From Lepidostoma basale (taxonomy: Eukaryota > Arthropoda > Insecta > Trichoptera > Lepidostomatidae), in assembly GCA_022606425.2 (NCBI GenBank), contig JAHDVF020001034.1, forward strand, positions 744,001 to 808,000: a DNA stretch of 64,000 nt. The letters are read 5' to 3'. Shown here in pieces: positions 1-64,000 of the stretch (its first letter is position 1; every line of letters begins with the position of its first letter). The notes under the pieces were generated by a model, which saw only the letters and a program-made list of their open reading frames with translations, had not been told where the DNA came from and did not search any database. Position numbers and translations under genes: made by a program.

Positions 1-19
1 TCTAATGACCCATATTCGG

Positions 20-221
20 ATGGTGGTCTAGGGGATAGAACGCTAGACTCCTGATCTAAGGGACATGGGTTCAAGCCTGGACACGACCAGATTCCTTCTT
101 CATAATATTAGCCAAAACAAAGATATTTTCTGCTCACATTGAAGATTGTAAAATAAATTCTAATATCATTGATATAAATCCTTGATGTTAGTCTTTTTAA
201 AATAAAAAATAAAATAAACTT
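20..221 (+). repeat. SINE2, tRNA-derived short interspersed element
   Basis: The first ~70 bp resemble a tRNA: an A-box-like TGGTCTAGGGG and a B-box-like GGGTTCAAGCC about 35 bp apart, as in RNA polymerase III promoters. The body (AGATTCCTTCTTCATAAT and what follows) recurs at 19797-20195, so this is a dispersed repeat and not a single-copy tRNA gene. It ends in an A/T-rich tail. No acceptor-stem pairing is evident. Confidence 0.7.
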
Positions 222-284
222 GCTCTAATAAAAAAAACTAAATGGAATTTTCATGATTTCAGCTTTTTTTTTTACATAAATGTC

Positions 285-1180
285 TAACTAACTAACTAAC
301 TAACTAACCATCACGCCATTTCCCCGGAGGGGTAGGCAGAGAGGATGGATCGCCGCACTGGCCTGTCCTGGCACACCTCTCGAGCTTCCTCCACATTCAT
401 ACATCGCACCATGCACGCACGTCGATTATTCCGACTTCGAATGTGGCCGCCTTTTAGTAATTGGTTAATTTGGTCATGCCATGTTTTCCTCGGTCGTCCT
501 CGGCTTCTTTTCCCACTCACACTGCTTGTGTACAAATTTTTAACCATTCTACTCTCATCCATTTGTTCCATATGTCCGAACCATCTCAGGGATCCTTTTT
601 TAATTTTATTCATGATGCAGTCATCTGTCTTACATTTCTTTCTTATTTCATCGTTCGGTATTCTATCATACAACGTTTTCCCGCACATTCTTCTTAGTGA
701 TCTCATTTCTATGGCGTTTATCCTGCTTTCACCCTTCTTTTGCCAGCTCCAAGCTTCACTTCCATACATGAGGGTTGGCACTAGAACTCCATTGTGTACT
801 GCCATCTTTGCTTCTGTGGATATATTTCTATTTGCAGTAATGACTTTGAGTGCGCCATTTATTTTATTCCCAGCACCAACCCTCCTTTCGTTGTCTTTCT
901 CCATTTTTCCGTCTCTTGTAAACATGCTTCCCAGATACGTAAATTCAGTAACTTGCTCCAATTTCTCACCCATCGCACTTATATCACAAATCGTCATACA
1001 TTCTTCTTTCTCGAAAACCATCACTTTAGATTTAGACACATTCATCACCAAGTCACTCTTTTTGCATGCCTTATACATCCTTGCCACTAAGACTTGCAAA
1101 TTGTCTTTACTGTCAGCGATTAACACAGCATCGTCTGCATATAACAAACAGCTGACTGACAAACAATTCATCTTAGCGGT
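285..1180 (-). mobile_element. RTE-like non-LTR retrotransposon, 5'-truncated, with TSD
   Basis: The minus-strand copy ends at the left in a (TTAG)n tail, read as TAAC repeats at 285-308. It is flanked by an 11-bp target-site duplication ACATAAATGTC at 274-284 and 1181-1191, which fixes both ends. It is cut off at the 5' side inside the reverse-transcriptase domain, the usual product of aborted target-primed reverse transcription. The open frame is uninterrupted, so the insertion is fairly young. Confidence 0.92.
311..1171 (-). CDS. Reverse transcriptase C-terminal part (RTE-like), partial
   Basis: This 286-residue frame is a 5'-truncated retrotransposon ORF. The catalytic box LLYADDAVLIADS lies near residues 9-21 and carries the two metal-binding aspartates (YADD). 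A thumb region with YLGSMFTRDG follows near residue 79, then the LVPTLMYGSEAW block, WFGHMEQM near residue 197, SRGRPRKTWHDQI, CMNVEEARE, and a C-terminus SAYPSGEMA a few bases before the tail. The endonuclease and the RT fingers are missing because of truncation; the first methionine is internal, not the native start. The protein cannot be complete or autonomous. Assignment to non-LTR RT is firm; placement in the RTE clade is by resemblance of the C-terminal blocks. Confidence 0.9.
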   Translation of the reverse strand: MNCLSVSCLLYADDAVLIADSKDNLQVLVARMYKACKKSDLVMNVSKSKVMVFEKEECMTICDISAMGEKLEQVTEFTYLGSMFTRDGKMEKDNERRVGAGNKINGALKVITANRNISTEAKMAVHNGVLVPTLMYGSEAWSWQKKGESRINAIEMRSLRRMCGKTLYDRIPNDEIRKKCKTDDCIMNKIKKGSLRWFGHMEQMDESRMVKNLYTSSVSGKRSRGRPRKTWHDQINQLLKGGHIRSRNNRRACMVRCMNVEEAREVCQDRPVRRSILSAYPSGEMA

Positions 1181-1191
1181 ACATAAATGTC

Positions 1192-1715
1192 AATAAAATA
1201 TATTCATATTATGCAGAAGATTAGTAATTTTATTTTATTTTTAACTCTTTGGTGATTTTGTACCTTAGTTACGAAATTTTCAATAAAGGCATTTCATCTG
1301 TACTTTTGATTCGTAAAATTCGCGTTGGAATCCGCTGCTGAAATATATTTAATACATGTTCCTTGTAAAAGTTGAATACATATTCGTTATATTTACGAAT
1401 GAGAAAATTCTTTGTGAATCGGGTGGAGTGTTATTAAAAACATTTTTACGAAAATGTATGTTAAAAGTCGGTATTTGTATTATAACGTTGGCGCCAGTGA
1501 CACGTGTAGCCGAAATATGTACAAATTTGTCAGAGGATAACGAGGAATTAACTATCCAACGAACCGAAAAAAATACATTTACCATTCCTATACCGGGAAA
1601 AGCTTATTGATTACTTTACTTATGAAAATGTGAAAATTGTACTAAGTGCTATTTCCGTAAGGGTGTAAAATCATATTTCCACAAGACACCTTTTATACAT
1701 ATAAAGAAAACTTTA
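1192..1715. other. Unassigned AT-rich spacer
   Basis: I see no recognisable element here. Short open frames on both strands at 1349-1610 are complementary shadows of each other without a known motif. A small pocket (1480-1560) is richer in G+C than its surroundings. Confidence 0.4.
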
Positions 1716-1719
1716 AATT

Positions 1720-2162
1720 AAACAAAGACATGTCCATTAAAAGTAAGATGAGAATCTATAAAGCATGCGTAAGACCAATAATAACATATGGCGTCGAAGC
1801 AAGGGCAGACACAGTAAGAACCAAACAAGTTTTGAGGACTTCCGAAATAAGAACACTGAGGACTATAGCAGACAAGACACTGAGGGATCGCGTGAGGAAC
1901 ACCAGAATAAGAGAGATATGTGAGGTTGAGGATATTATAAGATGGAGCAGACAGCGAAAAAGGGACTGGTACGCTCATGTTCAAAGAATGGGCTCCACCA
2001 GACTTCCCTATATTGCATTGCATAATCAACCTTATGGGACTCGTCCTCGTGGAAGACCTCCTAAAAGATGGAAGGACAACTGGGAATCTACCTCACAGGA
2101 GAAGCAAGTCTCTGGAGAACAGACCACATAGGTCTACAAAAAGGAAGAAGAAGAAGAAGACC
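1720..2162 (+). mobile_element. RTE-C non-LTR retrotransposon 3' fragment
   Basis: The frame at 1730-2131 (133 residues) reads KMRIYKACVRPIITYGVEAR, then TLRDRVRN, a WYAHVQRM block (the family's version of WFGHVERM) and RPRGRPPKRWKDNWES. It stops just before an AAG-rich tail at 2143-2160. This is the extreme C-terminus of an APE-type non-LTR reverse transcriptase; RT catalytic motifs are upstream of the truncation. Related copies lie at 10190, 13318, 27445 (minus), 30095 (minus) and 56985. Confidence 0.85.
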
Positions 2163-2212
2163 TTTTATACGAAATATTTAATATTAAAACATCTGCTAAA
2201 TCAAAATTATAA

Positions 2213-2441
2213 ACGCCATTCGTGGCAGAGTGCAACAGCAATGACTTTCACACTGAAGATCCCGAGTTCGATTCCCAGCCATGACAGTGTGAAAAAAAAT
2301 TCTCGCGCTGTCTTTGGTCTGGTAAAAATCACGCGACAATAAAAATGGCCATAGATTCAATAAATACCACATGTCATGAGAATCATTAACTAATAAAATG
2401 TATACACTCATTGGTTTCAAATAACATATTTGTACAACAAA
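2213..2441 (+). repeat. SINE1 (tRNA-derived), old copy
   Basis: The head CGTGGCAGAGTG (A box) and GAGTTCGATTCCC (B box) are followed by the SINE1 body with CTGTCTTTGGTCTGG, ATGGCCATAGATT and CACATGTCATGAGAATC. It ends in the conserved 3' part related to GGGTTCAAACGACCTG. Many substitutions against the other copies mark it as old. Confidence 0.85.
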
Positions 2442-3005
2442 ATGGGATCCCAGGAACCAGTAAATATGTTAATAGACTTTGCTATTAACAATAAATTTGG
2501 TAACACGGAAACACGAATTATAAATAAATCACATAATCTTTCTTTTCATGACATTTCTGCGTATAACGTAAATGACAGATAAAGCCCGGCTTCAAATCCA
2601 TACAAAAATTGTAAATATCTTCTAGTATGTATGCACCTAGCTATATGATTACAAGCCAAAAATACATAAGTGCGACAAAGACCCTTTTACATTTTGCAAG
2701 CCCATCGAAAACATGAAACAAAACATGTGGACGTATGCGATTTCGCGGGCATCTCACCTACGGAACGTATTAGTGAAATAAAATACGGCGCGTATGAGTG
2801 AAACAAAACATTGACGTAGGTCAATTTTGCGCATGTCAGCGAAGTCATTTGCAATGCGAATTAAATTGCTTTTACTCGCGCGAAATTCAAAATACTAGTT
2901 TATTCGTAGACGGCACAAATACGCAAAAAACATCGTTTTATTATAGATTATTTTAGGCAAGCCCGGCTTCTCGGCTTGTATGGACGAACCGCCACTGCTT
3001 CCACG
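2442..3005. other. Unassigned spacer with CpG-bearing stretch
   Basis: No element is recognised. 2720-2900 is moderately rich in CpG and GCG compared with the flanks and could be host single-copy DNA. No coding signal is seen. Confidence 0.4.
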
Positions 3006-3007
3006 AA

Positions 3008-3425
3008 GGTCGCTCTTCTTCTTCTTCTTCCTCTTTTAATAGATCTGTGGATCTGTTTCTATGGCGTCGAGGTGTCCTGAGACACAGAACTCCAACTGTC
3101 TCGCCATCTCTTCGCAGGTCTTCCGGGTTGGCAAGTTCCCATTGGCACGTTGTTTGCGGCTGCTTGGGGGAGTCCATCGTCGCTCATTCATTCTACGTGG
3201 TCGCGCCGGAAGCGTCTCCTTTTCCTGCCTATCTGACAACATCTTCGGTATCGCAGGTCTCACGTATTACTGTGTTTCTGATCCTGTCCCTCAGTGTTTT
3301 GCCCAGAATAGCGCGGAGTGTCTTCATTTCGGCGGTTCGTAATAGTGTTTTGGTTCTATTTGTGTCAGCCTTCGATCCTATACCATAAGTCATTATGGGT
3401 CTGACACATGTTTTATATATTCGCT
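3008..3425 (-). mobile_element. Decayed RT 3' fragment (AAG tail), minus strand
   Basis: Read on the minus strand, this has the form of a retrotransposon C-terminus. It includes MRPAIPKMLSDRQEKE near the start of the longest frame and MARQLEFCVSGHLDAIE near its end, and it finishes in the AAG-rich tail seen as CTTCTTCTTCTTC at 3015-3030. Frames are broken by stops and shifts. It resembles the fragments at 11385, 31640 and 57915, whose ends share the words RSIKR or AIETDPQIY and then a lysine/arginine run. Confidence 0.65.
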
Positions 3426-3499
3426 TTTCTTTACATGTAATATTTGGACGCTTTACATGTAATGTATTTATATTTCTACAATTAAATTAATGTGACTGA

Positions 3500-3810
3500 G
3501 ATGACTGAGATGACTGCATCATGGATAAAATTAAAAAAGGATCCTTGAGATGGTTTGGACATATGAAACGAATAGATGAGAGATGAATGGTTAAAAAGTT
3601 GTACGCAAGCAGCGTGAGTGGAAAAAGAAGCCGAGGACGACCGAGGAAAACATGGCATGACCAAATTAATCAATTACTAAAAGGCGGCCACATTCGAAAT
3701 CGGAATAATCGACGTGCGTGCATGGTACGATGTATGAATGTAGAGGATGCCTGAGAGGTATGCCTACCACTCCGGGGAAATGGCGTGATGGTTAGTTAGT
3801 TAGTTTAGTT
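3500..3810 (+). mobile_element. RTE-A fragment, degenerate, (TTAG)n tail
   Basis: On the plus strand this matches the 3' end of the 311-1171 frame: RWFGHM-like, KKLYASSVSGKRSRGRPRKT in broken frames, then CMNVE. It closes with GGGGAAATGGCGTGATGG and GTTAGTTAGTTAG. In-frame stops show it is dead. It belongs to the same subfamily as the 285-1180 copy (SSVSGKRSRGRP). Confidence 0.85.
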
Positions 3811-4730
3811 AATTAATTATCAAGCATGTTCATTTAACTTTATTATTAAATATTTTATTTTTTAACATTTGTCTCCGCATTGCTATGATTTTTTAAATCA
3901 TGCTACTGTCACTAAACCAATGAATATATTATATAGAATATTTTATATGCAATGACACACCTCCCTTCTGGTATCTTCACAACTTGCAGGATATCATAAG
4001 TAGGTACATAATATACGTATGTGAAATTTTGGCGCACCGCTCGTCTCGTTTCAAACACTTTTCAGAAGATAGGGCGAAGACGCCCCTTGAAGAAGACTAT
4101 AACAAGGCACCGAGGCCGCACCCCCGCCCGATCCCCGCGCCCCCTCAAAATGCCCCCTACACAAACTCGAGTGGGCGAGTTCAGTCAACGTGACGTAGGC
4201 ATTTTTTATCTTTTTTGAAAAGTGGAACAAAATTCGAAATTCGAATTCTATTCAATATCTTATTTCATGCATACGCCTCATTTTATTGACGAAGAAAAAT
4301 CGTTAATGCATTATATTGAAACCATAAAATACATAATTACAATAGGCTATATGTTTTTCAAAACACGTTTCAAGTATTTATAAATATAAAATCCAAAATG
4401 GGCGTCGAATGAAGAAATCCATGCTATGAAAATATATTGTATTCTCCGAAAATTTATTAAAATATGACTCAATAACCTCTTTTATAGTTATAACGGATTA
4501 TTTATATAACATATACAAAATTTATAAGATATATATTTTTTTGTATACGGAATGAATTCCAATATACACATATTTAATTTATACAAGACAGATAACATAA
4601 ATTTTAAGAGTAACTGTAAATATTAAGCGTAAGACGAGTTAAGACTGTGATCACTATAAGAATAGAGTAATTTATGAAGATTATTAAAGATAAAGGACCC
4701 TATTATATTAAAGAATACAGTAGTCCATTG
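3811..4730. other. Unassigned region with C-rich pocket
   Basis: Mostly AT-rich DNA without recognised repeats. 4060-4195 is strongly C-rich on the plus strand and stands out; the small open frames over it have low-complexity proline-rich content and no motif. It may be host sequence. Confidence 0.4.
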
Positions 4731-4732
4731 TT

Positions 4733-5035
4733 TTGTCTGAAAAACTATGATACTTCAATATTCTTAGGAGAGAAATTATAAAACTTTGTTTATATATCAC
4801 AATTTTCATATTTTTTATTTTTATTTTTGCGTCAGCTGTTTCGTCAACCTATGTTGACATTATGTGGTGTAATAATGTAAAATTTTACACATTTTTCAAA
4901 GAATTCATTATTGTAACACCTGATGATGTCAACATAGGTTAACGAAACAGCTATCACAAAAATAAAATAAAAAAAATTAGGATACATAAACATAGTTTTA
5001 TAATTTAATAGTTAATTAGAATACAGTATTAAATG
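4733..5035 (+). repeat. HH1 fold-back element with hammerhead cores
   Basis: Two inverted arms: the left arm (minus strand, about 4733-4875) and the right arm (plus strand, about 4880-5035) both carry GTCAACATAGG followed by a GTTGAC-like half-stem, GAAAC and an AGCTG-type stem III. The centre contains GGTGTAATAATG facing CATTATTGTAACACC. The left terminus shares CCATTGTTTTG and AGTATCATAGT-type sequence (reverse complement) with 51440-51480, 55270-55310 and 62310-62345. Confidence 0.7.
4920..4955 (+). ncRNA. Hammerhead ribozyme core, HH1 family
   Basis: The site has CTGATGA (4920-4926), a stem II of GTCAAC and GTTAAC around an ATAG loop, then GAAAC and the stem III/cleavage segment AGCTATC. 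The minus-strand sister at 4831-4860 has a perfect GTCAAC/GTTGAC stem II but lacks CTGATGA. Stem III is the palindrome ACAGCTGT in better copies; here one base differs, so activity is doubtful. Confidence 0.65.
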
Positions 5036-5059
5036 AATATATAAAAAGAAAATGCAGTG

Positions 5060-5650
5060 CGAATGAAAGTAATATGAACAGAATAATGAAGGGACATTAA
5101 GTTGATTCGATCACATGGATAGGTATAATGAATGAAAAAAAAATAGTAAAAAAAGTTTATGTTAACGATGTATACAGAAAAAGAATAGACCGAGACGAGA
5201 GAGAAAACGTAGCACGATCAAATCAATCAAACATTTAATGTCGGTCGTGAGAAACGTGAGACGACCTTCGTGGCAGAGTGGTTACGAGCTCTGACTTCCA
5301 TGCCGAAGGTCCTGGGTTCGATTCCCGGCGATGGCAGTGTGATTGTCACACTGTCTTTGGTCTGGTGTAGAATTCACGTGACAGTAAAATGGCGATAGAT
5401 TGGCTACCTATCACATGTCACGAGAATCAATATAATAGCTAAAAAATAAAAAAATGTGTACAGTAATTTGGTCGAAACGACCTGTTGCGTATATAAATAA
5501 TTTTTTTTTTTTTTAAATTGAAGAAATCGACGTGCGTACATGACACGATGAATGAACGAAGAGGAAACGAGAGAAGTATGTCAGAATAGAATAGTGTGGC
5601 GGTCTATTATTTGTGCCAACCGCTTCAGGCAGACGGCGTGATGGTTATTA
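5060..5650 (+). mobile_element. RTE-A copy split by SINE1
   Basis: The left part (5060-5262) encodes the decayed VMNRIMKG, KKVYVNDV and RPRRERKRST region. The right part (5517-5650) continues with RRACMTR-like codons, the cysteine-rich end, and GACGGCGTGATGG. A SINE1 copy lies between them, so the SINE is younger. The tail is short (GTTATTAAC). Confidence 0.8.
5263..5515 (+). repeat. SINE1, full-length copy inside RTE-A
   Basis: tRNA-like head with A box TGGCAGAGTGG and a perfect B box GGTTCGATTCC, spaced as in tRNA. Then an unrelated body (CACTGTCTTTGGTCTGG, ATGGCGATAGATTGG, ACATGTCACGAGAATC) and a 3' end related to ATTTGGTCGAAACGACCTG. It terminates in a T-rich stretch. The tRNA of origin is uncertain (serine- or alanine-like head). 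Confidence 0.92.
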
Positions 5651-6125
5651 ACTCTGGAACCACTTTTGAAGTGGAAAAGAAAATTACATTTTTGTACATC
5701 GCTGTCTCTGACTGTACCGGCGTTTCCGCTAACTCCACTCTTTGCATACTTCGCATCTCGACTAGATACATCACACCGTTCACACCTCCCCTCCCGGGAG
5801 GTCCGGAGGTGTTGGGGGGCTGTGAAAATGGCGGGAAGAAAGGGGAAGGCGGGAGGGGAGACATTTCCGGAAGTGGCGCTGAAGACGGTGATCGTCATCA
5901 TCATCAGTGAGTCCTGTTTCCCCTCTCCGCAGCGCGTTACTCGTGCGTCGTTTAGACTGATATCCATAATGTTTATGTGGTAGATGGTGAAATATAATGT
6001 TCTGTGTAACATTATGTTTTATCGGTATTATGCAGATAAAAAGTTTTGTCAAATGTATGAATTTATTTCTTATATATTCGCAATAATTTGTGTTGCCGAT
6101 TCATTAAACAATGTTTTTAAATTTT
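5651..6125. other. Unassigned, includes G+C-rich island 5760-5930
   Basis: 5760-5930 contains CTCCCCTCCCGGGAGG and GGGAGGGGAGACATTTCC, far richer in G+C than the surroundings. Open frames on both strands are overlapping shadows (proline/glycine-rich) without motifs. It may be a host regulatory or exonic island; I cannot assign it. Confidence 0.4.
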
Positions 6126-6128
6126 GAA

Positions 6129-6296
6129 AACAACACAATTTTTTTTAATTAATTGAAATAGAAACATGTTTCGGACACAGAAGCCCATCATCACTATTAT
6201 ACAAAACACTGGTGAAGAGCTTCTGTGTCCGAAACATGTTTGAATTTCAATTAATTTGGAATTAATTTTTTTTTTAAATAAAATTTGTGTTGTTAC
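6129..6296. repeat. Palindromic fold-back element with GAAACATGTT ends
   Basis: Two arms, each containing GGACACAGAAGC and GAAACATGTTT, face each other around a centre at about 6205. The outer arms pair as CAACACAAT against ATTTGTGTTG. The arm ends GAAAC plus ATGTT resemble the 3' half of a hammerhead core, but no intact CTGANGA is present (GTGATGA on one arm, GGTGAAGA on the other). Confidence 0.7.
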
Positions 6297-6379
6297 AAAG
6301 TTTAAAAAACAATGTATGAATTTATGCTTCTAATTATTGTCTTTTTTATATGTAAATAGATAAATTAATGTTCATGTGT

Positions 6380-6620
6380 TCAATATCGACGTCTTTCGTA
6401 TTCGTGAAAGATGTTCAGAAGACAAATACTCTTGACTTAGAAGAGTATTATGTATTCCTAATGTTGAACCATCTCTCATGCGTTCCTGGTATTATATATT
6501 TTTTATGTTTTACCTGTTCTCAATAGATGCCTAAAACTATAACAACTGTCGTTTGTAATATCTGTTGAGAAAATGAACTGGTTTGATTTGATTTTTGATT
6601 TGATTCAAATATATTAATAA
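6380..6620 (+). mobile_element. Jockey-like 3' UTR fragment
   Basis: It matches the reverse complement of 43180-43350, the 3' UTR of the Jockey-like copy there: the words ACAAATACTCTTGACTTA, a TATTATGTATTCCTAATGT-type stretch, and CTCAATAGATGCC. It ends in a TTTGATT-rich tail. A third copy is at 24410-24595. No coding part is retained. Confidence 0.7.
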
Positions 6621-6784
6621 AAATGTAGAAATGAATTTAAATTTACAATTAAGAAAGGAGTTTTCTGGATATAAAATATTAAAGACCCTCGATAAGATTA
6701 TAATAAGAGCCTGTGAAGTGGTTTTATTTTCTACTTTTAAGATACAGATTTTATAAAAAGTATTCCTGATACTAATTCAAACAA

Positions 6785-7232
6785 ATGATAAAATTATCCG
6801 ATCCTTATGTGTGGAAGCTAAGCATAGAACTGTCAAAAGAAGGATAAAAGAGAATAGATGAAGTAGGAATAAGATTTCTTAGACTAATATGTGAAAATAT
6901 CTGTATAATAGAGTATCGAATGAAAGTTTTATGAATAAAATAATGAATGGAGTATTAAGATGGTTTTGACACATGGAAAGAATAAATGAAGAAAGAATGG
7001 TAAAAAAATGATATGATAACGATGTAATGGAAGTAGAAATAGAGGAAGACTGCGGAAAACGTGGCCACGTGTGGAGTCAGAGTCTAAAGAATCGATGTAA
7101 GTGCGTGACACGCTATATGAATGTTGAGGAATGTTGAGAAGTACGAGTATGTCAGGATAGAAATATGTGGCAGTCCATTATTTCATGCCTACCGTTTGGA
7201 GAAACGGCATGATGGTTAGTTAGTTAGTTATA
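6785..7232 (+). mobile_element. RTE-A fragment, degenerate
   Basis: It begins at the LMYGSEAW-equivalent (TTATGTGTGGAAGCTAAG). It runs through RMVKK- and RGRL-type codons with many indels and ends GAAACGGCATGATGG plus three to four TTAG units. It is non-functional. Confidence 0.8.
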
Positions 7233-7765
7233 AAATATTCAAAACTTATTTAAAATGTATTTTTATTTCAATAATCACTTCATACGAGTACATAGTAAAT
7301 TATGTATTATTTTTTTAATTTATACACTTATTTCTGTAGATATGTTTTAGTTATCTATTATATTAAAAAAATATATAAATTTTGTGGTCCGAGTGTTCAC
7401 TTGAAGTTGCAAGTATCATCTAAAATAATTACATCTTTTCATTATTTGAATTGATCTATGGTTATCAAAATAACGTGTCTCGTAATTATAAAAATGATTC
7501 ACCACATTTATATACAGTAAAAAAGGTTTTTATAAGTATTATGAGATAAGTGACAAAAAACCAACAAGAACATTTCTACTTTTAATTATGGAATAATTAT
7601 TTGATGACCTAACTTCAGTGGCGTCGCATAAATACTTTGTTATAACTTAAAAATTTTAATCCATCATAGAACTCTTTCAGGAAAACTTGAAATATAAATA
7701 TTATCTCCAAGCTTCCGATAATTAAGTTGAATTGAAATTTTGTCACAAAACCAATTGCAATAAAA
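7233..7765. other. Unassigned AT-rich spacer
   Basis: I see no motif-bearing frame, inverted repeat of note or recognised repeat. Confidence 0.4.
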
Positions 7766-7768
7766 TAT

Positions 7769-8155
7769 TTGATAATATATTATGTTCTTGTGCCGACCCT
7801 TATGTATGGAAGTGAAGCATGGAGCTGGCAAAATAAGGATGAAAGTAGAATAAATGCAAAAGAAATTAAATTTCTAAGACGAATGTGTGACAAATCTGTA
7901 AATGATAGAGTGACAAATGCAAGTATAAGAAGTGAATGTGGTGCGAATGAAAGTGTTATGAACAAAATAAGGAACGGGTCATTAAGATGGTTTGGACACA
8001 TGGAAAGAATGAGTGAAGACAGAATGTATGTATGAATATAGAGGAAGCGAGAGAAGTATTTCGGGACAGATCAGTGTGGCGTTCATTCTTTCTGCCTATC
8101 CCTCCGGGGAGACGGCGTGATGGTTAGTTAGTTAGTTAGTTAGTTAGTTGTGTTT
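7769..8155 (+). mobile_element. RTE-A copy with internal deletion, (TTAG)n tail
   Basis: The frame at 7769-8035 (88 residues) keeps LVPTLMYGSEAWSWQNKDES, EIKFLRRMCDKSVNDRV, MNKIRNGSLRWFGHMERMSEDRM. It then jumps directly to the CMNIEEAREVFRDRSVWRS end in another frame, so roughly 50 codons (KKVYVND through RRACMTR) are missing. It ends in CGGCGTGATGG and five TTAG units at 8120-8150. Confidence 0.88.
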
Positions 8156-8234
8156 GTTATATTGAAATTTCGTATCTAGTCAACTAAAATAACTAATCCT
8201 ATTAAAAATAACTGTAGGGTATATTTTAAGTTTC

Positions 8235-8343
8235 ATTCCCAAAGATTGGTTTGCAGCAAAGTCTATTTATATTTTTTATCTAATTCTTTGGATGCCTTTT
8301 GGGCCTTTAGTGTGGTAGTTTCCCATTGCTTTCCACATGGTTG
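8235..8343 (+). repeat. Repeat X
   Basis: Dispersed motif with GATTGGTTTGCAGCAAAG near the start and TTCCCATTGCTTTCCACATG near the end. Other copies are at 19340, 23690 and 56820. It is always followed, or nearly so, by T-rich sequence. Family unknown. Confidence 0.6.
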
Positions 8344-8491
8344 TACACAACATATTATTTGAACCTAATTATTGTATATTTTTTATGTGTAAATTAAGAG
8401 CAAAAAGATCATGATTGTTTTTTCGAACTGTCATCCCCGGGACCTTCGGTGCGGCAACATAACTGTTATCACTTTACCACAAAGGCCGTCA
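8344..8491 (-). repeat. SINE1 remnant with internal deletion
   Basis: Minus-strand SINE1: the 3' end word (GAACCTAATTATTGTATA) at the left and the tRNA head (GGACCTTCGGTGCGGC, CTTTACCACAAAGGCC) at the right. The middle of the element is missing. Confidence 0.65.
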
Positions 8492-8509
8492 ATTTAAATT
8501 TAGTGGCAG

Positions 8510-8795
8510 CCAAAAATGGGTCGGGATGGAGACGTTTCTTGGAAGATGTTAAGACCCAATGACGATTTTATAGTCGAAGATGACGAATCAGATCAATTAA
8601 GATCCTGTACGCGTCTAGACCAACCGGAGTAAGAACTCTAGGAAGGCCTAGACAACGCCTACTGGATAATGTTCAGGTTGATCTGGTTAGGTTGGGCGAA
8701 TCGGACTCCTGGGAGCAAAAGGCGCAGGATCAAAGAGCTTGGAGGAGGCTAAAACTCTTCAAGAGTTGTATGGCCATAGGAAGTAAGTAAGTAAG
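8510..8795 (+). mobile_element. Non-LTR RT C-terminal fragment with (GTAA)n tail
   Basis: Plus-strand translation reads ASRPTGVRTLGRPRQRLLDN, then VDLVRLGESDSWEQKAQD, RAWRRLKLFKSCMAIGSK. It ends in AAGTAAGTAAGTAAGTA. The GRPRQRLLD / QDRAWRR layout is a common C-terminus of RTE/R1-like retrotransposons. Another end of this family is inverted at 28801-28850. Confidence 0.8.
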
Positions 8796-9515
8796 TATAA
8801 TTAAAAGATTTGCACTGTATTGTCACATGATCATATTGAACAGGTTTTAGATAGAACAATACTTTATATTAAATATTATAATTGTCTTTATCGATTTAAT
8901 AATCATAAAACTATATACAGAGTTGGTGTCTTTTCCACGCCACAGAATCCAAATGTAAGCGTAGACTCATCACAAACGCACCAGAGTCGTACCGGCACTC
9001 CACGATAAGTACTTTTATAATACAAAAGGAACTTTAAAGTTTTGATTGAGTTGGTACTTGCTTCTTGCCACCCATAAGCAGAGGACATTTCGTAGAAACT
9101 TACAAATGATCGAAGTGACTCACTCGATGATTAGATCATTCCTGGGAAGTTGCTGTGAGTAAATTGAGAAATAAAAAAATGCACGTTATAGACATTACGA
9201 GTACTTTGAACGTTAAATTTTTACTGTTTGTTTCTCATTATGTCTAATACAATAAAACGGATATGTACTTTACGATTAGTACAAAAAATGACAGGAAACG
9301 AAATTCAAAAATTATAATATATTACCACAGAGATTCTCAACGAGCTCAGATTGTGATTGCTTGCAATGTATCAATATTGCATAAAATCATTCACGTCAAA
9401 ATCAAGAGCCTACATTTGACGAAATTTTGACAATTTTCGTATGAAGCATTCACTTTATGACTAGACATTTTCAATTTTTTTATTTATTTGTTTTTAAAAT
9501 AAAATAAAATAAAAA
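8796..9515. other. Unassigned AT-rich region
   Basis: Short opposing frames at 8820-9088 lack motifs. I see no repeats shared with the rest of the window. Confidence 0.4.
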
Positions 9516-9519
9516 ACAC

Positions 9520-9660
9520 TGTACTTTGTTTTTCACCACAATGCGGTTATTTTAATTGCCGACTAGTTTCGTTTGTACAAGCAAAACTAATCGGCAATTA
9601 AAATAACCGCATGGTGGTGTAAAACAAAGTGCAGTGTTTTTATTTAATTTTATTTTAAAT
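9520..9660. repeat. Palindromic fold-back with GAAACTAGTC half-core
   Basis: Two long complementary arms run from CACTGTACTTTG to its mirror CAAAGTGCAGTG, with GCGGTTATTTTAATTGCC facing GGCAATTAAAATAACCGC. At the apex the minus strand reads GAAACTAGTC. This is the 3' half of a hammerhead core with a palindromic stem III ACTAGT, as in the 18230-18261 site. CTGANGA is lost. Confidence 0.75.
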
Positions 9661-10185
9661 ACAAAAAATAATAAAAAATATTTTTTGACGAACTACTAGA
9701 ATACAGAACATGTGAAGCCTTTCTGTTTTCGCACACAGTTACGAGAGTGCAACGTAAATAGTTGTGTGATGCTGCTCTAACTTTCCAAACGATAGAACCT
9801 GATTAACAATTGTCACACTCCTACACATACGTAAAGATTGTGAGTGAAACAGACCTATTTTCAATAATCTTTATACTTCATTTGACACACAAGACGCGTT
9901 TGATTGTATTCGTGTTATTAACGAAAGTATGTGTAAACACTTTAGTATTTATTTGTAATAATTAAACTATTTCAATCTATGCGTAAATGTATAAGTAAGG
10001 AATGCCGAAAATCTTAACCCATCATTTATTTTATTTATTGAGGTATTAAAGTTATCAGAAATGATGCCAACTGAACTAAGTGAAATATCTAAGGATTAGT
10101 TAATTAGGAAAAGAATTATATTTAAAAATACATGTTGATATCAAATAGCAGATACATCACGAACTTAAAATCTTCTTAGAACCTT
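9661..10185. other. Unassigned AT-rich region
   Basis: No recognisable coding or repeat content. Confidence 0.4.
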
Positions 10186-10189
10186 AGAG

Positions 10190-10500
10190 ATGAAAATTCT
10201 TCGCACCATTACAGAAATAAACACACAGAGATAGAGTGAGTTATACAGAAATAAGAAAATTCTGTAAAACTAAAGACATCGTAAGAATGAACAGAATGAG
10301 GAGACGATTCTGGCGAGACTACAAAAACCGTAAGGATACTCACAGAATCGCAAATACTGCTGCAAATAGGATACCCGTAGACCAACGTCCACTCAGCAGG
10401 CTACCCAAAAGATGATGAGATAGCTGGTCAACATCATCACAAGAGGAGGCAAATTCCAAGATGATCACCCGATCTAATTGAAGAAAAACAAGAAGAAAAT
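10190..10500 (+). mobile_element. RTE-C fragment, degenerate
   Basis: Translation in shifting frames gives MKILRTITEINTQR, IVRMNRMRRRFWRDYKNR (the RWSRQRKRDWY equivalent), and then RPLSRLPKR before an AAGAAG-type tail. It is a decayed relative of the 1720 and 13318 copies. Confidence 0.7.
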
Positions 10501-10609
10501 ATTAAATATTAGTAAAGCAAAACATAAATTAAAATATTAAATAAAATAATAATACACTTTTAGTAATTTGTATTAACACTACTTTTACTACACTTTACAA
10601 AGTAACACC

Positions 10610-10641
10610 AACCGGTTTCGCTCCCGTCGGAGCTTCGTCGT
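10610..10641 (-). ncRNA. Hammerhead-like core, HH2 left arm
   Basis: The minus strand reads ACGACGA in place of CTGACGA, then stem II GCTCC/GGAGC around a GACG loop, GAAAC and CGGTT. The conserved C3-U4 pair of bases is changed, so this copy is probably inactive. Confidence 0.6.
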
Positions 10642-10798
10642 GGGGGAATGACAAAGCTCCGACGAAATGACTCACCGTCTTAACAGTCTATTCGTCCTCG
10701 CGCCCACTTTCTCCTAGTACCACTCTTTCTCCCTTCAACTTTATATATATTTCTTCATGGGTTGTTCTCTGATTTTATATTTAGTTTACTCTCTCACC

Positions 10799-10830
10799 AT
10801 GACGAAGCTCCGGCGGGAGCGAAACCGGTT
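10799..10830 (+). ncRNA. Hammerhead-like core, HH2 right arm
   Basis: ATGACGA (first C changed), stem II GCTCC/GGAGC with loop GGCG, GAAAC, palindromic stem III ACCGGT, cleavage-site triplet GTT. The flanks CACC (before) and GGTG (after) can form a 4-bp stem I. It is one substitution away from consensus. Confidence 0.68.
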
Positions 10831-11066
10831 GGTGTTACCAAATAAAGTGGTGTTAATACAAATTACTTAAAATGTTTTATTATTTTATTTAATAATGTCA
10901 CACCACAAATTAAGTGCTTCATACGAAAAATTATAATATTATTGATGGTTGCGGTTTTAATTTGGTAAAATTCCATTATACTCGTATAATTAATATATTA
11001 CGAAAGCGTGATTGTTTTCTCGGTTTTACATTGATTTATTTATATTTAAAAATATATTTATAATAG

Positions 11067-11141
11067 TTTTGCCTTCCGAGGGCATTCTCAAACTCTTTTT
11101 CAGAGTTCAAAGTATTTGAGAATACCCTCGCAAGGCGAAAC
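11067..11141. repeat. Short fold-back repeat
   Basis: Arms GAGGGCATTCTCAAAC and GTATTTGAGAATACCCTC face each other across TCAGAGTTC. The right end reads AAGGCGAAACC, reminiscent of a hammerhead 3' half, but CTGANGA is absent. Confidence 0.6.
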
Positions 11142-11384
11142 CAATTTGTCATTATTGTTTATACATTTTTAGTTTACACAGCGATCATGCTTTCATTATA
11201 TCTTACATTAATTAATATTTAAATTCTTAAACAATACATTAAACAGATGTTATATACATATTTTTATTCATAATTCCTTTCCGATTAGGGTAAAATTTAC
11301 GTATCTTGAATCATAAGGTGTGAATTCTATTACAATAAAAAGAAAACAAAAATATTATTAAATTTGACTTGGAAAAACTTACAA

Positions 11385-11625
11385 AATATAGGACATCATT
11401 CGGTGGAGTAGATCCAGAAGAAGATACTGGAGGGACCATGTAGCAAGAATGGAAAGTGACAGACTTGCATATACAGCCGCTTACGAAATCCTTTCTGGAC
11501 ACCGTCCACCTGACCACGTAAGGAGTGATATTTGGACCTCACCATCTCAGAATTATGATGACATGATTTCTGTATCACGGTTCGTCAGATCTATTAAAAG
11601 AAAAAAGAAGAACAAGACTCAGTTA
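11385..11625 (+). mobile_element. RT C-terminal fragment (YWRDHVARM family)
   Basis: Plus-strand frame: SRRRYWRDHVARMESDRLAY, TAAYEILSGHRPPDHVRSD, VSRFVRSIKRKKKNK, then A-rich DNA. DHVARM is the family's version of the RWFGHVERM block. Sister copies are at 57915-58255 (plus) and, shorter, 31640-31795 (minus). Confidence 0.75.
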
Positions 11626-12580
11626 TTAAACATTTTAAACATTATATTTTGTGTGGAAGCTAGAAAGTAAGAAAAAATATATTTTATTTGAAAAAATCTA
11701 CTACAATTTTTGTAAGCATAAATAATCTAACAACATACAAAAATCCGATGTAAAATTTTTTCTAGGATGATATTACTATAAATCACTAATGAGCCACTAT
11801 GTAAAATAATAATTTTATTAACAATATCTAAACCAAACATTGAATGGTTTATATGTACACTTTTTTACAAGACACTCACAATTTGCTACCGATTTCGCTG
11901 CTTTTGATTTCCCATTGCGCATGCGTCACAATATTCCGTCGACCGTAAAGTTATTACACACTTTTCCTACAAAATGAGGGAAGAAAATTCGAGTCTGCAA
12001 GTTTCGCCGGCGCCGTCCTTAGCGCTATTAGCAAAGCCCGGGGCGGAACTTGTGTATCGCGCGGGGCAAATGGTTCTTGTGAATATCAATTAGAAGGCGG
12101 AAATTTTGCGAGAAAATCTTTCTGTCGATTAAACTCGGCGATCATATCGGCCGAGCGTTTTAACGCATGAAAACTTTACGAAAGGTCTCGGAAACCTGGG
12201 AATTATCAAGATTCGGACATTTTGATCAGATTGTAATGCTAAGGGATATTTGCTTGGTAATATTTAGTAAAAGGATTATATTTGAAACGTTTTAAAAATG
12301 ACTGAAATATGATGTACATTTGAGTAAGTTTGAGTAAACACTCGTAGATATTTTAAATTATTTTTTTCATACTTTTTGCTTTATTAAGACATCTTCATAG
12401 TAAGGCGATACGCGTAATACAATAATAAATCCCACGAGTTAATAACCACCCAGAAGATGAAGACTGCAACGATCTCTGAAACGTCAATCCCGAAAGTTGA
12501 GTTACACGGATTTTCCTTAGACCCCAAAAAACATATTGTGGCTAATCACACTAATAAATTACATTTTATACCAATTTTTC
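11626..12580. other. Unassigned; G+C-richer island 11880-12240
   Basis: 11880-12240 includes GCCGGCGCCGTCC, GCCCGGGGCGG and CGGCCGAGCG in otherwise AT-rich DNA. It shares nothing visible with the other repeats. It could be single-copy host DNA, possibly regulatory; no exon is evident. Confidence 0.45.
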
Positions 12581-12584
12581 CGTT

Positions 12585-13012
12585 GATATACAAAACCATC
12601 AAAAGACCGGTAGTCACTTACGGCTGTGAATCACGGTCCCTAATGAAGAGAGTAATAAGGAAGCTAGCATTTTTTGAAAGAAACGTCTTAAGGAAAATCG
12701 TTGGACCCACGCTGAAGGATGGACTTGCAGAATCAAAAGAAATCATGAGCTAGTAATTAACCAAGAAACAGTGGTGAGATTCTATCAGTCTCAACGCCAA
12801 CGGTCGGCTGGCCATGTAGAAAGAATGATTATGTCGTGAAAAGAGGGCAAGAGGCAGACCAAGAATAAGATGAACGAACTGCATGGAAGAGTACTGGGAG
12901 AAACTAGAAAGATCTGGAAAATGGAGAAGGATAACCAAAGACAGGACCCATTGAAGAACCGTTGGGGAGGAGGCCAAATCCCACACTGGGATGTAGCACC
13001 GAGAAAAAAACA
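12585..13012 (+). mobile_element. Non-LTR RT thumb/C-terminal fragment
   Basis: Frame 12457-12753 ends with the RT-like block RPVVTYGCESRSLMKR, RKLAFFERNVLRKIVGPTLK. After frame shifts it continues with VVRFYQSQRQRSAGHVERM and a DPLKNRWGGG-like end. TYGCES and AGHVERM are standard landmarks of non-LTR RT C-termini. It is inactive. Confidence 0.82.
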
Positions 13013-13317
13013 AGAATTCTTCCATCATCCATCCTATCTATGTAGTATCTCCAGAACCACCATCTTTTACTGCTTCATCTCACAATGTGTTCCGTTTGAC
13101 ATGTCTCTATTATTCAAGAGTTTCTAACCCAGTCACTGAGAGTTCTCCCGGTTATCGTTCGCACTACTCTCATCTTAGGCTTCTGAAGAAGATTTTTGGT
13201 CCAAACTGTGTCAGCTCTAGTTTCTTTACGATATGTCATATGAGCCTGACACAGTTTTTGCAGATTCGGACCATGCTATCTATGAACATATGCTTGTTCC
13301 TTCATATTTTTTCATGA

Positions 13318-13960
13318 ATGCAATCGTACGGATTGGTCTAAGTGTAATATGATGATATCCATCGCCAAAACAAAATGTCTAACAATATCCAGATAGCCTC
13401 TCAGATGCAAATTGGTTGTAGGCGATAAATCCATAGAACAGGTCAGTAAGTTCAGATATCTAGGTGTGGAGATATCTAGTTGCAGCGATCTACATAATGA
13501 AGTTTAAAAAAAGAATGCTCAAGTTGCAGTTATCTCTCGATGCCTAAGGGACACTGTCTGGGACAATTAGCATATGGAAGTGGAAAGTAAAGTTAGAATT
13601 TACAAAACATGCATCAGGCCCATAATGACATACGGAATCGAAGCAAAAGCAGACACTGTCAGAACTAAACATCTCGTAAGAGTAACAGAAATGCGACCCA
13701 TTGTAGGGAGAACCCTTAGAGATCGGATACCCAATGAAGAAATTCGCAAATCCTGCAAAGACATACTGAGATGGAGTAGGCAGAAAAGACGATTCTGGAG
13801 GGACCGCATCGAGAGAATGGATCCAGCAAGAATTCCTAATATCGTGATGCACGAGACTCCAGAGGACCGTGACCACCAGGACGACCACCAAAGAGATGGA
13901 GAAAAGGCTGGTCGTCTTCATCACAGGAATAAAGTTGATATCCTTCATAAACAGATCGCA
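13318..13960 (+). mobile_element. RTE-C copy, longest coding remnant of the family
   Basis: It starts in the RT palm/thumb (SIAKTKCLTI, KLVVGDKSIEQVSKFRYLGV), passes one frame break, then runs in the frame 13574-14038: KVRIYKTCIRPIMTYGIEAK, ADTVRTKHLVRVTEMR, LRDRIPNEEIRKSC, LRWSRQKRRFWRDRIERM. The GRPPKRW region is lost by a shift near 13880. No catalytic YADD box remains. Confidence 0.85.
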
Positions 13961-14094
13961 AGTTCTTGGTCTGCAACAAGCCTCACACGTTCCCTCCACT
14001 CAGTCCTGTCTCCATCCAGTATTTTCATCTATTTATAGCTGCCACAGTGCACGTCTCTTATCACCTGGTCCATAAAAGCCACTAGGTGACCTCT

Positions 14095-14485
14095 ACAATT
14101 TCTGTTCTCAACCATTCAGCAGGCCCGGATGCCCGATGTTATGGCCTATCCAGTTTGCTCGTTACTGGGCAATTCTTTTAAGCATTTGACTCGTTCTTCT
14201 AGCCCTCGTCAATACCTCACTATTTTGGACGTGTTCTGACCAATGGATCCCCATCATGGGTCTGTATCACCATATTTCGAAAGCAGCTAGACGTCTGCAT
14301 GCACTCTGGCCATTGTACCCTTTAATCATCCGGATATCGCTGCTGCTTTGTTAGTTTGTTCCCTTAATTCATTGTAGAGATCAACTTTGCAGATATCTCA
14401 GTATCAAGATATTTAAATTGCATCACCTGCTTAATTGTTTTTTTTAGGACAAGCTGGTATCTCCTCAGCTATTTTAAGATCGTCA
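14095..14485 (-). mobile_element. Decayed RT fragment, minus strand
   Basis: On the minus strand pieces such as DDLKIAEEIPACPKKTIKQ and VMQFKYLDTEIS correspond to the RT thumb entry (EQVMQFKYLG in better copies). The rest is scrambled by stops. The clade is uncertain. Confidence 0.6.
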
Positions 14486-15570
14486 CTTTCTAATGAATCA
14501 AATATAGCCTGTAATCTTAGCCTGTATATTTGTTTGTAAAAAAAAATACAGTTCAATTAAGTTTTCAGAGTAAATACATTTGGAGTGCTTTTATAACTCC
14601 CCTTGTCGCAACATTATATAAATTGGGAAGTGGAAATTCTTGGCACCCGCATTGAAAAATAAAGGAATAAGTGTACCAAGGGTTCTGGATATTTTCTTGG
14701 CACAATAACAGTCGTTTGAGTAGAGAAATATGTCCTTGCTCCTCCGTGCTTATGATTCCCTGAAACTTTCGGCCTACAATATGTTTTCTACAACGGAAAA
14801 GGGAAAACTTTGAAAGCGCGTAGGGAAATAATGGGAATATAGTCTGCTTATACGACGAATAGAGAACTTAATAAACTATTGATTTTTCCCGCGAAGTCAT
14901 GTTTTGGAAACATTATTGTTATTAATTGAAATTTTGTAATAGAAGTTCTTTAATTATAATATACATTTAAAAAATATTCTTACAATGTGCCAGTTATTCT
15001 GTTAAAAAACCCATAAATTATATACAATTGAAATTTACAGATGTTTTATTCAAATGCATCAGGTTTTTTTATAGATTTCGCAGTAGACTAACAAATATAC
15101 ATTTAATTTGATTCGATTTTTTTGGTCACGGAAAATAAAATACAAAAAAATACTATGAACAAATATTATGAAAGAAAACATTGATTTTTCTCTATACTTT
15201 ATTTCGCTATTTGCAGGTATATTTTGGGTGATTTTCCTCTTTCTTTGGTATGCTTATTTAATATGTTAATTTTTTGCACACAGTAGAATGAAAAAATCTT
15301 ATAATACGAGTTTGTTCTGAACAATGAAATGATTGTTGAGAAAATTCAATATTTTCTAATATTAATTTAAATGTTAATCCATAACAAAAAATTAAAGCGA
15401 AAATTTTGGAATAAAAATATATATCTTTGTATGTTGAAAAAAAATTAAGGAGTCCTATAAAATTACAGACTTATACAAATAATCCATTTGGTCTTCAGCT
15501 TCCCTAGTAAAGCTGCCTTCTCGTTGATCAATAATCGTATATACCAATAGGATAATATACATTTACTTAT
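14486..15570. other. Unassigned AT-rich region
   Basis: No recognised element. A trace at 14925-14960 (GAAATTTTGTAATAGAAGTT) resembles a word that flanks the HH6 elements at 30655 and 42025. 14590-14850 is slightly richer in G+C. Confidence 0.4.
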
Positions 15571-15571
15571 T

Positions 15572-15752
15572 GTATTGAATGTCGGCCATGTGAGGAGTCA
15601 AAGAAATCGACGTGCGTGCGTGACACGATGTATGAATGTTGAAAAGCGAGAGAAATATGTCAGAAAAAGAAAGTGTGGTAGTCCATTCGCTGTGCCTACC
15701 CTTTCGGGGAGACGGCGTGATGGTTAATTAGTTAGTAAGTTAGTTAGTTTTT
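15572..15752 (+). mobile_element. RTE-A 3' end fragment
   Basis: Starts at the NVGHVRSQRNRRACVTRCMN coding block and ends in CTTTCGGGGAGACGGCGTGA with a TTAGTTAGTAAGTTAGTTAG tail. 5'-truncated to about 180 bp. Confidence 0.88.
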
Positions 15753-15779
15753 TGTTCTAATTTAATATTTTTAAATGTA

Positions 15780-16060
15780 AAGTGTACCCTAATCTTTTTT
15801 CAAACGTAGTACACTTCCGACCGGATACTAGCGCGAGCAAAGAAGGGTGCGTTATATTTGCGTGGGGCCGCATCAGGGCCGGCTATAATTGCCGGGCGGT
15901 GTCTTGTTACGGGCGCCCTGTCTCGCCCGCGGCGCGCCGCCCCTGGACACTACGGAATTTAATTACCCCATTGGGTGGAAGACGCGCAGGGCGGAACTGG
16001 AGTACCGGGGAGCGATCCACAGGGTGGCGATCGTGTTTTGTTTGCTTTTGAAAACAATAC
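15780..16060. other. G+C-rich island, unassigned
   Basis: 15830-16030 is the most G+C-rich block in the window (GCCCGCGGCGCGCCGCC, GGGGCCGCATCAGGGCCGGC). Open frames exist (15782-16051, 15889-16188) but overlap in different frames and show no motif. Candidate host CpG-rich regulatory or untranslated sequence. Confidence 0.45.
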
Positions 16061-16214
16061 TTTTAACGACACGCCATATGATCATTTATTTGTTTTGTTT
16101 TTTTCTCATTAGTATATACATTTTTAAATATTATATCAGGTACGTATTAGTAAATAAAACTGCTTATTTACAAAATAAAGATTGCTGAATGTTTGATAGT
16201 ATGAAACATTGATT

Positions 16215-16440
16215 ACCAAATACACTTCTTCTTCGATGGCTCTGCAGTCCTCGTCATACTCTGGCTACCATTAATTCTCGCTTCCAATTCCTCCTGTCCA
16301 CCGTTGCGACCCTCCAATTCTGTATCTGTAGCAGTTGGATTGCGTCCCTCCTAACTACGTCCTCCCACGTAGTCTATATTCCTTCTTCCACATGAATGTT
16401 TTTCCAGGATCCCTTTAGGTGCCTAAAATAAATTTGGTAA
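16215..16440 (-). mobile_element. RT C-terminal fragment, minus strand
   Basis: Minus-strand reading gives TTWEDVVRRDAIQLLQIQNW, RVATVDRRNWKRELM, matching the widespread end of RTE-type ORFs (WxxAxQDRxxWR). It terminates near an AAG-rich end at 16225. Confidence 0.7.
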
Positions 16441-16532
16441 AATGTTACACCAACAAAAATTTTCTATACTAAATTATTCATTTTTTTATGAATTAAAACT
16501 CCGTTTCTTCCACTTTTGAGTTTATTTTTCGC

Positions 16533-16566
16533 GACATTTTTCGAAGACTTAGCCCTTCATCATCGG
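16533..16566 (-). ncRNA. Hammerhead-like core, HH4 left arm
   Basis: Minus strand: CCGATGA, stem II GAAG/CTTC, then GAAAA and ATGTC. The core deviates at U4 and in GAAAC; probably decayed. Confidence 0.5.
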
Positions 16567-16599
16567 GAGAACGATATAGACCAGGTTTATATCGCTCTC

Positions 16600-16633
16600 C
16601 CGATGATGAAAGTGTAAGCTTTCGAAACATGTC
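16600..16633 (+). ncRNA. Hammerhead-like core, HH4 right arm
   Basis: CCGATGA (U4 changed to C), stem II GAAAG/CTTTC around TGTAAG, then GAAAC and ATGTC with palindromic stem III ACATGT. Relative to the copy at 36407 the stem II pair G-C is replaced by A-T on both sides, a compensatory change. Confidence 0.65.
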
Positions 16634-16744
16634 GACAAAAATAAATCATACGTAAAAACCGTGTTGGAAATTCATAAAAAAATATTAATTATGGAATTCC
16701 ACAAGTTTATCTAAAAATAAATTATTGGCCTATTTGAGTGTATA

Positions 16745-17001
16745 AAACATACTATTATTATTATTTTGTTGAATCGTTCTTTACATCATGACAGCATGAG
16801 TCAAATCTATGTTAAGGGTATTAAAGCTATCATATTGATTCTCGTGACGTGTGATAGCTAGCTAATCTATCGCCATTTTATTCTCACGTGAATTCTACAC
16901 CAGACCAAAGACAGCGTGACAATCACACTGCCTTGCCGGGAATTGAACCCGGAACCTTCGGGGTGGCAGTCAATGCACTTACCACTCGACCACGAAGGTC
17001 G
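16745..17001 (-). repeat. SINE1, variant 3' tail (ATT-rich)
   Basis: Minus strand: head ACCTTCGTGGTCGAGTGGT with B box GGTTCAATTCCC and the shared SINE1 body. The 3' end differs from the A-tailed form: CATGCTGTCATGATGTAAAG, then a run of ATT-type repeats. The same tail occurs at 20583 and 32515. Confidence 0.85.
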
Positions 17002-17785
17002 TCAACAACTATGTAACAAACAATACATCTTCGAATATTGTTTGTTAGTCCTCTGTATTTTTGGTTAACGTCGTAATTAATACAAATAAATATAATTAAA
17101 AAAACACACCACTTCTGAACCTCCCGGCGTAAAAAATGGCGGCAAACGTAAATGGGGTGGGCAGGGGGGCGGTTTAAAAAAATTAAGGGGACAAAGGTCA
17201 CCGACCCCGACGCGCCGGCGGTAATTTTAAGTTCTAGGTTAAAAATTTTAAGTTTGTAATGAAACTGGGCGCAAAGAAAATTAGGTCAACCACTGCAAGG
17301 TCGGCGGGTCGATGGCACAGATTAAGGGATGTTTTTATTTTTTATTTTTCATTTTCCACCCTCGCAGCTGAGAGCTAATTGGCGGCGCGTAATGGAAGGT
17401 CGTTCTAAATTTAAACTTGAATATTTTTTTTGTTTGGGGTGAGGTAACTTTAATGAATCGTCACTACGGCGGGACCGTTTGGATTGTTTTCGTGAATTTT
17501 TCTGTTTTGTTTCCGGTTTGATTTAATGACGCAATGTGACGTAAACGTTTTATTACGCTTCATTGTTTTTTTACGCTTTTAATTTTTCGCTTCAATTTTG
17601 TTTATACGTTGTATGGTGCTTTTAATAGAAAAATACGTTACCGTATTTATTATATAAAGATTTGATAATTACGTAATGGTACGAAGGCCTGAAAGTCTTT
17701 CTTCTTGTTTCGTGACGTTTACAAGCATATATTAGATACAATAACAAGCATATATTGTTTTCTTGTACAATGATGTATTAAAATA
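17002..17785. other. Unassigned; moderately G+C-rich 17100-17480
   Basis: 17120-17230 contains GGGGTGGGCAGGGGGGCGG and CGACGCGCCGGCGG. The reading frame at 16923-17201 runs into SINE1 and is not a gene. No recognised repeat; candidate host single-copy DNA. Confidence 0.4.
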
Positions 17786-17789
17786 TTAT

Positions 17790-17960
17790 GAATGAAAACG
17801 CCTGTTTTCTAGAAGTTTTATTATAATTTATGGGAATGGCCTCGCCGTTCTAAAGCATTATCAAATATTACATTATAAACATTTGATAATGCTATAAACA
17901 GACGACACATATCATTTCCATAAATTAAAATAAAACCGCTAGAAAACAGACGTTTTGACA
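17790..17960. repeat. HH3 palindromic element, degenerate core
   Basis: Outer arms GTTTTCTAGAAGTTTTATTA and its complement face each other. The inner palindrome TTTGATAATGCTATAAACAG corresponds to the hammerhead-like block seen intact at 40666-40696, but GAAACATGTC has decayed to GACACATATC. Confidence 0.75.
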
Positions 17961-18229
17961 GACATTTGTATTAATTATACTCGTATATAAGAAACTTTTC
18001 TATCCTCGTGAAACAAATCTTCCACATTTAGGACGCTAGTTCATTAATAAAACTAATATTTTGAGATATAACAATCGTTTTTAAACAACTATATATTTTG
18101 AATACTTAAGTTATCATATGACGCACTCACATTATTGTTAGAGATTCTAAAATAATAAATATATTAAATAACACTTTATATAGTATAACATAATATCCAC
18201 GGAATTGTAAATATAATATATTTGACGCC

Positions 18230-18261
18230 AACTAGTTTCGCTTATACCCAAGCTTCATCGT
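18230..18261 (-). ncRNA. Hammerhead-like core with ACTAGT stem III
   Basis: Minus strand: ACGATGA in place of CTGATGA, stem II GCTT/AAGC around GGGTAT, GAAAC, then TAGTT making palindromic stem III ACTAGT. The first two core bases differ from consensus. Confidence 0.55.
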
Positions 18262-18349
18262 GGATATATAAAAACTATAATTACAATTGTAATTGCAATA
18301 CCGTGGTTAATATTAAGTGTTTATTGTTACTTCAATCAATTTAACTAAA

Positions 18350-18770
18350 TAACTTACTTACTAACCAACACGCCGTCTCCCCGAAGGGGTAGGCAGAAAG
18401 AATGGACTGCCACACTTTTCTTTCCTGACATATTTCTCTCGATTCCTCAACATTCATACATCGTGTCATGCACGCGCTTCGATTTCTCTGACTCCTCACA
18501 TGGCCGACATTCAATATTTGATTTATTTGATCATGCCACGTTTTACTTGATCTTCCTCTATTTCTGGTTCCATTTACATCGTTAACATATAATTTTTTTA
18601 CCATTCTTTCTTCATTCATTCTTTCCATATGTCCAGACTATCTTAATGTTCCTTTCATTATTTTGGTCATAACACCATCATTCGCACCGCATTCACTTCT
18701 TATATTTTCATTTGACACTCTATCATACACAGAGTATCCACACATTCGTCTAAGAGATCTCATAAGATCA
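18350..18770 (-). mobile_element. RTE-A copy, 5'-truncated
   Basis: The minus-strand frame 18341-18628 keeps MERMNEERMVKKLYVNDVNG, RGRSSKTWHDQINQILNVGH, CMNVEESREICQERK and SAYPFGETA. Upstream (to 18770) the RMCG / SLRWFGHM region is present with a frame break at 18640. The tail at the left is TAAG/TAAC-type. Confidence 0.88.
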
Positions 18771-19335
18771 ATAAATTTATAATTTTTATAACTAATTGTG
18801 TCAAATTACTAAACATTAAAAGGCAAATGATTTATTTTTAAATAATGTAATAGAAAATGAACATCCATACCGAAAATTCAATATTAATATTGTATTCATA
18901 TAATGTATTTTTATCAGTGCTGTCTATTGCACAATCATGTGTAATTATTATACTTGTAAATTTATTGTCGAAATAAACAAGTTACCGCCATTAACATTTA
19001 ATGATTTTAATCATTCAATGTTTTCCTCGACCCGGGGAATTGTGCTAAATATGAAATAGTTAGAAAATATATATAATAGTACTTACATCAGCTCAAATAT
19101 TCGCGTAACAAACGTCAAAACTACGTTCACGTATCAGCTCACAGAAGGCGCCATTGCACTAATATTCTGCAGTTGCCAGCTTGCAGTATTCGGATGCGGT
19201 GTGGAATGTTTTGATTTCGTCACGTGGAAATATTATTTAGGTTCATGTGTTTGTGCCAATAAGATGTGTTAGGTAAGTTTTTCACTGTTTCACAACCTAT
19301 ATATGAAGTGTGTTTATACTGATTTGTATTATTTA
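18771..19335. other. Unassigned; possible host 5' exon at 19090-19275
   Basis: 19080-19275 is less AT-rich (CAGAAGGCGCCATTGCAC, CAGTATTCGGATGCGG) and ends GTGTTAGGTAAGTTTTT, which fits a splice-donor consensus. This could be an untranslated first exon, but there is no coding frame or downstream exon to support it. Confidence 0.25.
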
Positions 19336-19339
19336 AAGT

Positions 19340-19502
19340 ATCAATCAAAGGGATTAGTTTGTAGCAAAGTTTAATCTATTTACTGGTTAATGGGATGTCA
19401 CTTGGGCCTTTTTTAATGTGTTATTTTCCATTATATTCTGTACACAATAAGTTTGAACTTTTGAACCCAATTACAATTACTGTATACAATTTTTACAATG
19501 AT
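19340..19502 (+). repeat. Repeat X plus SINE1 3' end
   Basis: Repeat X words (GGGATTAGTTTGTAGCAAAG, TTGGGCCTTTTTTAATGTG) run directly into the reverse SINE1 3' end (GAACCCAATTACAATTACTG). The same junction is seen at 8235-8400. Confidence 0.6.
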
Positions 19503-19504
19503 GT

Positions 19505-19675
19505 AAGACATGGCTTCATTGGTTTAACGGTGTTCTGAAGGACCTGCAATTGTTGGGAGTTAGACCTGAGGAGTAGAAGACGAGAACTCGGGATAGGATC
19601 GGTTGGAGAAATTTTTTTGAGGCAGCCGAGGTCCACCCAGGACTGTCAGAGGCAGAGAGAAGAAGAAACAATTTT
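19505..19675 (+). mobile_element. RT extreme C-terminal fragment
   Basis: Translation WFNGVLKDLQLLGVRPEE, then KTRTRDRIGWRNFFEAAEVH and PGLSEAERRRN. WxNGVxxDLxxLGV and RDRxGWR are typical of this retrotransposon end. One in-frame stop; tail AAGAAG. Confidence 0.75.
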
Positions 19676-19685
19676 TTATCTATTT

Positions 19686-19752
19686 AATCTCGTGACATGT
19701 GACAGGTAGCTAATCTATCGCCATTTTTATTGCCACATGAATTCTATCAGAC
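19686..19752 (-). repeat. SINE1 body fragment
   Basis: Contains ATCTCGTGACATGTGACAGG and TCTATCGCCATTTTTATTG on the plus strand, the reverse of the SINE1 body. Head and tail are missing. Confidence 0.75.
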
Positions 19753-19796
19753 GTGGGTTATGGATATAAAATCATAATAAAGGTTACTCGGTAATC

Positions 19797-20195
19797 GTGT
19801 GGTGGTTTAGGGGATTGAACGGTTGGCTCCTGATTCAGGAGTACGAGCCTGGACACGAACAGATTCCTTCTTCATAATAATTTTCTGCTTATTTTGAAAA
19901 TTGTAAAATGAATTCTAATACAAGATATTCCTCTCACCATAATTTCAAATTTCCAATGTTAGCATAAGATTACTAACAACCGCCATTTTATTAACAAACC
20001 GCCATTTTACTAGCAACTACTGCTACTAACATCCTATTTTATGTAGTTGTCACGATACAGGCCATGCCTAGTGTGACAACTACAGTCCATAAACTTTCTT
20101 TTGGCAAATTATTGTTATAACATGTAAAATAAATAAATAAATATCATTGATTTGAATCTTAGGTGTTAGACTATAATTTTTTTTTTTTTAATATC
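19797..20195 (+). repeat. SINE2, longest copy
   Basis: The tRNA-like head (GTGGTGGTTTAGGGGATTG; B-box region decayed) is joined to a body with duplicated words AACCGCCATTTTATTAAC. Then a block with GTTGTCACGATACAGGCC recurs reversed at 26140-26330. It ends in (AAAT)n and a T run. Confidence 0.75.
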
Positions 20196-20580
20196 TCCAA
20201 ACCATAGTCGCAGTATGTTGAAATTATTTTGTTTCCTGTCGTATTTTTAAGGTGATTCCCGTAAACTATCCACCATGGCTCCATGCGCTCCTGTCACCGT
20301 CAGTCTCCAGGCTGCAGCTGTTGGAAGGTCAGTCAACGCCTTGATTTGATCGGACCAGCAGCAGGGGCTTGGTAGCTGTCTTTGCTGTCGCTTTCCTTAC
20401 ACCTTGACCATTATTATGAGCACTTCACACATGAGGGTATGTGACTAAAATAATTTAACATTATCTGAGAGTTTCTTGAACACTGATATAAAACTTCATA
20501 TTAAATAATTAATGCGAGTGAGTCTGATTCTGAAGTTTTATTATATTTTTGGTAATGACAATTTTCGCCTTTTTAATGAG
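20196..20580. other. Unassigned
   Basis: 20270-20420 is moderately G+C-rich (CACCATGGCTCCATGCGC, GGCTGCAGCTGTTGG). No sustained frame or motif is seen. 20510-20575 has a trace of the HH3 arm (GAAGTTTTATTATATTTTTG). Confidence 0.35.
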
Positions 20581-20582
20581 TT

Positions 20583-20656
20583 ATCGAATTATTATTACTA
20601 TTTGATTGAATCGCTCTTTACATCATGACAGCATGAGCCAAATCGATGTATTTATT

Positions 20657-20687
<31 letters not shown>

Positions 20688-20982
20688 TACATGATTCACA
20701 AATGAGACATTACAAACGAAAAACATTTAGGCGACTCATTTGGACACAAAACGGTGTTACAAAGTTAAGATAAAACAACATGAGACCAAAAAAATGTAAA
20801 GGGTATAGCTATCATAGTGATTCTCGTGACATGTGATAGGTAGCTAATGTATAGCCTTTTTATTGTCACGTGAATTCTACACCAGACAGTGACAGTGTGA
20901 CGATCACACTGCCCTCGTCGGGAATCGAACCCGGAACCTTCGTGACAGTCAATACACTTACCACTCGGCCACAAAGGTCGTC
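20583..20982 (-). repeat. SINE1 (ATT-tail form) with internal insertion
   Basis: Minus-strand SINE1 with head at 20940-20982 (CCTTTGTGGCCGAGTGG, GGTTCGATTCCC) and the ATT-type 3' end at 20583-20647. Between body and end lies about 150 bp (20648-20795) beginning with a TTTA microsatellite, which is foreign to SINE1. Confidence 0.82.
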
Positions 20983-20994
20983 AAATGATTGGTG

Positions 20995-21145
20995 GTCGAA
21001 TGATTCTTACTCTCTGAGGTAGAAACCTGCGAGGGTTTTGCCATGATGCCCAGCTGGTCAAGGAATGACTGTTTCGTTATTTGCACTGTCCAGGGTATGC
21101 GCAGCATTCGTTGCCAACACTGCTTGAAGTACTGTACATGTAAGA
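20995..21145 (-). mobile_element. RT fragment (CWQRMLRIPWT block)
   Basis: Minus strand reads QYFKQCWQRMLRIPWT, then VQITKQSFLDQLGIM. WCWRRMLRIPWTxxxTNxSxLxxLGI is a hallmark of RTE-like C-terminal regions. Only about 50 codons remain. Confidence 0.75.
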
Positions 21146-21790
21146 GTGTTGCGACATCATTTTGCTTTCCCACCTGCACTCGTCCCGAATATTTTGTCAC
21201 ACGAATTATTGTTCCCTACTGATCTGCGCGGAACTCTAGTCGTGTCGATAAATATTGACTCCAGTATTAAATCAACCGTCAACCGCCACCTAGCTCTATT
21301 AGCTCTAAGCGAACAAATTGCGGGAAAAGATCGCCAAGGTTCAGTGCTGTGGAAGTGAAAAAGAGGTCCACTGCACCCAAGGCCCTTGACATAGAAGGCA
21401 GCATAGTCGGTGAGTCCCTTCCTTTTTTTGTCCTCAGCATTTTTAATGCCATTCCACTCTAGGGCAGGTGAACGAAAGACCGCGTCTTTGCTCCCAGCAA
21501 GGGTTGAAGAACCTCCAAAGAGTATTCTAAAATCGTGTTTTATTTTTATTCTAGGAAGCCGGCAACTATTAAACGAAGTCACATTACTGGTCTGGCAGAC
21601 ATGGCTAAGGCAGAAAGTGTCCAACAAAAGAAGATGAGGTGGCTGAAAGCGTCGACAACATTCAACATGTTCTGGTAAATATTAATCGCTTCAAAATATC
21701 ATTGTTTCATTTGCATTAATTATTTAACACATTTTTACCATTCTTCCACTACATAAATTTTGCCCAAACCATCTCATATGATATTATATA
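21146..21790. other. Unassigned; two open frames of unknown nature
   Basis: A minus-strand frame (21157-21627, 156 residues) and a plus-strand frame (21146-21358) overlap. Neither shows a motif I recognise, and the base composition is less AT-rich than the flanks. Either could be a decayed element or a host exon. I make no call on function. Confidence 0.3.
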
Positions 21791-21794
21791 TTTT

Positions 21795-21880
21795 CATCCT
21801 TTTTGTCCTGCTATAGCGGCCTTGAAGTAATTAATTCATAAAAAAAACGCTTTACAAATCATCAAATTTATTATTATATA
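21795..21880 (+). mobile_element. L2/CR1-like 3' end fragment
   Basis: The words GCGGCCTTGAAGTAATTAAT, a run of A and CGCTTTACAAATCATCAAAT match the 3' UTR end of the L2-like copy at 43100-43170 (GCGCCCTTGAGATGATTAAT). An ATT-rich tail follows. Confidence 0.6.
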
Positions 21881-22039
21881 ATTAATTTATTATAATATTA
21901 TATTGCTAATAAATATAATATTATATAATATTATATTATATTGCTACGAGTATCAAATTGCTACGGCGAAATTGCTACGAGTGTCTACTACTACGTTTTT
22001 ATGACATCCGGTTTTTGGCTATTTACTATTGTATATTAT

Positions 22040-22147
22040 GATAGTTGAGGACCTGTTCCAAGTAGCATTGGATAGAGATGTTTTCACCTCAATAATATCG
22101 AACGTTAGGGAGACCTAACACGGCACCGGAAAAAGAAAAAGAAGAAG
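22040..22147 (+). mobile_element. RT terminal fragment with AAG tail
   Basis: Reads QVALDRDVFTSIISNVRET, then HGTGKRKRRR and ends in GAAAAAGAAGAAG. The pattern DRxxFxxIISNVR is a common terminal segment of non-LTR ORFs. Confidence 0.6.
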
Positions 22148-23298
22148 ATTTATACAAAAAAACATTTTATCAAAACTGTATCACAATACATATATCAAAG
22201 TCTTTCATTGTTGATATTGAAAAAAACTCTCACAATGGTTCTCTTTATTGAATGCCCTGAAGAGGTTATCTTAAGGTCTCTGATTTATATTGATTGCTAT
22301 CTTGCAGCGCTTTATAACAATTACTTAGTTCATAGCAAGCCCACTATCGAACTTGGCTGGAATTTTATTACGCCGCCCGCACTCTGCGCTTATTGCCTCT
22401 CCGTGATATATCGCATGATTCAAAGTAAAGCGAATGCTATAAAAAATTGATCGCCATTTTTGTGTTACAAACTGCTGTGTGAACACCCATTTCCTTACAT
22501 TAAAAGGCAATAAAGGACACCTACACACAAAATGGCAGATAACCGTCCATTTTGTTTGCGTTATAGAACGACTGCGTCTTTTTATGGCCTTCGCCTCCCA
22601 GAATACGTTACGTGAAATCTTTTTCTTGTCATGGCTGAAATGTAATTCAATTTTATTATTTGCTATCTTAATGAGATGTGCGATATTTTTATGCCGTTCT
22701 AACACAATGATCAATGAGAATTTTCAATATTTAGCATACAATGCTTTTTGGTTAAGAAAATCGTGATCTAAAGTAAATACCATTAAAAATGTTTCATAAT
22801 TTTAGCGCACGAGTAAAAAGACATTTATGATCATGATTATTTCGTTCTATAATCATAATTAAAAGCACGACCAAATTTCATTTTTAATAATAATTAATAA
22901 AAATAAAAAAAATTATTGATAACAACTTTAATGTTTTGCATTTGTTTCGACAACACCAGCGAGAACCTGGCGAAACTGATCGCTATAGAAATAAGGACAA
23001 AAGTAGAAGTACCTAGTTATTAAAAAAAGCATAGTTTTTTTTTTCATTTTTATTTAAACTGAACCTCCAACAAGGCCTTTCAGTAAAATCATTAGATTAC
23101 CTAATTTTAATATTTAACCGCTTTAACTTTGGGTTATTTTCCGAGAAACGTGCAAAAAAAGCAGATTTTTTATTAATGAAATTTAATTATATTATATATT
23201 AATTTTATTTTTTTAATTACGAGACGTCAAATACTCGGCCGAACACTTTGCCTGCCCCTTGTAAAACTATCATATTTATGAAGACTTGTACTCGGGTG
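22148..23298. other. Unassigned; less AT-rich block 22240-22640
   Basis: 22240-22640 has a different texture from the repeats (for example ACGCCGCCCGCACTCTGCGC). Frames exist on both strands (22208-22450 plus; 22325-22714 minus, 129 residues) and overlap each other. No recognised domain. Candidate host single-copy DNA. 22650-23298 is AT-rich with nothing seen. Confidence 0.35.
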
Positions 23299-23540
23299 TT
23301 TTTTTTTTGTATACAACAGGTCGTCTGAACCCAATTACTGCATACACTTTCTTTTTTTTTAGCTATTATATTAATAATTCACATGACATGTGGTAGGTAG
23401 CCAATCTATCACCATTTTATTGTCACGTGAATTCTACACCAGACCAAAGACAGTGTGACAATCACACTGCCATCGCCGGGAATCGAACCCGAGACCTTCG
23501 GAATGGAAGTCAGAGCTCTTACCACTCTGCCACGAAGGTG
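23299..23540 (-). repeat. SINE1, nearly complete
   Basis: Minus strand: head CACCTTCGTGGCAGAGTGG, B box GGTTCGATTCCC, full body, 3' end CAGTAATTGGGTTCAGACG and a poly-A tail (T run at 23300-23308). Confidence 0.92.
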
Positions 23541-23689
23541 TTGTTGCCACACGCGCGTATCTCTAACAGTTTGTACATGTTAGGTACATTACTTTTTCTC
23601 AAGCGCGTACGTGATACGGGATAGCGCAGAATGGTACAGTCACAGTGAACGTATCACGTACGTTCAAATACGTAGGGTGGTTAAAACGT

Positions 23690-23840
23690 ACTTTTTTATA
23701 GGATTCAATCCCAGATATTGGTTTGCAGCAAAGCTTACATCTTTGCTGATTCATAGGAGGCCAGCTGTGCCTTTTTTAATGTGGTGTTTTCCCGTTACTT
23801 TATATGTATTTTACTCGATACCTTTGTTGTACAAATAATC
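23690..23840 (+). repeat. Repeat X
   Basis: GATATTGGTTTGCAGCAAAG, GGCCAGCTGTGCC, TTTAATGTGGTGTTTTCCC mark the repeat shared with 8235, 19340 and 56820. Confidence 0.6.
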
Positions 23841-24409
23841 TTAAAACGAGATGCGATTTTTCATAGCTTAATTTAAATAATAAATGTGCCATCTTACTTG
23901 CGTGTCTTCACGCAGAGTGTTGTCATGCTGCCCACAAAAAACATAAGTTTCTCCTCACGATCATGCCTTAAACTATCAATAACAAGAATTATCTAAAAAC
24001 CCACGTGTAATTTATGTTATATTTGTTAAGTAATAAACTGATTGCAACATATCAAATTTTAACAACGGTATCGGAATGTATTTTTACGAACATATTCGAA
24101 AATGTAAGCTGGGGTAACTTTAAGTCCCAAGTTTTTTTAATTTGTTTATTTTTTTAAATAATAATTTAACGATGTTTCATACTTACTCACTTCTTACTTA
24201 TACAGCCGATGTCGGCCACTGCTGGACACAGGTATCCCTATTGACTTCTCTACATATGAAAATTAGAAATAACAAAGCATGCCAAAAATTATTACAAAAT
24301 ATTTAAGAAAGGATTATTATTAGTGATATTATTCTTACTCAAATTATCAAATAAATAATCACTATTTTATTACATAAACTATCCAAACTAAACCGTTAAG
24401 CCGCTTCTC
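23841..24409. other. Mostly unassigned; retroelement end at 24200-24250
   Basis: CAGCCGATGTCGGCCACTGC followed by TGGACACAGG at 24204-24233 resembles the common retrotransposon 3' word (GTCCACTGCTGGACATAGGC). The rest shows nothing. Confidence 0.4.
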
Positions 24410-24595
24410 ATTCGTTCGCGTTCATTCCTGACATACCTTCTTCTATCCTAACTTCCTCTATATATCTCATGCGTTTCTGGTAGTATACTAAATATACAAT
24501 ATATTATTTTACCTGTTCTCAAAAGATGCCTTAAACTATAATTTTGTAATAATAAATTTTGTGATCAAATAAACTGATTTGATTTGATTTGATAT
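24410..24595 (+). mobile_element. Jockey-like 3' UTR fragment
   Basis: Shares CTCATGCGTTTCTGGTA, ACCTGTTCTCAAAAGATGCC and a TTTGATTTGATTTGAT tail with 6470-6620 and the reverse of 43180-43330. Confidence 0.7.
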
Positions 24596-25190
24596 TCATG
24601 GATTACGTGACATGTCCGGTAGAAGATTTTTTCGCCTTTTGGTAATTGAAAAAATGCTTGCTCTCACATCCGCTAGATAATTTTTTTTAACCGTTCTTCA
24701 CTATAGAGTTGATTTTTTTATATCGCTATTGGGTAATCAATCACAAGGAGTTATAGCAAGAATTTGTCTCACCGTAGCCGAGTCTTATTTAAAGATACGT
24801 TTTTGATTTGCTTCACGAATATAGAGAAGAATTTTAGGTTAAGGAAGATGAAAGTTTTGATACCAGTAGAAATAGCGTGATTTTAATTTAATTTGTAAGA
24901 CAATGGTTAATATTTTTTATTGGATTGAAGAATCAATCGAAATAAACCCAGAGGTAGGCTCTGTTACTATAATAGATCGATGTAATTGTGTTGTTAATAC
25001 ATTGTCGCTCTTCTGAGAACCAACTCTCGTGATACTGTAATTATTGTGTACCATACAGATTCTTTGTTGTAATGTTGTATATATAGTTATTGAGGGTAAA
25101 GTGCGGAATTATACTACGGTGTGAGGCATGCTTTACCTTTAATTTAATTTAAAGAGTAAAAATTACTTAATTATAGCATATAGTTTGTTT
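24596..25190. other. Unassigned AT-rich region
   Basis: No recognised elements. Confidence 0.4.
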
Positions 25191-25360
25191 GACATCTCCA
25201 GGCGGTTTCTAGCAATGCGCTAATGGCGGTAGCCTTTCACATTGCGTTAAAAAGATCTTCTGCTTAATGCTTAAAATACAATCTTCATAGATGGCGTTAG
25301 TGTGTAGATTGAAAAACTACCATGTAAAAAGTGGTGTTACAGATTAACATATATACAACT

Positions 25361-25619
25361 ACTTTGGGAATTAATTTAACATTGTTTAGACCTCTTTTTT
25401 AATAAATAAAAATTTTAAAATACGCGACATGTTTCAGAGGATACCTCCATCATCTTCAGGTGTAAAAAATATAACAAAAACTAAACAAAGAAAGACTAAT
25501 AAAAAACGCATTTAAAATTCGATACAAAAATTCAAATTTAAAAATTAAGTTCAGCTATTTCTTATAAGTAGGTACTAACAATTATTTTTTAACAGTAAAA
25601 TAATAAATAACATTAAATA
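25361..25619 (-). mobile_element. HH5 hammerhead element inserted in repeat Z, with TSD
   Basis: The 259-bp insert is flanked by a 12-bp duplication ATATATACAACT at 25349-25360 and 25620-25631. On the minus strand it starts with TATTTAATGTTATTTA. It carries AAATGCGTTTTTTATTAGTC and TTCTTTGTTTAGTTTTTG (shared with 29480-29520, 47920-47950 and 51210-51245), then the hammerhead core, and ends about 65 bp further. The boundaries come from comparison with empty copies of Z. Confidence 0.85.
25426..25459 (-). ncRNA. Hammerhead core, HH5 family
   Basis: Minus strand: CTGAAGA, stem II GAGG/CCTC around TAT, GAAAC and ATGTC with palindromic stem III ACATGT; cleavage triplet GTC. Stem II is closed by weak or unpaired bases (TGATG on the left, T on the right), so activity is uncertain. 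All catalytic-core bases are present. Confidence 0.72.
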
Positions 25620-25844
25620 ATATATACAACTTCCAAAAATTTGTCAGACATGGTGGTCATAAGAAAAAAATGTGGAATGGGGATGTTGTATTACATAAAG
25701 CGTGCGCTTAACCCAACCTATCACAGGTCATAAGTCCTGTAAACACCTTGATCAACCATATTCTGTTTCCAATTTGCATCTTCGTCTCTATTGAGATACA
25801 ATTAATTACTGTTGTTGTTTGAAATTTCGTGGTAGAAGTTCTAT

Positions 25845-26130
25845 CTCTTCTTCTTCCTGGCGCTATGCCAACGCGTCATCTGCATTGACTGTGGGGGTCG
25901 GCTCTTCTTGATCTCAAGCTGTACCTCACACGGTTCTGAGTATCACCCTCTCTCAACCCATTTCTCTGGAATACGCTATTGCACTGAATCATCCACGTGT
26001 TCCTATGTCTTCCTCTGAATGGTTGACGAGGAAGATTCACAGACAAATGTTTATTTATTGTGTGGTCTGGTGGTGATAAATATGAATATAGGCGTATGTT
26101 TTCTATCAAATTATTAAAGGCTTTATGAAA
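25845..26130 (-). mobile_element. RT C-terminal fragment, AAG tail
   Basis: The minus-strand frame 25876-26136 (86 residues) reads PRQPFRGRHRNTWMIQCNSV, GDTQNRVRYSLRSRRADPHS and leads into an AAGAAGAAG-rich end at 25845. RGRHxxTWxxQ is the family's RGRPxxTW block. A relative with the same ADP-type end lies at 50960-51125. Confidence 0.75.
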
Positions 26131-26139
26131 TGACATTTT

Positions 26140-26330
26140 TTTATTTTTTTTTATTTTACATGTTTTATTTTACAATTTGCCAAAAAAGTTGATGGACTGT
26201 AGTTGTCACACTAGGCATGGCCTGTATCGTGACCACTACATAAAATATGATGTTAGTAGCATTGTTAGTAAAATGGCGGTTTGTTAGTAAAATGGCTTGT
26301 TAGTAATCTTATGCTAACATTGGTAATCAC
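26140..26330 (-). repeat. SINE2 body/tail fragment
   Basis: Plus-strand text TGTAGTTGTCACACTAGGCA, GGCCTGTATCGTGAC, AAATGGCGGTTTGTTAG is the reverse of 19970-20120. The tRNA-like head is missing. Confidence 0.78.
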
Positions 26331-26760
26331 AATATGAAGATATAATTAAAATTACTAAATCTAAAAAAAAAAGTGTTTTCTATGTCTAACGATGACCCCT
26401 TTATAAATTTGGTTAGAGCACGTTTAAAGTTCTTAGTGTCGTTAATTGATTTAAGATTCTCAGGAAGACGATTGAAAATATAGGGCGCGCGGAATGGAAA
26501 TTGCTTTTGGGCTAGAGCTGAGCGACAGCGAGGAACTTTGAAATTATGGTGAGAGGAATATCTTGTGGGACGGTTCTGTTGTGATCTTGAATTCGAAATT
26601 TTAAATTTGGAGAATATGGCTGATATTTTGATGTAAAGTTGTCGAATACTAAGAATTTGATATTCTTTGAACAACATGGACGAAGGATTCCTATTAACTT
26701 AGCGAGGTGAAACAAGTCGTCCATATAAAACTTAAAACTCCTAAAAAATCAATGTTTTCA
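26331..26760 (-). mobile_element. Jockey/CR1-like RT C-terminal fragment
   Basis: The minus-strand frame 26327-26677 (116 residues) contains MLFKEYQILSIRQLYIKISA, then NRPTRYSSHHNFKVPRCRSA and APYIFNRLPENLKSINDTKN, FKRALTKFI. This is the conserved end of Jockey/CR1-type reverse transcriptases (RSxxxYxGPxxWNxLPxxIK). A second frame (26512-26724) holds the preceding part, so there is one frameshift. No catalytic motif is retained. Confidence 0.85.
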
Positions 26761-26894
26761 TTCGTATTAATTGTTTAATTTGGGATTTTACATCATTTTT
26801 CAAGAAACAATAAACAATAAATTTGATTTGTCTTTTTTATATACTTTGTGTACACTCGTACAACATTAACTTTTTTTAAATAAACTAAATATCA

Positions 26895-26926
26895 GACATG
26901 TTCCGGACAACCCGGTCCTTCCTCAG
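26895..26926 (-). ncRNA. Hammerhead-like core, HH8
   Basis: Minus strand: CTGAGGA, stem II GGAC/GTCC around CGGGTT, then GGAAC (consensus GAAAC) and ATGTC. Palindromic stem III ACATGT is kept. One core base is changed. Confidence 0.62.
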
Positions 26927-27440
26927 TGATATTATAAAGATATTTAAAATATTATAAAATTGTTTCCAAATATGATCAGTTTTGACAGATGTTATAAAGA
27001 TTTATTTGGAACGTTTATGCTTTTGTTATAACAAATATTATGAATCAATTTAAAATTTAAAATAATAATTTTATGTTCTTATTGGGGTTTAGGTAATTAC
27101 TTACAACAAAGAAATAAATCAAAGATTGGGCTTGGCGTTAAATTTATTTGAAAGTCTCGGTTATTGATCAAAGTGTCTATGTAATCGCACTTTACCCAAG
27201 ATATTGTTGCCAGATGTGTGAAGACAGAGTAGCACATTGTCTCGCGTCCAAATCAATTTCGGCTAATAGCTAGACAAAGCAATTCACACGAATTTTTTAT
27301 TCAATTTTCCAAGTGGAACAGAACGGCTAGAGCAGAGCCGAAATGGATTTATGAAATTACCCTAATTTATTATGATATATTACCGACAAGTAGCAGCATT
27401 TCAATTTGTGGGATTGTAACAAAACTAACTTAAGTAAATC
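26927..27440. other. Unassigned
   Basis: No recognised feature. 27180-27360 is slightly less AT-rich. Confidence 0.4.
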
Positions 27441-27444
27441 GATA

Positions 27445-27840
27445 TATTTCTTCTTCTTATTCTTCTTTTAGACCTTTGGTATGTTCCTGTAGTCAGGCTG
27501 GCCTCTCTTGGAAGGTTGACTCCCAGGTTTCCTTCCATCTCTTTGGCAGTCTTTAGAGAGGACGGTAACCAACAGGAATATGATGCGCCACAACGTGTGG
27601 GATTCTGGAGGGATCCATCATTTGCACATGCGCATTCCAGTATCGTTTGCGTTGTCTGTCCCTTCTTACGATACCTTCCACCTTGATCCACCTTCCACCT
27701 TCTGCAGATAGCCGCATTCCTCACCCTATCTCGAAGAGTCTTTCCTGCTATCATCCTCAGCGTCCGCATCTCTACCACCTGCACATTAGCCTTCGTGTTT
27801 TTGGTATCCGTTCTGATCAAAGAACAGCGATGAAAGTATT
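27445..27840 (-). mobile_element. RTE-C fragment, minus strand
   Basis: The frame 27425-27820 (131 residues) reads VVEMRTLRMIAGKTLRDRVRN and then ICRRWKVDQGGRYRKKGQ. It passes into wrong-frame sequence where the GRPPKRWK equivalent lies, and ends with the family phrase TGTYQRSKRR and an AAG tail. The RTLRxIAGKTLRDRVRN block matches 1850-1905. Confidence 0.82.
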
Positions 27841-27864
27841 GTTAACGATGTGAACTTCTCTTCT

Positions 27865-28138
27865 TCTTTCGCCTGGCCATTTCCCGTTATTTGGGGTCGG
27901 CTCCCATAATACGGCTCTGCCAAGTCTTGCGATCCTGGGTCTTCTGGTTGTCCAGTCCCAGGTACCTCAGGTCATTCTTATCTGTGGACATCGACCCGGT
28001 CCCTCCTTCCATCTTCCAGTTGCAGGGTCTTGTGGACGATGTATTCATCGTCCCTCCTGCTCACATAGCCGTACCACCGCAGACGACGTTCCCTAGCCTT
28101 TACCGCCATACGTATGGGAGCGACTTTTAGGATACCCC
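27865..28138 (-). mobile_element. RT C-terminal fragment, GYVSRRDD type
   Basis: Minus strand in two frames: YVSRRDDEYIVHKTLQLEDG, then GQPEDPGSQDLAEPYYGSR and an AAG-rich terminus with GGGTCGGCTCCC on the plus strand. WYGYVSRRDDEYI corresponds to the RWFGHVERM block. Confidence 0.72.
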
Positions 28139-28139
28139 T

Positions 28140-28340
28140 GTGACATGTTAACGATGTGAACGAAAAAAGAAATATAGGAAGACCAAGGAAAACGTGACAT
28201 AATCAAATATTAAATGTCGGACACGTGAGTTAATCGATTTGGGTGCATAACACGGTGTATGAATGTTGGGGAAGCGAGAGAAGAATGTCATTAAAGAAAA
28301 TGTATAGCTCCATTATTTTTGGTACGTGATTATGAATTAG
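28140..28340 (+). mobile_element. RTE-A fragment, degenerate
   Basis: Contains GTTAACGATGTGAACG, AGGAAGACCAAGGAAAACGT, TTAAATGTCGGACACGTGAG and TGAATGTTGGGGAAGCGAGA, equivalent to VNDVN, RPRKTW, NVGHV, MNVEEARE. It loses similarity before the tail. Confidence 0.8.
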
Positions 28341-28497
28341 TTAGTTTCTTCCAGTTTTGACCTATTTCAGCAGCTCGCTGCTATCTTCCAGTTATAAAAT
28401 TAATGCTCATATTGTTCATGTTGCCATTAATGCTGTGCTATTAATGTTGACATCAATGCCTAATTATTAAAGTTGATTTTAATGATATTACGTGATG

Positions 28498-28762
28498 GTT
28501 AGTTAGTTAATAACATGGCCGAGCCATAGAGGGCTCCCTCCGCTTACCCGAAGCTGTTATAGACGCAGCGGCGCCTTATGTCAGCTTCAGCTCGTGCACT
28601 CCTTAGGCCCGTCCCCCATCCATGCGGGACTTACGTTAAAAATAATAATTATGTATGTATATTTGCAACCAAGGGGGACCCAGACCACATTTAAGCTACG
28701 CTACTCTCCCGCCGTACACACATAGCAATACAACAGCAAAAGAAAAGTTAGTTAGTTAGTTA
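28498..28762 (+). repeat. Element with (TTAG)n ends, possible SINE
   Basis: GATGGTTAGTTAGTTAATA (an RTE-A end) is followed by ~240 bp of moderately G+C-rich DNA (GGGCTCCCTCCGCTTACCCG, GACGCAGCGGCGCC, TACGCTACTCTCCCGCCG), which itself ends AAGTTAGTTAGTTAGTTA. The second tail suggests an RTE-A-mobilised non-coding element. Only one copy is in the window. Confidence 0.5.
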
Positions 28763-28800
28763 TAGTTATAAATATATTTATATCAACTGTATATAACTAC

Positions 28801-28850
28801 TTTACTTTACTTCCTATGGCCATGCAACTCTTGAAGAGTTGTATGGCCAC
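28801..28850. repeat. Inverted end of the (GTAA)n-tailed retroelement
   Basis: The minus strand carries CTTCAAGAGTTGCATGGCC, ATAGGAAGTAA, identical in form to 8755-8790. It is followed by a second inverted copy on the plus strand (GAAGAGTTGTATGGCC), making a ~31 bp hairpin GGCCATGCAACTCTTGAAG facing its complement. Confidence 0.6.
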
Positions 28851-29178
28851 TATGAGTTGAGGGCGAAAATATTCCCTAAAGTGAGCCTGGAATCACCTCG
28901 CCTGACCAGGTACCATAGGCTCTGCGGGAGTTCGTTCTTGAAGTCACCGATGACTGTTCTCGGTAACATCTTCCATATTCGTGCATCGCCCACTCTCCGG
29001 TCTCTGAAACACCACCATGTACACAACACTATGCCTACATTCCAACAAATGACCGCTTCCAACATCGAAAACTAACGGATTTCCAATAAACTTTATCCAA
29101 CAGCGCAACATCAATAAACAAAGATGAAATGCTAAAAAATAAAAAAATAAAATGTTTTGTATTACCTTCATTAAAAAC
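28851..29178. other. Unassigned, less AT-rich 28850-29060
   Basis: Frames on both strands (28839-29075 plus; 28850-29065 minus) overlap and carry no motif. It may belong to the retroelement whose tail lies at 28801. Confidence 0.35.
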
Positions 29179-29179
29179 A

Positions 29180-29675
29180 TAATTAATAATCAGATTCCTC
29201 CTTTTGCTCCCTTCTCCTTAAATATTTTGTCTACATTTAATCTCCTAAGCTCTCATTCCCAATCAAATGCAAATTAATCATTTTAAATTTCTATATAAAT
29301 TATGTATTTTCAAATGTATGTTTTTTCTAAAATACAATTTTTTATATACTTTTAATATTTTATTGGAATATATTATAATTATTTAATATAATTTATTAGT
29401 TATTTCTTAAAAAAAGATATTTCAGTACTTATAACAAATAGGCCAGATATATTTTTAAATTTAATTATTGTATCGAATTTTAAATGCGTTTTTATATTAG
29501 TCTTTCTTTGTTTAGTTTTCATTATATTTTTACACCTGAAGATGGAGGTATCCTCTGAAACATTTGTATATTTTGTGGATTAAATAAGTTTATTTTTATA
29601 TTTTGTGGATTAAACAAGTTATTTTCAATTTCCAAAATATATTACTATGGAATTCCACAGTGTTAATGCCTTAGC
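29180..29675 (+). repeat. HH5 hammerhead element, long form
   Basis: ~430 bp shared in inverted orientation with 47840-48300: GATTCCTCCTTTTGCTCCC, CTCATTCCCAATCAAATGC, AAATGCGTTTTTATATTAGTC. It is followed by a hammerhead-like core at 29536 and the module ATTACTATGGAATTCCACAG at 29641-29660. Confidence 0.75.
29536..29566 (+). ncRNA. Hammerhead-like core, HH5, decayed 3' end
   Basis: CTGAAGA, stem II GAGG/CCTC, GAAAC are intact, but ATGTC has become ATTTG, so the cleavage triplet and stem III are broken. Confidence 0.6.
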
Positions 29676-29739
29676 GTTCAATAACTTGTATTATCTTCGT
29701 TCCTACATATCCAAAAATTCAAAATATTCTCAAATTTTC

Positions 29740-29940
29740 TTCTTCTTCCTGGCCTTGTCCAGTTTATTTGGGTCGACTCTTCTTGTATGGCTTCTCCAGG
29801 ACTATCATTCCTGGGTGATCTTTGGTAGAATCCAATCACTTTTAAGACTACTTTGAATAAGCCCTATCCACGTCGACTTAGGCATTCTACGTCCTCTAAG
29901 TCGCTGGTCGGTTTCCATCACCTTCCGTATAACATATTGT
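29740..29940 (-). mobile_element. RT C-terminal fragment, AAG tail
   Basis: Minus strand: RLRGRRMPKSTWIGLIQSSL, KSDWILPKITQE, ending in the GAAGAAGAAG terminus at 29738-29755. RGRRxPKSTW is the RGRPxKTW block. Confidence 0.7.
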
Positions 29941-30094
29941 TCTCAAAAATAACAAATAAAACACTATCAAATTCAACGAAAATGTATAAGATTTTGGTTT
30001 ATTTATGAGTTAATCGGTTTAGCTCGTTGCTTAACAACCAGTATTACAATGACCAACCACGGTAACTCACGAAACAGGTTTAGTCTAAAATATA

Positions 30095-30245
30095 ATCATT
30101 TTTCTTCTTCTTCTTCTTCTTCCTTGCCATAGACATATGTGGTCTATTCTCCAGGTAGATATGATTTCTCTTTTATCGCTTTTTCATCTTTTAGGAGGTT
30201 TTCCACCAGGTTGAGTCCAGCGAGGCAGGTTATGTAATGCAAACA
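30095..30245 (-). mobile_element. RTE-C terminal fragment
   Basis: Minus strand: GCATTACATAACCTGCCTCG through the equivalents of LLKDEKAIKEKSYLPGE and the phrase ATATGTCTATGGCAAGG before (GAA)n. It matches 2000-2160. Confidence 0.75.
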
Positions 30246-30300
30246 TTGATTCATAGATTATACAGACATATTTACATTTTCTATAATTCCAAAACTAAAT

Positions 30301-30455
30301 ATATTGTGGCGATGAAGTTCGCAACGCATAACACCGCGTCTCCCGCGGGGCTAAAAGAGAAGGATGGACTGCCGCATCTATTGATGTGTGACAGTCCATT
30401 CTTTCTGCCTACCCCTTCGGAGAGACGGCGTGATGGTTAGTTAGTTAGTTAGATA
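30301..30455 (+). repeat. SINE3 with RTE-A-derived 3' end
   Basis: The unique 5' part (GTGGCGATGAAGTTCGCAAC, CACCGCGTCTCCCGCGGGG, AGAAGGATGGACTGCCGC) is fused to CAGTCCATTCTTTCTGCCTA, CCCCTTCGGAGAGACGGCG and (TTAG)n. That last part is identical to the RTE-A terminus. No tRNA boxes are evident. Second copy at 50649-50812; truncated reverse copy at 34338-34435. Confidence 0.85.
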
Positions 30456-30529
30456 TTAACTTCATATATTTGAAATCTAAAGTGTAATTTGTAGTGTCTT
30501 GAACGATGGTGTTAAACTTAATAAATAAT

Positions 30530-30610
30530 TAATACAAATGATAACGTCATATTTCTAGAAGTCTTATTTTATTTTGGGAATGACATTTTATAATACGGTC
30601 TCCAGAAAAC
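30530..30610 (+). repeat. HH3 element, one arm
   Basis: CATATTTCTAGAAGTC and TTATTTTGGGAATGACATTT match the left arm of the HH3 palindromes at 17795 and 55335. The opposite arm is shortened to CTCCAGAAAACAGATT. Confidence 0.6.
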
Positions 30611-30639
30611 AGATTATATCAATTATATAATTAAATAAA

Positions 30640-30850
30640 TTTCTAAAATAAATTTCTTGGTAGAAGTTCATTTTAAAAACTGAAAAGAAAAAAAAATCAT
30701 ACATTTTTTTTTATTATTATATATTTAGTGTGCTTCCATTTGTGTTTATCGTCGACCGGTTTCGGCAGCTTTCTGCCATCTTCTGGTCGACGATAAACAC
30801 AAGTGGAAGCACACTAAATATATAATAATAATAATAAATTGTATATATAT
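30640..30850. repeat. HH6 fold-back element
   Basis: Arms TATTTAGTGTGCTTCCATTT, GTGTTTATCGTCGACC and their complements meet around the hammerhead-like core. The left flank carries ATTTCTTGGTAGAAGTTCAT, found reversed after the other HH6 copy at 42020-42045. Arms are ~45 bp and near-perfect, so the copy is young. Confidence 0.85.
30754..30785 (-). ncRNA. Hammerhead-like core, HH6
   Basis: Minus strand: CAGAAGA (U4 changed to A), stem II GGCAG/CTGCC with AAAG loop, GAAAC, palindromic stem III ACCGGT, cleavage triplet GTC. Flanks GTGTTTATCGTC and GACGATAAACAC form a 12-bp stem I, the clearest stem I in the window. Confidence 0.7.
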
Positions 30851-31290
30851 TTTTTTTGTTTTCACTAATTATCATTCATATTAATGTAAAGTTTAACTTT
30901 CATAACATTTTTTTTATGTGTTTGGGTTAGTTCTTCTAGATTCTTTATTCATTTGCGAATATTAACCGAGATGATAATGTATGTCCATAATTAACACGTT
31001 ACAATGTTCTTGAGTTGTCTTTTTTATATTTTGTCTCTTAATTTAGTCGTATTTCAACGTCCGTCACTGTGACAGTGGTAATGATTCTCTTCAATGGGCA
31101 CAAGTCATTGGATTTTCAATGAAATTTTAAAAACAGGTTACGCAATGATACTTAACTGAGACTTAAGTAGAAGAGTATTATTGAGACTTTTTAAAATTTG
31201 GTATTCGTTGGATTAAAAAACAATTGAATAAATGGAAATTGTGACACTACTGGATTTTGGTAAAACAAATATATTTAAATATATTATATT
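30851..31290. other. Unassigned AT-rich region
   Basis: No recognised feature. Confidence 0.4.
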
Positions 31291-31294
31291 TACA

Positions 31295-31572
31295 AATATA
31301 TTTCTGCTTAATGCTTTCCAATCTTAATAGATGACGCTAGTGTAGAGTGAAATAAAAAATGTGAAGGTAAGTGCAGAATTCTAGCATATACACATCTTCC
31401 AAAAATTTGTCAGACGTGGTGGTCGTAAGAAAGGTGGAATGGGGAATGTTGTTAAACATAAAGCGATCGCTCAACCCAACCAATGACAGGTCATAAGTCC
31501 TGTAAGCGCCTCGGCCACCATATTCTGTTCCCAGAAAACAATTTACATCTTCGTCTCTATTGAGATACAATT
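31295..31572 (+). repeat. Repeat Z copy 2
   Basis: TTCTGCTTAATGC, GATGACGCTAGTGTAGA, CATCTTCCAAAAATTTGTC, AAGCGATCGCTCAACCCAAC, GACAGGTCATAAGTCCTG and a TCTATTGAGATACAATTAA end. A minus-strand open frame here is incidental. Confidence 0.75.
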
Positions 31573-31639
31573 AAAGCTTATAAAAAAAACTATATATTTG
31601 TATTGGTTTTTTTTATTACAATCTATAGATAGTCTTCTT

Positions 31640-31795
31640 CTTATTCTTCCTCTCTTAATAGATCTGGCGATCTGTGACACAGAAATCATGTCTCGTCGGA
31701 TGATGAGGTCCAGCTGTCCCACCATCTCTTAGGCGGTCTTCGAGGTGGGCGGTGTCAGGAGGGGATTTCATAAGCTGCTGTATGTCCGAGGCTGT
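31640..31795 (-). mobile_element. RT terminal fragment, minus strand
   Basis: The reverse strand reads MVGQLDLIIRRDMISVSQIA, RSIKRGRIRRR, equal to the terminal DDMISVSRFVRSIKR of 11385-11625. A GAAGGTGGGCGGTGTC-like part upstream is scrambled. Confidence 0.7.
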
Positions 31796-31799
31796 TTGC

Positions 31800-32048
31800 T
31801 TTTTCACTCATTCTTTCCATGTGCCCCAACCATCTTATCATGCACTTTCCTTATTTTGTTCATAAAACTTTCATTCGCACCACATTCACTTCTTATACTT
31901 GTATTTGTTACTCTATCATATACAGATTTGTTACACATTCGTCTAAGAGATCTCATTTCTACTGCATATATTCTACTTTCATCCTTATTTTACCAGTTCC
32001 ATGCTTCACTTTCATACATAAGGGTCGACACAAGAACCCCATTCTGAC
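31800..32048 (-). mobile_element. RTE-A internal fragment, no 3' tail
   Basis: Minus strand covers VLVSTLMYESEAWNW, EIRSLRRMCNKSVYDRVTN, SIRSECGANESFMNKI and GHMERMSE, then stops at 31800 next to another retroelement piece. Loss of the 3' end implies deletion or rearrangement rather than ordinary 5' truncation. Confidence 0.8.
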
Positions 32049-32514
32049 ACCATATTTTATATATATTTCCACATTATTTTTTAAGAAACAAAAAATATTT
32101 TCTATAGTCTATCTCATTGAGACAATTCTTAAGAATCATATTTACTCAAGTGTGTTCTAATAATTTGACCTCCAATAAATATGGTCGGCTTTCTCATAAA
32201 GCATTCTGCTCACATGCGAAATTTCGGCAGAAGCATTTGAAGTTTTGTAAAATCAGGTTTTTCTTAGATTAAGTCATAAATTTCTGAAATATAATATTAA
32301 ATCACTGAATCGACGTCTTACGTTTTATTGATTTTCTTCTTTCGATTCAAGCTTTGTTAATATTTATTGGTGTTACATTCCATAAACAGTGCCTCACGTC
32401 GATAGTAATAAATTCTTTGTAAAAAAAATACGATATTTCTATTGTTTTACGACATAAAAATTAACAGGTGATTTAAAATTAAGTATTTACACAAAATATT
32501 ATAATTGAGCATAT
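32049..32514. other. Unassigned AT-rich region
   Basis: No recognised feature. Confidence 0.4.
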
Positions 32515-32569
32515 TATTAATATTTTATTGAATCGCTCTTTACATCATTACATCATTATATTGATTCCC

Positions 32570-32614
<45 letters not shown>

Positions 32615-32620
32615 GTAATA
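32515..32620 (-). repeat. SINE1 ATT-type tail and (AAT)n microsatellite
   Basis: ATTGAATCGCTCTTTACATC at 32531-32550 is the reverse SINE1 variant 3' end. 32574-32612 is an AAT microsatellite that also resumes after the mariner at 33461. Confidence 0.7.
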
Positions 32621-32693
32621 ATAATATTGGGTTGATGCAAAAGTTATGACCGTTTTTTACATATACAATTGAACATTTTTTTTTAGATTTGTA

Positions 32694-33053
32694 AAAACTA
32701 ACTAACTAACTAACTAACCATCACGCCGTCTCCCCGAAGAGGTAGGCAGAAAGAATGGACTGCCACACCTTTCTTTCCTGACATATTTCTCTCGCTTCCT
32801 CAACATTCATACATCGTGTCATGCACGCGCGTCGATTTCTCTGACTCCTCACATGGCCGACGTTCAATATTTGATTTATTTGATCGTGCCACGTTTTCCT
32901 CGGTCTTCCTCTATTTCTGGTACCATTTACATCATTAACATATAATTTTTTTACCATTCTTTCTTCATTCATTCTTTCCATATGTCCAAACCATCTTAAT
33001 GATCCTTTCATTATTTTGTTCATGACACCATCATTCGCACCGATTATTTATTA
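32694..33053 (-). mobile_element. RTE-A copy inserted in mariner, with 12-bp TSD
   Basis: Flanked by TTTAGATTTGTA at 32682-32693 and 33054-33065. It carries the (TTAG)n tail at the left and an open frame 32721-33023: MNKIMKGSLRWFGHMERMNE, KKLYVNDVNG, RGRPRKTWHDQINQILNVGH, CMNVEEAREICQERK, AYLFGETA. The uninterrupted frame and perfect duplication indicate recent insertion. Confidence 0.95.
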
Positions 33054-33073
33054 TTTAGATTTGTATTATTTAC

Positions 33074-33325
33074 TTATTTAATTATATAATTTCCATCAGT
33101 TCTAATAACCTTCTTCCATCTTTCTATCAACTGACTAATACCATTAGTGTAAAATTCCGTGGATTTTGATGACATCTGCTCCATACACTTCGCAAATGTT
33201 TTTGGTTGCCACACTCGCGATATCGCCTTTACGGAATTCATAAAGTAAACAATGACGTAAATGCACTTTATTACCGACATTTTGAAAAAATACAAGGACT
33301 CTTCACTGTACTCAGGCCAGGCCAA
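33074..33325 (-). pseudogene. Mariner transposase C-terminal remnant
   Basis: An 83-residue minus-strand frame ending SKSTEFYTNGISQLIERWKK, VIRTDGNYIIK. The block FYxxGIxxLxxRWxKVIxxDGxY is the standard mariner transposase C-terminus. The DDD/DDE catalytic residues and the helix-turn-helix are missing. Confidence 0.85.
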
Positions 33326-33458
33326 AACTGAATAGAAAGTAGAGGGAAAGCATCATTTATACAATGGAATCATTAAAAAGAAGATACCATTCATCATTCT
33401 GAAGAATTTTTTTTTTACCTAGGATCATGAAAAACGGTCATAACTTTTGCAACAACCC

Positions 33459-33460
<2 letters not shown>

Positions 33461-33490
<30 letters not shown>

Positions 33491-33600
33491 TGATAATATA
33501 CTTGCATAATAATAATGATTATTTACTTTTAAAGCGCCGATTTTGTCATCATCACCTCAAGGGCCAATGATTTGTTATATTGAGCCAATCTTTCACCATT
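33461..33600. other. (AAT)n remainder and spacer
   Basis: The AAT repeat continues for ~25 bp, followed by unassigned sequence. Confidence 0.6.
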
Positions 33601-33604
33601 TTAT

Positions 33605-33732
33605 AACTAACTAACTAACTTACCATCACGCCGTCTCAGGCACAACTCGGTCTCTATTTCTAGTTCCATTTACATCGTTAACTATTTTTTATCTTTTACC
33701 ATTCTTTCTTCATTCATTCTTTCCACGTGCTC
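33605..33732 (-). mobile_element. RTE-A fragment with internal deletion
   Basis: Minus strand: FGHVERMNEERMVK-like, then VNDVNGTRNRDR, then a jump to the GACGGCGTGATGG end and TTAG tail. About 230 bp are missing between them. Confidence 0.78.
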
Positions 33733-33740
33733 AAAAAAAT

Positions 33741-33852
33741 ACTTCTACACCAGAACCAAAGACAATGTGACAATCACACTGCCATCGCCTGGAATCGAAC
33801 CCGGGACCTTCAGTGTGACAGTCATAGCGCTTGCCACTCGGCCACTATGGTC
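33741..33852 (-). repeat. SINE1 head fragment
   Basis: Reverse of the tRNA-like head and first body part: CACTGCCATCGCC, GGAATCGAACCCGGGACC, GCCACTCGGCCAC. It is directly abutted to the RTE-A fragment at 33732. Confidence 0.82.
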
Positions 33853-33943
33853 TTAATGTTAATTATATTAATAACATATAAAACGATTAATTGTTTAAAG
33901 GCTATCCAAAAAAGGTTAGGCAGTGCACAATTGTATTATTGTT

Positions 33944-33998
33944 AATCAAATCAATCAAATATTAAATATCGGCCACGTGAGGAGTCAGAGAAATCGAC
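33944..33998 (+). mobile_element. RTE-A short fragment
   Basis: ATCAATCAAATATTAAATA and TCGGCCACGTGAGGAGTCAG, AGAAATCGAC equal the INQILNVGHVRSQRNR coding block; nothing else is retained. Confidence 0.72.
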
Positions 33999-34337
33999 AG
34001 TCCAAGAATCGAGTATTTCTGACACTCTAAGCGCGTTTTTTGGTAATTGTGGTGTCCGCCCTGCAGTTTGTCATATATGTCATGATAGGTCGCACACAAA
34101 TTGTATCATAACATTAATAGCCGAAAACTCGGATGTCATTAAGAAAGAGTACAAGAATATATTGAATACAAGAAGTGAGGAATAATTCTTTAAATTTTAT
34201 TCAGATTTTGAATCTAATTTTGAATTTCGTTCTGATTATTGTTGTATGACAGAAATGTAAAAGACAAATGGAGAGCAATTTAGAATTGTTAGTTGTAAAT
34301 TTTTAACGTGTATGAAAAAAAAAATACATTAAAAATT
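33999..34337. other. Unassigned
   Basis: No recognised feature. Confidence 0.4.
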
Positions 34338-34435
34338 ACAACATACTCCCCACGGGAGACGCGGTGTTATGGGTTTGCGAACCTTATCGCCACTAATAGG
34401 CATCTCCCGCGCACAATTCGATCGTCCAACATCCA
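34338..34435 (-). repeat. SINE3 5' part, minus strand
   Basis: CACGGGAGACGCGGTG, GTTTGCGAACCTTATCGCC and ACTAATAGGCATCTCCCG are the reverse of the SINE3 5' region at 50649-50720. The RTE-A-derived tail is missing. Confidence 0.75.
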
Positions 34436-34705
34436 CAAAAAAAAAATATAAAATACAATGATATAAAATAAAATAACAAAATAAAAATTATTAAACACAA
34501 AATATTATTTTTAGATGGTGCACATATTGTCTATTTAATTTATGTTCCACGTATCCACATTTTTTTAAAATTAGCAGTAATTAGGCACTTAAAACAAACC
34601 AACACCAGCAAGAACTTTAAAATAATATTGAAGAACTTATTCAAATTGTCATTGGAACAAATAAAAAAATTATTTTTACACCTGTCAAAATTCTTTATAT
34701 AAACA

Positions 34706-34872
34706 AAAACTAACTAACCATCACGCCGTCTCCCCGAAGTAGTAGGCAGAAAGAATGGACTGCCACACTTTTCTTTCCTGACATATTTCTCTCGATTCCT
34801 CAACATTCATACATCGTGTCATGCACGCGCGTCGATTTCTCTGACTCCTCACATGGCCGACATTCAATATTA
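34706..34872 (-). mobile_element. RTE-A 3' end fragment
   Basis: Minus strand: NVGHVRSQRNRRACMTRCMN, VEESREICQERKVWQSILSA, then TTCGGGGAGACGGCGTGATG and two TTAG units. 5'-truncated within NVGHV, like the copy at 15572. Confidence 0.88.
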
Positions 34873-35574
34873 ACAAAATTCTATATATTTTTTTAAATCA
34901 CCTTGTGACTTTATTTTCTAAAATCAACGTTCTGTTTATATTTTGTATTTCGAACATATTTGAAAAAAATAATAATAATTATATACAGTCACATTTGTTT
35001 CGTCGCAGCTCGTAGCAGAAACGCCAAATTGGAGTGCTACGTTCATTAGTGGCAGAGCCAACCCTTCTTTCAATGTCACTCTTCATTCGTATACATAGAC
35101 TAATACAGCATACACACGCGATTATTCTTCTGAAAGAGATATTGTCCCTCCGGTGAGTACAATAGGTATCACTCGCATTGCGCAGGCGCCAGCTATATTA
35201 TCAATACAGGGCTCACGCACACACGGGCGCGAACAAGGCAACACACACGCAGGTTTTTCGTGTTTTCTCCTTTCTTATTTGCCCACGGCTTCGCATTCCC
35301 CATTTCCTCGCAGTGTCGAGGGACATCTGCGCGAAGGACGTATCTCCCGACACTAACGGGTAAACGAATTACCCCCCTTTTAGTACCAGCCCACACAATA
35401 TTTCGTGTTGGTTCAGACTTCTCTTTCTATCATATTTCTCATACATACAAATTAATCAATATTTTTTAAGATATACAATAATAACATAAAATGAATTATA
35501 ATGATTAAACATATACTATACACAACTGCATATTAGTCAATAAAATATTTTTTAAAGTTCTAAAATTAAAAGAT
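34873..35574. other. Unassigned; less AT-rich block 35010-35400
   Basis: 35010-35400 (GCGCAGGCGCCAGC, CACACACGGGCGCGAAC, CTGCGCGAAGGACG) differs from all repeats in the window. Four overlapping short frames exist on both strands without motifs. Candidate host regulatory or untranslated DNA. Confidence 0.4.
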
Positions 35575-35676
35575 TAACATAATCATGAAATGAAAAATCT
35601 ATACAATGGGACTACCCATTGTATAGATTTTTCATTTCATGATTATGTTATACAATGGGACTACCCATTGTATAAC
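35575..35676. repeat. Perfect 36-bp-arm palindrome with duplicated apex
   Basis: 35575-35610 and 35615-35650 are exact reverse complements with a 4-base loop ACTA. The apex (TACAATGGG, ACTA, CCCATTGTA) is then repeated at 35647-35676 as a second, smaller hairpin. Confidence 0.93.
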
Positions 35677-35835
35677 TAAGATGAGGCCACCGATGAGATG
35701 GACCGATGATATTATCAAAATGGTTGGAAAATCTTGGATACAAAAGGGGCAGGATAGAGACGAGTGGAAGAAATTGGAAGAGGCCTATATCCAGCAGTGG
35801 AGGGAAGAAGGCTAGCAAAGAAGAAGAAGAAGATA
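35677..35835 (+). mobile_element. RTE-D-like terminal fragment
   Basis: Reads MRPPMRWTDDIIKMVGKSWI, QKGQDRDEWKKLEEAYIQQW, REEG, then stop and (GAA)n. RWTDDIxxxxGxxWxxxAQDRxxWxxLEEAYxQQW is the end of RTE (BovB-like) ORFs. Confidence 0.88.
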
Positions 35836-35864
35836 ACTAATACGACGGAAAGCGTTTTATTTTA

Positions 35865-36280
35865 TAATTAATACAAATGAAAATGTCTGTGTTCTGAAGA
35901 TTTATTATAGTTTATGGGAATAACAAATATCAACTGTATTTTCAGTTTTTATAATACCTTAGAAAGGTAATATGCGGTAGTAATGAGTTCTTTTATATGA
36001 AACGTGTGAAAATCTAAACAAAATAATTAAAGGATGGCTAAAATAGTTTGGACACATATAAAGAATGAATGAAGGAATAATGATAAAAAATATTTACGAT
36101 CTAAACGGAACTAGAAATAGAAGAAGACCGAGGAAAACGTAGTAGGATCAAATATTGAATGTCGGCCACGTAAGGAATTAGTTACATGGCCAACCACGTT
36201 AACCACGTAGAATGATGAAACCCTATCATTCCCATTAACTTATAAAATTTCTTGAAAACAGATATTTTTATCGAATTAGT
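35865..36280. repeat. HH3 palindromic element containing an RTE-A fragment
   Basis: The left arm (AATGTCTGTGTTCTGAAGAT, TTATGGGAATAAC) and right arm (TCATTCCCATTAACTTATAA, TTTCTTGAAAACAGATATTT) are inverted and enclose ~290 bp including the RTE-A piece at 36005-36180. Confidence 0.65.
36005..36180 (+). mobile_element. RTE-A fragment, degenerate
   Basis: Contains AATAGTTTGGACACATAT, AACGGAACTAGAAATAG, AAGACCGAGGAAAACGTAG, AATGTCGGCCACGT: the FGHM, VNGTRNR, RPRKT, NVGHV blocks with several indels. No tail. Confidence 0.78.
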
Positions 36281-36406
36281 TGTCATAATGTGAATTATGA
36301 CGATTACATAGATTTAGAATAATTTATACACAAGCTGTTAATTCGTCAAAGAAATATTTATTTAATTTGAAAGATTCTATCAAACTTATAAATTTATATC
36401 GTTCTC

Positions 36407-36440
36407 CCGATGATGAAGGTGTAAGCCTTCGAAACATGTC
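36407..36440 (+). ncRNA. Hammerhead-like core, HH4, best copy
   Basis: CCGATGA (U4 to C), perfect stem II GAAGG/CCTTC around TGTAAG, GAAAC, ATGTC with palindromic stem III ACATGT. The module CATTATGGAATTCCACAG follows at 36497. The C at U4 is shared with both arms of the 16533-16633 copy, so it is a family feature, not a random mutation. Confidence 0.68.
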
Positions 36441-36539
36441 GAGAAAAATAAACTAAAAAGTGGTAAAAACAGTGTTTTAATTCATAAAAATTCGTCATTA
36501 TGGAATTCCACAGTGTTAACGCCTCAAGTTTATCTAAAA

Positions 36540-38280
36540 TCTATCAAACTTATAATACATGCTATGCCTATAAGTAGACACATTTAAAAAGTAAAAGAAC
36601 CTACCTTTTCTAAAAGTTTAATTTTTTAAAGTTACCCGTTTCGCCTATTTACGTCATTTTCAATTGTTATTTGATACAGTCCTGGCTAAACGATACTTAT
36701 CACACCTATAAAATATAACAAATGCTCAAAAAAAACATTTTCCTTAACACTAAAACAAAACCTTTGACATCCAAAGAATGTTCAAATTTACTTGGTCAAT
36801 TTTTCCATGATGAATTTATAGTGCCTTTTAATCGTCTCAAGATAGAAACAACCGTATCAATGAAAAAAACTTTCTCTAAAAAAGCATTAAAAAATTAACG
36901 TATTACAATGATTTTAATTTTAGAATAAAATAAAATTATTTTTAAAATAGGTTTTGTTATTAAAATAATCATTAATAATAGGGTTTGCGAAATTTCAAGT
37001 GTTGATAAATAATATCAACACTTGAAATTTCCCTTTGATAAATAATACAATAATAGAAAAAATATACAATGATAGAAATACGCACAAATTATATTGTAAA
37101 AATCTAAACGAATTTTATTTAAATTTCATAATACTGTATCACTATATCAATATACAATCATTTATACTGTAATGAAGTTATCAAATATTTTCAAGATTAG
37201 AAAACCATATTTTTTCCATCACTAAATCTTATTTATTTGCGTTTTTCATGTATATGTTTTATTATTCATAGGTGAATTAAATATTCATAGAATTTATACG
37301 TATATTTTGTATACTAAAAAATAACAACTGTTCGTCTTTAAATTTATGTTTCAAGCAATTGTGTTTTAACAATCAATCAGGGATTTAAAGTTAACAACGT
37401 TTATTCCACTATAACTCAGCATTAAACCAAAGAAGGCAAATTTCAAATAAGCTTTTCGAAATATCATAAAACATATAGATTATGCATACATTACAATATT
37501 CATGAGAACATACTTTAAATAGCTTTCCAAATACTTTTATTAGTATTGTGTTGGCGCATGTTTCCAAGCCCACGAAGCTTTTATAGAAATCTGAAACGAC
37601 TCTCACAAATATTGGAAAATACTCATAAAAATTTATAAAATGCATGTTTTCTGATACACGGACTGTCAATAAACAATTGATCTACCCATTTTACGATAAT
37701 AAATTTATTATAACAATTCTTTTATTAGTTTTTGTCCCTTATAAGAAGCGGGTTATCTACTCGTTTATTTCGAAATTTGAAATACGTATTTGTATCAAGT
37801 TATAAAAACACATGAGTTGCAAAACCATATCTCGTGTGCCAGAATAGATCTAAGTTAGTAGTGTTATAAATAAAAGATAGAATGTGAAGATTCGTGAATG
37901 ATATTTGAGCTAAAAAAACACAATCTTGTATCTATATATTTTACATGCAAACCTAAAGAATATTATATATTTTTTATTTTTTATAATCCAAAAAAAGCAG
38001 TTTGTTTATTGGAATCTTTTGTTTGTCAAATGTTCGTCAAAAATAATTAAATCGTAATTCTTTTTTATGCAATATATTTTAAGACTTAATCCACTTGTTC
38101 TTCAAATTCTGACCGCTTTCTTCATCTCACTGTCATAAAGAAGATGATCAAGTGAAATAAAAATAAATATATAATAATATAAATATTTTTGTTACACATC
38201 ATTAAGTAATTGTTTTTTCTTCAAATAAAATAATATAATATTTTTAATATTTGTATCTAAACCACTTAAATTGTTAACAT
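36540..38280. other. Unassigned AT-rich region with one hairpin
   Basis: An inverted repeat at 37004-37051 (GAAATTTCAAGTGTTGAT facing its complement across ~7 bases) is the only structure seen. The minus frame 37409-37669 has no motif. Confidence 0.45.
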
Positions 38281-38281
38281 C

Positions 38282-38313
38282 AACCGGTTTCGCTCCCGCT
38301 GGAGCTTCGTCAG
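38282..38313 (-). ncRNA. Hammerhead ribozyme core, HH2, full consensus
   Basis: Minus strand: CTGACGA exactly, stem II GCTCC/GGAGC with loop AGCG, GAAAC, CGGTT making stem III ACCGGT and triplet GTT (a permitted NUH site). All conserved core bases are present. Stem I flanks (CACC before, GATG after) pair poorly in isolation. Confidence 0.8.
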
Positions 38314-38336
38314 GGTGAGAGAATAAACTCTAGAAT

Positions 38337-38645
38337 TAACATTTTGAATGTATACAAATACTTGTAGACAAATACTGGATTTTACCCATTGCGGGTAAAT
38401 TATTTTTTTTATGAGGATTAATTGACACCTAATCTTAATATACGGCGCTAGTGTAGATTGAACTAAAAAATGTGAAGTGTTCCTCAACATTGTAGCATTG
38501 TAGCACAACATGTATATACATCTTCCAAAAAATTGTCAGACGTTGTGGTCGTAAGAAGGGCGAAATGGGGAATGTTGTTAAACATAAAGCGATCGCTTAA
38601 CCCAACTGACAGGTCATAAGTCCTGGTTTGAGGTCATAAGAATAT
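38337..38645 (+). repeat. Repeat Z copy 3
   Basis: The left flank TTTTGAATGTATACAAATAC, TTGTAGACAAATACTGGATT is shared with 63600-63650. It then has ACGGCGCTAGTGTAGATTG, CATCTTCCAAAAAATTGTC and AAGCGATCGCTTAACCCAAC. Confidence 0.75.
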
Positions 38646-39225
38646 GGTTTTACACTCATGGTGCGATATATTATATTAAATGCCTTTGTTAACAGTAAAA
38701 ACTATATGAATACAGATTTATTGTATACCATTACTGTAAGGTTTCTTAATAGGTAGGTACTATTCGTAAGCGCTAATAACATATCTGGTTCCAAAGTATA
38801 CCATTTTTATATGAGCAAAATTGTTATTACGCGTTTTTATTATCGTCTCCTTCTCCAATAATGGAAAAACTTCCACTCACGCCTGGAAATATGACAAAAG
38901 TAGGAACATCCCCGCATCGCATTACAAAGGAAGAGCGCTCCTCGCACACACTCTGCAGGGCGTATAACCCGGAGCCCGGGAAGGTTTCATTTCATTCCAA
39001 AGACGTAGAATACATTAAGGGGCGATGGAATAAAAAAAGTAGCACAATATAATATCTTGCCGGCATAATGGTGGAGAGCGGGACCCACGTTCCGGGGCTG
39101 GTCCATTGCGCGAAATGGATTATTTTCATGACATATATAGATAGATTCATTTTCTGCATTTGTATGATCATCGTCATCAACAATAAATAATATATATGTT
39201 TTTATATACTCGTATAATATATGGC
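38646..39225. other. Unassigned; less AT-rich 38850-39120
   Basis: 38860-39110 (AACCCGGAGCCCGGGAAGG, GCGGGACCCACGTTCC) has overlapping short frames on both strands without motifs. Possibly host DNA. Confidence 0.35.
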
Positions 39226-39227
39226 AG

Positions 39228-39722
39228 TGCACAGTGGTGTTCTTCTACCGACCCTTATGTATGGAAGAAAAGAAGGATGAAAGTAAAATAAATGCAGTTG
39301 AAATGAGATCTCTTAGATAGAAGAATGTGTGGATACTCTGTGTATGATAGAGTGCCGAATGAAAATATAAGAAGTGAATGCGGTGTGAATGATGGTGTCA
39401 TGAACAAAATAATGAAAGGATCATTAAGATGGTTTAGACATATTGAAAGAATGAATGAAGAAAGAATGGTAAAAAAATTATATGTTAATGATGTAAATGG
39501 AACCAGAAATAGAAGAAGACCGAGGAAAACGTGGCACGATCAAATAAATCAAATATTGAATGTCGGCCATGTGAGGAGTCAGAGAAATCGACGCGCGTGC
39601 ATGACACGATGTATGAATGTTGAGGAAGCGAGAGAAATATGTCAGGAAAGAAAAGTGTGGCAGTCCATTCTTTCTGCCTACCCCTTCGGGGAGACGGCGT
39701 GATCGTTAGTTAGTTAGTTATA
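39228..39722 (+). mobile_element. RTE-A copy, well preserved
   Basis: Starts at HSGVLLPTLMYGR, with a one-base-level frame change before RMCGYSVYDRVPN. It then has one open frame to the stop and GTGATCGTTAGTTAGTTAG. Tail at 39703-39720. Confidence 0.92.
39325..39702 (+). CDS. RTE-A ORF C-terminal end, partial
   Basis: 125 residues: RMCG-type start region, YDRVPNENIRSECGVNDGVM, NKIMKGSLRWFRHIERMNEE, KKLYVNDVNGTRNRRRPRKT, WHDQINQILNVGH, RACMTRCMNVEEAREICQER and SAYPFGETA. This is the region after the RT thumb; its role is thought to be nucleic-acid binding or structural. No catalytic residues are included, and the methionine start is internal. Uninterrupted frame suggests a young copy. Confidence 0.88.
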   Translation: MCGYSVYDRVPNENIRSECGVNDGVMNKIMKGSLRWFRHIERMNEERMVKKLYVNDVNGTRNRRRPRKTWHDQINQILNVGHVRSQRNRRACMTRCMNVEEAREICQERKVWQSILSAYPFGETA

Positions 39723-40110
39723 CTCTTATATAGTTTTTTTTTAAGGTTTAGTTTTTAAACTGACAACATTGTTTCTGCAGACTGTCAATTTGACAGTTTA
39801 CAGTTGATTTGTAGTCAATGCGTTTTGCCATTTTACCATGAATAGACTGACGTCAGAACAGCGCTTGCAAATTGTGCAAATTTATTTTGTAAATCATGGT
39901 TTGGTTCGCCAAACTTATCTTGCACTACGTCCATTTTACGGTCGACATAATTGTCCATCCGAGCAAGTTATTCGAAAGACCATGGATCGTTTTCGCACCA
40001 CGTACACTCTAGTGGAAAATTGGATTTCACGATTGCGCTTCATTAGCCGTGGCGCTCGTATGCTCGAAATCATATTTAAACAATATTGGCATAAAATTAT
40101 CTAATTAATA
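39723..40110 (+). mobile_element. Mariner-like deletion derivative
   Basis: Between the RTE-A tail and ~40110. It contains a short transposase-derived frame preceded by CAATGCGTTTTGCCATTTTACC. Terminal inverted repeats could not be made out, so the exact ends are uncertain. Confidence 0.7.
39838..40104 (+). CDS. Truncated mariner-like transposase, intact 88-aa frame
   Basis: Residues 1-57 are the N-terminal helix-turn-helix of a mariner-like transposase: LTSEQRLQIVQIYFVNHGLV, RQTYLALRPFYGRHNCPSEQ, VIRKTMDRFRTTYTL. Residues 58-88 (VENWISRLRFISRGARMLEI, IFKQYW) resemble the extreme C-terminus. The central catalytic domain with its three acidic residues is gone, yet the frame is kept across the junction. 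The product would bind DNA at most. Start: the ATG follows CATTTTACC and matches the family's usual start. Expression unknown. Confidence 0.8.
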   Translation: MNRLTSEQRLQIVQIYFVNHGLVRQTYLALRPFYGRHNCPSEQVIRKTMDRFRTTYTLVENWISRLRFISRGARMLEIIFKQYWHKII

Positions 40111-40239
40111 AAGCCAATATCATAGACATAAACATTATTTTAATGTGTTTTTTTGTCATTTTGAATATGTATTGTATACCTGTAAAAAACACCATTAGTA
40201 GAAAGAAACAGTTAAACTTTAGTAATACGCCAATACTTG

Positions 40240-40435
40240 GTGGTTTGACATATTTAAATATTGAATTCAACACTTTGTATGAAACCACATAATTTTGAGT
40301 AAGGAGCTTCATCAGAGTATACACAAACTGTTTGTGTCAGTTTGTATATAGCCCTGATGAAGCTCTTTACAAAGTGAAACCGGTTAGCGCTCTTTACTCA
40401 AAATAATGTTGTTTATACAAAGTGTTTAATTATTT
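40240..40435. repeat. HH2-like fold-back element
   Basis: Arms CACTTTGTATGAAAC, CATAATTTTGAGTAA and their mirror copies TACTCAAAATAATG, TTTATACAAAGTG surround a loop near 40325. Both arms carry CTGATGA plus AGCTC. Only the plus arm keeps GAAACCGGTT; the minus arm has lost about 26 bp at that point. Confidence 0.8.
40354..40385 (+). ncRNA. Hammerhead-like core with weak stem II
   Basis: CTGATGA, then AGCTCTTTACAAAGT (only CTTT/AAAG can pair), GAAAC, CGGTT with stem III ACCGGT. Core bases are intact, but stem II pairing is shifted from the usual position. Confidence 0.62.
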
Positions 40436-40665
40436 TTTTAGAAACTGTTAAACTTTGTTTTTTCCTTTGTTATGAAGAGAGAAATTGTTAATATTTATTT
40501 TATTTATATAAATATATCGCTTCTTTAAGAATGATGTAAAACTCCATATTTTGTAATTAATACGAATGAATATGTTTGCATATGTTTGCTAGAAGTTTTT
40601 TTATATTTTATGTGAATGACACGCTTTGTCGGTCAAAAACATTGTCAAATGTCAACACCTTATAT

Positions 40666-40696
40666 TTGATAATGCCATAGACAGGCGAAACATGTC
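40666..40696 (+). ncRNA. Hammerhead-like core, HH3
   Basis: TTGATAA (consensus CTGANGA), stem II GCC/GGC around ATAGACA, GAAAC and ATGTC with palindromic stem III ACATGT. The first base and G8 are changed, so probably inactive; the architecture is clear. Confidence 0.58.
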
Positions 40697-40719
40697 ATTC
40701 GCATAAAATATAATAAAAC

Positions 40720-40969
40720 TTTTTTTTTTTTTTTTTTATGTACACAACAGGTCGTTTGGACCCAATTACTGTATACAATTTTTATTTTTAGCTATTATAT
40801 TGATTCTCGTGACATGCGATAGGTAGCCAATCTATCGCCATTTTATTGTCACGTGAATTCTACACCAGACCAAAGACAGTGTGACAATCACACTGCCATC
40901 GCCGGGAATCGAACCCAGGACCTTCGGCATGGAAGTTAGAGCTCGTAACCACTCTGCCACGAAGGTCGT
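40720..40969 (-). repeat. SINE1, full-length, inside HH3
   Basis: Minus strand: GACGACCTTCGTGGCAGAG, B-box region GGTTCGATTCCC, complete body, 3' end GTAATTGGGTCCAAACGACC and poly-A (T run 40720-40737). Among the least diverged SINE1 copies here. Confidence 0.93.
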
Positions 40970-41029
40970 CGACTTCTGTACTTCTATAAAATAGACGTTT
41001 TCATTCGTATTCATTATACGAGTACTGTA

Positions 41030-41438
41030 TTCGTATAACGCTAGGTCTATTTCATTTATAATTTATGTATTCGTAGAATATTTTTTAATTATTATTTAAT
41101 GTTTTACTATGCGTTCAAAAGATAGAAAAGTTGAACAAATAAATATTTTCGCCTTACTAGGACAACCGTTTTATTCTGGGAGTTGAAAGTAAATATCACT
41201 AGGAGCACATTTTTACATTATTGGGGCATGGTTTATATACAATTTCAAGCACTACGACAAATCCCAGTACCATATCAATATTGTCGTGATTAAATCCTAG
41301 CTGGAAACGAACGCGTTTTACATTATATTCCAACTCTCTAGCATGCAAGAGTGGTATTATATACCCTGCAAACCCCGGGCGATACGATCACCGACATCAC
41401 TAAGATAACCACTATTGTTCCACAGATCATCACTATGA
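41030..41438. other. Unassigned
   Basis: No recognised feature; 41260-41420 slightly less AT-rich. Confidence 0.4.
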
Positions 41439-41439
41439 A

Positions 41440-41575
41440 GAGGAATTAAACCATGGCCCCGAGTGACCCCGAGTGAATGGGTCAGGGGGCTGGATCAAAG
41501 ATTCTCAATCTCAGATAGAACGTCAACGTCGGGGGGACGTGTCATTACACCAGGGGAAGAAGAAGAAGACGATAT
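41440..41575 (+). mobile_element. RT terminal fragment, GAAGAA tail
   Basis: Contains CCCGAGTGACCCCGAGTG, GGGCTGGATCAAAGATTCTC and ends in CAGGGGAAGAAGAAGAAG, a layout like the other AAG-tailed ends. The coding frame is not clear. Confidence 0.4.
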
Positions 41576-41871
41576 TAATTGTATTTTTCTACTTAAATGT
41601 AAGTATATGTTATTTTATATATCTCGTTTTTTTTCATTCCTTTTTGATTTTCCCTATAAAATACTCAATTATATCCAAATGTTTAGGCAAAATGTTGTAT
41701 GATTGATTATAATTTATTTTCTATATCACGATAATGAAATTTAAATATTTTTAGATAAAATTAAGGCATACACTGTGGAATTTCATAATAACGATTTATT
41801 AATGAATCAAAACAATGTTTTTTTTTCTTTATTATTTTGTATTTAGTGTGCTTCCACTTGTGTTTATGTTC

Positions 41872-41903
41872 GACCGATTTCGGCAACTTGCTGTCATCGT
41901 CTG
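41872..41903 (-). ncRNA. Hammerhead-like core, HH6 left arm
   Basis: Minus strand: CAGACGA, stem II GACAGCAAGTTGCC (partly paired), GAAAT, CGGTC. Two core positions differ from consensus. Confidence 0.52.
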
Positions 41904-41909
41904 GTTCAC

Positions 41910-41941
41910 CCGACGATGGCAGCAAGCTGCAGAAACCGGTC
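41910..41941 (+). ncRNA. Hammerhead-like core, HH6 right arm
   Basis: CCGACGA, stem II GCAGC/GCTGC, GAAAC, CGGTC with stem III ACCGGT and triplet GTC. U4 is C. The mirror arms give a long stem I (GTGTTTATGTTCGA facing TCGAACATAAACAC). Confidence 0.62.
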
Positions 41942-42050
41942 GAACATAAACACAAGTGGAAGCACACTAAATACATAATAAAAAAATTGTAAAAAAATAT
42001 TTTTTTTTGTTTCATTATTTAAATGAACTTCTACCAAGAAATTTCAATTA

Positions 42051-42594
42051 AAAACATTAATTATTTGAATGTTTATCCCATTTTTGAAAAGTAGAAAATT
42101 TAAACAAAATATTTTAATCCAAGCAATGTTTTTTTCCTTTATAATAAAAATCATTTGCCATTTCGCTGATCTAAGTTAGCCGGCCGCCATTCGCGGCGCG
42201 TCCTTCTCTAAGGACGTCATCTGGAATATGAAATATGAGATTTAGATAGATTGCCTGTCGCTGGCTGAAGCGCTCCTCTAATGGAGAATTCCTGGACCAG
42301 TCGAACGGAAAAATATATATTTCATTTGATACTTTCCTCCCTCGGAACCCGCTCGTCTCCTTTGTTTTCTGGCGAATGTTGGCCACACCCGACTGAAACT
42401 TTCTGAAACGTAATATCGCTCATGGCAGACTCTGATCAACTCGCTTTCTAGTTTGATTTGTATTTTAAAATCTTTACGTATTATACCCTTTACAGTCTAG
42501 AGATCTTCACAGCGAATAAGCGTTTTCAATGAAAATACTCTTAAGGTATATTATACGAAAAAAACTAATTCAATACCCTAAAGAGAAAAATCAC
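42051..42594. other. Unassigned; less AT-rich 42165-42420
   Basis: 42165-42420 (TAGCCGGCCGCCATTCGCGG, GGAACCCGCTCGTCTCC) is unlike the repeats. Candidate host DNA; frames have no motif. Confidence 0.4.
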
Positions 42595-43172
42595 ATCAAT
42601 CAAATCAAATCAGATTATTTACTCAAAAGACATTAAACCCAGCATCTTAAAGAGCTCAACTGGCTGAAATGTCCAGAAAGGATACAATACAAGCTTTGCT
42701 GGACAGTCTATAAGACGTTGCATGGAATGGCACCAGCTTATCTATCTGAACTCTGCATCAAGGAGAACCTGAATGCTAGACAGTCTACATTGCGATCAGC
42801 TAAGTCTTCTGCGATCGGTAGATTGACTGTGCCAAAACGCTGTCCAAGCACAAACTTTGGCGACCGAGCCTTCGCGGTAGCCGGCCCTTTAGCCTGGAAC
42901 TATCTTCCAGCAGACCTTAAGTGCATTGAGAATCAATCAGAGTTTAGATCAAGACTCTAAACGCACCTTTTCAAATTATCATTTCCTGACAGGAAGGGCT
43001 GATCGACTTCGTCAGGTGCAGCCCTCATACTAAATCTGTTTATTATTTTTGTTATCGTTATTATTATTATTATTATCGAGTTGATAAAACGGAGCATCTT
43101 CTACAGCGCCCTTGAGATGATTAATTCATAAAAATGGCGCTCTATAAATTATCCAATGTATTATATTATTAT
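42595..43172 (+). mobile_element. L2/CR1-like non-LTR retrotransposon 3' fragment
   Basis: A coding end (see the frame at 42655-42960) followed by a 3' UTR with GGCTGATCGACTTCG, TCAGGTGCAGCCCTC, an ATT run, and GCGCCCTTGAGATGATTAAT. It ends in GCTCTATAAATTATCC and ATT repeats. A short TTGATTTGATT-type Jockey tail (reverse) precedes it at 42600-42625. Confidence 0.85.
42655..42960 (+). pseudogene. L2/CR1-like RT C-terminus
   Basis: Open from HLKELNWLKCPERIQYKLCW through TVYKTLHGMAPAYLSELC, TLRSAKSSAIGRLTVPKRC, FGDRAFAVAGPLAWNYLPAD and FRSRL; a premature stop replaces the next codon before THLF. LxWLxxPERIxYKLC and GDRAFxVAxPxxWNxLP are diagnostic of L2/CR1-type ORF ends. The family is usual in vertebrates and many invertebrates. 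Confidence 0.88.
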
Positions 43173-43174
43173 TA

Positions 43175-43976
43175 TTACAAACAGCATACATGTTTAAGGC
43201 ATCTATTGAGTACAAGACAAATATTATATACATACAACATAATACCATCAAAGCATTAGTGATTGTTCGACATTAGAAAGACAAGATACTTTCTTAAGTC
43301 AAGAGTATTTGTCCCCTGATCGTACTTTCACTAATATGAAAGACGTCGATCTTCGAGGAGACCGCGTTCAACAGACTAATTGCTCTTCCCACATTGTCAC
43401 CAGAAGCAGATTGGTTCTGGCGGCCGGTAGGTAAAACAATCTGTGCTGTCGCTGTCGGAGATATCTATCGGGGACAAATAGACCAACATCCTCCAGTACA
43501 GCCGAGTTCTCGAAGTATCCCCTGATTAATCTAAAGAAATTGGTTATAGATATATGTCCATCTCTTCGAAGCTGTAGAGAATTGGTTCCGAGCTTTCCAA
43601 AAAGAAATGCCGTGGGATAGAGCCACGGATAAGTACCATACTCCCTCATGTAGAGATACCTCAGAATTTTTTTCTGAACCCTCTCCAGCATAACGGAATA
43701 TCTCGCCTCGTGAGGCCTCCATATCACAGAACCACTTTCGAGTCTGCTCCGAGCCAACGCGTTGTACAGGACTCTGAGCACATCGGGATCTCTGAAAACT
43801 CTTCCGGTCCGGACGATGAACCCCAACATCCTCAGAGAAATGTCACAAAACCTCTCGAAATCCTGTGCACGAAAACTCAGCCTACTCTCAATCTCATCTC
43901 GAGATCTCTCATCATAGATACATGTGCTAGTTGCTGGATGTTCATTGTGTATCCATGATATACAGTTCTCAATGCT
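43175..43976 (-). mobile_element. Jockey-like non-LTR retrotransposon 3' fragment
   Basis: Minus strand: coding part 43368-43975 and 3' UTR 43175-43367, with CAAATACTCTTGACTTAAG on the minus strand, CTCAATAGATGCCTTAAAC and an ATT-rich tail. The 3' UTR also occurs alone at 6380 and 24410. Confidence 0.85.
43368..43975 (-). CDS. Jockey-like RT C-terminal region, partial
   Basis: The open frame extends upstream of the internal ATG to a stop at ~43978: SIENCISWIHNEHP, DERSRDEIESRLSFRAQDFE. It then has ISLRMLGFIVRTGRVFRDPD, VLRVLYNALARSRLESGSVI, WRPHEARYSVMLERVQKKIL, RYLYMRE. LGFIxRxxxxF, LYxxLxRSxLExxSxxWxP and LExVQKKxLRY are landmarks of the Jockey-group thumb/C-terminus. The palm with its catalytic aspartates is missing by 5' truncation. 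Confidence 0.9.
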
Positions 43977-44074
43977 CTAGTAAAAGATAATTATAGAAAT
44001 ACGAGTACAAATATCGTGTTTATTTTCTTAACTTCTTCTTCGAATCAATGGCAAGCTAGTTTTACAAAATAAAC

Positions 44075-44690
44075 ACAAACAAACAAACTATCACGCCGTT
44101 TCCCCGCAGGGGTAGGTAAAGAGAATGGACCACCACACTACTATATCCTGACACACCTCTCTAACTTCCTCCACATTCATACAGCGAGTCATACACGCAC
44201 GTCGAGTATTCCGGCTTCTGCCATGACCAACCTTTAAAATTTGATTAATTTGGTCATGTCATGTTTTCCTCGGTCTACCTCGACTCCGTACTCCGTTTAC
44301 ATCATTAACGTATACTTTCTTAACCATTCTTTCTCCACCCATGCGTTCCATATGTCCGAACCATCTCAGCGATCCTTTCATAATTTTTTTCATAATACCT
44401 TCTTTCGCTCTACATTCCTTTATAATATCAGCATTCGAGATTCTGTCGTATATCGTTTTACGTTTTAGGGACCTCGTCTCTATTGCATTTATTCTGCTTT
44501 CATCCTAATTTTGCCAGTTCCATGCTTCGCTTCCACACATTAGGGTTGGGACCAGAACTCCATTGTGAACTCCATTGGCCGTTTTCGCTTTTATTGATAG
44601 ATTCTTGTTTCCAATAACTATTCTTAAAGCTCCATTCACTTTGTTACCCGCACCAACCCTTCTTTCGACGTCACTATTTGATGTACACTT
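44075..44690 (-). mobile_element. RTE-B copy with (GTTT)n tail
   Basis: Minus strand: VGAGNKVNGALRIVIGNKNL, VLVPTLMCGSEAWNWQN, IRDEVPKT-type block with stops, KKVYVNDVNGVRSRGRPRKT, QILKVGHGRSRNTRRACMTR, CMNVEEVREVCQDIVVWWSI. The tail at the left is GTTTGTTTGTTTG-type instead of TTAG. It is frame-broken in places. Confidence 0.85.
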
Positions 44691-45304
44691 TATTTTATAA
44701 ATTTGTAAATCGCATATTTTTCTAACGTTTTGTGTATGTCCTTACTTTGTATTGAAGCAAGTAGCTTGGATAGGCCGATAATTTAAAGCCGTAAACAGAT
44801 ACATAAATGTATTACATAAGAAATGATAAAACCATGCTGTTTCTTCAATTCCAATCCAATTCCAACTTCTATAACCATTAATTTCTATTATTTCAGATCA
44901 ATTTGTTATCAAGTATACTTAATTTAAGCAACGCTCGATAGTTGACTCCCACGTTTTGCACAAAAACAATTTAAAATGACATCATGCACATCGAACCACG
45001 TAACATACCTCCGAGTAAGAGGTAATAACCACGATACCGTGTTCCATTCGACGATAGCAAGCTGACAATATCGCGGATTGTTCGTAAATTCCTATTCGTA
45101 CGACTTTCTAAAAAGGTTTGAAAATAAACAATACAATGTAAAAATTCTTAGGTCACATGTCAGAACTTATCAGGGACCCCAATCGCTGGTTTTCTGTGTG
45201 CGAGTAAGTACCTACTCGATTCCTCAACATGTTTAATCTACACGTGAATGCGTATACTCTGTTTATTTCGAAATGTGCAACTATCTTCTTAACTAAAATT
45301 AACT
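44691..45304. other. Unassigned
   Basis: 44930-45080 (CGAACCACGTAACATACC, GTTCCATTCGACGATAGC) is less AT-rich; no motif or repeat is seen. Confidence 0.4.
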
Positions 45305-45372
45305 AACATTTGCGAAATGTATACTTATATCTGTATACGTATACAGATATAAGTATACATTTCGCAAATGTT
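45305..45372. repeat. Perfect 68-bp palindrome without spacer
   Basis: 45305-45338 is the exact reverse complement of 45339-45372; the centre is TATAC/GTATA. No target duplication or known element flanks it. Confidence 0.95.
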
Positions 45373-45411
45373 TGTAAATGTTCTGGTCAATTCTTTGGCG
45401 TATAAAATAGG

Positions 45412-45815
45412 AGTGTTACTCCAGGCGACTTCTAAACAGTGCGCTAGGAGGCGGTAGCCTCTTCGCATTATGTTAATAAAGTAGTTTGCTAAATGCTAAA
45501 AACAATCATTCTTCATAGATGGCGTTAGTGGGTGGATTGTATAGATTAATCTTAAAAAAATAATTAGTACAATCAAATCTACATAGATGGCTAACTGGAA
45601 CTGACACGTGAAGATAGGTATGGATTTGGAGTATATATACAACTTCCAAAAATGTATCATGCATGATCATAATAACAATGGTGGAATGGGGAATGTTGTA
45701 ATTACATAAAGCGTGCGCTTAACCCAACCAATGACAGGTCATAAGTCCTGTAAACACCTTGATCATCCATATTCAGTTTCCAGTTTGTTTCTTCGTCTCT
45801 ATTGAGATACAATTA
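45412..45815 (+). repeat. Repeat Z copy 4, uninterrupted
   Basis: CAGGCGACTTCTAAACAGTG, CGGTAGCCTCTTCGCATT, TTCATAGATGGCGTTAGTG, ACAACTTCCAAAAATGTATC, AAGCGTGCGCTTAACCCAAC, to CGTCTCTATTGAGATACAAT. It serves as the empty-site reference for the insertion in copy 1. Confidence 0.8.
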
Positions 45816-45846
45816 AAAAAATTAAAATTAACTAACTAACAATCAC

Positions 45847-46075
45847 GTATTACGAACGCGAAAGTCATAATATTTCAGAATTTGAAATCATTTTATATTC
45901 GTGGATTAATAAACTGATACGTACTTTATATATACTTTAGTATAATCAGGATGCTATCATAAGTATAAACAAAACATGGGATATACATAATCTTTCCTTT
46001 GATATATGATCGGCTTTTGAAACGAAGTATGGTTAATCGTTTTTTTTATATGAAAAATTCTAAATAATCTATTTA
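45847..46075 (-). repeat. Repeat Y, inverted duplicate of 55517-55744
   Basis: About 230 bp nearly identical in opposite orientation to 55517-55744, e.g. ATTACGAACGCGAAAGTCA, CATTTTATATTCGTGGATTA, ATGCTATCATAAGTATAAAC. Only two copies in the window; no coding capacity or known family. Confidence 0.85.
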
Positions 46076-46082
46076 TTTACAC

Positions 46083-46440
46083 TAACTTACCCTCACGCCG
46101 TCTCCCCGAAGGGTTAGGCAGAAAGAATGGACTGCCACACTTTTCTTTCCTGACATATTTCTCTCGCTTCCTCAACATTCATACATCGTGTCATGCACGC
46201 GCGTCGATTTCTATGACTCCTCACATGGCCGACATTAATTATTTGATTTATTTGATCGTGCCACGTTTTCCTCGGTCTTGCTCTATTTCTGGTTCCATTT
46301 ACATCGTTAACATATAATTTTGTTTACCATTCTTTCTTCATTCATTATTTCCATGTGTCCAAACCATCTTAATGATCCTTTCATTATTTTGTTCATAACA
46401 CTATCATTCGCACCGCATTCACTTTTTACTTTTTAATATT
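46083..46440 (-). mobile_element. RTE-A copy
   Basis: Minus strand: SECGANDSVMNKIMKGSLRW, FGHMEIMNEERMV, a one-base change after it, then KLYVNDVNGTRNRARPRKTW, MSAMxx-type NVGHVRS, CMNVEEAREICQERKVWQSI, AYPFGETA-like end with TAAG tail. 5' end at ~46440 abuts the next inverted copy. Confidence 0.87.
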
Positions 46441-46457
46441 ACTTGCTTAACATATGA

Positions 46458-46770
46458 TGATCTTCGTGGCAGAGTGGAAAGAGCTTTGACTGATGGTATT
46501 TGAAATAATGGTAAAAAAAGTATATCTTAACGATGTAAATGGAATTAGAAATAGAGGTAGATCGAGGAAAACGTGGCACGATCAAATAAATCAATTGTTG
46601 AATGTCGGCCACGTGTGGAGTCAGAGAAATCGACGCGCAAGCATTACACGATGTACGAATTTTGAGGAAACGAGAGAAATATGTCAGGAAAGAAAAGTGT
46701 GGCAGTCCATTCTTTCTGCCTACCCCTTTGGGGAGACGACGTGATGGTTAGTTAGTTAGTTAGTTTTTGG
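46458..46770 (+). mobile_element. SINE1 head fused to RTE-A 3' end
   Basis: 46458-46495 reads TGATGATCTTCGTGGCAGAG, TGGAAAGAGC, the SINE1 A-box head. It is followed directly by RTE-A from MVKKVYLNDVNGIRNRGRSR onward to SAYPFGETT and a (TTAG)n tail. The coding frame 46493-46744 (83 residues) is open. The head was either copied as a chimera or is a pre-existing fragment. Confidence 0.8.
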
Positions 46771-47835
46771 AATAAAACCAATAGGGTATAAAAAATCCTA
46801 ATATATCATTACAATTATTTTTGTGTATTATACATGTCTATTTAATAAATGGCTATTTTTATTTATTTATGTTTAATCAATTAAAACTTCATTTTGTAAA
46901 TGTTTGAAAATTTAAAAACAGTTTTTTTGTTATCAACCTTTTAATCGAACGTAGTTTAAAAATCTTGATTCAAAGGCGTTGTTCAGACCTATTCAATAAA
47001 CACAATCAAAATGCCTTTTGCATTTAAGTGGGGACTTAAGCCTATACACGTTCACATTCAATTACTATCCTACACGACCACCGCATTACCTCACGGGCAG
47101 AGGCGATTCGTGATCTTGTGAAAGCGCCATGCCGAAATCTTATATATCTATCAATTATCTTTCTTCACTATAACCTCTAAATAAAAGCGTTTTATTTTTC
47201 TTCTAAAATTCAACGCAGACCCGGGACATGCGTTATCATTTTCTAGCTCTTTTGCTTTTTAATAATGAAAAAATAACTAATAAAATTATGATATTGAGTA
47301 AGAGGCACTTTTTGTGAGTTATAGATAAAAGTGATAATATTTTAAATCAATTAACTTAAAAAATAAAAACCATCGACAAGCGCTTACAAAAACCATCAAA
47401 GAAGACAAACATTCACGGACAACGGCTCAGATCCCGAAAGAAACATGAGAAATATTTGTCTCTCTTGCACTCGCGAATATAGAAGTGGCAAGAAAGAGAT
47501 TTTTACAATATGATTAAGAGATATTTAAGTTATTAAAAGCAATGTGTACTGGCTACGCATCATCGGTAATTAAAGGTTCACCTAACCCATCGAAACCTGT
47601 TTGAGGTTATGTATGGATTAATTCGTGTTAAACTCTATATTAATAGATTTTACCCACAGAAAAACTAAGTGTTTCTAATTCCTACCCATAATTTACTGTA
47701 AATGATTTAAAATGTTCATAATTTCAATGAGCAGCTAGCAGTATTGTACAAGTTACAAGACTCACTTGTCGATTCCTCAACGTCAAAATTTACTTGTAGA
47801 ATCATGAGGTGTAAATAATTTACTTTGTTTATACC
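46771..47835. other. Unassigned; less AT-rich 47040-47130
   Basis: 47040-47130 (CACGACCACCGCATTACC, TCACGGGCAGAGGCG) and 47370-47480 have ordinary composition. No known repeat or motif-bearing frame. Confidence 0.4.
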
Positions 47836-47839
47836 ACTT

Positions 47840-48304
47840 TTTAATTTAAAAAATATTAAAATCCACGACATGTTTCGGAGGATACTTCCATCTGCAGGTG
47901 TAAAAATATAACAAAAACTAAACAAAGAAAGACTAATAAAAAACGCATTTAAAATTCGATACAATAATTCAAATTTAAAAATTAACCTGGGCTATTTGTT
48001 ATAAGTAGGTACTAACTTTTTTTTTTTAACATTAATAAATAATAAATAATATTAAATATAATAATTCAGGACGATAATATAATTTAGAAAAAATTGTTAT
48101 TTAGAAAAAACATACATTTGAAAATACATAATTTATATAGAAATTAATAAATGATTAATTTGCATTTGATTGGGAATGGGAGGTTGGGAGTTGAATGTAG
48201 ACAAAGTATTCAAGGAGAAAGGAGTAAAAGGAGGAATAGATTATTAATTATATTTTCACCCTTAGTATATTACTATGGAATTCCACAATGTTAATGCCTT
48301 AACT
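47840..48304 (-). repeat. HH5 hammerhead element, long form
   Basis: Shares CTCCCATTCCCAATCAAAT, AAATGCGTTTTTTATTAGTC and TTCTTTGTTTAGTTTTTG (minus strand) with 29180-29540. The hammerhead is near the 3' end (47867). The module TACTATGGAATTCCACAATG lies on the plus strand at the other end (48271-48290). Confidence 0.78.
47867..47897 (-). ncRNA. Hammerhead-like core, HH5
   Basis: Minus strand: CTGCAGA (A6 changed), stem II GGAAG/CCTCC (one mismatch) around TAT, GAAAC, ATGTC with stem III ACATGT. Stem II closes better here than at 25426. Confidence 0.6.
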
Positions 48305-48645
48305 TTCAAGTGTAAATAATTATTTAAAAGTAGATCACCAAATATAAAAATAACATTAAAAAACGATACATAGAAAATTTTGTTTTGTGTTAGCGTGATT
48401 TCACTTTTCACGAACTGCACTGTGCTAAAATGATAGGACGTCTCGTAATGCCTTGGAAATAAAACCTCTACCGATATGACACTACACGGCTGCTTGAACC
48501 TTTATGGGGCAAAGTCAGTTCCTACGCTGGTAAGTGCTTCTTTGTAAGCTGATCTTGCGAGTGAAAGATACACACTGATAACAAATTATTTCTTTACTGC
48601 CATAATGTCATCCGTTCTATTTTCAGAATGTAACTCAAGTATTAT
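48305..48645. other. Unassigned
   Basis: 48400-48560 is less AT-rich; no motif or repeat is recognised. Confidence 0.4.
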
Positions 48646-48647
48646 TT

Positions 48648-48930
48648 CGCAACAACAACAAACCGTTTCCCCGCAGGGATAGGCAGAAAGAATGGACCGC
48701 CACACTACTCTATCCTGGCAAACCTCTCTAGTTTCTTCCACATTCATACAACGAGTCATACACGCACGTCGATTCCTCCGACTTCTAATATGACCAACCT
48801 TTAAAATTTGATTAATTTGGTCATGCCATGTTTTCCTCGGTCTGCCTCGACTTCGTACCCCATTTAAATCATGAAGTATACTATCTTAACCATTCTTTCT
48901 CCATCCATGCGTTCCATATGTCGCAATGAA
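48648..48930 (-). mobile_element. RTE-B fragment with (TTG)n tail
   Basis: Minus strand: ERMDGERMVKIVYFM-like start, MGYEVEADRGKHGMTKLIKF in shifted frame, RRACMTRCMNVEETREVCQD and a GTTTGTTGTTGTTG tail. Decayed. Confidence 0.78.
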
Positions 48931-49056
48931 GATAATCCCAAATTTACTTCAACGGAAAATTGTTTTATTATGTTAAATTTAGTTTCATAATATTAAAGTG
49001 CAGTCTCACGATGTTTAAATACACAGTTTCATTATATTAAAATGCACAGTTTCTTC

Positions 49057-50078
49057 GGAGAGTGCGGACGAATTAAAAGTCTTGGTGTCGAGAATGTATG
49101 AAGTATGCAAGTCAAATGATTTAATGATGAATGTCGGAAAGTCAAAGGTGATGGTTTTTTAAAGAGAGGAGCAAACGATAGTTTGTAATATAAGTGTGAA
49201 CGAAGAGAGCTTGGAACAGGTGAGGGAATTTGTGTATTTAGGTAACATGTTCACAGCAGATGGCCGAACGGATAGTGACGTCGAAAGAAGGAAAAGAAGT
49301 GGTAAGAGCTCTGATTCCCATTCCGAAGGTTCTGGGTTCGATTCCCGGCGATGGCAGTGTGATTGTCACACTGTCTTCGGTCTGGCGTAGTATTCTCGTG
49401 ACAATAAAATGGCGATAGATTAGCTACCTGTCACATGTCACGAGAATCAATATATCAGCTTAAACAAATTGTATACTGTAATTGGGTTCAAACGACCTGT
49501 TGTATACGTAAAAAAAAAAAAAAAAAAAAAAAAAGGGTTGATGCGGGTAACAAAGTAATGGAGCTTTCAGAATAGTTATTGCAAAGAAGAATCTATCAAT
49601 GGAAGCGAAAAAGACTGTTCACAGTGGAGTTCTGGTCCCGAAGAAGGATGAAAGCAGAATAAATGCGGTAAAGATGAGGTCCCTAAGACGTATGTGTGGT
49701 AGAACAATATACGACAGAATCTCAAATGCTGATATAAGAAAGGAATGTAGTGCGGAAGAAGGTATTTTGAACAAAATTATGAAAAATGATGGTTTCGGAC
49801 ATATGGAACGCATGGATAGAGAAAGAATGGTTAAGAAAGTATACGTTAATGATGTAAATGGAGTACGGAGTCGAGGCAGACCGAGGAAAACATGGCATGA
49901 CCAAATTAATCAAATTTTAAAGGTTGGTCATGTGAGAAGTCGGAGAAATCGACGTGAATGTATGACTCGTTGTATGAATGTGGAGGAAGCTAGAGAAGTT
50001 TGAATAGAGTAGTGTGGCGGTCCATTCTCCTTGCCTACCCCTTTGGAGAAACGGCGTGATTATTTTGTTTGTTTGTGT
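49057..50078 (+). mobile_element. RTE-B copy with 12-bp TSD, split by SINE1
   Basis: Flanked by CACAGTTTCTTC at 49045-49056 and 50079-50090. Coding: ESADELKVLVSRMYEVCKS, MNVGKSKVMVF, VREFVYLGNMFTADGRTDSD; then SINE1 (49300-49534); then VDAGNKVMELSE and the frame 49599-50003 with RINAVKMRSLRRMCGRTIYD, GFGHMERMDRERMVKKVYVN, RGRPRKTWHDQINQILKVGH, CMNVEEAREV. The tail is TTTTGTTTGTTTG. Confidence 0.93.
49300..49534 (+). repeat. SINE1 inside RTE-B
   Basis: Begins within the tRNA-like head (GTGGTAAGAGCTCTGATTCC), with GGGTTCGATTCCCGG, full body, GTAATTGGGTTCAAACGACC and 25 A residues. The long pure A tail indicates recent insertion; the 5' end lacks the first ~12 bp of the head. Confidence 0.92.
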
Positions 50079-50274
50079 CACAGTTTCTTCAATATATTTA
50101 AAGTGCACAGTTTCATAATGTTAAAGTGCACAGTTTCACGATGTTTTACAATGTTAAAATGCAAAACTTCATTATGTTCACGCGCACAGTTTCGTTATGT
50201 TAAAGTGCACAGTTTCGCATTATTTAATTACACATCCATAAAACCAATATTATTTAATTATCAAGTTAATTATC

Positions 50275-50640
50275 GTATTACGAATGAAAACGTCTGTTTT
50301 TTAGAGGTTTTCATAAATTTTAGCATGACATGTATCGCCTTGCAGTCGGTATACCTTAGCATGGTGAAACATATCTTCTTCTTCATCTTCTTCTTCAGCC
50401 TATTCCCGTCCATTCCTGGACAAAGGCCTCTTCCATTCGCTTCCATGTCACTCTGTCTTGTGCAGACTGCACCCAGGTTATTCCGATGTGTCTGTTCAGA
50501 TCATCCTTCCACCGTAGTTGCGGTCGCCCTGCACTTCTCTTTGCCGTCCACGGTCTCCAAGTCAGCAGTCTTCTTGTCCAACATATCATTCCCGTGAAAT
50601 GTTGTATTTTTTGAATAGACGTTTTTATTCATATTAGAAT
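50275..50640. repeat. HH3 palindrome split by RTE-D
   Basis: Left arm GAATGAAAACGTCTGTTTTT, AGAGGTTTTCATAAATTTTA (50282-50330); right end ATAGACGTTTTTATTCATAT (50617-50636). The RTE-D piece lies between. Confidence 0.65.
50365..50590 (-). mobile_element. RTE-D (BovB-like) C-terminal fragment
   Basis: Minus strand frame 50395-50589: WTRRLLTWRPWTAKRSAGRP, QLRWKDDLNRHIGITWVQSA, QDRVTWKRMEEAFVQEWTGI, G, stop, then an AAG-rich tail. Sister of 54740-55243. Confidence 0.9.
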
Positions 50641-50648
50641 TAACGAAT

Positions 50649-50812
50649 CCCGGTAGATGCCTATTGGTGGCGATGAGGTTCGCAACCCATCACACCGCGT
50701 CTCCCGCGGGGCGAAAAGAGAAGGATGGAGTGCCGCATCGGTTAATGTGTGACAGTCCATTATTTCTGCCTACCCTTTCGGAGAGACGGCGTGATGGTTA
50801 GTTAGTTAGTTA
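50649..50812 (+). repeat. SINE3, most complete copy
   Basis: CCCGGTAGATGCCTATTGG, GGTTCGCAACCCATCACACC, GCGTCTCCCGCGGGGCG, then the RTE-A end CCCTTTCGGAGAGACGGCG and TTAG units. GAAGGATGGAGTGCCGCA and TGTGACAGTCCATTATTT can pair as an internal hairpin. Confidence 0.87.
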
Positions 50813-50959
50813 TAAATAAACTTAAGGTTCATTAACTTTTTTTTTTTAATATAAAACTAATTTTTTTAAATATAATTGTTAAAAATAATTTATTCGTTCT
50901 TACCGATAAAAATTGATTATCAGTTAAAAATAATGACTTTAAAAATATATATATTAATC

Positions 50960-51125
50960 TTCTCCTTCTTCTTCTTCCTGGCACTATCCCAACTCATTGT
51001 CTACGTTGCCTGTTGGGGTCGGCTCTTCTCGATCTCAGGCTGTACCTCTTATGGTTCTAAGTACCGCCTTCACTCAAGCCATTTCCCTGCAAGTGTTCCC
51101 CCCATCCTCGTGTTCCTAGGTTTAA
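50960..51125 (-). mobile_element. RT C-terminal fragment, AAG tail
   Basis: Minus strand: PRNTRMGGTLAGKWLE, VQPEIEKSRPQQAT and the end opposite CTTCTTCTTCTTCCTGGC. Same family as 25845-26130. Confidence 0.68.
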
Positions 51126-51330
51126 AAAATATATTATTATTTAAAGCAATTATTCCAGGTTATTTTTTAAATCCAAATATGTTGTTCCTTTGTATTGTGT
51201 CAATTTTTAAAGGCGTTTTAATAAGTCTTTCTCTGTTTAGTTTTTTTGTTATATATTAACACCTGAAGATTGAGGTCTGCTTCGAATCATGTCGTGATAT
51301 TTTATTGAATAATTAACAACGTTAATTTTC
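51126..51330 (+). repeat. HH5 hammerhead element, degenerate
   Basis: AGGCGTTTTAATAAGTCTTT and CTCTGTTTAGTTTTTTTG precede the core at 51263. Confidence 0.65.
51263..51293 (+). ncRNA. Hammerhead-like core, HH5, decayed
   Basis: CTGAAGA, weak stem II (GAGG against CTTC), GAATC in place of GAAAC, ATGTC kept. Probably inactive. Confidence 0.5.
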
Positions 51331-51955
51331 AATTTCCAAAAACTTTAAGAAAATATGCGTTTTCATTAGTACTGTTGTCTCATAGAAATTAAATCAATAA
51401 ATTATGATATTATAACAGTGTTCCAAATCGAGCAATTATTAGTTTTGAAGTATCATAAGTGTTTCGGCCAAAATAATGGATACTTTTGTGTTTAAAAGTT
51501 CTAAATATCTTTCATTTATAAAAAAGACTATTACTCGTACTATTTGTCGAAAATTCAGACAATGCCGTTGCAATAAAGATAGTGTTTTGTTTGAGTTAAT
51601 CTTAACGTTATAAATTGCATAATAAATAGCCGAGATAATATTTATCTGAACATTTCTTTTAAAAAAATAACACAATAAAAAAGTACTTACTTATCTGCAT
51701 ACAAAGAATATCTGCCATCGTTAATTACTTTATTTCAGTACTTCTCGTTTCTTGATTCCCAAAGTAGGCACCAGTGGGCGATTGGTATCGCAGAGTTGTG
51801 AATAAAAGTAAAAATAAAAAAGTTTTTCAAAGATTCTTTCCAAATTTTTTTTTAATGTATCATAACACTTTATTGTGTGTATTAAATTAACAAATTTGAA
51901 TAATTTAAAAATTTCTGCTGATTCAAATATAATACAACAGTTCCAGTATTCAGTT
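51331..51955. other. Unassigned; HH1-type terminus at 51440-51480
   Basis: GAAGTATCATAAGTGTTTCG, GCCAAAATAATGGA matches the end of HH1-type elements. The rest is AT-rich without features. Confidence 0.45.
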
Positions 51956-51956
51956 C

Positions 51957-52735
51957 AGTGATTAATTTGGTCATGTCATATTTTTCTCGGTCTTCCTCGA
52001 CTCCGTACTCCATTCACATCGTTAACGTATACATATGTCCAAACCAACACAGTGATGCTTTCGTAATTGTGTTCATAATTCAGCTCTACATTCCTTCCTG
52101 ATATCTAACTAACTAACTAACCATCACGTCGTCTCTCCGAAGTGGTAGGCAGAAAGAATGGGCCTCCACAATCTTCTGTCTTCTATTTCTCTCGCTTCCT
52201 CTACATTTATACATCTTGTCATGCCGATTTCTCTGACTCCTCACGAGACCGACATTTAATATTTTATTGATTTGATAATTTAATATTTTATTTCTAGCTC
52301 CGTTCACGTCGTTTACATATACCTTCTTCACCATTCTGTCTTCACTCATTCTTTTCATGTGTCCAAACCATCTTAACGACCCTTTCATTGTTTTGTTCAT
52401 AACACTTTCATTTGCTCAGCATTCACTTCTTATATTTGCATTTGACACTCCTATCATATACATATTTACCAAACATTCGTCTGACAGGTCTCATTTCTAC
52501 TGCATTTATTCTACTATTATATTTCTTTTCTAATGCATAAAGGTCGGCACAAGAACACCATTTTCTGATATCAGCTTTTCAAATTCTGCCGTAAAACGTT
52601 TTACTACACAAATGTCTAAAGGATCTCATCTCTACCGCATTTATTCTGCTCTCATCATTCTCCATCCAGTTACATGCTTCGCTTTTATACTCGTACATAG
52701 AGGTTGGAACCAGAACACCCATTTGGACATAATTA
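51957..52735 (-). mobile_element. RTE-B copy interrupted by RTE-A
   Basis: The left part 51957-52105 (minus: the ECRAE region, YVNDVNGVRSRGR, MTKLITE) and right part 52565-52735 (minus: VLVPTSMYEYKSEACNWME, NDESRINAVEMRSFRH) are one copy separated by an RTE-A insertion. Confidence 0.85.
52106..52564 (-). mobile_element. RTE-A copy inserted in RTE-B, 8-bp TSD
   Basis: Flanked by CTGATATC at 52098-52105 and 52565-52572. (TTAG)n tail at 52106-52122; coding SLRWFGHMKRMSEDRMVKKV, YVNDVNGARNKILNYQINKI, then broken CMNVEEARE. The RPRKTW block is lost by a deletion. Confidence 0.9.
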
Positions 52736-52833
52736 TTGGTGCTCTACCTTCTTTATAGGTACAGGTAACCCCCGTTCATCGCGACCCCGGTGAATGCGGA
52801 TTCGTTATAACGCGGTATTTTCAAGAATCCGGC

Positions 52834-53140
52834 TTGATATTCAAAATATTATCGAAGAATTAGCCAATTCCGGAGCCATAGAAGGTGTTGATGTAGATGA
52901 CATTCAGACTCTGTTAAAATCACACGGTGAACCCTTAACCAATGAAGAGCTGCAGAAAATGGACCGTCATACTATGTCATAAGAAAATGACGTCTCGACA
53001 CCTGTTCCCGTGCGAAAATTAAGTGTTTTAATAATGGAAAAAGCCATTAATTTTCATTATCAATGCATGCGGTTGTTAGAAGAAAATGACGAAGATTATG
53101 AGCGAGTGAGTGCTATAAAGCGTGATTGTAATGGATTTTG
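52834..53140 (+). pseudogene. Tigger-like transposase C-terminal remnant
   Basis: IIEELANSGAIEGVDVDDIQ, TLLKSHGEPLTNEELQKMD, stop, then VRKLSVLIMEKAINFHY and MRLLEENDEDYERVSAIKRD. DIxxLLxSHGEPLTNEELxxM is the acidic C-terminal region of Tigger/jerky-type transposases. The DNA-binding and DDE catalytic domains are absent, and a stop splits the remnant. Confidence 0.85.
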
Positions 53141-53369
53141 ACGGTTTGAGACCAATTTTACACAATAAACGTAGAGAGAATGTAAAACTTTATCATAAAC
53201 CCTAAATCCCCCCTCGCCCTCTTTCGGAGGGACACTCCGGGCCATACATTTAGCCCCATCATAAAACAACTACCAAATCGCATTGCTGAACCTCTGTAAG
53301 CCAGAAGATCCAAGTCCAATCCAAGTCCAAGATTCTTTTTAGCAAAGCGGAAAAAAATATATATATATA

Positions 53370-53630
53370 TATTTTATTCTCCTTCTCCGGTCTCAATCTA
53401 ATGATAGGTCTGCAGCAAGGCGACGCATCTCCTCTTCCACTCCGCTCGGTCCTCGGCAGCTCTTTTAAACTCCCCATAAGAGGTGCAGCCCATATCTCGG
53501 CAAATCTGGTCTAGGTACTCTTGGCGAGGTCGTCCTCTGACAATCAATCACTCAACCATTCCCTCCAACATATTATGCAGGAAACATTTGTGTCGCAAAA
53601 CATGACCAATCCATCTTGGGCACTTCTTCG
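53370..53630 (-). mobile_element. RT C-terminal fragment inside Tigger
   Basis: Minus strand: CFLHNMLEGMVE, IVRGRPRQEYLDQICRDMGC, TSYGEFKRAAEDRAEWKRRC, VALLQT. GRPRQEYLDQI and AEDRAEWKRR are typical of a non-LTR RT terminus. It lies between the two duplicated Tigger segments. Confidence 0.85.
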
Positions 53631-53896
53631 CTATGGTTGTAATAGATTATTTGACGGTTTTAGACAAATTTTACACAATAAACGTAGAGAGGCCAAACAA
53701 GGAAATCAAGATTATTTTTAGCAAAGCGGAAAAAAATAATGAATTGTATTTTATTATGACATTGTCATTTCATGTTTATTTTAAAAATATTAAAATGTTA
53801 AAATGTTTATTTTTAATCCCCCACTCAAGTGCGGAATTTCGCTTATCGCGGCCATGTCCGGAACGCATCTCCCGCAATCAACGGGGGTTACCTGTA

Positions 53897-54425
53897 TATG
53901 ATCAATAGAATCTCACCACTCTTTTCTGATTAATCATTACTTCAAGCTCAAGATAACTTTTGATTAAGTAAATTCCATCCTCCAGCATGGGTCCAAAAAG
54001 CTTATTATAATGTTGGTGATATATTAAACATTTCATGAAGTACCCATTATTCTTTGAAAGTAACTCTATAATAGATTTTCTCCTTTGAAGGAATACACGA
54101 TTGTCATTCTCCCCTCCACGTTCCATATTCCTAGAAAGAACATTTATCTTCTGAAGGAACGCCCTTTCCAATATAAAAGCTCACTGGATGGAAAAATCTT
54201 AAGGGGTTTCTTTCGTGGAAAAGAGAAATGGGTACACACGTGCTGATGTCTTATACGTATGTATATACTGTACCCTGCACCCTAATGTAGTGTGTATGGT
54301 TGTGTTAGTTCCCATTGGTAACGTTACACGTTCCACACATCCAATAGTAAAGCGTAAACCGAGCTACGATATAAAATAGTTTGCATTATTTTATTCATTG
54401 TATATAAGTGACCTATGTATAAAAT
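53897..54425. other. Unassigned; 89-residue open frame
   Basis: The minus frame 53902-54171 (FLQRRKSIIELLSKNNGYF, KLFGPMLEDGIYL) shows no known motif but its codons are not obviously random. 54220-54360 is less AT-rich. No function can be assigned. Confidence 0.3.
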
Positions 54426-54429
54426 CTTG

Positions 54430-54550
54430 ACACTCTCTTATATACAGATTGATCACACATTCGTCTTAGAGGTCTTCTTGTGCTACATTCTACTAATACT
54501 ATTCTACTGGATTTATTCTACGTTCATCCTTTTTTTGCCTGTTTCACGCA
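54430..54550 (-). mobile_element. RTE-A short internal fragment
   Basis: Minus strand equals the EMRSLRRMCDQSVYxRVS region in broken frame. No tail. Confidence 0.65.
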
Positions 54551-54574
54551 ACTAATAAGTTATTATAAACAGTG

Positions 54575-54735
54575 TTTCTATCTTAAACTGTTAAATTATA
54601 TAAGTTTGTTTTTGTTTCACAATTGTATTTTATTTTACATTTGAGAAATTATTGTAACACCTGATGATGTCAACAAAGGTTGATGAACCAGCTGTCACGT
54701 AGAATAAAATACGATTGTGATACAAAAACAAAGTT
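54575..54735 (+). repeat. HH1 element
   Basis: GAAATTATTGTAACACCTGA leads into the core, followed by AGAATAAAATACGATTGTGA, as in the 4880-4990 arm. Confidence 0.6.
54661..54696 (+). ncRNA. Hammerhead-like core, HH1, decayed
   Basis: CTGATGA, stem II GTCAAC/GTTGAT, GAACC in place of GAAAC, AGCTGTC kept. Two positions differ from a working core. Confidence 0.55.
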
Positions 54736-54739
54736 ATTT

Positions 54740-55243
54740 AATTTCTTCTTGTTCTTCTTCTACCTCAGCCTATTCCCGTCCACTCATGGACATAGGCCTC
54801 CTCCATTTGCTTCCATATCATTTTGTCCTGTGCAGACTGCATCCAGTTTTTTCCGACGTGTCTGCTTAGATCATCCTTCCACCGTAGTTGCGGTCGCCCT
54901 GCACTTCTCTTCGCGGTCCACGGTCTCCAAGTCAGCAGTCTTCTTGTCCACTTTTCATCTGAGCTTCTGGCTACGTGACCTGCCATTTTAGAGTCGCCAC
55001 CCGGTGGATGACGTCAGTGACCTTTGTTTTTTCTCGCACCGTATCGTTTCTGTCTCTGTCTCTTAGGATTATTCCTAACATGGCTCTTTCCATGGCTCTT
55101 TGGGTCACTCGTAGTTTCTCGGTACTTTGTTTGGACAATGTAACAGTTTCAAGACCATAAGTACCAACTGGCAGAACGCAGGCTTCATAGACTTTTCGTT
55201 TCAGGTTGATCGGTACTTTCCGGTTTTTAAGGATGTAACTCAT
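54740..55243 (-). mobile_element. RTE-D (BovB-like) fragment, one frameshift
   Basis: Minus strand frame 1 (54971-55243): LKRKVYEACVLPVGTYGLET, TEKLRVTQRAMERAMLGIIL, TKVTDVIHRVATLKWQ. After a shift, frame 2 (54765-54986): AGHVARSSDEKWTRRLLTWR, PWTAKRSAGRPQLRWKDDLS, EEAYVHEWTGIG, then an AAG tail. This is the classic end of RTE/BovB-type ORFs. The join of frames is at ~54980. Confidence 0.92.
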
Positions 55244-55254
55244 GTTTCCGAAAG

Positions 55255-55480
55255 CTTATTAATTTAACAGTAAAGATGTTAAGGTATAATAGTGTTTCGA
55301 CCAAAACAATGGACTTTTATATTTTTCTATTATTTAGATCATTTATACGAATGAAAACGTCAGTTTTCTAGAAGTTTTATTATATTTTATGGGAATGACA
55401 TGTTTGCATTTCTAAGGCATTTCAAATTGATAAAATATAATAAAACTTCTAGAAACTGACGTTTTCATTCGTATTAATTA
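55255..55480. repeat. HH1-type terminus plus HH3 palindrome
   Basis: 55285-55315 carries GTGTTTCGACCAAAACAATG, the HH1 end. 55330-55475 is an HH3 palindrome (GAAAACGTCAGTTTTCTAGA facing TCTAGAAACTGACGTTTTC) whose centre with the hammerhead is deleted. Confidence 0.78.
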
Positions 55481-55516
55481 TTAAATATGGAGTTTAAGAT
55501 CATTGTTCAAGAAACA

Positions 55517-55744
55517 ATAAATAGGTTATTCAGATTTTTTCACAAAAAAAACGATTAACCATACTTCGTTTCAAAAGCCAATCATATATCAAAGGAAAGA
55601 TTATGTATATCCCATGTTTTGTTTATACTTATGATAGCATCCTGATTATACTATAGTATATATAAAGTACGTATCAGTTTATTAATCCACGAATATAAAA
55701 TGATTTCAAATTCTGAAATATTTTGACTTTCGCGTTCGTAATAC
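55517..55744 (+). repeat. Repeat Y, inverted duplicate of 45847-46075
   Basis: Nearly identical to the earlier segment reversed: CGATTAACCATACTTCGTTT, GTTTATACTTATGATAGCAT, GTACGTATCAGTTTATTAAT. Confidence 0.85.
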
Positions 55745-56360
55745 AAGACAAAAAAAATCAGGAAAATGTCAACAAATTTGAATATTCCTGTCGAACGAGG
55801 TATTAATAAAAATTTACAGAGTCTTTAGAAAATCAGAATTCTATAAATGCCGCGTCACACTCCGATAAAATCGCGTTCCCCCCTCCATTGAAAATAATTT
55901 GGAATTTTTCCTTTTTCATATTCGCCGATATTTCGTGAGGAGCGAACCCCCGCTCCACCCGCTCAATCAATATATATGATTACTAAATCAAATAAATTCC
56001 GCTCAATAAGCACCAATCCGAATTGCGAATCTCGAGAAATATATTGAGGCAAGTGGGCACACGGCGGGCGTGGAGGGTTTGAGAAAAAAATATCGAGTAT
56101 GGTGAATACCAATACCGTTACAACCAAAAGGCGCCGCTGCCGCCATCTTGGATCGGATTGGACTTTTTTTAGGCTCCTGAAAGGCTTCTGATTTCCCAAA
56201 TAGTCTTAGACTGGAAATGACAAAAGATAGGAGTCATTTTTTATTTATCGGGGAAATAAATCCGTGACTCTCCTGGTATGAGAATTGTGATCATTGCAGA
56301 AAAAAATATTTGTATCCTACATATCTGAAGAAGATTTTTATACACCACTTTTAAACTAAA
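55745..56360. other. Unassigned; less AT-rich 55840-56220
   Basis: 55840-56220 (GCCGCGTCACACTCCG, GGAGCGAACCCCCGCTCCAC, GGCGCCGCTGCCGCCATC) lacks repeats. The minus frame 55963-56199 has no motif. Candidate host regulatory or 5' untranslated DNA; GCCGCCATCTTGGATCGG is a typical promoter-proximal-like stretch. Confidence 0.4.
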
Positions 56361-56364
56361 CTAA

Positions 56365-56800
56365 CTAGCCATCACGCCGTCTCCCCGGAGGGGTAGGCAG
56401 AAAGAATGGAACGCCACACTGTCCTGTCCTGATATACTTCTCTCTCTTCCTCTACATTCATAAATCTTGTCATGTACGCACGTCGATTTCTCCGACTCCT
56501 CGCGTGACCGACATTTAATACTTGATTGATTTGATCGTGCCACGTTTAACTCGCCCTTCCTCTATTTCTAACACCGTTCACGGCGTCTACATATAGGTAC
56601 CTTCTTCACTATTCTGTCTTCACTCATTCTTTCCATGTGTCCAAACCATCTTAATGACCCTTTCAATATTTTGTTCATAACACTTTCATTCGCACCGCAT
56701 TCACTTCTTATACTTGCATTTGACACTCTATCATATACAAATTTGAAACACATTCATCTTAGAAATCTCATTTCTACTGCATATATTCTACTTTTTACTA
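56365..56800 (-). mobile_element. RTE-A copy, 5'-truncated
   Basis: Minus strand: FVYDRVSNASIRSECGANES, VMNKILKGSLRWFGHMERMS, EDRIVKKV, then VDAVNGVRNRGRASxTW-like, KCRSREESEKSTCVHDKIYE (shifted frame) and the GGGGAGACGGCGTGATGG end. Tail is a short TTAG-type. Confidence 0.87.
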
Positions 56801-56819
56801 ATGATGTAAAACAAAAACA

Positions 56820-56930
56820 AAAAAGTTTCAAACCTAGGGATTGGTTTGCAGCAAAATATAACATTTTTGCTGGTTTTTGGGAATATCAATAGTGCATTTT
56901 ATTTTGTTGGTTTCTCGTTGCTTTTCATAT
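56820..56930 (+). repeat. Repeat X
   Basis: GGGATTGGTTTGCAGCAAAA, TTTTGTTGGTTTCTCGTTGC match the repeat X outline. Confidence 0.55.
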
Positions 56931-56984
56931 TAAATTTTAAATCTTCCATATTAAATAATTCATATGATGAACTGAAATTCGCAC

Positions 56985-57145
56985 GTGCATGGAGGGAGGA
57001 TCCCTCCAGAATTTAACACGTGTTGGCTACCGTCCCCCCGCAAGACTGCCAAAGAGATGGAGAGATAGCTGGGACTCAAACTCCCAAGAGAGGCGAGCCT
57101 GACTACAGGAACAGACCAAAGGTCTAAAAGAAGAAGAATAATATG
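56985..57145 (+). mobile_element. RTE-C terminal fragment
   Basis: AGGGAGGATCCCTCCAGAAT, CCCCGCAAGACTGCCAAAGA, GATGGAGAGATAGCTGGGAC, then GAACAGACCAAAGGTC and AAGAAGAAG: the GRPPKRWxDSWxSNSQER end in shifted frames. Confidence 0.75.
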
Positions 57146-57704
57146 AATATAAAGTCATCCTTGCTAACTACTACACTATACTTAAGATGAAATACGAGTA
57201 TTATATATTAAATATTAAATTGTACATGTAAATTACTCATTCGACTGTATATATAATATCATCATAAGATCTGTATAAAATAAAACTATGGTTAGTTAAA
57301 TGAACTTAAAAAATATATGTACGTAGATATATAATGTGTAAATATGTAGTGATGCTAAGAAGAAAATATTACACGTACTTAAATATTACTACTAACAGCT
57401 CGTTACGGCCATTTTATTAAAATGACTCTAACCCGAGCACAAAGAACCAAATATTTCAAGTCGGAATTAATTTTATACCCGACATAACTCCTCTATAATA
57501 CACCAATTATAAATCACACGTTTCATATTAGGGCTAATAAAGCATCCGCAATGGTGTTTTATTCAGGAACATATACAAGATTAATTGCATGGAATTACTC
57601 AGGTTTTAATTTTACGCCTCATTCACATGAACTCCTTTTTAATATCATATCAATAAATTTAAAACAACGTCAATTTTAATAGAGTTACGTGATGCAAGTT
57701 TAAT
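57146..57704. other. Unassigned AT-rich region
   Basis: No recognised feature. Confidence 0.4.
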
Positions 57705-57705
57705 G

Positions 57706-57905
57706 GAATTCATTAGTCTTAAGTCGTCCAGTGTTGGACATAGGCCTCCCTTCTCGACTTTCATAACTCTCTATCCCTCGCCGCTCTGTGCCATTGACCT
57801 CCTGCCACTCTCTTGATGTCATCAGACCATCTTGCTTGTGGTCTGCCAGGATTTCTGTGGCCGGTTCTCGGTCGCCAACGTGTGCGTTCGGTCCACCGTC
57901 CAAAT
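57706..57905 (-). mobile_element. RTE-D-like fragment
   Basis: Minus strand: GHRNPGRPQARWSDDIK-type sequence in one frame and REWQEVNGTERRGIESYESR, EGRPMSNTGRL in another. GRPQARWSDDI is the RTE-D RGRP block; the plus strand shows the end word GTCCAGTGTTGGACATAGGC. Confidence 0.75.
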
Positions 57906-57914
57906 TAACTGAAT

Positions 57915-58255
57915 TACAGTTAAAAACTCTTCTAGATATGAATATCAGAATATACTATAAAGACGCTATCCGACACTGTACGAACCAAGGAACAACTAAG
58001 AACAAATGAAATGTAAGTTCTAAGATCTACTACTGAAAAACTCTCCGAGATCTTGTCCATAACGCGGATATAAGATAAACTTACGAAATAGAGGAGATCG
58101 TTGAGTGGAATAGATCCAGAAGGAGATACTGTTGGGACCATGCATTTAAAATGGATAATGACAGACTCGCATATACAGCCGCTTACGAAATCTTCTCCGG
58201 ACACTATCCAACTAAAAGACCACTTAAAATATGAAGAGACAGCTTGATCTCATAA
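57915..58255 (+). mobile_element. RT fragment (YWRDHVARM family)
   Basis: Plus strand: LKTLLDMNIRIYYKDAIRHC, then VEWNRSRRRYCWDHAFKMDN, DRLAYTAAYEIFSGHYPT. It matches 11385-11625 with extra 5' sequence. Confidence 0.78.
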
Positions 58256-58264
58256 TCTCAGGAG

Positions 58265-58640
58265 ACATGCCACTTCATCATCAGCCGTCTGTCATCCACT
58301 GCTGAACGTAGGTCTCTCCCAAAGCACGCCACCGCCCCCTATCAATTGCCGCTCCCATCCATCCATGTCCAGCAATCCTCTTCAGATCGTCGGTCCAGCG
58401 GGCAGGGGGACGTCCAACTCTGCGGAATCCTTTACGCGGTCTCAGAGCCACCTCAGTCACCTTGGTTCGTTGTCGAATAAATTCGTTTCTAAATCTGTCC
58501 TACAATGTTATTCCAAATATGGCTCTTTCCATGGCGCGTTGGGCGACCTTGAATCTGTAGACTAGACGTACGTCATGACTGGCAAGACGCATTGATTGGA
58601 GACTTAAGTCTTGAGTCTTGATGCCACTTCGTTTTCCGTA
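58265..58640 (-). mobile_element. RTE-D-like fragment
   Basis: Minus strand pieces: RAMERAIFGITL-like, FRRVGRPPARWTDDLKRIAG, HGWMGAAIDRGRWRALGET. They follow the order thumb, RGRP, WxxAxxDR of RTE-D; the frames are broken. Confidence 0.82.
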
Positions 58641-59380
58641 AGTTTTACTTGGATAATCAGTTGCAGTACTTTGTATTTATCGTTTATTATAATGTGCCCG
58701 AAGGATTCCAGTTTACTATGTTCTTGACAAATTCGTAATCTTTCTTAATTCGAAATTATAAAAACGTAAAATTTTATATGATCATAATAAACTGTTTAAA
58801 TCGTGCTAATAGCTTGTTGCATGCCGGTAGAATAACGAGACATCTTAATAAACATAATGCCTTACAAAAATGCCCGTCTATACGTTGACTATATCCACTG
58901 TCGTGACATTTATGTTTTACATTGACGTGAAATTGGTTCTTCTTCTCTTGTGCAAGCGCCACAAATTTCAAACATTCTGCATAACTAGGAAAACTTTGAT
59001 CTTGCGAAACTTCGGCAATAACCCTACTTTATATTAATATCGAAATCTGAGCTTGTGATGCCCATACCTTGCACTGCACGGCGCCTCCAACAATCTAATA
59101 GGGTGAAAGTTTTGCAGCATCGTGATTGAAAAAGCCACATATTTTTACTTAAGTTTTCCTTTGTTTGACGATCTTTGACTTGTACTTTTTAAACATCAAA
59201 AGGCCAAGATTTTTATAAAAGATTAGCGGACCCGACAACGCCTCGGGTAACATATACGAGTATGCATACCTACAAAATATATGAATTAAACAAATACAAT
59301 AAAAGTTCCAAATTAATCCATCTGTGCTATTCAATGGTATAACATACATCCAACAAAGCGTTTCTCCAAATACATGATGT
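58641..59380. other. Unassigned
   Basis: 59040-59110 is less AT-rich (CACTGCACGGCGCCTCCAAC). No motif or repeat. Confidence 0.4.
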
Positions 59381-59384
59381 TAAA

Positions 59385-59890
59385 CATCTTCTTTTTCTTT
59401 CAATGCCGTGTCAGGTTCCCCCAACGTTGGCGATCACTGCACCACAGGCATCTCTATCTTGCGCCACTTGAAACAGGTTCTGAACTCTTTGATGTTCCGC
59501 AGCCAGGACAGCTGCCTTCTACCAACTCTGACGTCCCTCCACAATACCCATTAGTATCAGTCGAAGGAGGTGGTACTTCTCTCCCCTTAGCACATGACCC
59601 AAATATGAGACTTTTGTAATTTTCACACTCGACAACAGCTCTCTTTTGGCTCTTCCTCTCTGCAGTACGTCTGCATTACTGACTCTATCGGTCCACGGTA
59701 TGTGGAGCATTCTGCGTTATACGAGTATACATATCTCGAACGTTTACAACCGGTTCATTACAATCACTTTCTGAGTCCAGGTTTTTACAGCCATATAGTA
59801 GAACAGACCATATAAAACATTTAATCCTTATTTGTCGGAGTTTCAAGTTAAGATTATCGTTGCAGTGTTAAACTATGAAATACATTTATA
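59385..59890 (-). mobile_element. Non-LTR RT C-terminal fragment (YLGHVLRGEKY type)
   Basis: Minus strand: the frame at 59519-59710 has MLHIPWTDRVSNADVLQRGR, AKRELLSSVKITKVSYLGHV, LRGEKYHLLRLILMGIVEGR. After a shift it continues QLSWLRNIKEFRTCFKW. WVDRVTNxEVLxR, YLGHVLRxxKYxLLQLIxxGKIEGR is a widespread retrotransposon end in insects. Confidence 0.88.
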
Positions 59891-60043
59891 TTTGCTTGAA
59901 TATACGTACAGTAATCTCATAACGATCTCCTGACTATGTAACAAACATTCTGATGATGCAATGAATTTTAATTATATATTATATATTAATTTAATTTCAA
60001 TTTGATACGTATAATAACAGTGTTTCAAAATTATAACATTTTT

Positions 60044-60205
60044 AAATATTATTTGATGTTTCCAAGTCTGTCCAGGGTATTCAAAATATTATTTACTGTA
60101 TCCAAGTATCACCGGGGTGTTCAAAGTACTCTTCAATATGTCTATGTTTGTGTAGGGTGTTCGAAAGATTCTTTAAACTCTATATATCTCAAATGGTCCA
60201 AACAT
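60044..60205 (+). repeat. Degenerate ~40-bp tandem repeat, 3-4 units
   Basis: Units start with AAAATATTATTTACTGTATC-like sequence and end in GGGGTGTTC or GGGTATTC: 60047-60085, 60086-60125, 60126-60165 and a weaker fourth. The open frame over it is 13.3 codons per unit, so the repeated peptide does not stay in register. Confidence 0.75.
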
Positions 60206-60715
60206 GAATCCAATTAATTAAGTAATACGTGACGACTGTTCACAAATATATTTTACGTAATCTTCGATTCTACGTGCATACTTTTGTTCGTTTGTTTTTT
60301 TACAAGGTTTAAATGTATTTTCAAAGTACACGCATGATTCCGGTTTAATGCTTTTATTTATTAACACCTTCCACTTGTTATTTCAAATTAAATGGCAAAT
60401 ATTGATTGATAACTGAGGATTATTTGATCAGGGGTGTATTATTTGTTAAGGTCTATTTATTTCCAATATTTCTATTATTATTTGATGGTTTGAACCTTAT
60501 ATGTACTCGTATATAAAGGAGTAAGCTTATAACAGTGTCACCAGTCTGTCGATCCCAACTAGCCTGGCGAAACCGGAAGATATTGAAAAAAAAGATAATA
60601 TTTGGAAGAAGTTAATAAAAAAACTTCGTTTGATTTTATTATTACTTTAAATGAACTTTCATTAAAAGATTTAAATAATATCATTAGATTGCCATTAATT
60701 TAGATAATATGTTAT
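60206..60715. other. Unassigned
   Basis: 60535-60580 (CAACTAGCCTGGCGAAACCG) is a trace of a GCGAAACCGG hammerhead-like 3' half without the 5' half. The rest is AT-rich. Confidence 0.35.
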
Positions 60716-60716
60716 T

Positions 60717-61200
60717 AACTGACTAACTAACCATCACGCCGTCTGTCCGAAGGGGCAGACAGCCTCTACACTGTGATTTGCTGGCATACTTACAATCGCT
60801 TTCTCAAGATTCATACATCGTGCCATGCACGCCCGTCGATATCTCTGACTCTTCACATTGCCGACATTTAAGATTTGATCGATTTGATCGTGCCATGTTT
60901 TCCTCGGTCTTCCACTATTTCTAGTTCCATTTGCGTCGATAACATATAATTTCTTCGCTATTATTTATTCATTCATTCGTTCCATGTGTCCAAACCATCT
61001 TATTGTATATATCTTATTGACCCTTTCATTATTCTGTTCATGACACTTTCACTCGCACACTGTTCACTTCTTACATTTCATCAATATTACACATCCGTCT
61101 AAGATATCTCATTTCTACTCCATTTCTTACTCTCATTATTTTTTTACCAGCTCCACGCTTCACTTTGATACATAAGCGTTGGCACAAGAACACCACAACA
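60717..61200 (-). mobile_element. RTE-A copy, degenerate
   Basis: Minus strand: VLVPTLMYQSEAWSW, RDxSVxEQCASESVMNRIMK, NAMVWTHGTNE-like block in broken frames, VIDANGTRNSGRPRKTWHDQ, INQILNVGNVKSQRYRRACM, then CGGACAGACGGCGTGATGG and TTAG. Multiple indels. Confidence 0.83.
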
Positions 61201-62190
61201 CATCAATAGATACGATTAAAAGGTTTAATAATAGATATGTCAAATCCTCTTTGTTATAAATTGAAATTTCTTAATAGAAGTTCAATATTATTTTATTATA
61301 TGAGTTAAGTTTTATTCTACTATATAAAAAAAACGTTTTTGTTTATTTTCAATAATTGTTTAAATAATACACCCCTGATCAAAAGATTCTCAATGATCAA
61401 CCATTATTTGCCATTTTATTTTAAATAAATATAGTATGCGAAAGTAGTTAATAAAAAACCTCGTTTTATTTCATATTTTTTTTAATTAATTCTTCTAGGA
61501 CATCTTCTTCATGGACTTAAAATATATAACAAGTTTTATTTATTTTAATTTTTAAGCTCTGTTGGTAAAACAATGATCTTAAATGAGGCGTATTTTTTTT
61601 AATACGGTCATGTTTAATTAATAAGGTTTTAATTAAGTAAGTGATTTCCCCTAATGAACACTGATATATCATGAACTCGTCATAATAAACAGTACTCATT
61701 GGGTTTTTTATTCAAACAGACGGACGATCATTTAAGCTATGTAATGCTAACTTCATCATTTGTTACGCACGAGTCGAGGAAACGTCTAAGACATTAACTT
61801 CTTGAATTATTAATCTAAATAAACATTACATGGCAGGTGTGATGATAGCATATATGAGTAAAAGTAGAATATATGGAGTAGAAATGAGATCTCTCCGAAA
61901 TTTATTTAAATATTTTTTATTTACTGTAAAAATATAAAACGCTGTTAATGGTATCATAATTTTTTATTATTTGTGACAGATTTTCCATACTGAATTTTAG
62001 CTATGACTAATCACACTAATGAGTTTTTTGCCCTATAAATAGTAACTAACCGTTTTTTTAATAAACGGTACTTAGGAACCTACCTAACTTAACGCTAGAA
62101 AGAACTTCAAAATGCCTTTAAAATGGACAATTTTACATTGGAACAAATGCACATAAAGGTTCGAAAATTCACGAAAATTAATTTTAACAA
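61201..62190. other. Mostly unassigned; tiny RTE-A piece 61845-61905
   Basis: ATGAGTAAAAGTAGAATATA, TGGAGTAGAAATGAGATCTC at 61853-61893 matches ESRINAVEMRSL of RTE-A. The other sequence shows no feature. Confidence 0.5.
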
Positions 62191-62194
62191 TTGA

Positions 62195-62345
62195 AAAAAA
62201 ACACCTGATAATGTCAACATTGGTTGACGAAACAGCTGTCACGAAAAATAAAAAAGTAATAAAAAAAATGTGACCATAAACATAGTTTTATATCTTAACA
62301 GTTAATAATGTTTAAGTGTCAGAGTGTTTCGGCCAAAACAATGGA
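62195..62345 (+). repeat. HH1 element with terminus
   Basis: Core at 62205 followed by AAACATAGTTTTATATCTTA and GTGTTTCGGCCAAAACAATG, the same order as the reversed left arm of 4733-4875. Confidence 0.75.
62205..62240 (+). ncRNA. Hammerhead-like core, HH1
   Basis: CTGATAA (G8 changed to A), perfect stem II GTCAAC/GTTGAC with ATTG loop, GAAAC, AGCTGTC with palindromic stem III ACAGCTGT and triplet GTC. One core change. Confidence 0.68.
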
Positions 62346-62527
62346 CTCTTTTTATATTGGGTATAAATTGTAAACTAAAATAACATTATGTAACGTTTCA
62401 AGATAAGAATGAACTTTTTTTCGTTTCTCTTAAGCTTCTTATGAATAAAGTTTCTTGTGTTATCGAGAAGAGTATCTGTAAAATATCACTTAATTCTTTT
62501 CAACGAAACTGGTTTGTTTTTGTAACC

Positions 62528-62557
62528 CTGACAAAGTTACGAAAGAAGTGAAACCGG
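62528..62557 (+). ncRNA. Hammerhead-like core, HH2-like, decayed
   Basis: CTGACAA, poorly paired stem II, GAAAC and CGGTG. Similar to 40354 (AAGTGAAACCGGT). The module AATGCCACACCACAAATTTA follows at 62621-62640. Confidence 0.5.
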
Positions 62558-62664
62558 TGGTTTGATCAAACAAAATGATATGTAAAAACAATTTACACGA
62601 GTGTTATATATTTATTTAATAATGCCACACCACAAATTTAATGCTAATTAAAAAATATTATTTA

Positions 62665-62935
62665 ATTAACTAACCATCACGCCGTTTCTCCGAACGGAAA
62701 GTCAGAAAGAATGGACCGCCACACTGTTCTTACCTTGCATACTTCTATCGATTCCTCAATATTAATACATTGTTTCATGCACGAACATAATTCCGTTTAC
62801 ATTATTAAAATATAATTTTTACCATTCTTTCTTTATTAATTCTTTTCATGTGTCCAAACCAGTTTAATGATTCTTTAATTATTTTGTTCATAACACTTTC
62901 ATTCACACCACACTCACTTCTTATATTTAAAAAAA
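62665..62935 (-). mobile_element. RTE-A copy, internally deleted
   Basis: Minus strand: SECGVNESVMNKIIKESLNW, FGHMKRINKERMVK, then VNGIMFVHETMY (RPRKTW..RRAC deleted), then the AxPFGETA-like end and TTAG tail. Confidence 0.83.
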
Positions 62936-62946
62936 TATTGTAACAC

Positions 62947-62981
62947 CTGATGATGCCAACGTCGGTTGGCGAAACATCTGT
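62947..62981 (+). ncRNA. Hammerhead-like core, HH1 variant with covarying stem II
   Basis: CTGATGA, stem II GCCAAC/GTTGGC with GTCG loop, GAAAC, then ATCTGTG. Core bases and stem II are perfect. The cleavage triplet is GTG instead of GTC, so cleavage is doubtful. The module AATGCCATACCACATAAGTG follows at 63047. Confidence 0.68.
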
Positions 62982-63072
62982 GGCGAATACTAAAAAGTGT
63001 AGTATAATTGCGTTTTAAATTTTAACATCTAATAAATTATTTTAATAATGCCATACCACATAAGTGCTTAAT

Positions 63073-63598
63073 ATGAAAGTATATTATTTTATACGTCAAA
63101 TTCGCATACCACTTAAGATTGGCTAATGTATTGCTTAATAAATTTGATTTTATGAGACTATTATTATTTGAGAGGGCTTTCATCAGCGGCACAGACCGTG
63201 GAAAAAGAGACATCTCGTCGGCCGATGTCTGGCGGTGTAATTATTCAATTGGACAATTCCAAATCCGAAACCACGATTCGTTTATCTTTCAGAATTGTAG
63301 GAATGTCGGCTGTATTTTGATGTTTTATCATATCGAGTGCGATCGGTACGTTAAACAATATCACGCTCCATGAAGTTGAAATTGTATTGTAGAGAAATAA
63401 TTATACATGGGCCATTTATCCCGCGATGTTCCCGGCTGACATACTGTTTAATTAATCACCTATTGTCCCTTGGAGTAATATTCATTAGTGCGTAAGTGTG
63501 TTTCGGTGTTTTTTACAACATGTGTTCACAACACGAGCGCTGCGGTTTGCTCCGAAATGATATTTTAATAATACACCAACGAATAAAGATGTTACTTA
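63073..63598. other. Unassigned; less AT-rich 63170-63550
   Basis: Contains an 84-residue plus frame (63119-63373) without motifs. Composition (CTCGTCGGCCGATGTC, CGCGATGTTCCCGGCTGAC) resembles the other candidate host islands. Confidence 0.35.
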
Positions 63599-63599
63599 C

Positions 63600-63996
63600 A
63601 ACATTTTGAATGTATACAAATACTTGTAGACGAATACTGGATTTTACCCATTGCGTGCTATCAATTCAAGAATTAATTGTATCTCAATATAAACGAAGAT
63701 GCAAAGTGGAAACAGAATATGGTATAAAATACAATCTTCATAGATGGCGTTAGTGTGTAGATTGAAAAACTACCATGTAAAAAGTGGTGTTACAGATTAA
63801 CATATATGCAACTTCCAAAAATTTGGCAGACATGGTGATCATTAGGAGAAAAAAAAGGGGGAATGGGGAATGTTGTATTACATAAAGCGTGCGCTTAACC
63901 CAACCAACGACAGGTCATAAGTCCTGTAAACACCTCGATCAACCATATTCTGTTTCCAATTTGCATCTTCGTCTCTATTGCGATACAATTAATTAT
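63600..63996 (+). repeat. Repeat Z copy 5 with terminal inverted repeat
   Basis: Left flank as in 38337. At 63672-63724 the end of Z appears inverted (AATTAATTGTATCTCAATAT, ACGAAGATGC, GGAAACAGAATATGGT), facing the normal end at 63943-63995. The body has TTCATAGATGGCGTTAGTG and AAGCGTGCGCTTAACCCAAC. Confidence 0.8.
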
Positions 63997-64000
63997 TGAA

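Follow-up and report, generated by a model that had tools for sequence, protein, structure and literature searches.

What are the hammerhead-like motifs scattered over this 64,000-nucleotide stretch of Lepidostoma basale DNA (hereafter the window), and how did many of them come to lie in fold-backs? The first-pass annotation had counted about eighteen sites in at least six families; the set now accepted spans 23 loci and eight families and comprises 30 hammerhead-like arms, some of them badly decayed, with several visibly decayed arms admitted on family resemblance. The six cores that it had ranked as best were all located, with their parts in the order claimed. Along the window the loci are as follows.

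4773-5006, family A1 palindromic element; divergent arms A1L (4831-4866, minus) and A1R (4920-4955, plus)
6147-6256, family F1 palindromic element; arms F1L (6163-6194, minus) and F1R (6212-6240, plus)
10535-10894, family E1 element; divergent arms E1L (10610-10641, minus) and E1R (10799-10830, plus), 153 nt separating the aligned arms; right tail ATGTCACACCAC 90 nt from A9
16472-16690, family C1 palindromic element; arms C1L (16533-16566, minus) and C1R (16600-16633, plus)
17795-17956, family G2 palindromic element; decayed core 17883-17913 (plus)
18230-18261, minus, family E5 core, found by covariance model only
25426-25459, minus, family B1 core; core, stem II, palindrome and base 17 intact
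26895-26926, minus, family H1 core, CTGAGGA-A-GGAC..GTCC-GGAACATGTC; stem I positions 1-6 paired
28359-28390, minus, family D3 decayed core, found by covariance model only (27.2 bits)
29536-29568, plus, family B2 core in an element of ~0.5 kb; tail ATGGAATTCCAC 105 nt from A9
30681-30864, family D1 palindromic element; single hammerhead 30754-30785 (minus)
36407-36440, plus, family C2 core (U4C); stem I positions 1-5 paired; tail ATGGAATTCCAC at 87 nt
38282-38313, minus, family E2 core; CTGANGA, stem II and palindromic stem III intact, base 17 permitted (GUU)
40264-40431, family E3 palindromic element; decayed divergent arms 40284-40315 (minus) and 40354-40385 (plus)
40593-40721, family G1 palindromic element; arms 40618-40648 (minus) and 40666-40696 (plus), both C3U and G8A
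41800-42017, family D2 palindromic element; arms 41872-41903 (minus) and 41910-41941 (plus)
47867-48306, minus, family B4 element; core 47867-47897 (minus)
51263-51293, plus, family B3 core; stem II pairs 3/5
54593-54744, family A2 palindromic element; one recognisable hammerhead 54661-54696 (plus)
55331-55487, family G3 palindromic element; decayed core 55397-55425 (minus)
61917-62308, family A3 element with inverted outer arms; core 62205-62240 (plus), G8A
62528-62559, plus, family E4 decayed core; tail ATGCCACACCAC at 88 nt
62947-62982, plus, family A4 core; CTGATGA intact, base 17 = G; tail ATGCCATACCAC at 95 nt

Motifs of this length may arise by chance in AT-rich, palindrome-rich DNA. 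The window was searched with a descriptor that tolerated at most one core mismatch, allowed an extra base and included an NUH tail, and 40 dinucleotide shuffles served as the control. At scores of at least 4, 5 and 7 the descriptor returned 14, 10 and 4 hits, against shuffle means of 2.1 (maximum 6), 1.15 (maximum 5) and 0.15 (maximum 1); at a score of at least 8 it returned three hits and the shuffles none. Ten of the 14 hits at 4 or above were accepted, those at 7124, 12643, 3209 and 27518 having the look of chance. A strict descriptor without the extra base was too strict, yielding no hit in the window because every scored arm carries the extra base. Exact copies of GAAACATGT numbered eight (1.03 after shuffling, maximum 4 among 60 shuffles), and those of GAAACCGGT seven (0.28, maximum 2). 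The first-pass annotation had staked the motif on an excess over dinucleotide-shuffled sequence and on covariance-model scores; the excess was found, and the motif survives in that respect.

The covariance models gave a divided answer. No hammerhead family was listed by Rfam at E≤10 over the whole window and three short stretches, in searches that included no known hammerhead of a Penelope-like element (PLE) as a positive control; on this side the scores do lie at background, as the refuting condition of the first-pass annotation had specified, with the warning that the Rfam models list none of these sites. A purpose-built model, R1, trained on six arms of families D and E only, did lift some held-out families above background (C1R, E=0.003; A4, 0.0067; C2, 0.023; A3R, 0.099; F1L, 0.11), together with D and E arms outside the training set (D3, 2e-6; E3R, 1.7e-4; E5, 3e-4; E4, 0.0034). 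Recovery of held-out families was partial: B1, A2R, A1R, C1L, B4, F1R, G1R, H1 and B2 fell at E values of 0.7-4, among chance hits, and A1L, B3, G1L, G2R, G3 and E3L were absent at E≤10. In five other contigs (46 kb) the best R1 score was 10.4 bits (E=0.21); T-type pattern matches in the viral contigs L001 and L003 were taken as chance, R1 reaching at most 10.4 bits in all five. Chance thus has in its favor the silence of Rfam and the overlap of the weak arms with the shuffle range and the R1 chance range; set against the excess over shuffles, the held-out R1 scores and the cross-family stem II control described below, it was already disfavored and is very improbable indeed.

In the 22 scored arms the CTGANGA...GAAA core of a type I hammerhead was found with a paired stem II between its halves. 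Stem II was paired at 103 of 109 positions, as opposed to 300 of 638 (47%) in the cross-family control; for stem I the difference was modest (54 of 92 paired at positions 1-4, versus 1.38 of 4 cross-family). One or more extra bases lay between CTGANGA and stem II in all 22 arms, most often a T, which makes an ATG in most families, but A in families E and H, and four nucleotides rather than one in B1. Stem III took the form of loop-free palindromes (ACATGT, ACCGGT, ACAGCTGT and ACTAGT, the last being that of E5, where the palindrome is retained at two changes from ACCGGT), still exact in 12 of 22 arms. Being loop-free, such stems could be closed only between two RNAs, as in PLE-type dimeric hammerheads. 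Upon cofolding, the stem III duplex and both stems II were kept in one of seven cases (A3R), the other six preferring other pairings.

Most of these cores are worn. CTGANGA was unchanged in 8 of 22 scored arms, and only two, 38282-38313 and 25426-25459, retained an intact core together with stem II, the palindrome and a cleavage base of a permitted kind. The same two were the only intact cores among the six singled out earlier, the remainder being marked by U4C (36407), U4A (30754), G8A (62205) or a disallowed G at position 17 (62947). The arm at 38282-38313 is the best kept, and its description as full consensus holds for CTGACGA and GAAAC, although an additional A precedes stem II. U4C is present in each of the three cores of family C, and core-breaking changes were common to all window loci of family C (two) and family G (three). 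Some families seem to have spread with the core already broken and, since families C and G share such changes, spread may not need cleavage. Most copies in the window look dead. The "diversified population" proposed earlier is therefore diversified in its families, but with most cores degenerate a population of working ribozymes cannot be claimed.

Downstream of the hammerheads, an ATG..CCAC-like tail was found within 170 nt in 10 of the 30 arms, nine of them at 85-111 nt, by a regular expression defined post hoc and against about three chance matches in 30 predicted from the window-wide rate, among families that are related. Tail and terminal sequences were common to different families. In the 18 ATG-bearing arms read, the frame that the ATG opens ran for no more than 2-23 codons (20-21 in D1, D2R and D2L; 3 in C), so that no ORF is encoded there, and the body of B4 had stops in all three frames. 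A Pfam scan of the 21 ORFs of at least 120 aa in the window revealed no PLE reverse transcriptase, GIY-YIG domain or transposase in any of the 21. The single RVT_1 hit was a LINE 3' fragment. Within these ORFs, the earlier statement that the elements are seen with no encoded reverse transcriptase is upheld as regards a Penelope-type enzyme.

Minimal type I hammerheads of PLEs were reportedly described by Cervera and De la Pena in 2014 and by Lunse et al. in 2017. Like these, the sites in the window combine CTGANGA, stem II and GAAAC with a near-absent helix III suggestive of dimer action, and lie dispersed in non-coding animal DNA; unlike them, they come with no PLE ORF in the window, with many divergent fold-back pairs, with A as the extra base in two families and with mostly broken cores. 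The stem III palindromes, the extra base or bases and the shared 3' tails match the minimal dimer-type hammerheads of PLEs, and the sites are quite probably type I hammerheads of the minimal, dimer type (lacking helix III), carried by old and short Penelope-like insertions. The present analysis supports the earlier reading insofar as it saw minimal, Penelope-like type I hammerheads spread over several families of small non-coding repeats. Dispersed minimal type I hammerheads are reported to number in the thousands across many metazoan genomes (PMC7761336).

The closest comparison is with PAc, the Poseidon PLE of Anolis. Its ORF starts at stem II, with cleavage placed 26 bp beyond the start codon (PMC11167929); reverse transcription starts 111-118 bp into the ORF, within an AC-rich stem loop; and both target strands are cut and extended, AlphaFold2 giving a dimer. 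In the window too an ATG stands at the start of stem II, the predicted cut in family C falls about 28 nt after it, and the 3' tail, in most of the arms in which the post hoc expression matched, lies some 85-111 nt downstream; in contrast to PAc, the frame after the ATG is short and encodes no ORF.

Of 30 palindromic spans, 19 were kept; they cover 4.9% of the window. Of the 23 loci, 12 lie in palindromic spans, in agreement with the "fold-back" label given before, and the other 11 are not palindromic. Palindromes without a hammerhead are also present, at 9475-9676, 35575-35650 and 45295-45382. Transcripts of five folded fold-backs reached -57 to -157 kcal/mol. At seven loci two hammerheads occupy opposite strands, and in all seven they are divergent, with their 5' ends inward. 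This arrangement fits head-to-head inverted copies, a Penelope-like trait seen at each two-armed locus and one to be expected should a Penelope-type enzyme prime on the two strands of the target. Arm likeness within one element was not clearly above that between elements, and pair formation at insertion therefore cannot be inferred from it. No clear target-site duplication (TSD), and none of fixed length, was found across the 19 spans; flanking matches of 7-10 nt, mostly AT-rich and counted with no control set, occurred at 12. In Adineta vaga, Penelope likewise forms head-to-head inverted repeats (pLTR pairs) with palindromic junctions, but ORFs and TSDs of 8-10 bp are reported there for several copies, neither of which was seen here (PMC3846280). 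The words hammerhead and ribozyme are absent from the main text of that paper (PMC3846280), and no description of divergent hammerhead pairs was found in the literature searched, which covered few subscription papers.

Palindromic units might also have been moved by a transposase, as fold-back (MITE-like) DNA transposons that acquired their arms from a PLE and contain the hammerhead only incidentally. Such an origin would accommodate the 12 loci in palindromic spans, the hammerhead-free palindromes, the terminal sequences common to several families and the inverted tail copy of ~40 nt at the opposite end of B4 (about 48267-48306). It sits poorly with the 11 non-palindromic loci, the lack of a fixed-length TSD and the ends of D2 and E1, which differ between the two arms (ATGAAATTCCAC versus ATGAACTTCTAC in D2); the lack of a Pfam transposase in the 21 ORFs also speaks against it, though non-autonomous copies would carry none. 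We regard it as unlikely. Animal retrozymes, non-autonomous direct-tandem elements that spread via circular RNA from paired hammerheads, are less likely still. They are reported as small non-autonomous elements with type I hammerheads and repeats of 150-450 bp and low GC (PMC7229834), which the non-coding, AT-rich, hammerhead-bearing elements of ~0.2-0.5 kb resemble, but they are tandem, with canonical helix sizes, loop contacts and demonstrated circular RNA. Stem III is minimal here, a search of the window for hammerhead-bearing direct tandem repeats of 150-450 bp found none (the longest listed period is 40), and close pairs are inverted, not direct; LINE 3'-end sequence separates the hammerheads at 62205 and 62947, which lie 742 nt apart on one strand. 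The retrozyme part of the earlier reading is not supported.

How Penelope-like insertions might yield divergent pairs can be outlined from these likenesses. A PLE reverse transcriptase supplied in trans would copy hammerhead RNAs from a start point within the 3' tail, some 85-110 nt past A9 of the hammerhead. Since an enzyme of this type is able to cut both strands of the target and to extend each, pairs of RNAs would often become linked 5' end to 5' end, and the product would be a fold-back carrying a pair of hammerheads on opposite strands. The palindrome of stem III could hold two RNAs together for cleavage as a dimer, while a read-through transcript of the genomic fold-back should form one long hairpin that masks the ribozyme. 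It is conceivable, if rather doubtful, that the divergent pairs are footprints of one insertion complex, in which two RNAs paired through stem III prime both strands and join their 5' ends, the hammerhead fold being kept partly as a dimerisation or loading handle. Such a handle would explain families C and G, whose loci have core-breaking changes in common yet retain stem II and, in part of the arms, the palindrome.

The window thus holds old, mostly broken small mobile elements bearing a minimal hammerhead, which frequently comes in mirror-image pairs set back to back. Their probable kind, the minimal hammerheads of Penelope-type elements, is already known; what is added here to the first-pass annotation is the divergent two-hammerhead fold-backs, the loop-free palindromes of stem III and the 3' tails common to several families. 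Together with families that seem to have multiplied after losing catalytic bases, these divergent pairs make it testable whether the motif serves cutting or the pairing of two RNAs.

The motif opened with CTGANGA and a single extra base, followed by stem II, GAAAC, then a short palindrome and usually GTC or GTT; direct reading of the sequence confirmed the six best cores named in the first-pass annotation. A descriptor with the extra base matched 14 sites at scores of at least 4, of which 10 were accepted, versus 2.1 in 40 dinucleotide shuffles. At scores of at least 8, three matches were found versus none, so that the excess over shuffled sequence sought in that annotation was clear at high scores. 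The descriptor lacking the extra base had zero matches in the window. Exact GAAACATGT and exact GAAACCGGT were enriched approximately 8-fold and 25-fold, respectively. The hammerhead motif is real, and the elements carrying it belong to an already known kind; a limited, listing-level literature search found no description of divergent hammerhead pairing or of core-dead families.

Stem II was paired at 103 of 109 positions in the 22 scored arms (single hammerhead-like motifs, in families A to H), and pairing fell to 300 of 638 when strands were swapped between families. Since its sequence varies both between and within families (GTCAAC/GTTGAC and GCCAAC/GTTGGC; GAAAG/CTTTC and GAAGG/CCTTC), it is pairing rather than sequence that is conserved. 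Stem I was weaker, 54 of 92 of its first-four positions being paired (23 arms) versus 1.38 of 4 in the control.

Six arms, drawn only from families D and E, served to train a covariance model, with which the window was then scanned. Non-training D/E arms were recovered at 28359 (E = 2e-6), 40354 (1.7e-4), 18230 (3e-4) and 62528 (0.0034), those at 28359 and 18230 being previously unspotted. Of the held-out families, C reached E = 0.003 and 0.023, A 0.0067 and 0.099, and F 0.11, scores above or near noise; other DNA, 46 kb in all, scored no higher than 10.4 bits (E = 0.21). Arms B1, A2R, A1R, C1L, B4, F1R, G1R, H1 and B2 (L and R, left and right arm of a fold-back) lay amid chance matches at E 0.7-4, and the accepted arms A1L, B3, G1L, G2R, G3 and E3L were absent from the output at E<=10. 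The Rfam models to which the first-pass annotation had looked listed none of its sites: hammerhead families were absent at E<=10 from the window and from short stretches around 38282, 36407 and 26895.

The changes U4C, C3U and G8A are expected to break the hammerhead ribozyme. U4C is common to both family C loci in the window and C3U to all three family G loci, with G8A in three of four G arms; either a dead master copy was thus amplified or cleavage is unneeded. PMC11167929 reports activity lost at C3 and G8 with substitutions other than those found here. CTGANGA was unchanged in 8 of 22 scored arms. Among these, the arm at 38282-38313 (minus) retains stem II and the palindrome together with a permitted base 17; by these features it is, with its extra A, a candidate self-cleaving hammerhead. 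Arm B1 (25426-25459) retains them too but has four bases instead of one before stem II, and the other six each lack at least one further feature. De la Pena and Flores reportedly described, in 2001, a viroid hammerhead with an extra nucleotide in its core.

Stem III was a loop-free palindrome, kept exactly in 12 of 22 scored arms.

Stem III palindromes by family
ACATGT: families B, C, F and G
ACCGGT: families D and E
ACTAGT: the E5 locus
ACAGCTGT: family A
GGAACATGTC: family H, with the same ACATGT readable one base further on

Closing a hairpin requires a longer loop than such a palindrome permits; stem III is therefore too short for a hairpin, and the helix needs two RNAs. In most arms of families A-D, F and G the extra T creates CTGANG-ATG, placing an ATG at stem II, much as in PAc, the Poseidon Penelope-like element of Anolis, whose ORF (PMC11167929) starts at stem II with the cut site 26 bp beyond. 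The frame after this ATG stays open for just 2-23 codons. In three family D arms (30754-30785, 41872-41941) it spans 20-21 codons encoding mutually similar peptides, and may be what is left of the start of a Penelope-type ORF.

Shared 3' tails lay 85-111 nt downstream of the core position A9: ATGGAATTCCAC in B2, C1R and C2, with ATGAAATTCCAC of D2L grouped with it, and AATAATGYCAYACCAC in A4, E1R and E4. As the motif was picked post hoc, the families are related and chance alone would give matches within 170 nt in about 3 of 30 arms, no p-value is given. PAc reverse transcription starts 111-118 bp into the ORF, according to PMC11167929. Downstream of E3 and H1 (40530-40573, 26761-26797), an inverted likeness to the flank of G elements may, from sequence resemblance, mark nested or target-directed insertion.

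The window (GC ~34%) also carries LINE 3' ends and a tRNA-like repeat. Its largest RT fragment (311-1189) is closest to metagenome proteins (59-69%); the closest named relatives covering it are moth proteins (55-56% identity), and its named relatives are mostly lepidopteran. By these matches the host would probably belong in or close to Lepidoptera. A 300-nt LINE 3'-end repeat has nine copies (including 286-585, 18343-18642 and 32696-32995), several terminated by (GTTA)n, and two LINE 3' ends form an inverted pair (46081-46336 and 46502-46756, 165 nt apart, 89% alike). The tRNA-derived, SINE-like repeat lies at 16903, 20885, 23443, 33755 and 40869, one copy (23468-23539, minus) passing the Rfam tRNA threshold.

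Palindromic spans (19 kept of 30 found, covering 4.9% of the window) contain 12 of the 23 loci, upholding the fold-back character first proposed. Both arms were recognisable at seven loci (A1, C1, D2, E1, E3, F1 and G1), always with their 5' ends pointing inward. Arms differ by 7-28% (ungapped; six of the seven loci compared), so the fold-backs look old and an assembly artefact is unlikely. Five fold-back transcripts folded into long hairpins (-57 to -157 kcal/mol, either direction), in which the ribozyme should therefore be hidden. Two near-perfect palindromes (45295-45382 and 35575-35650; 93% and 95% self-complementary), in neither of which a hammerhead was seen, are younger-looking than the hammerhead fold-backs. 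A further palindrome, 9475-9676 (89%), has no clear hammerhead, but the sequence just outside its left end (9434-9474, minus) is similar to the A/E-type tail.

In the 2024 PAc work (PMC11167929), both strands are cut and extended, a protein dimer is modelled, and core mutants leave insertion in vitro unaffected. Adineta Penelope elements form head-to-head inverted repeats with palindromic junctions, explained in PMC3846280 as self-priming on an antisense template; such self-priming is an alternative to two-strand priming, and the window data fit either. The divergent layout and the palindromes are present in the window. Two-strand priming by a dimeric complex would generate this divergent fold-back layout; that such an enzyme acted, that the RNAs paired in cells and that insertion took this course are inferred.
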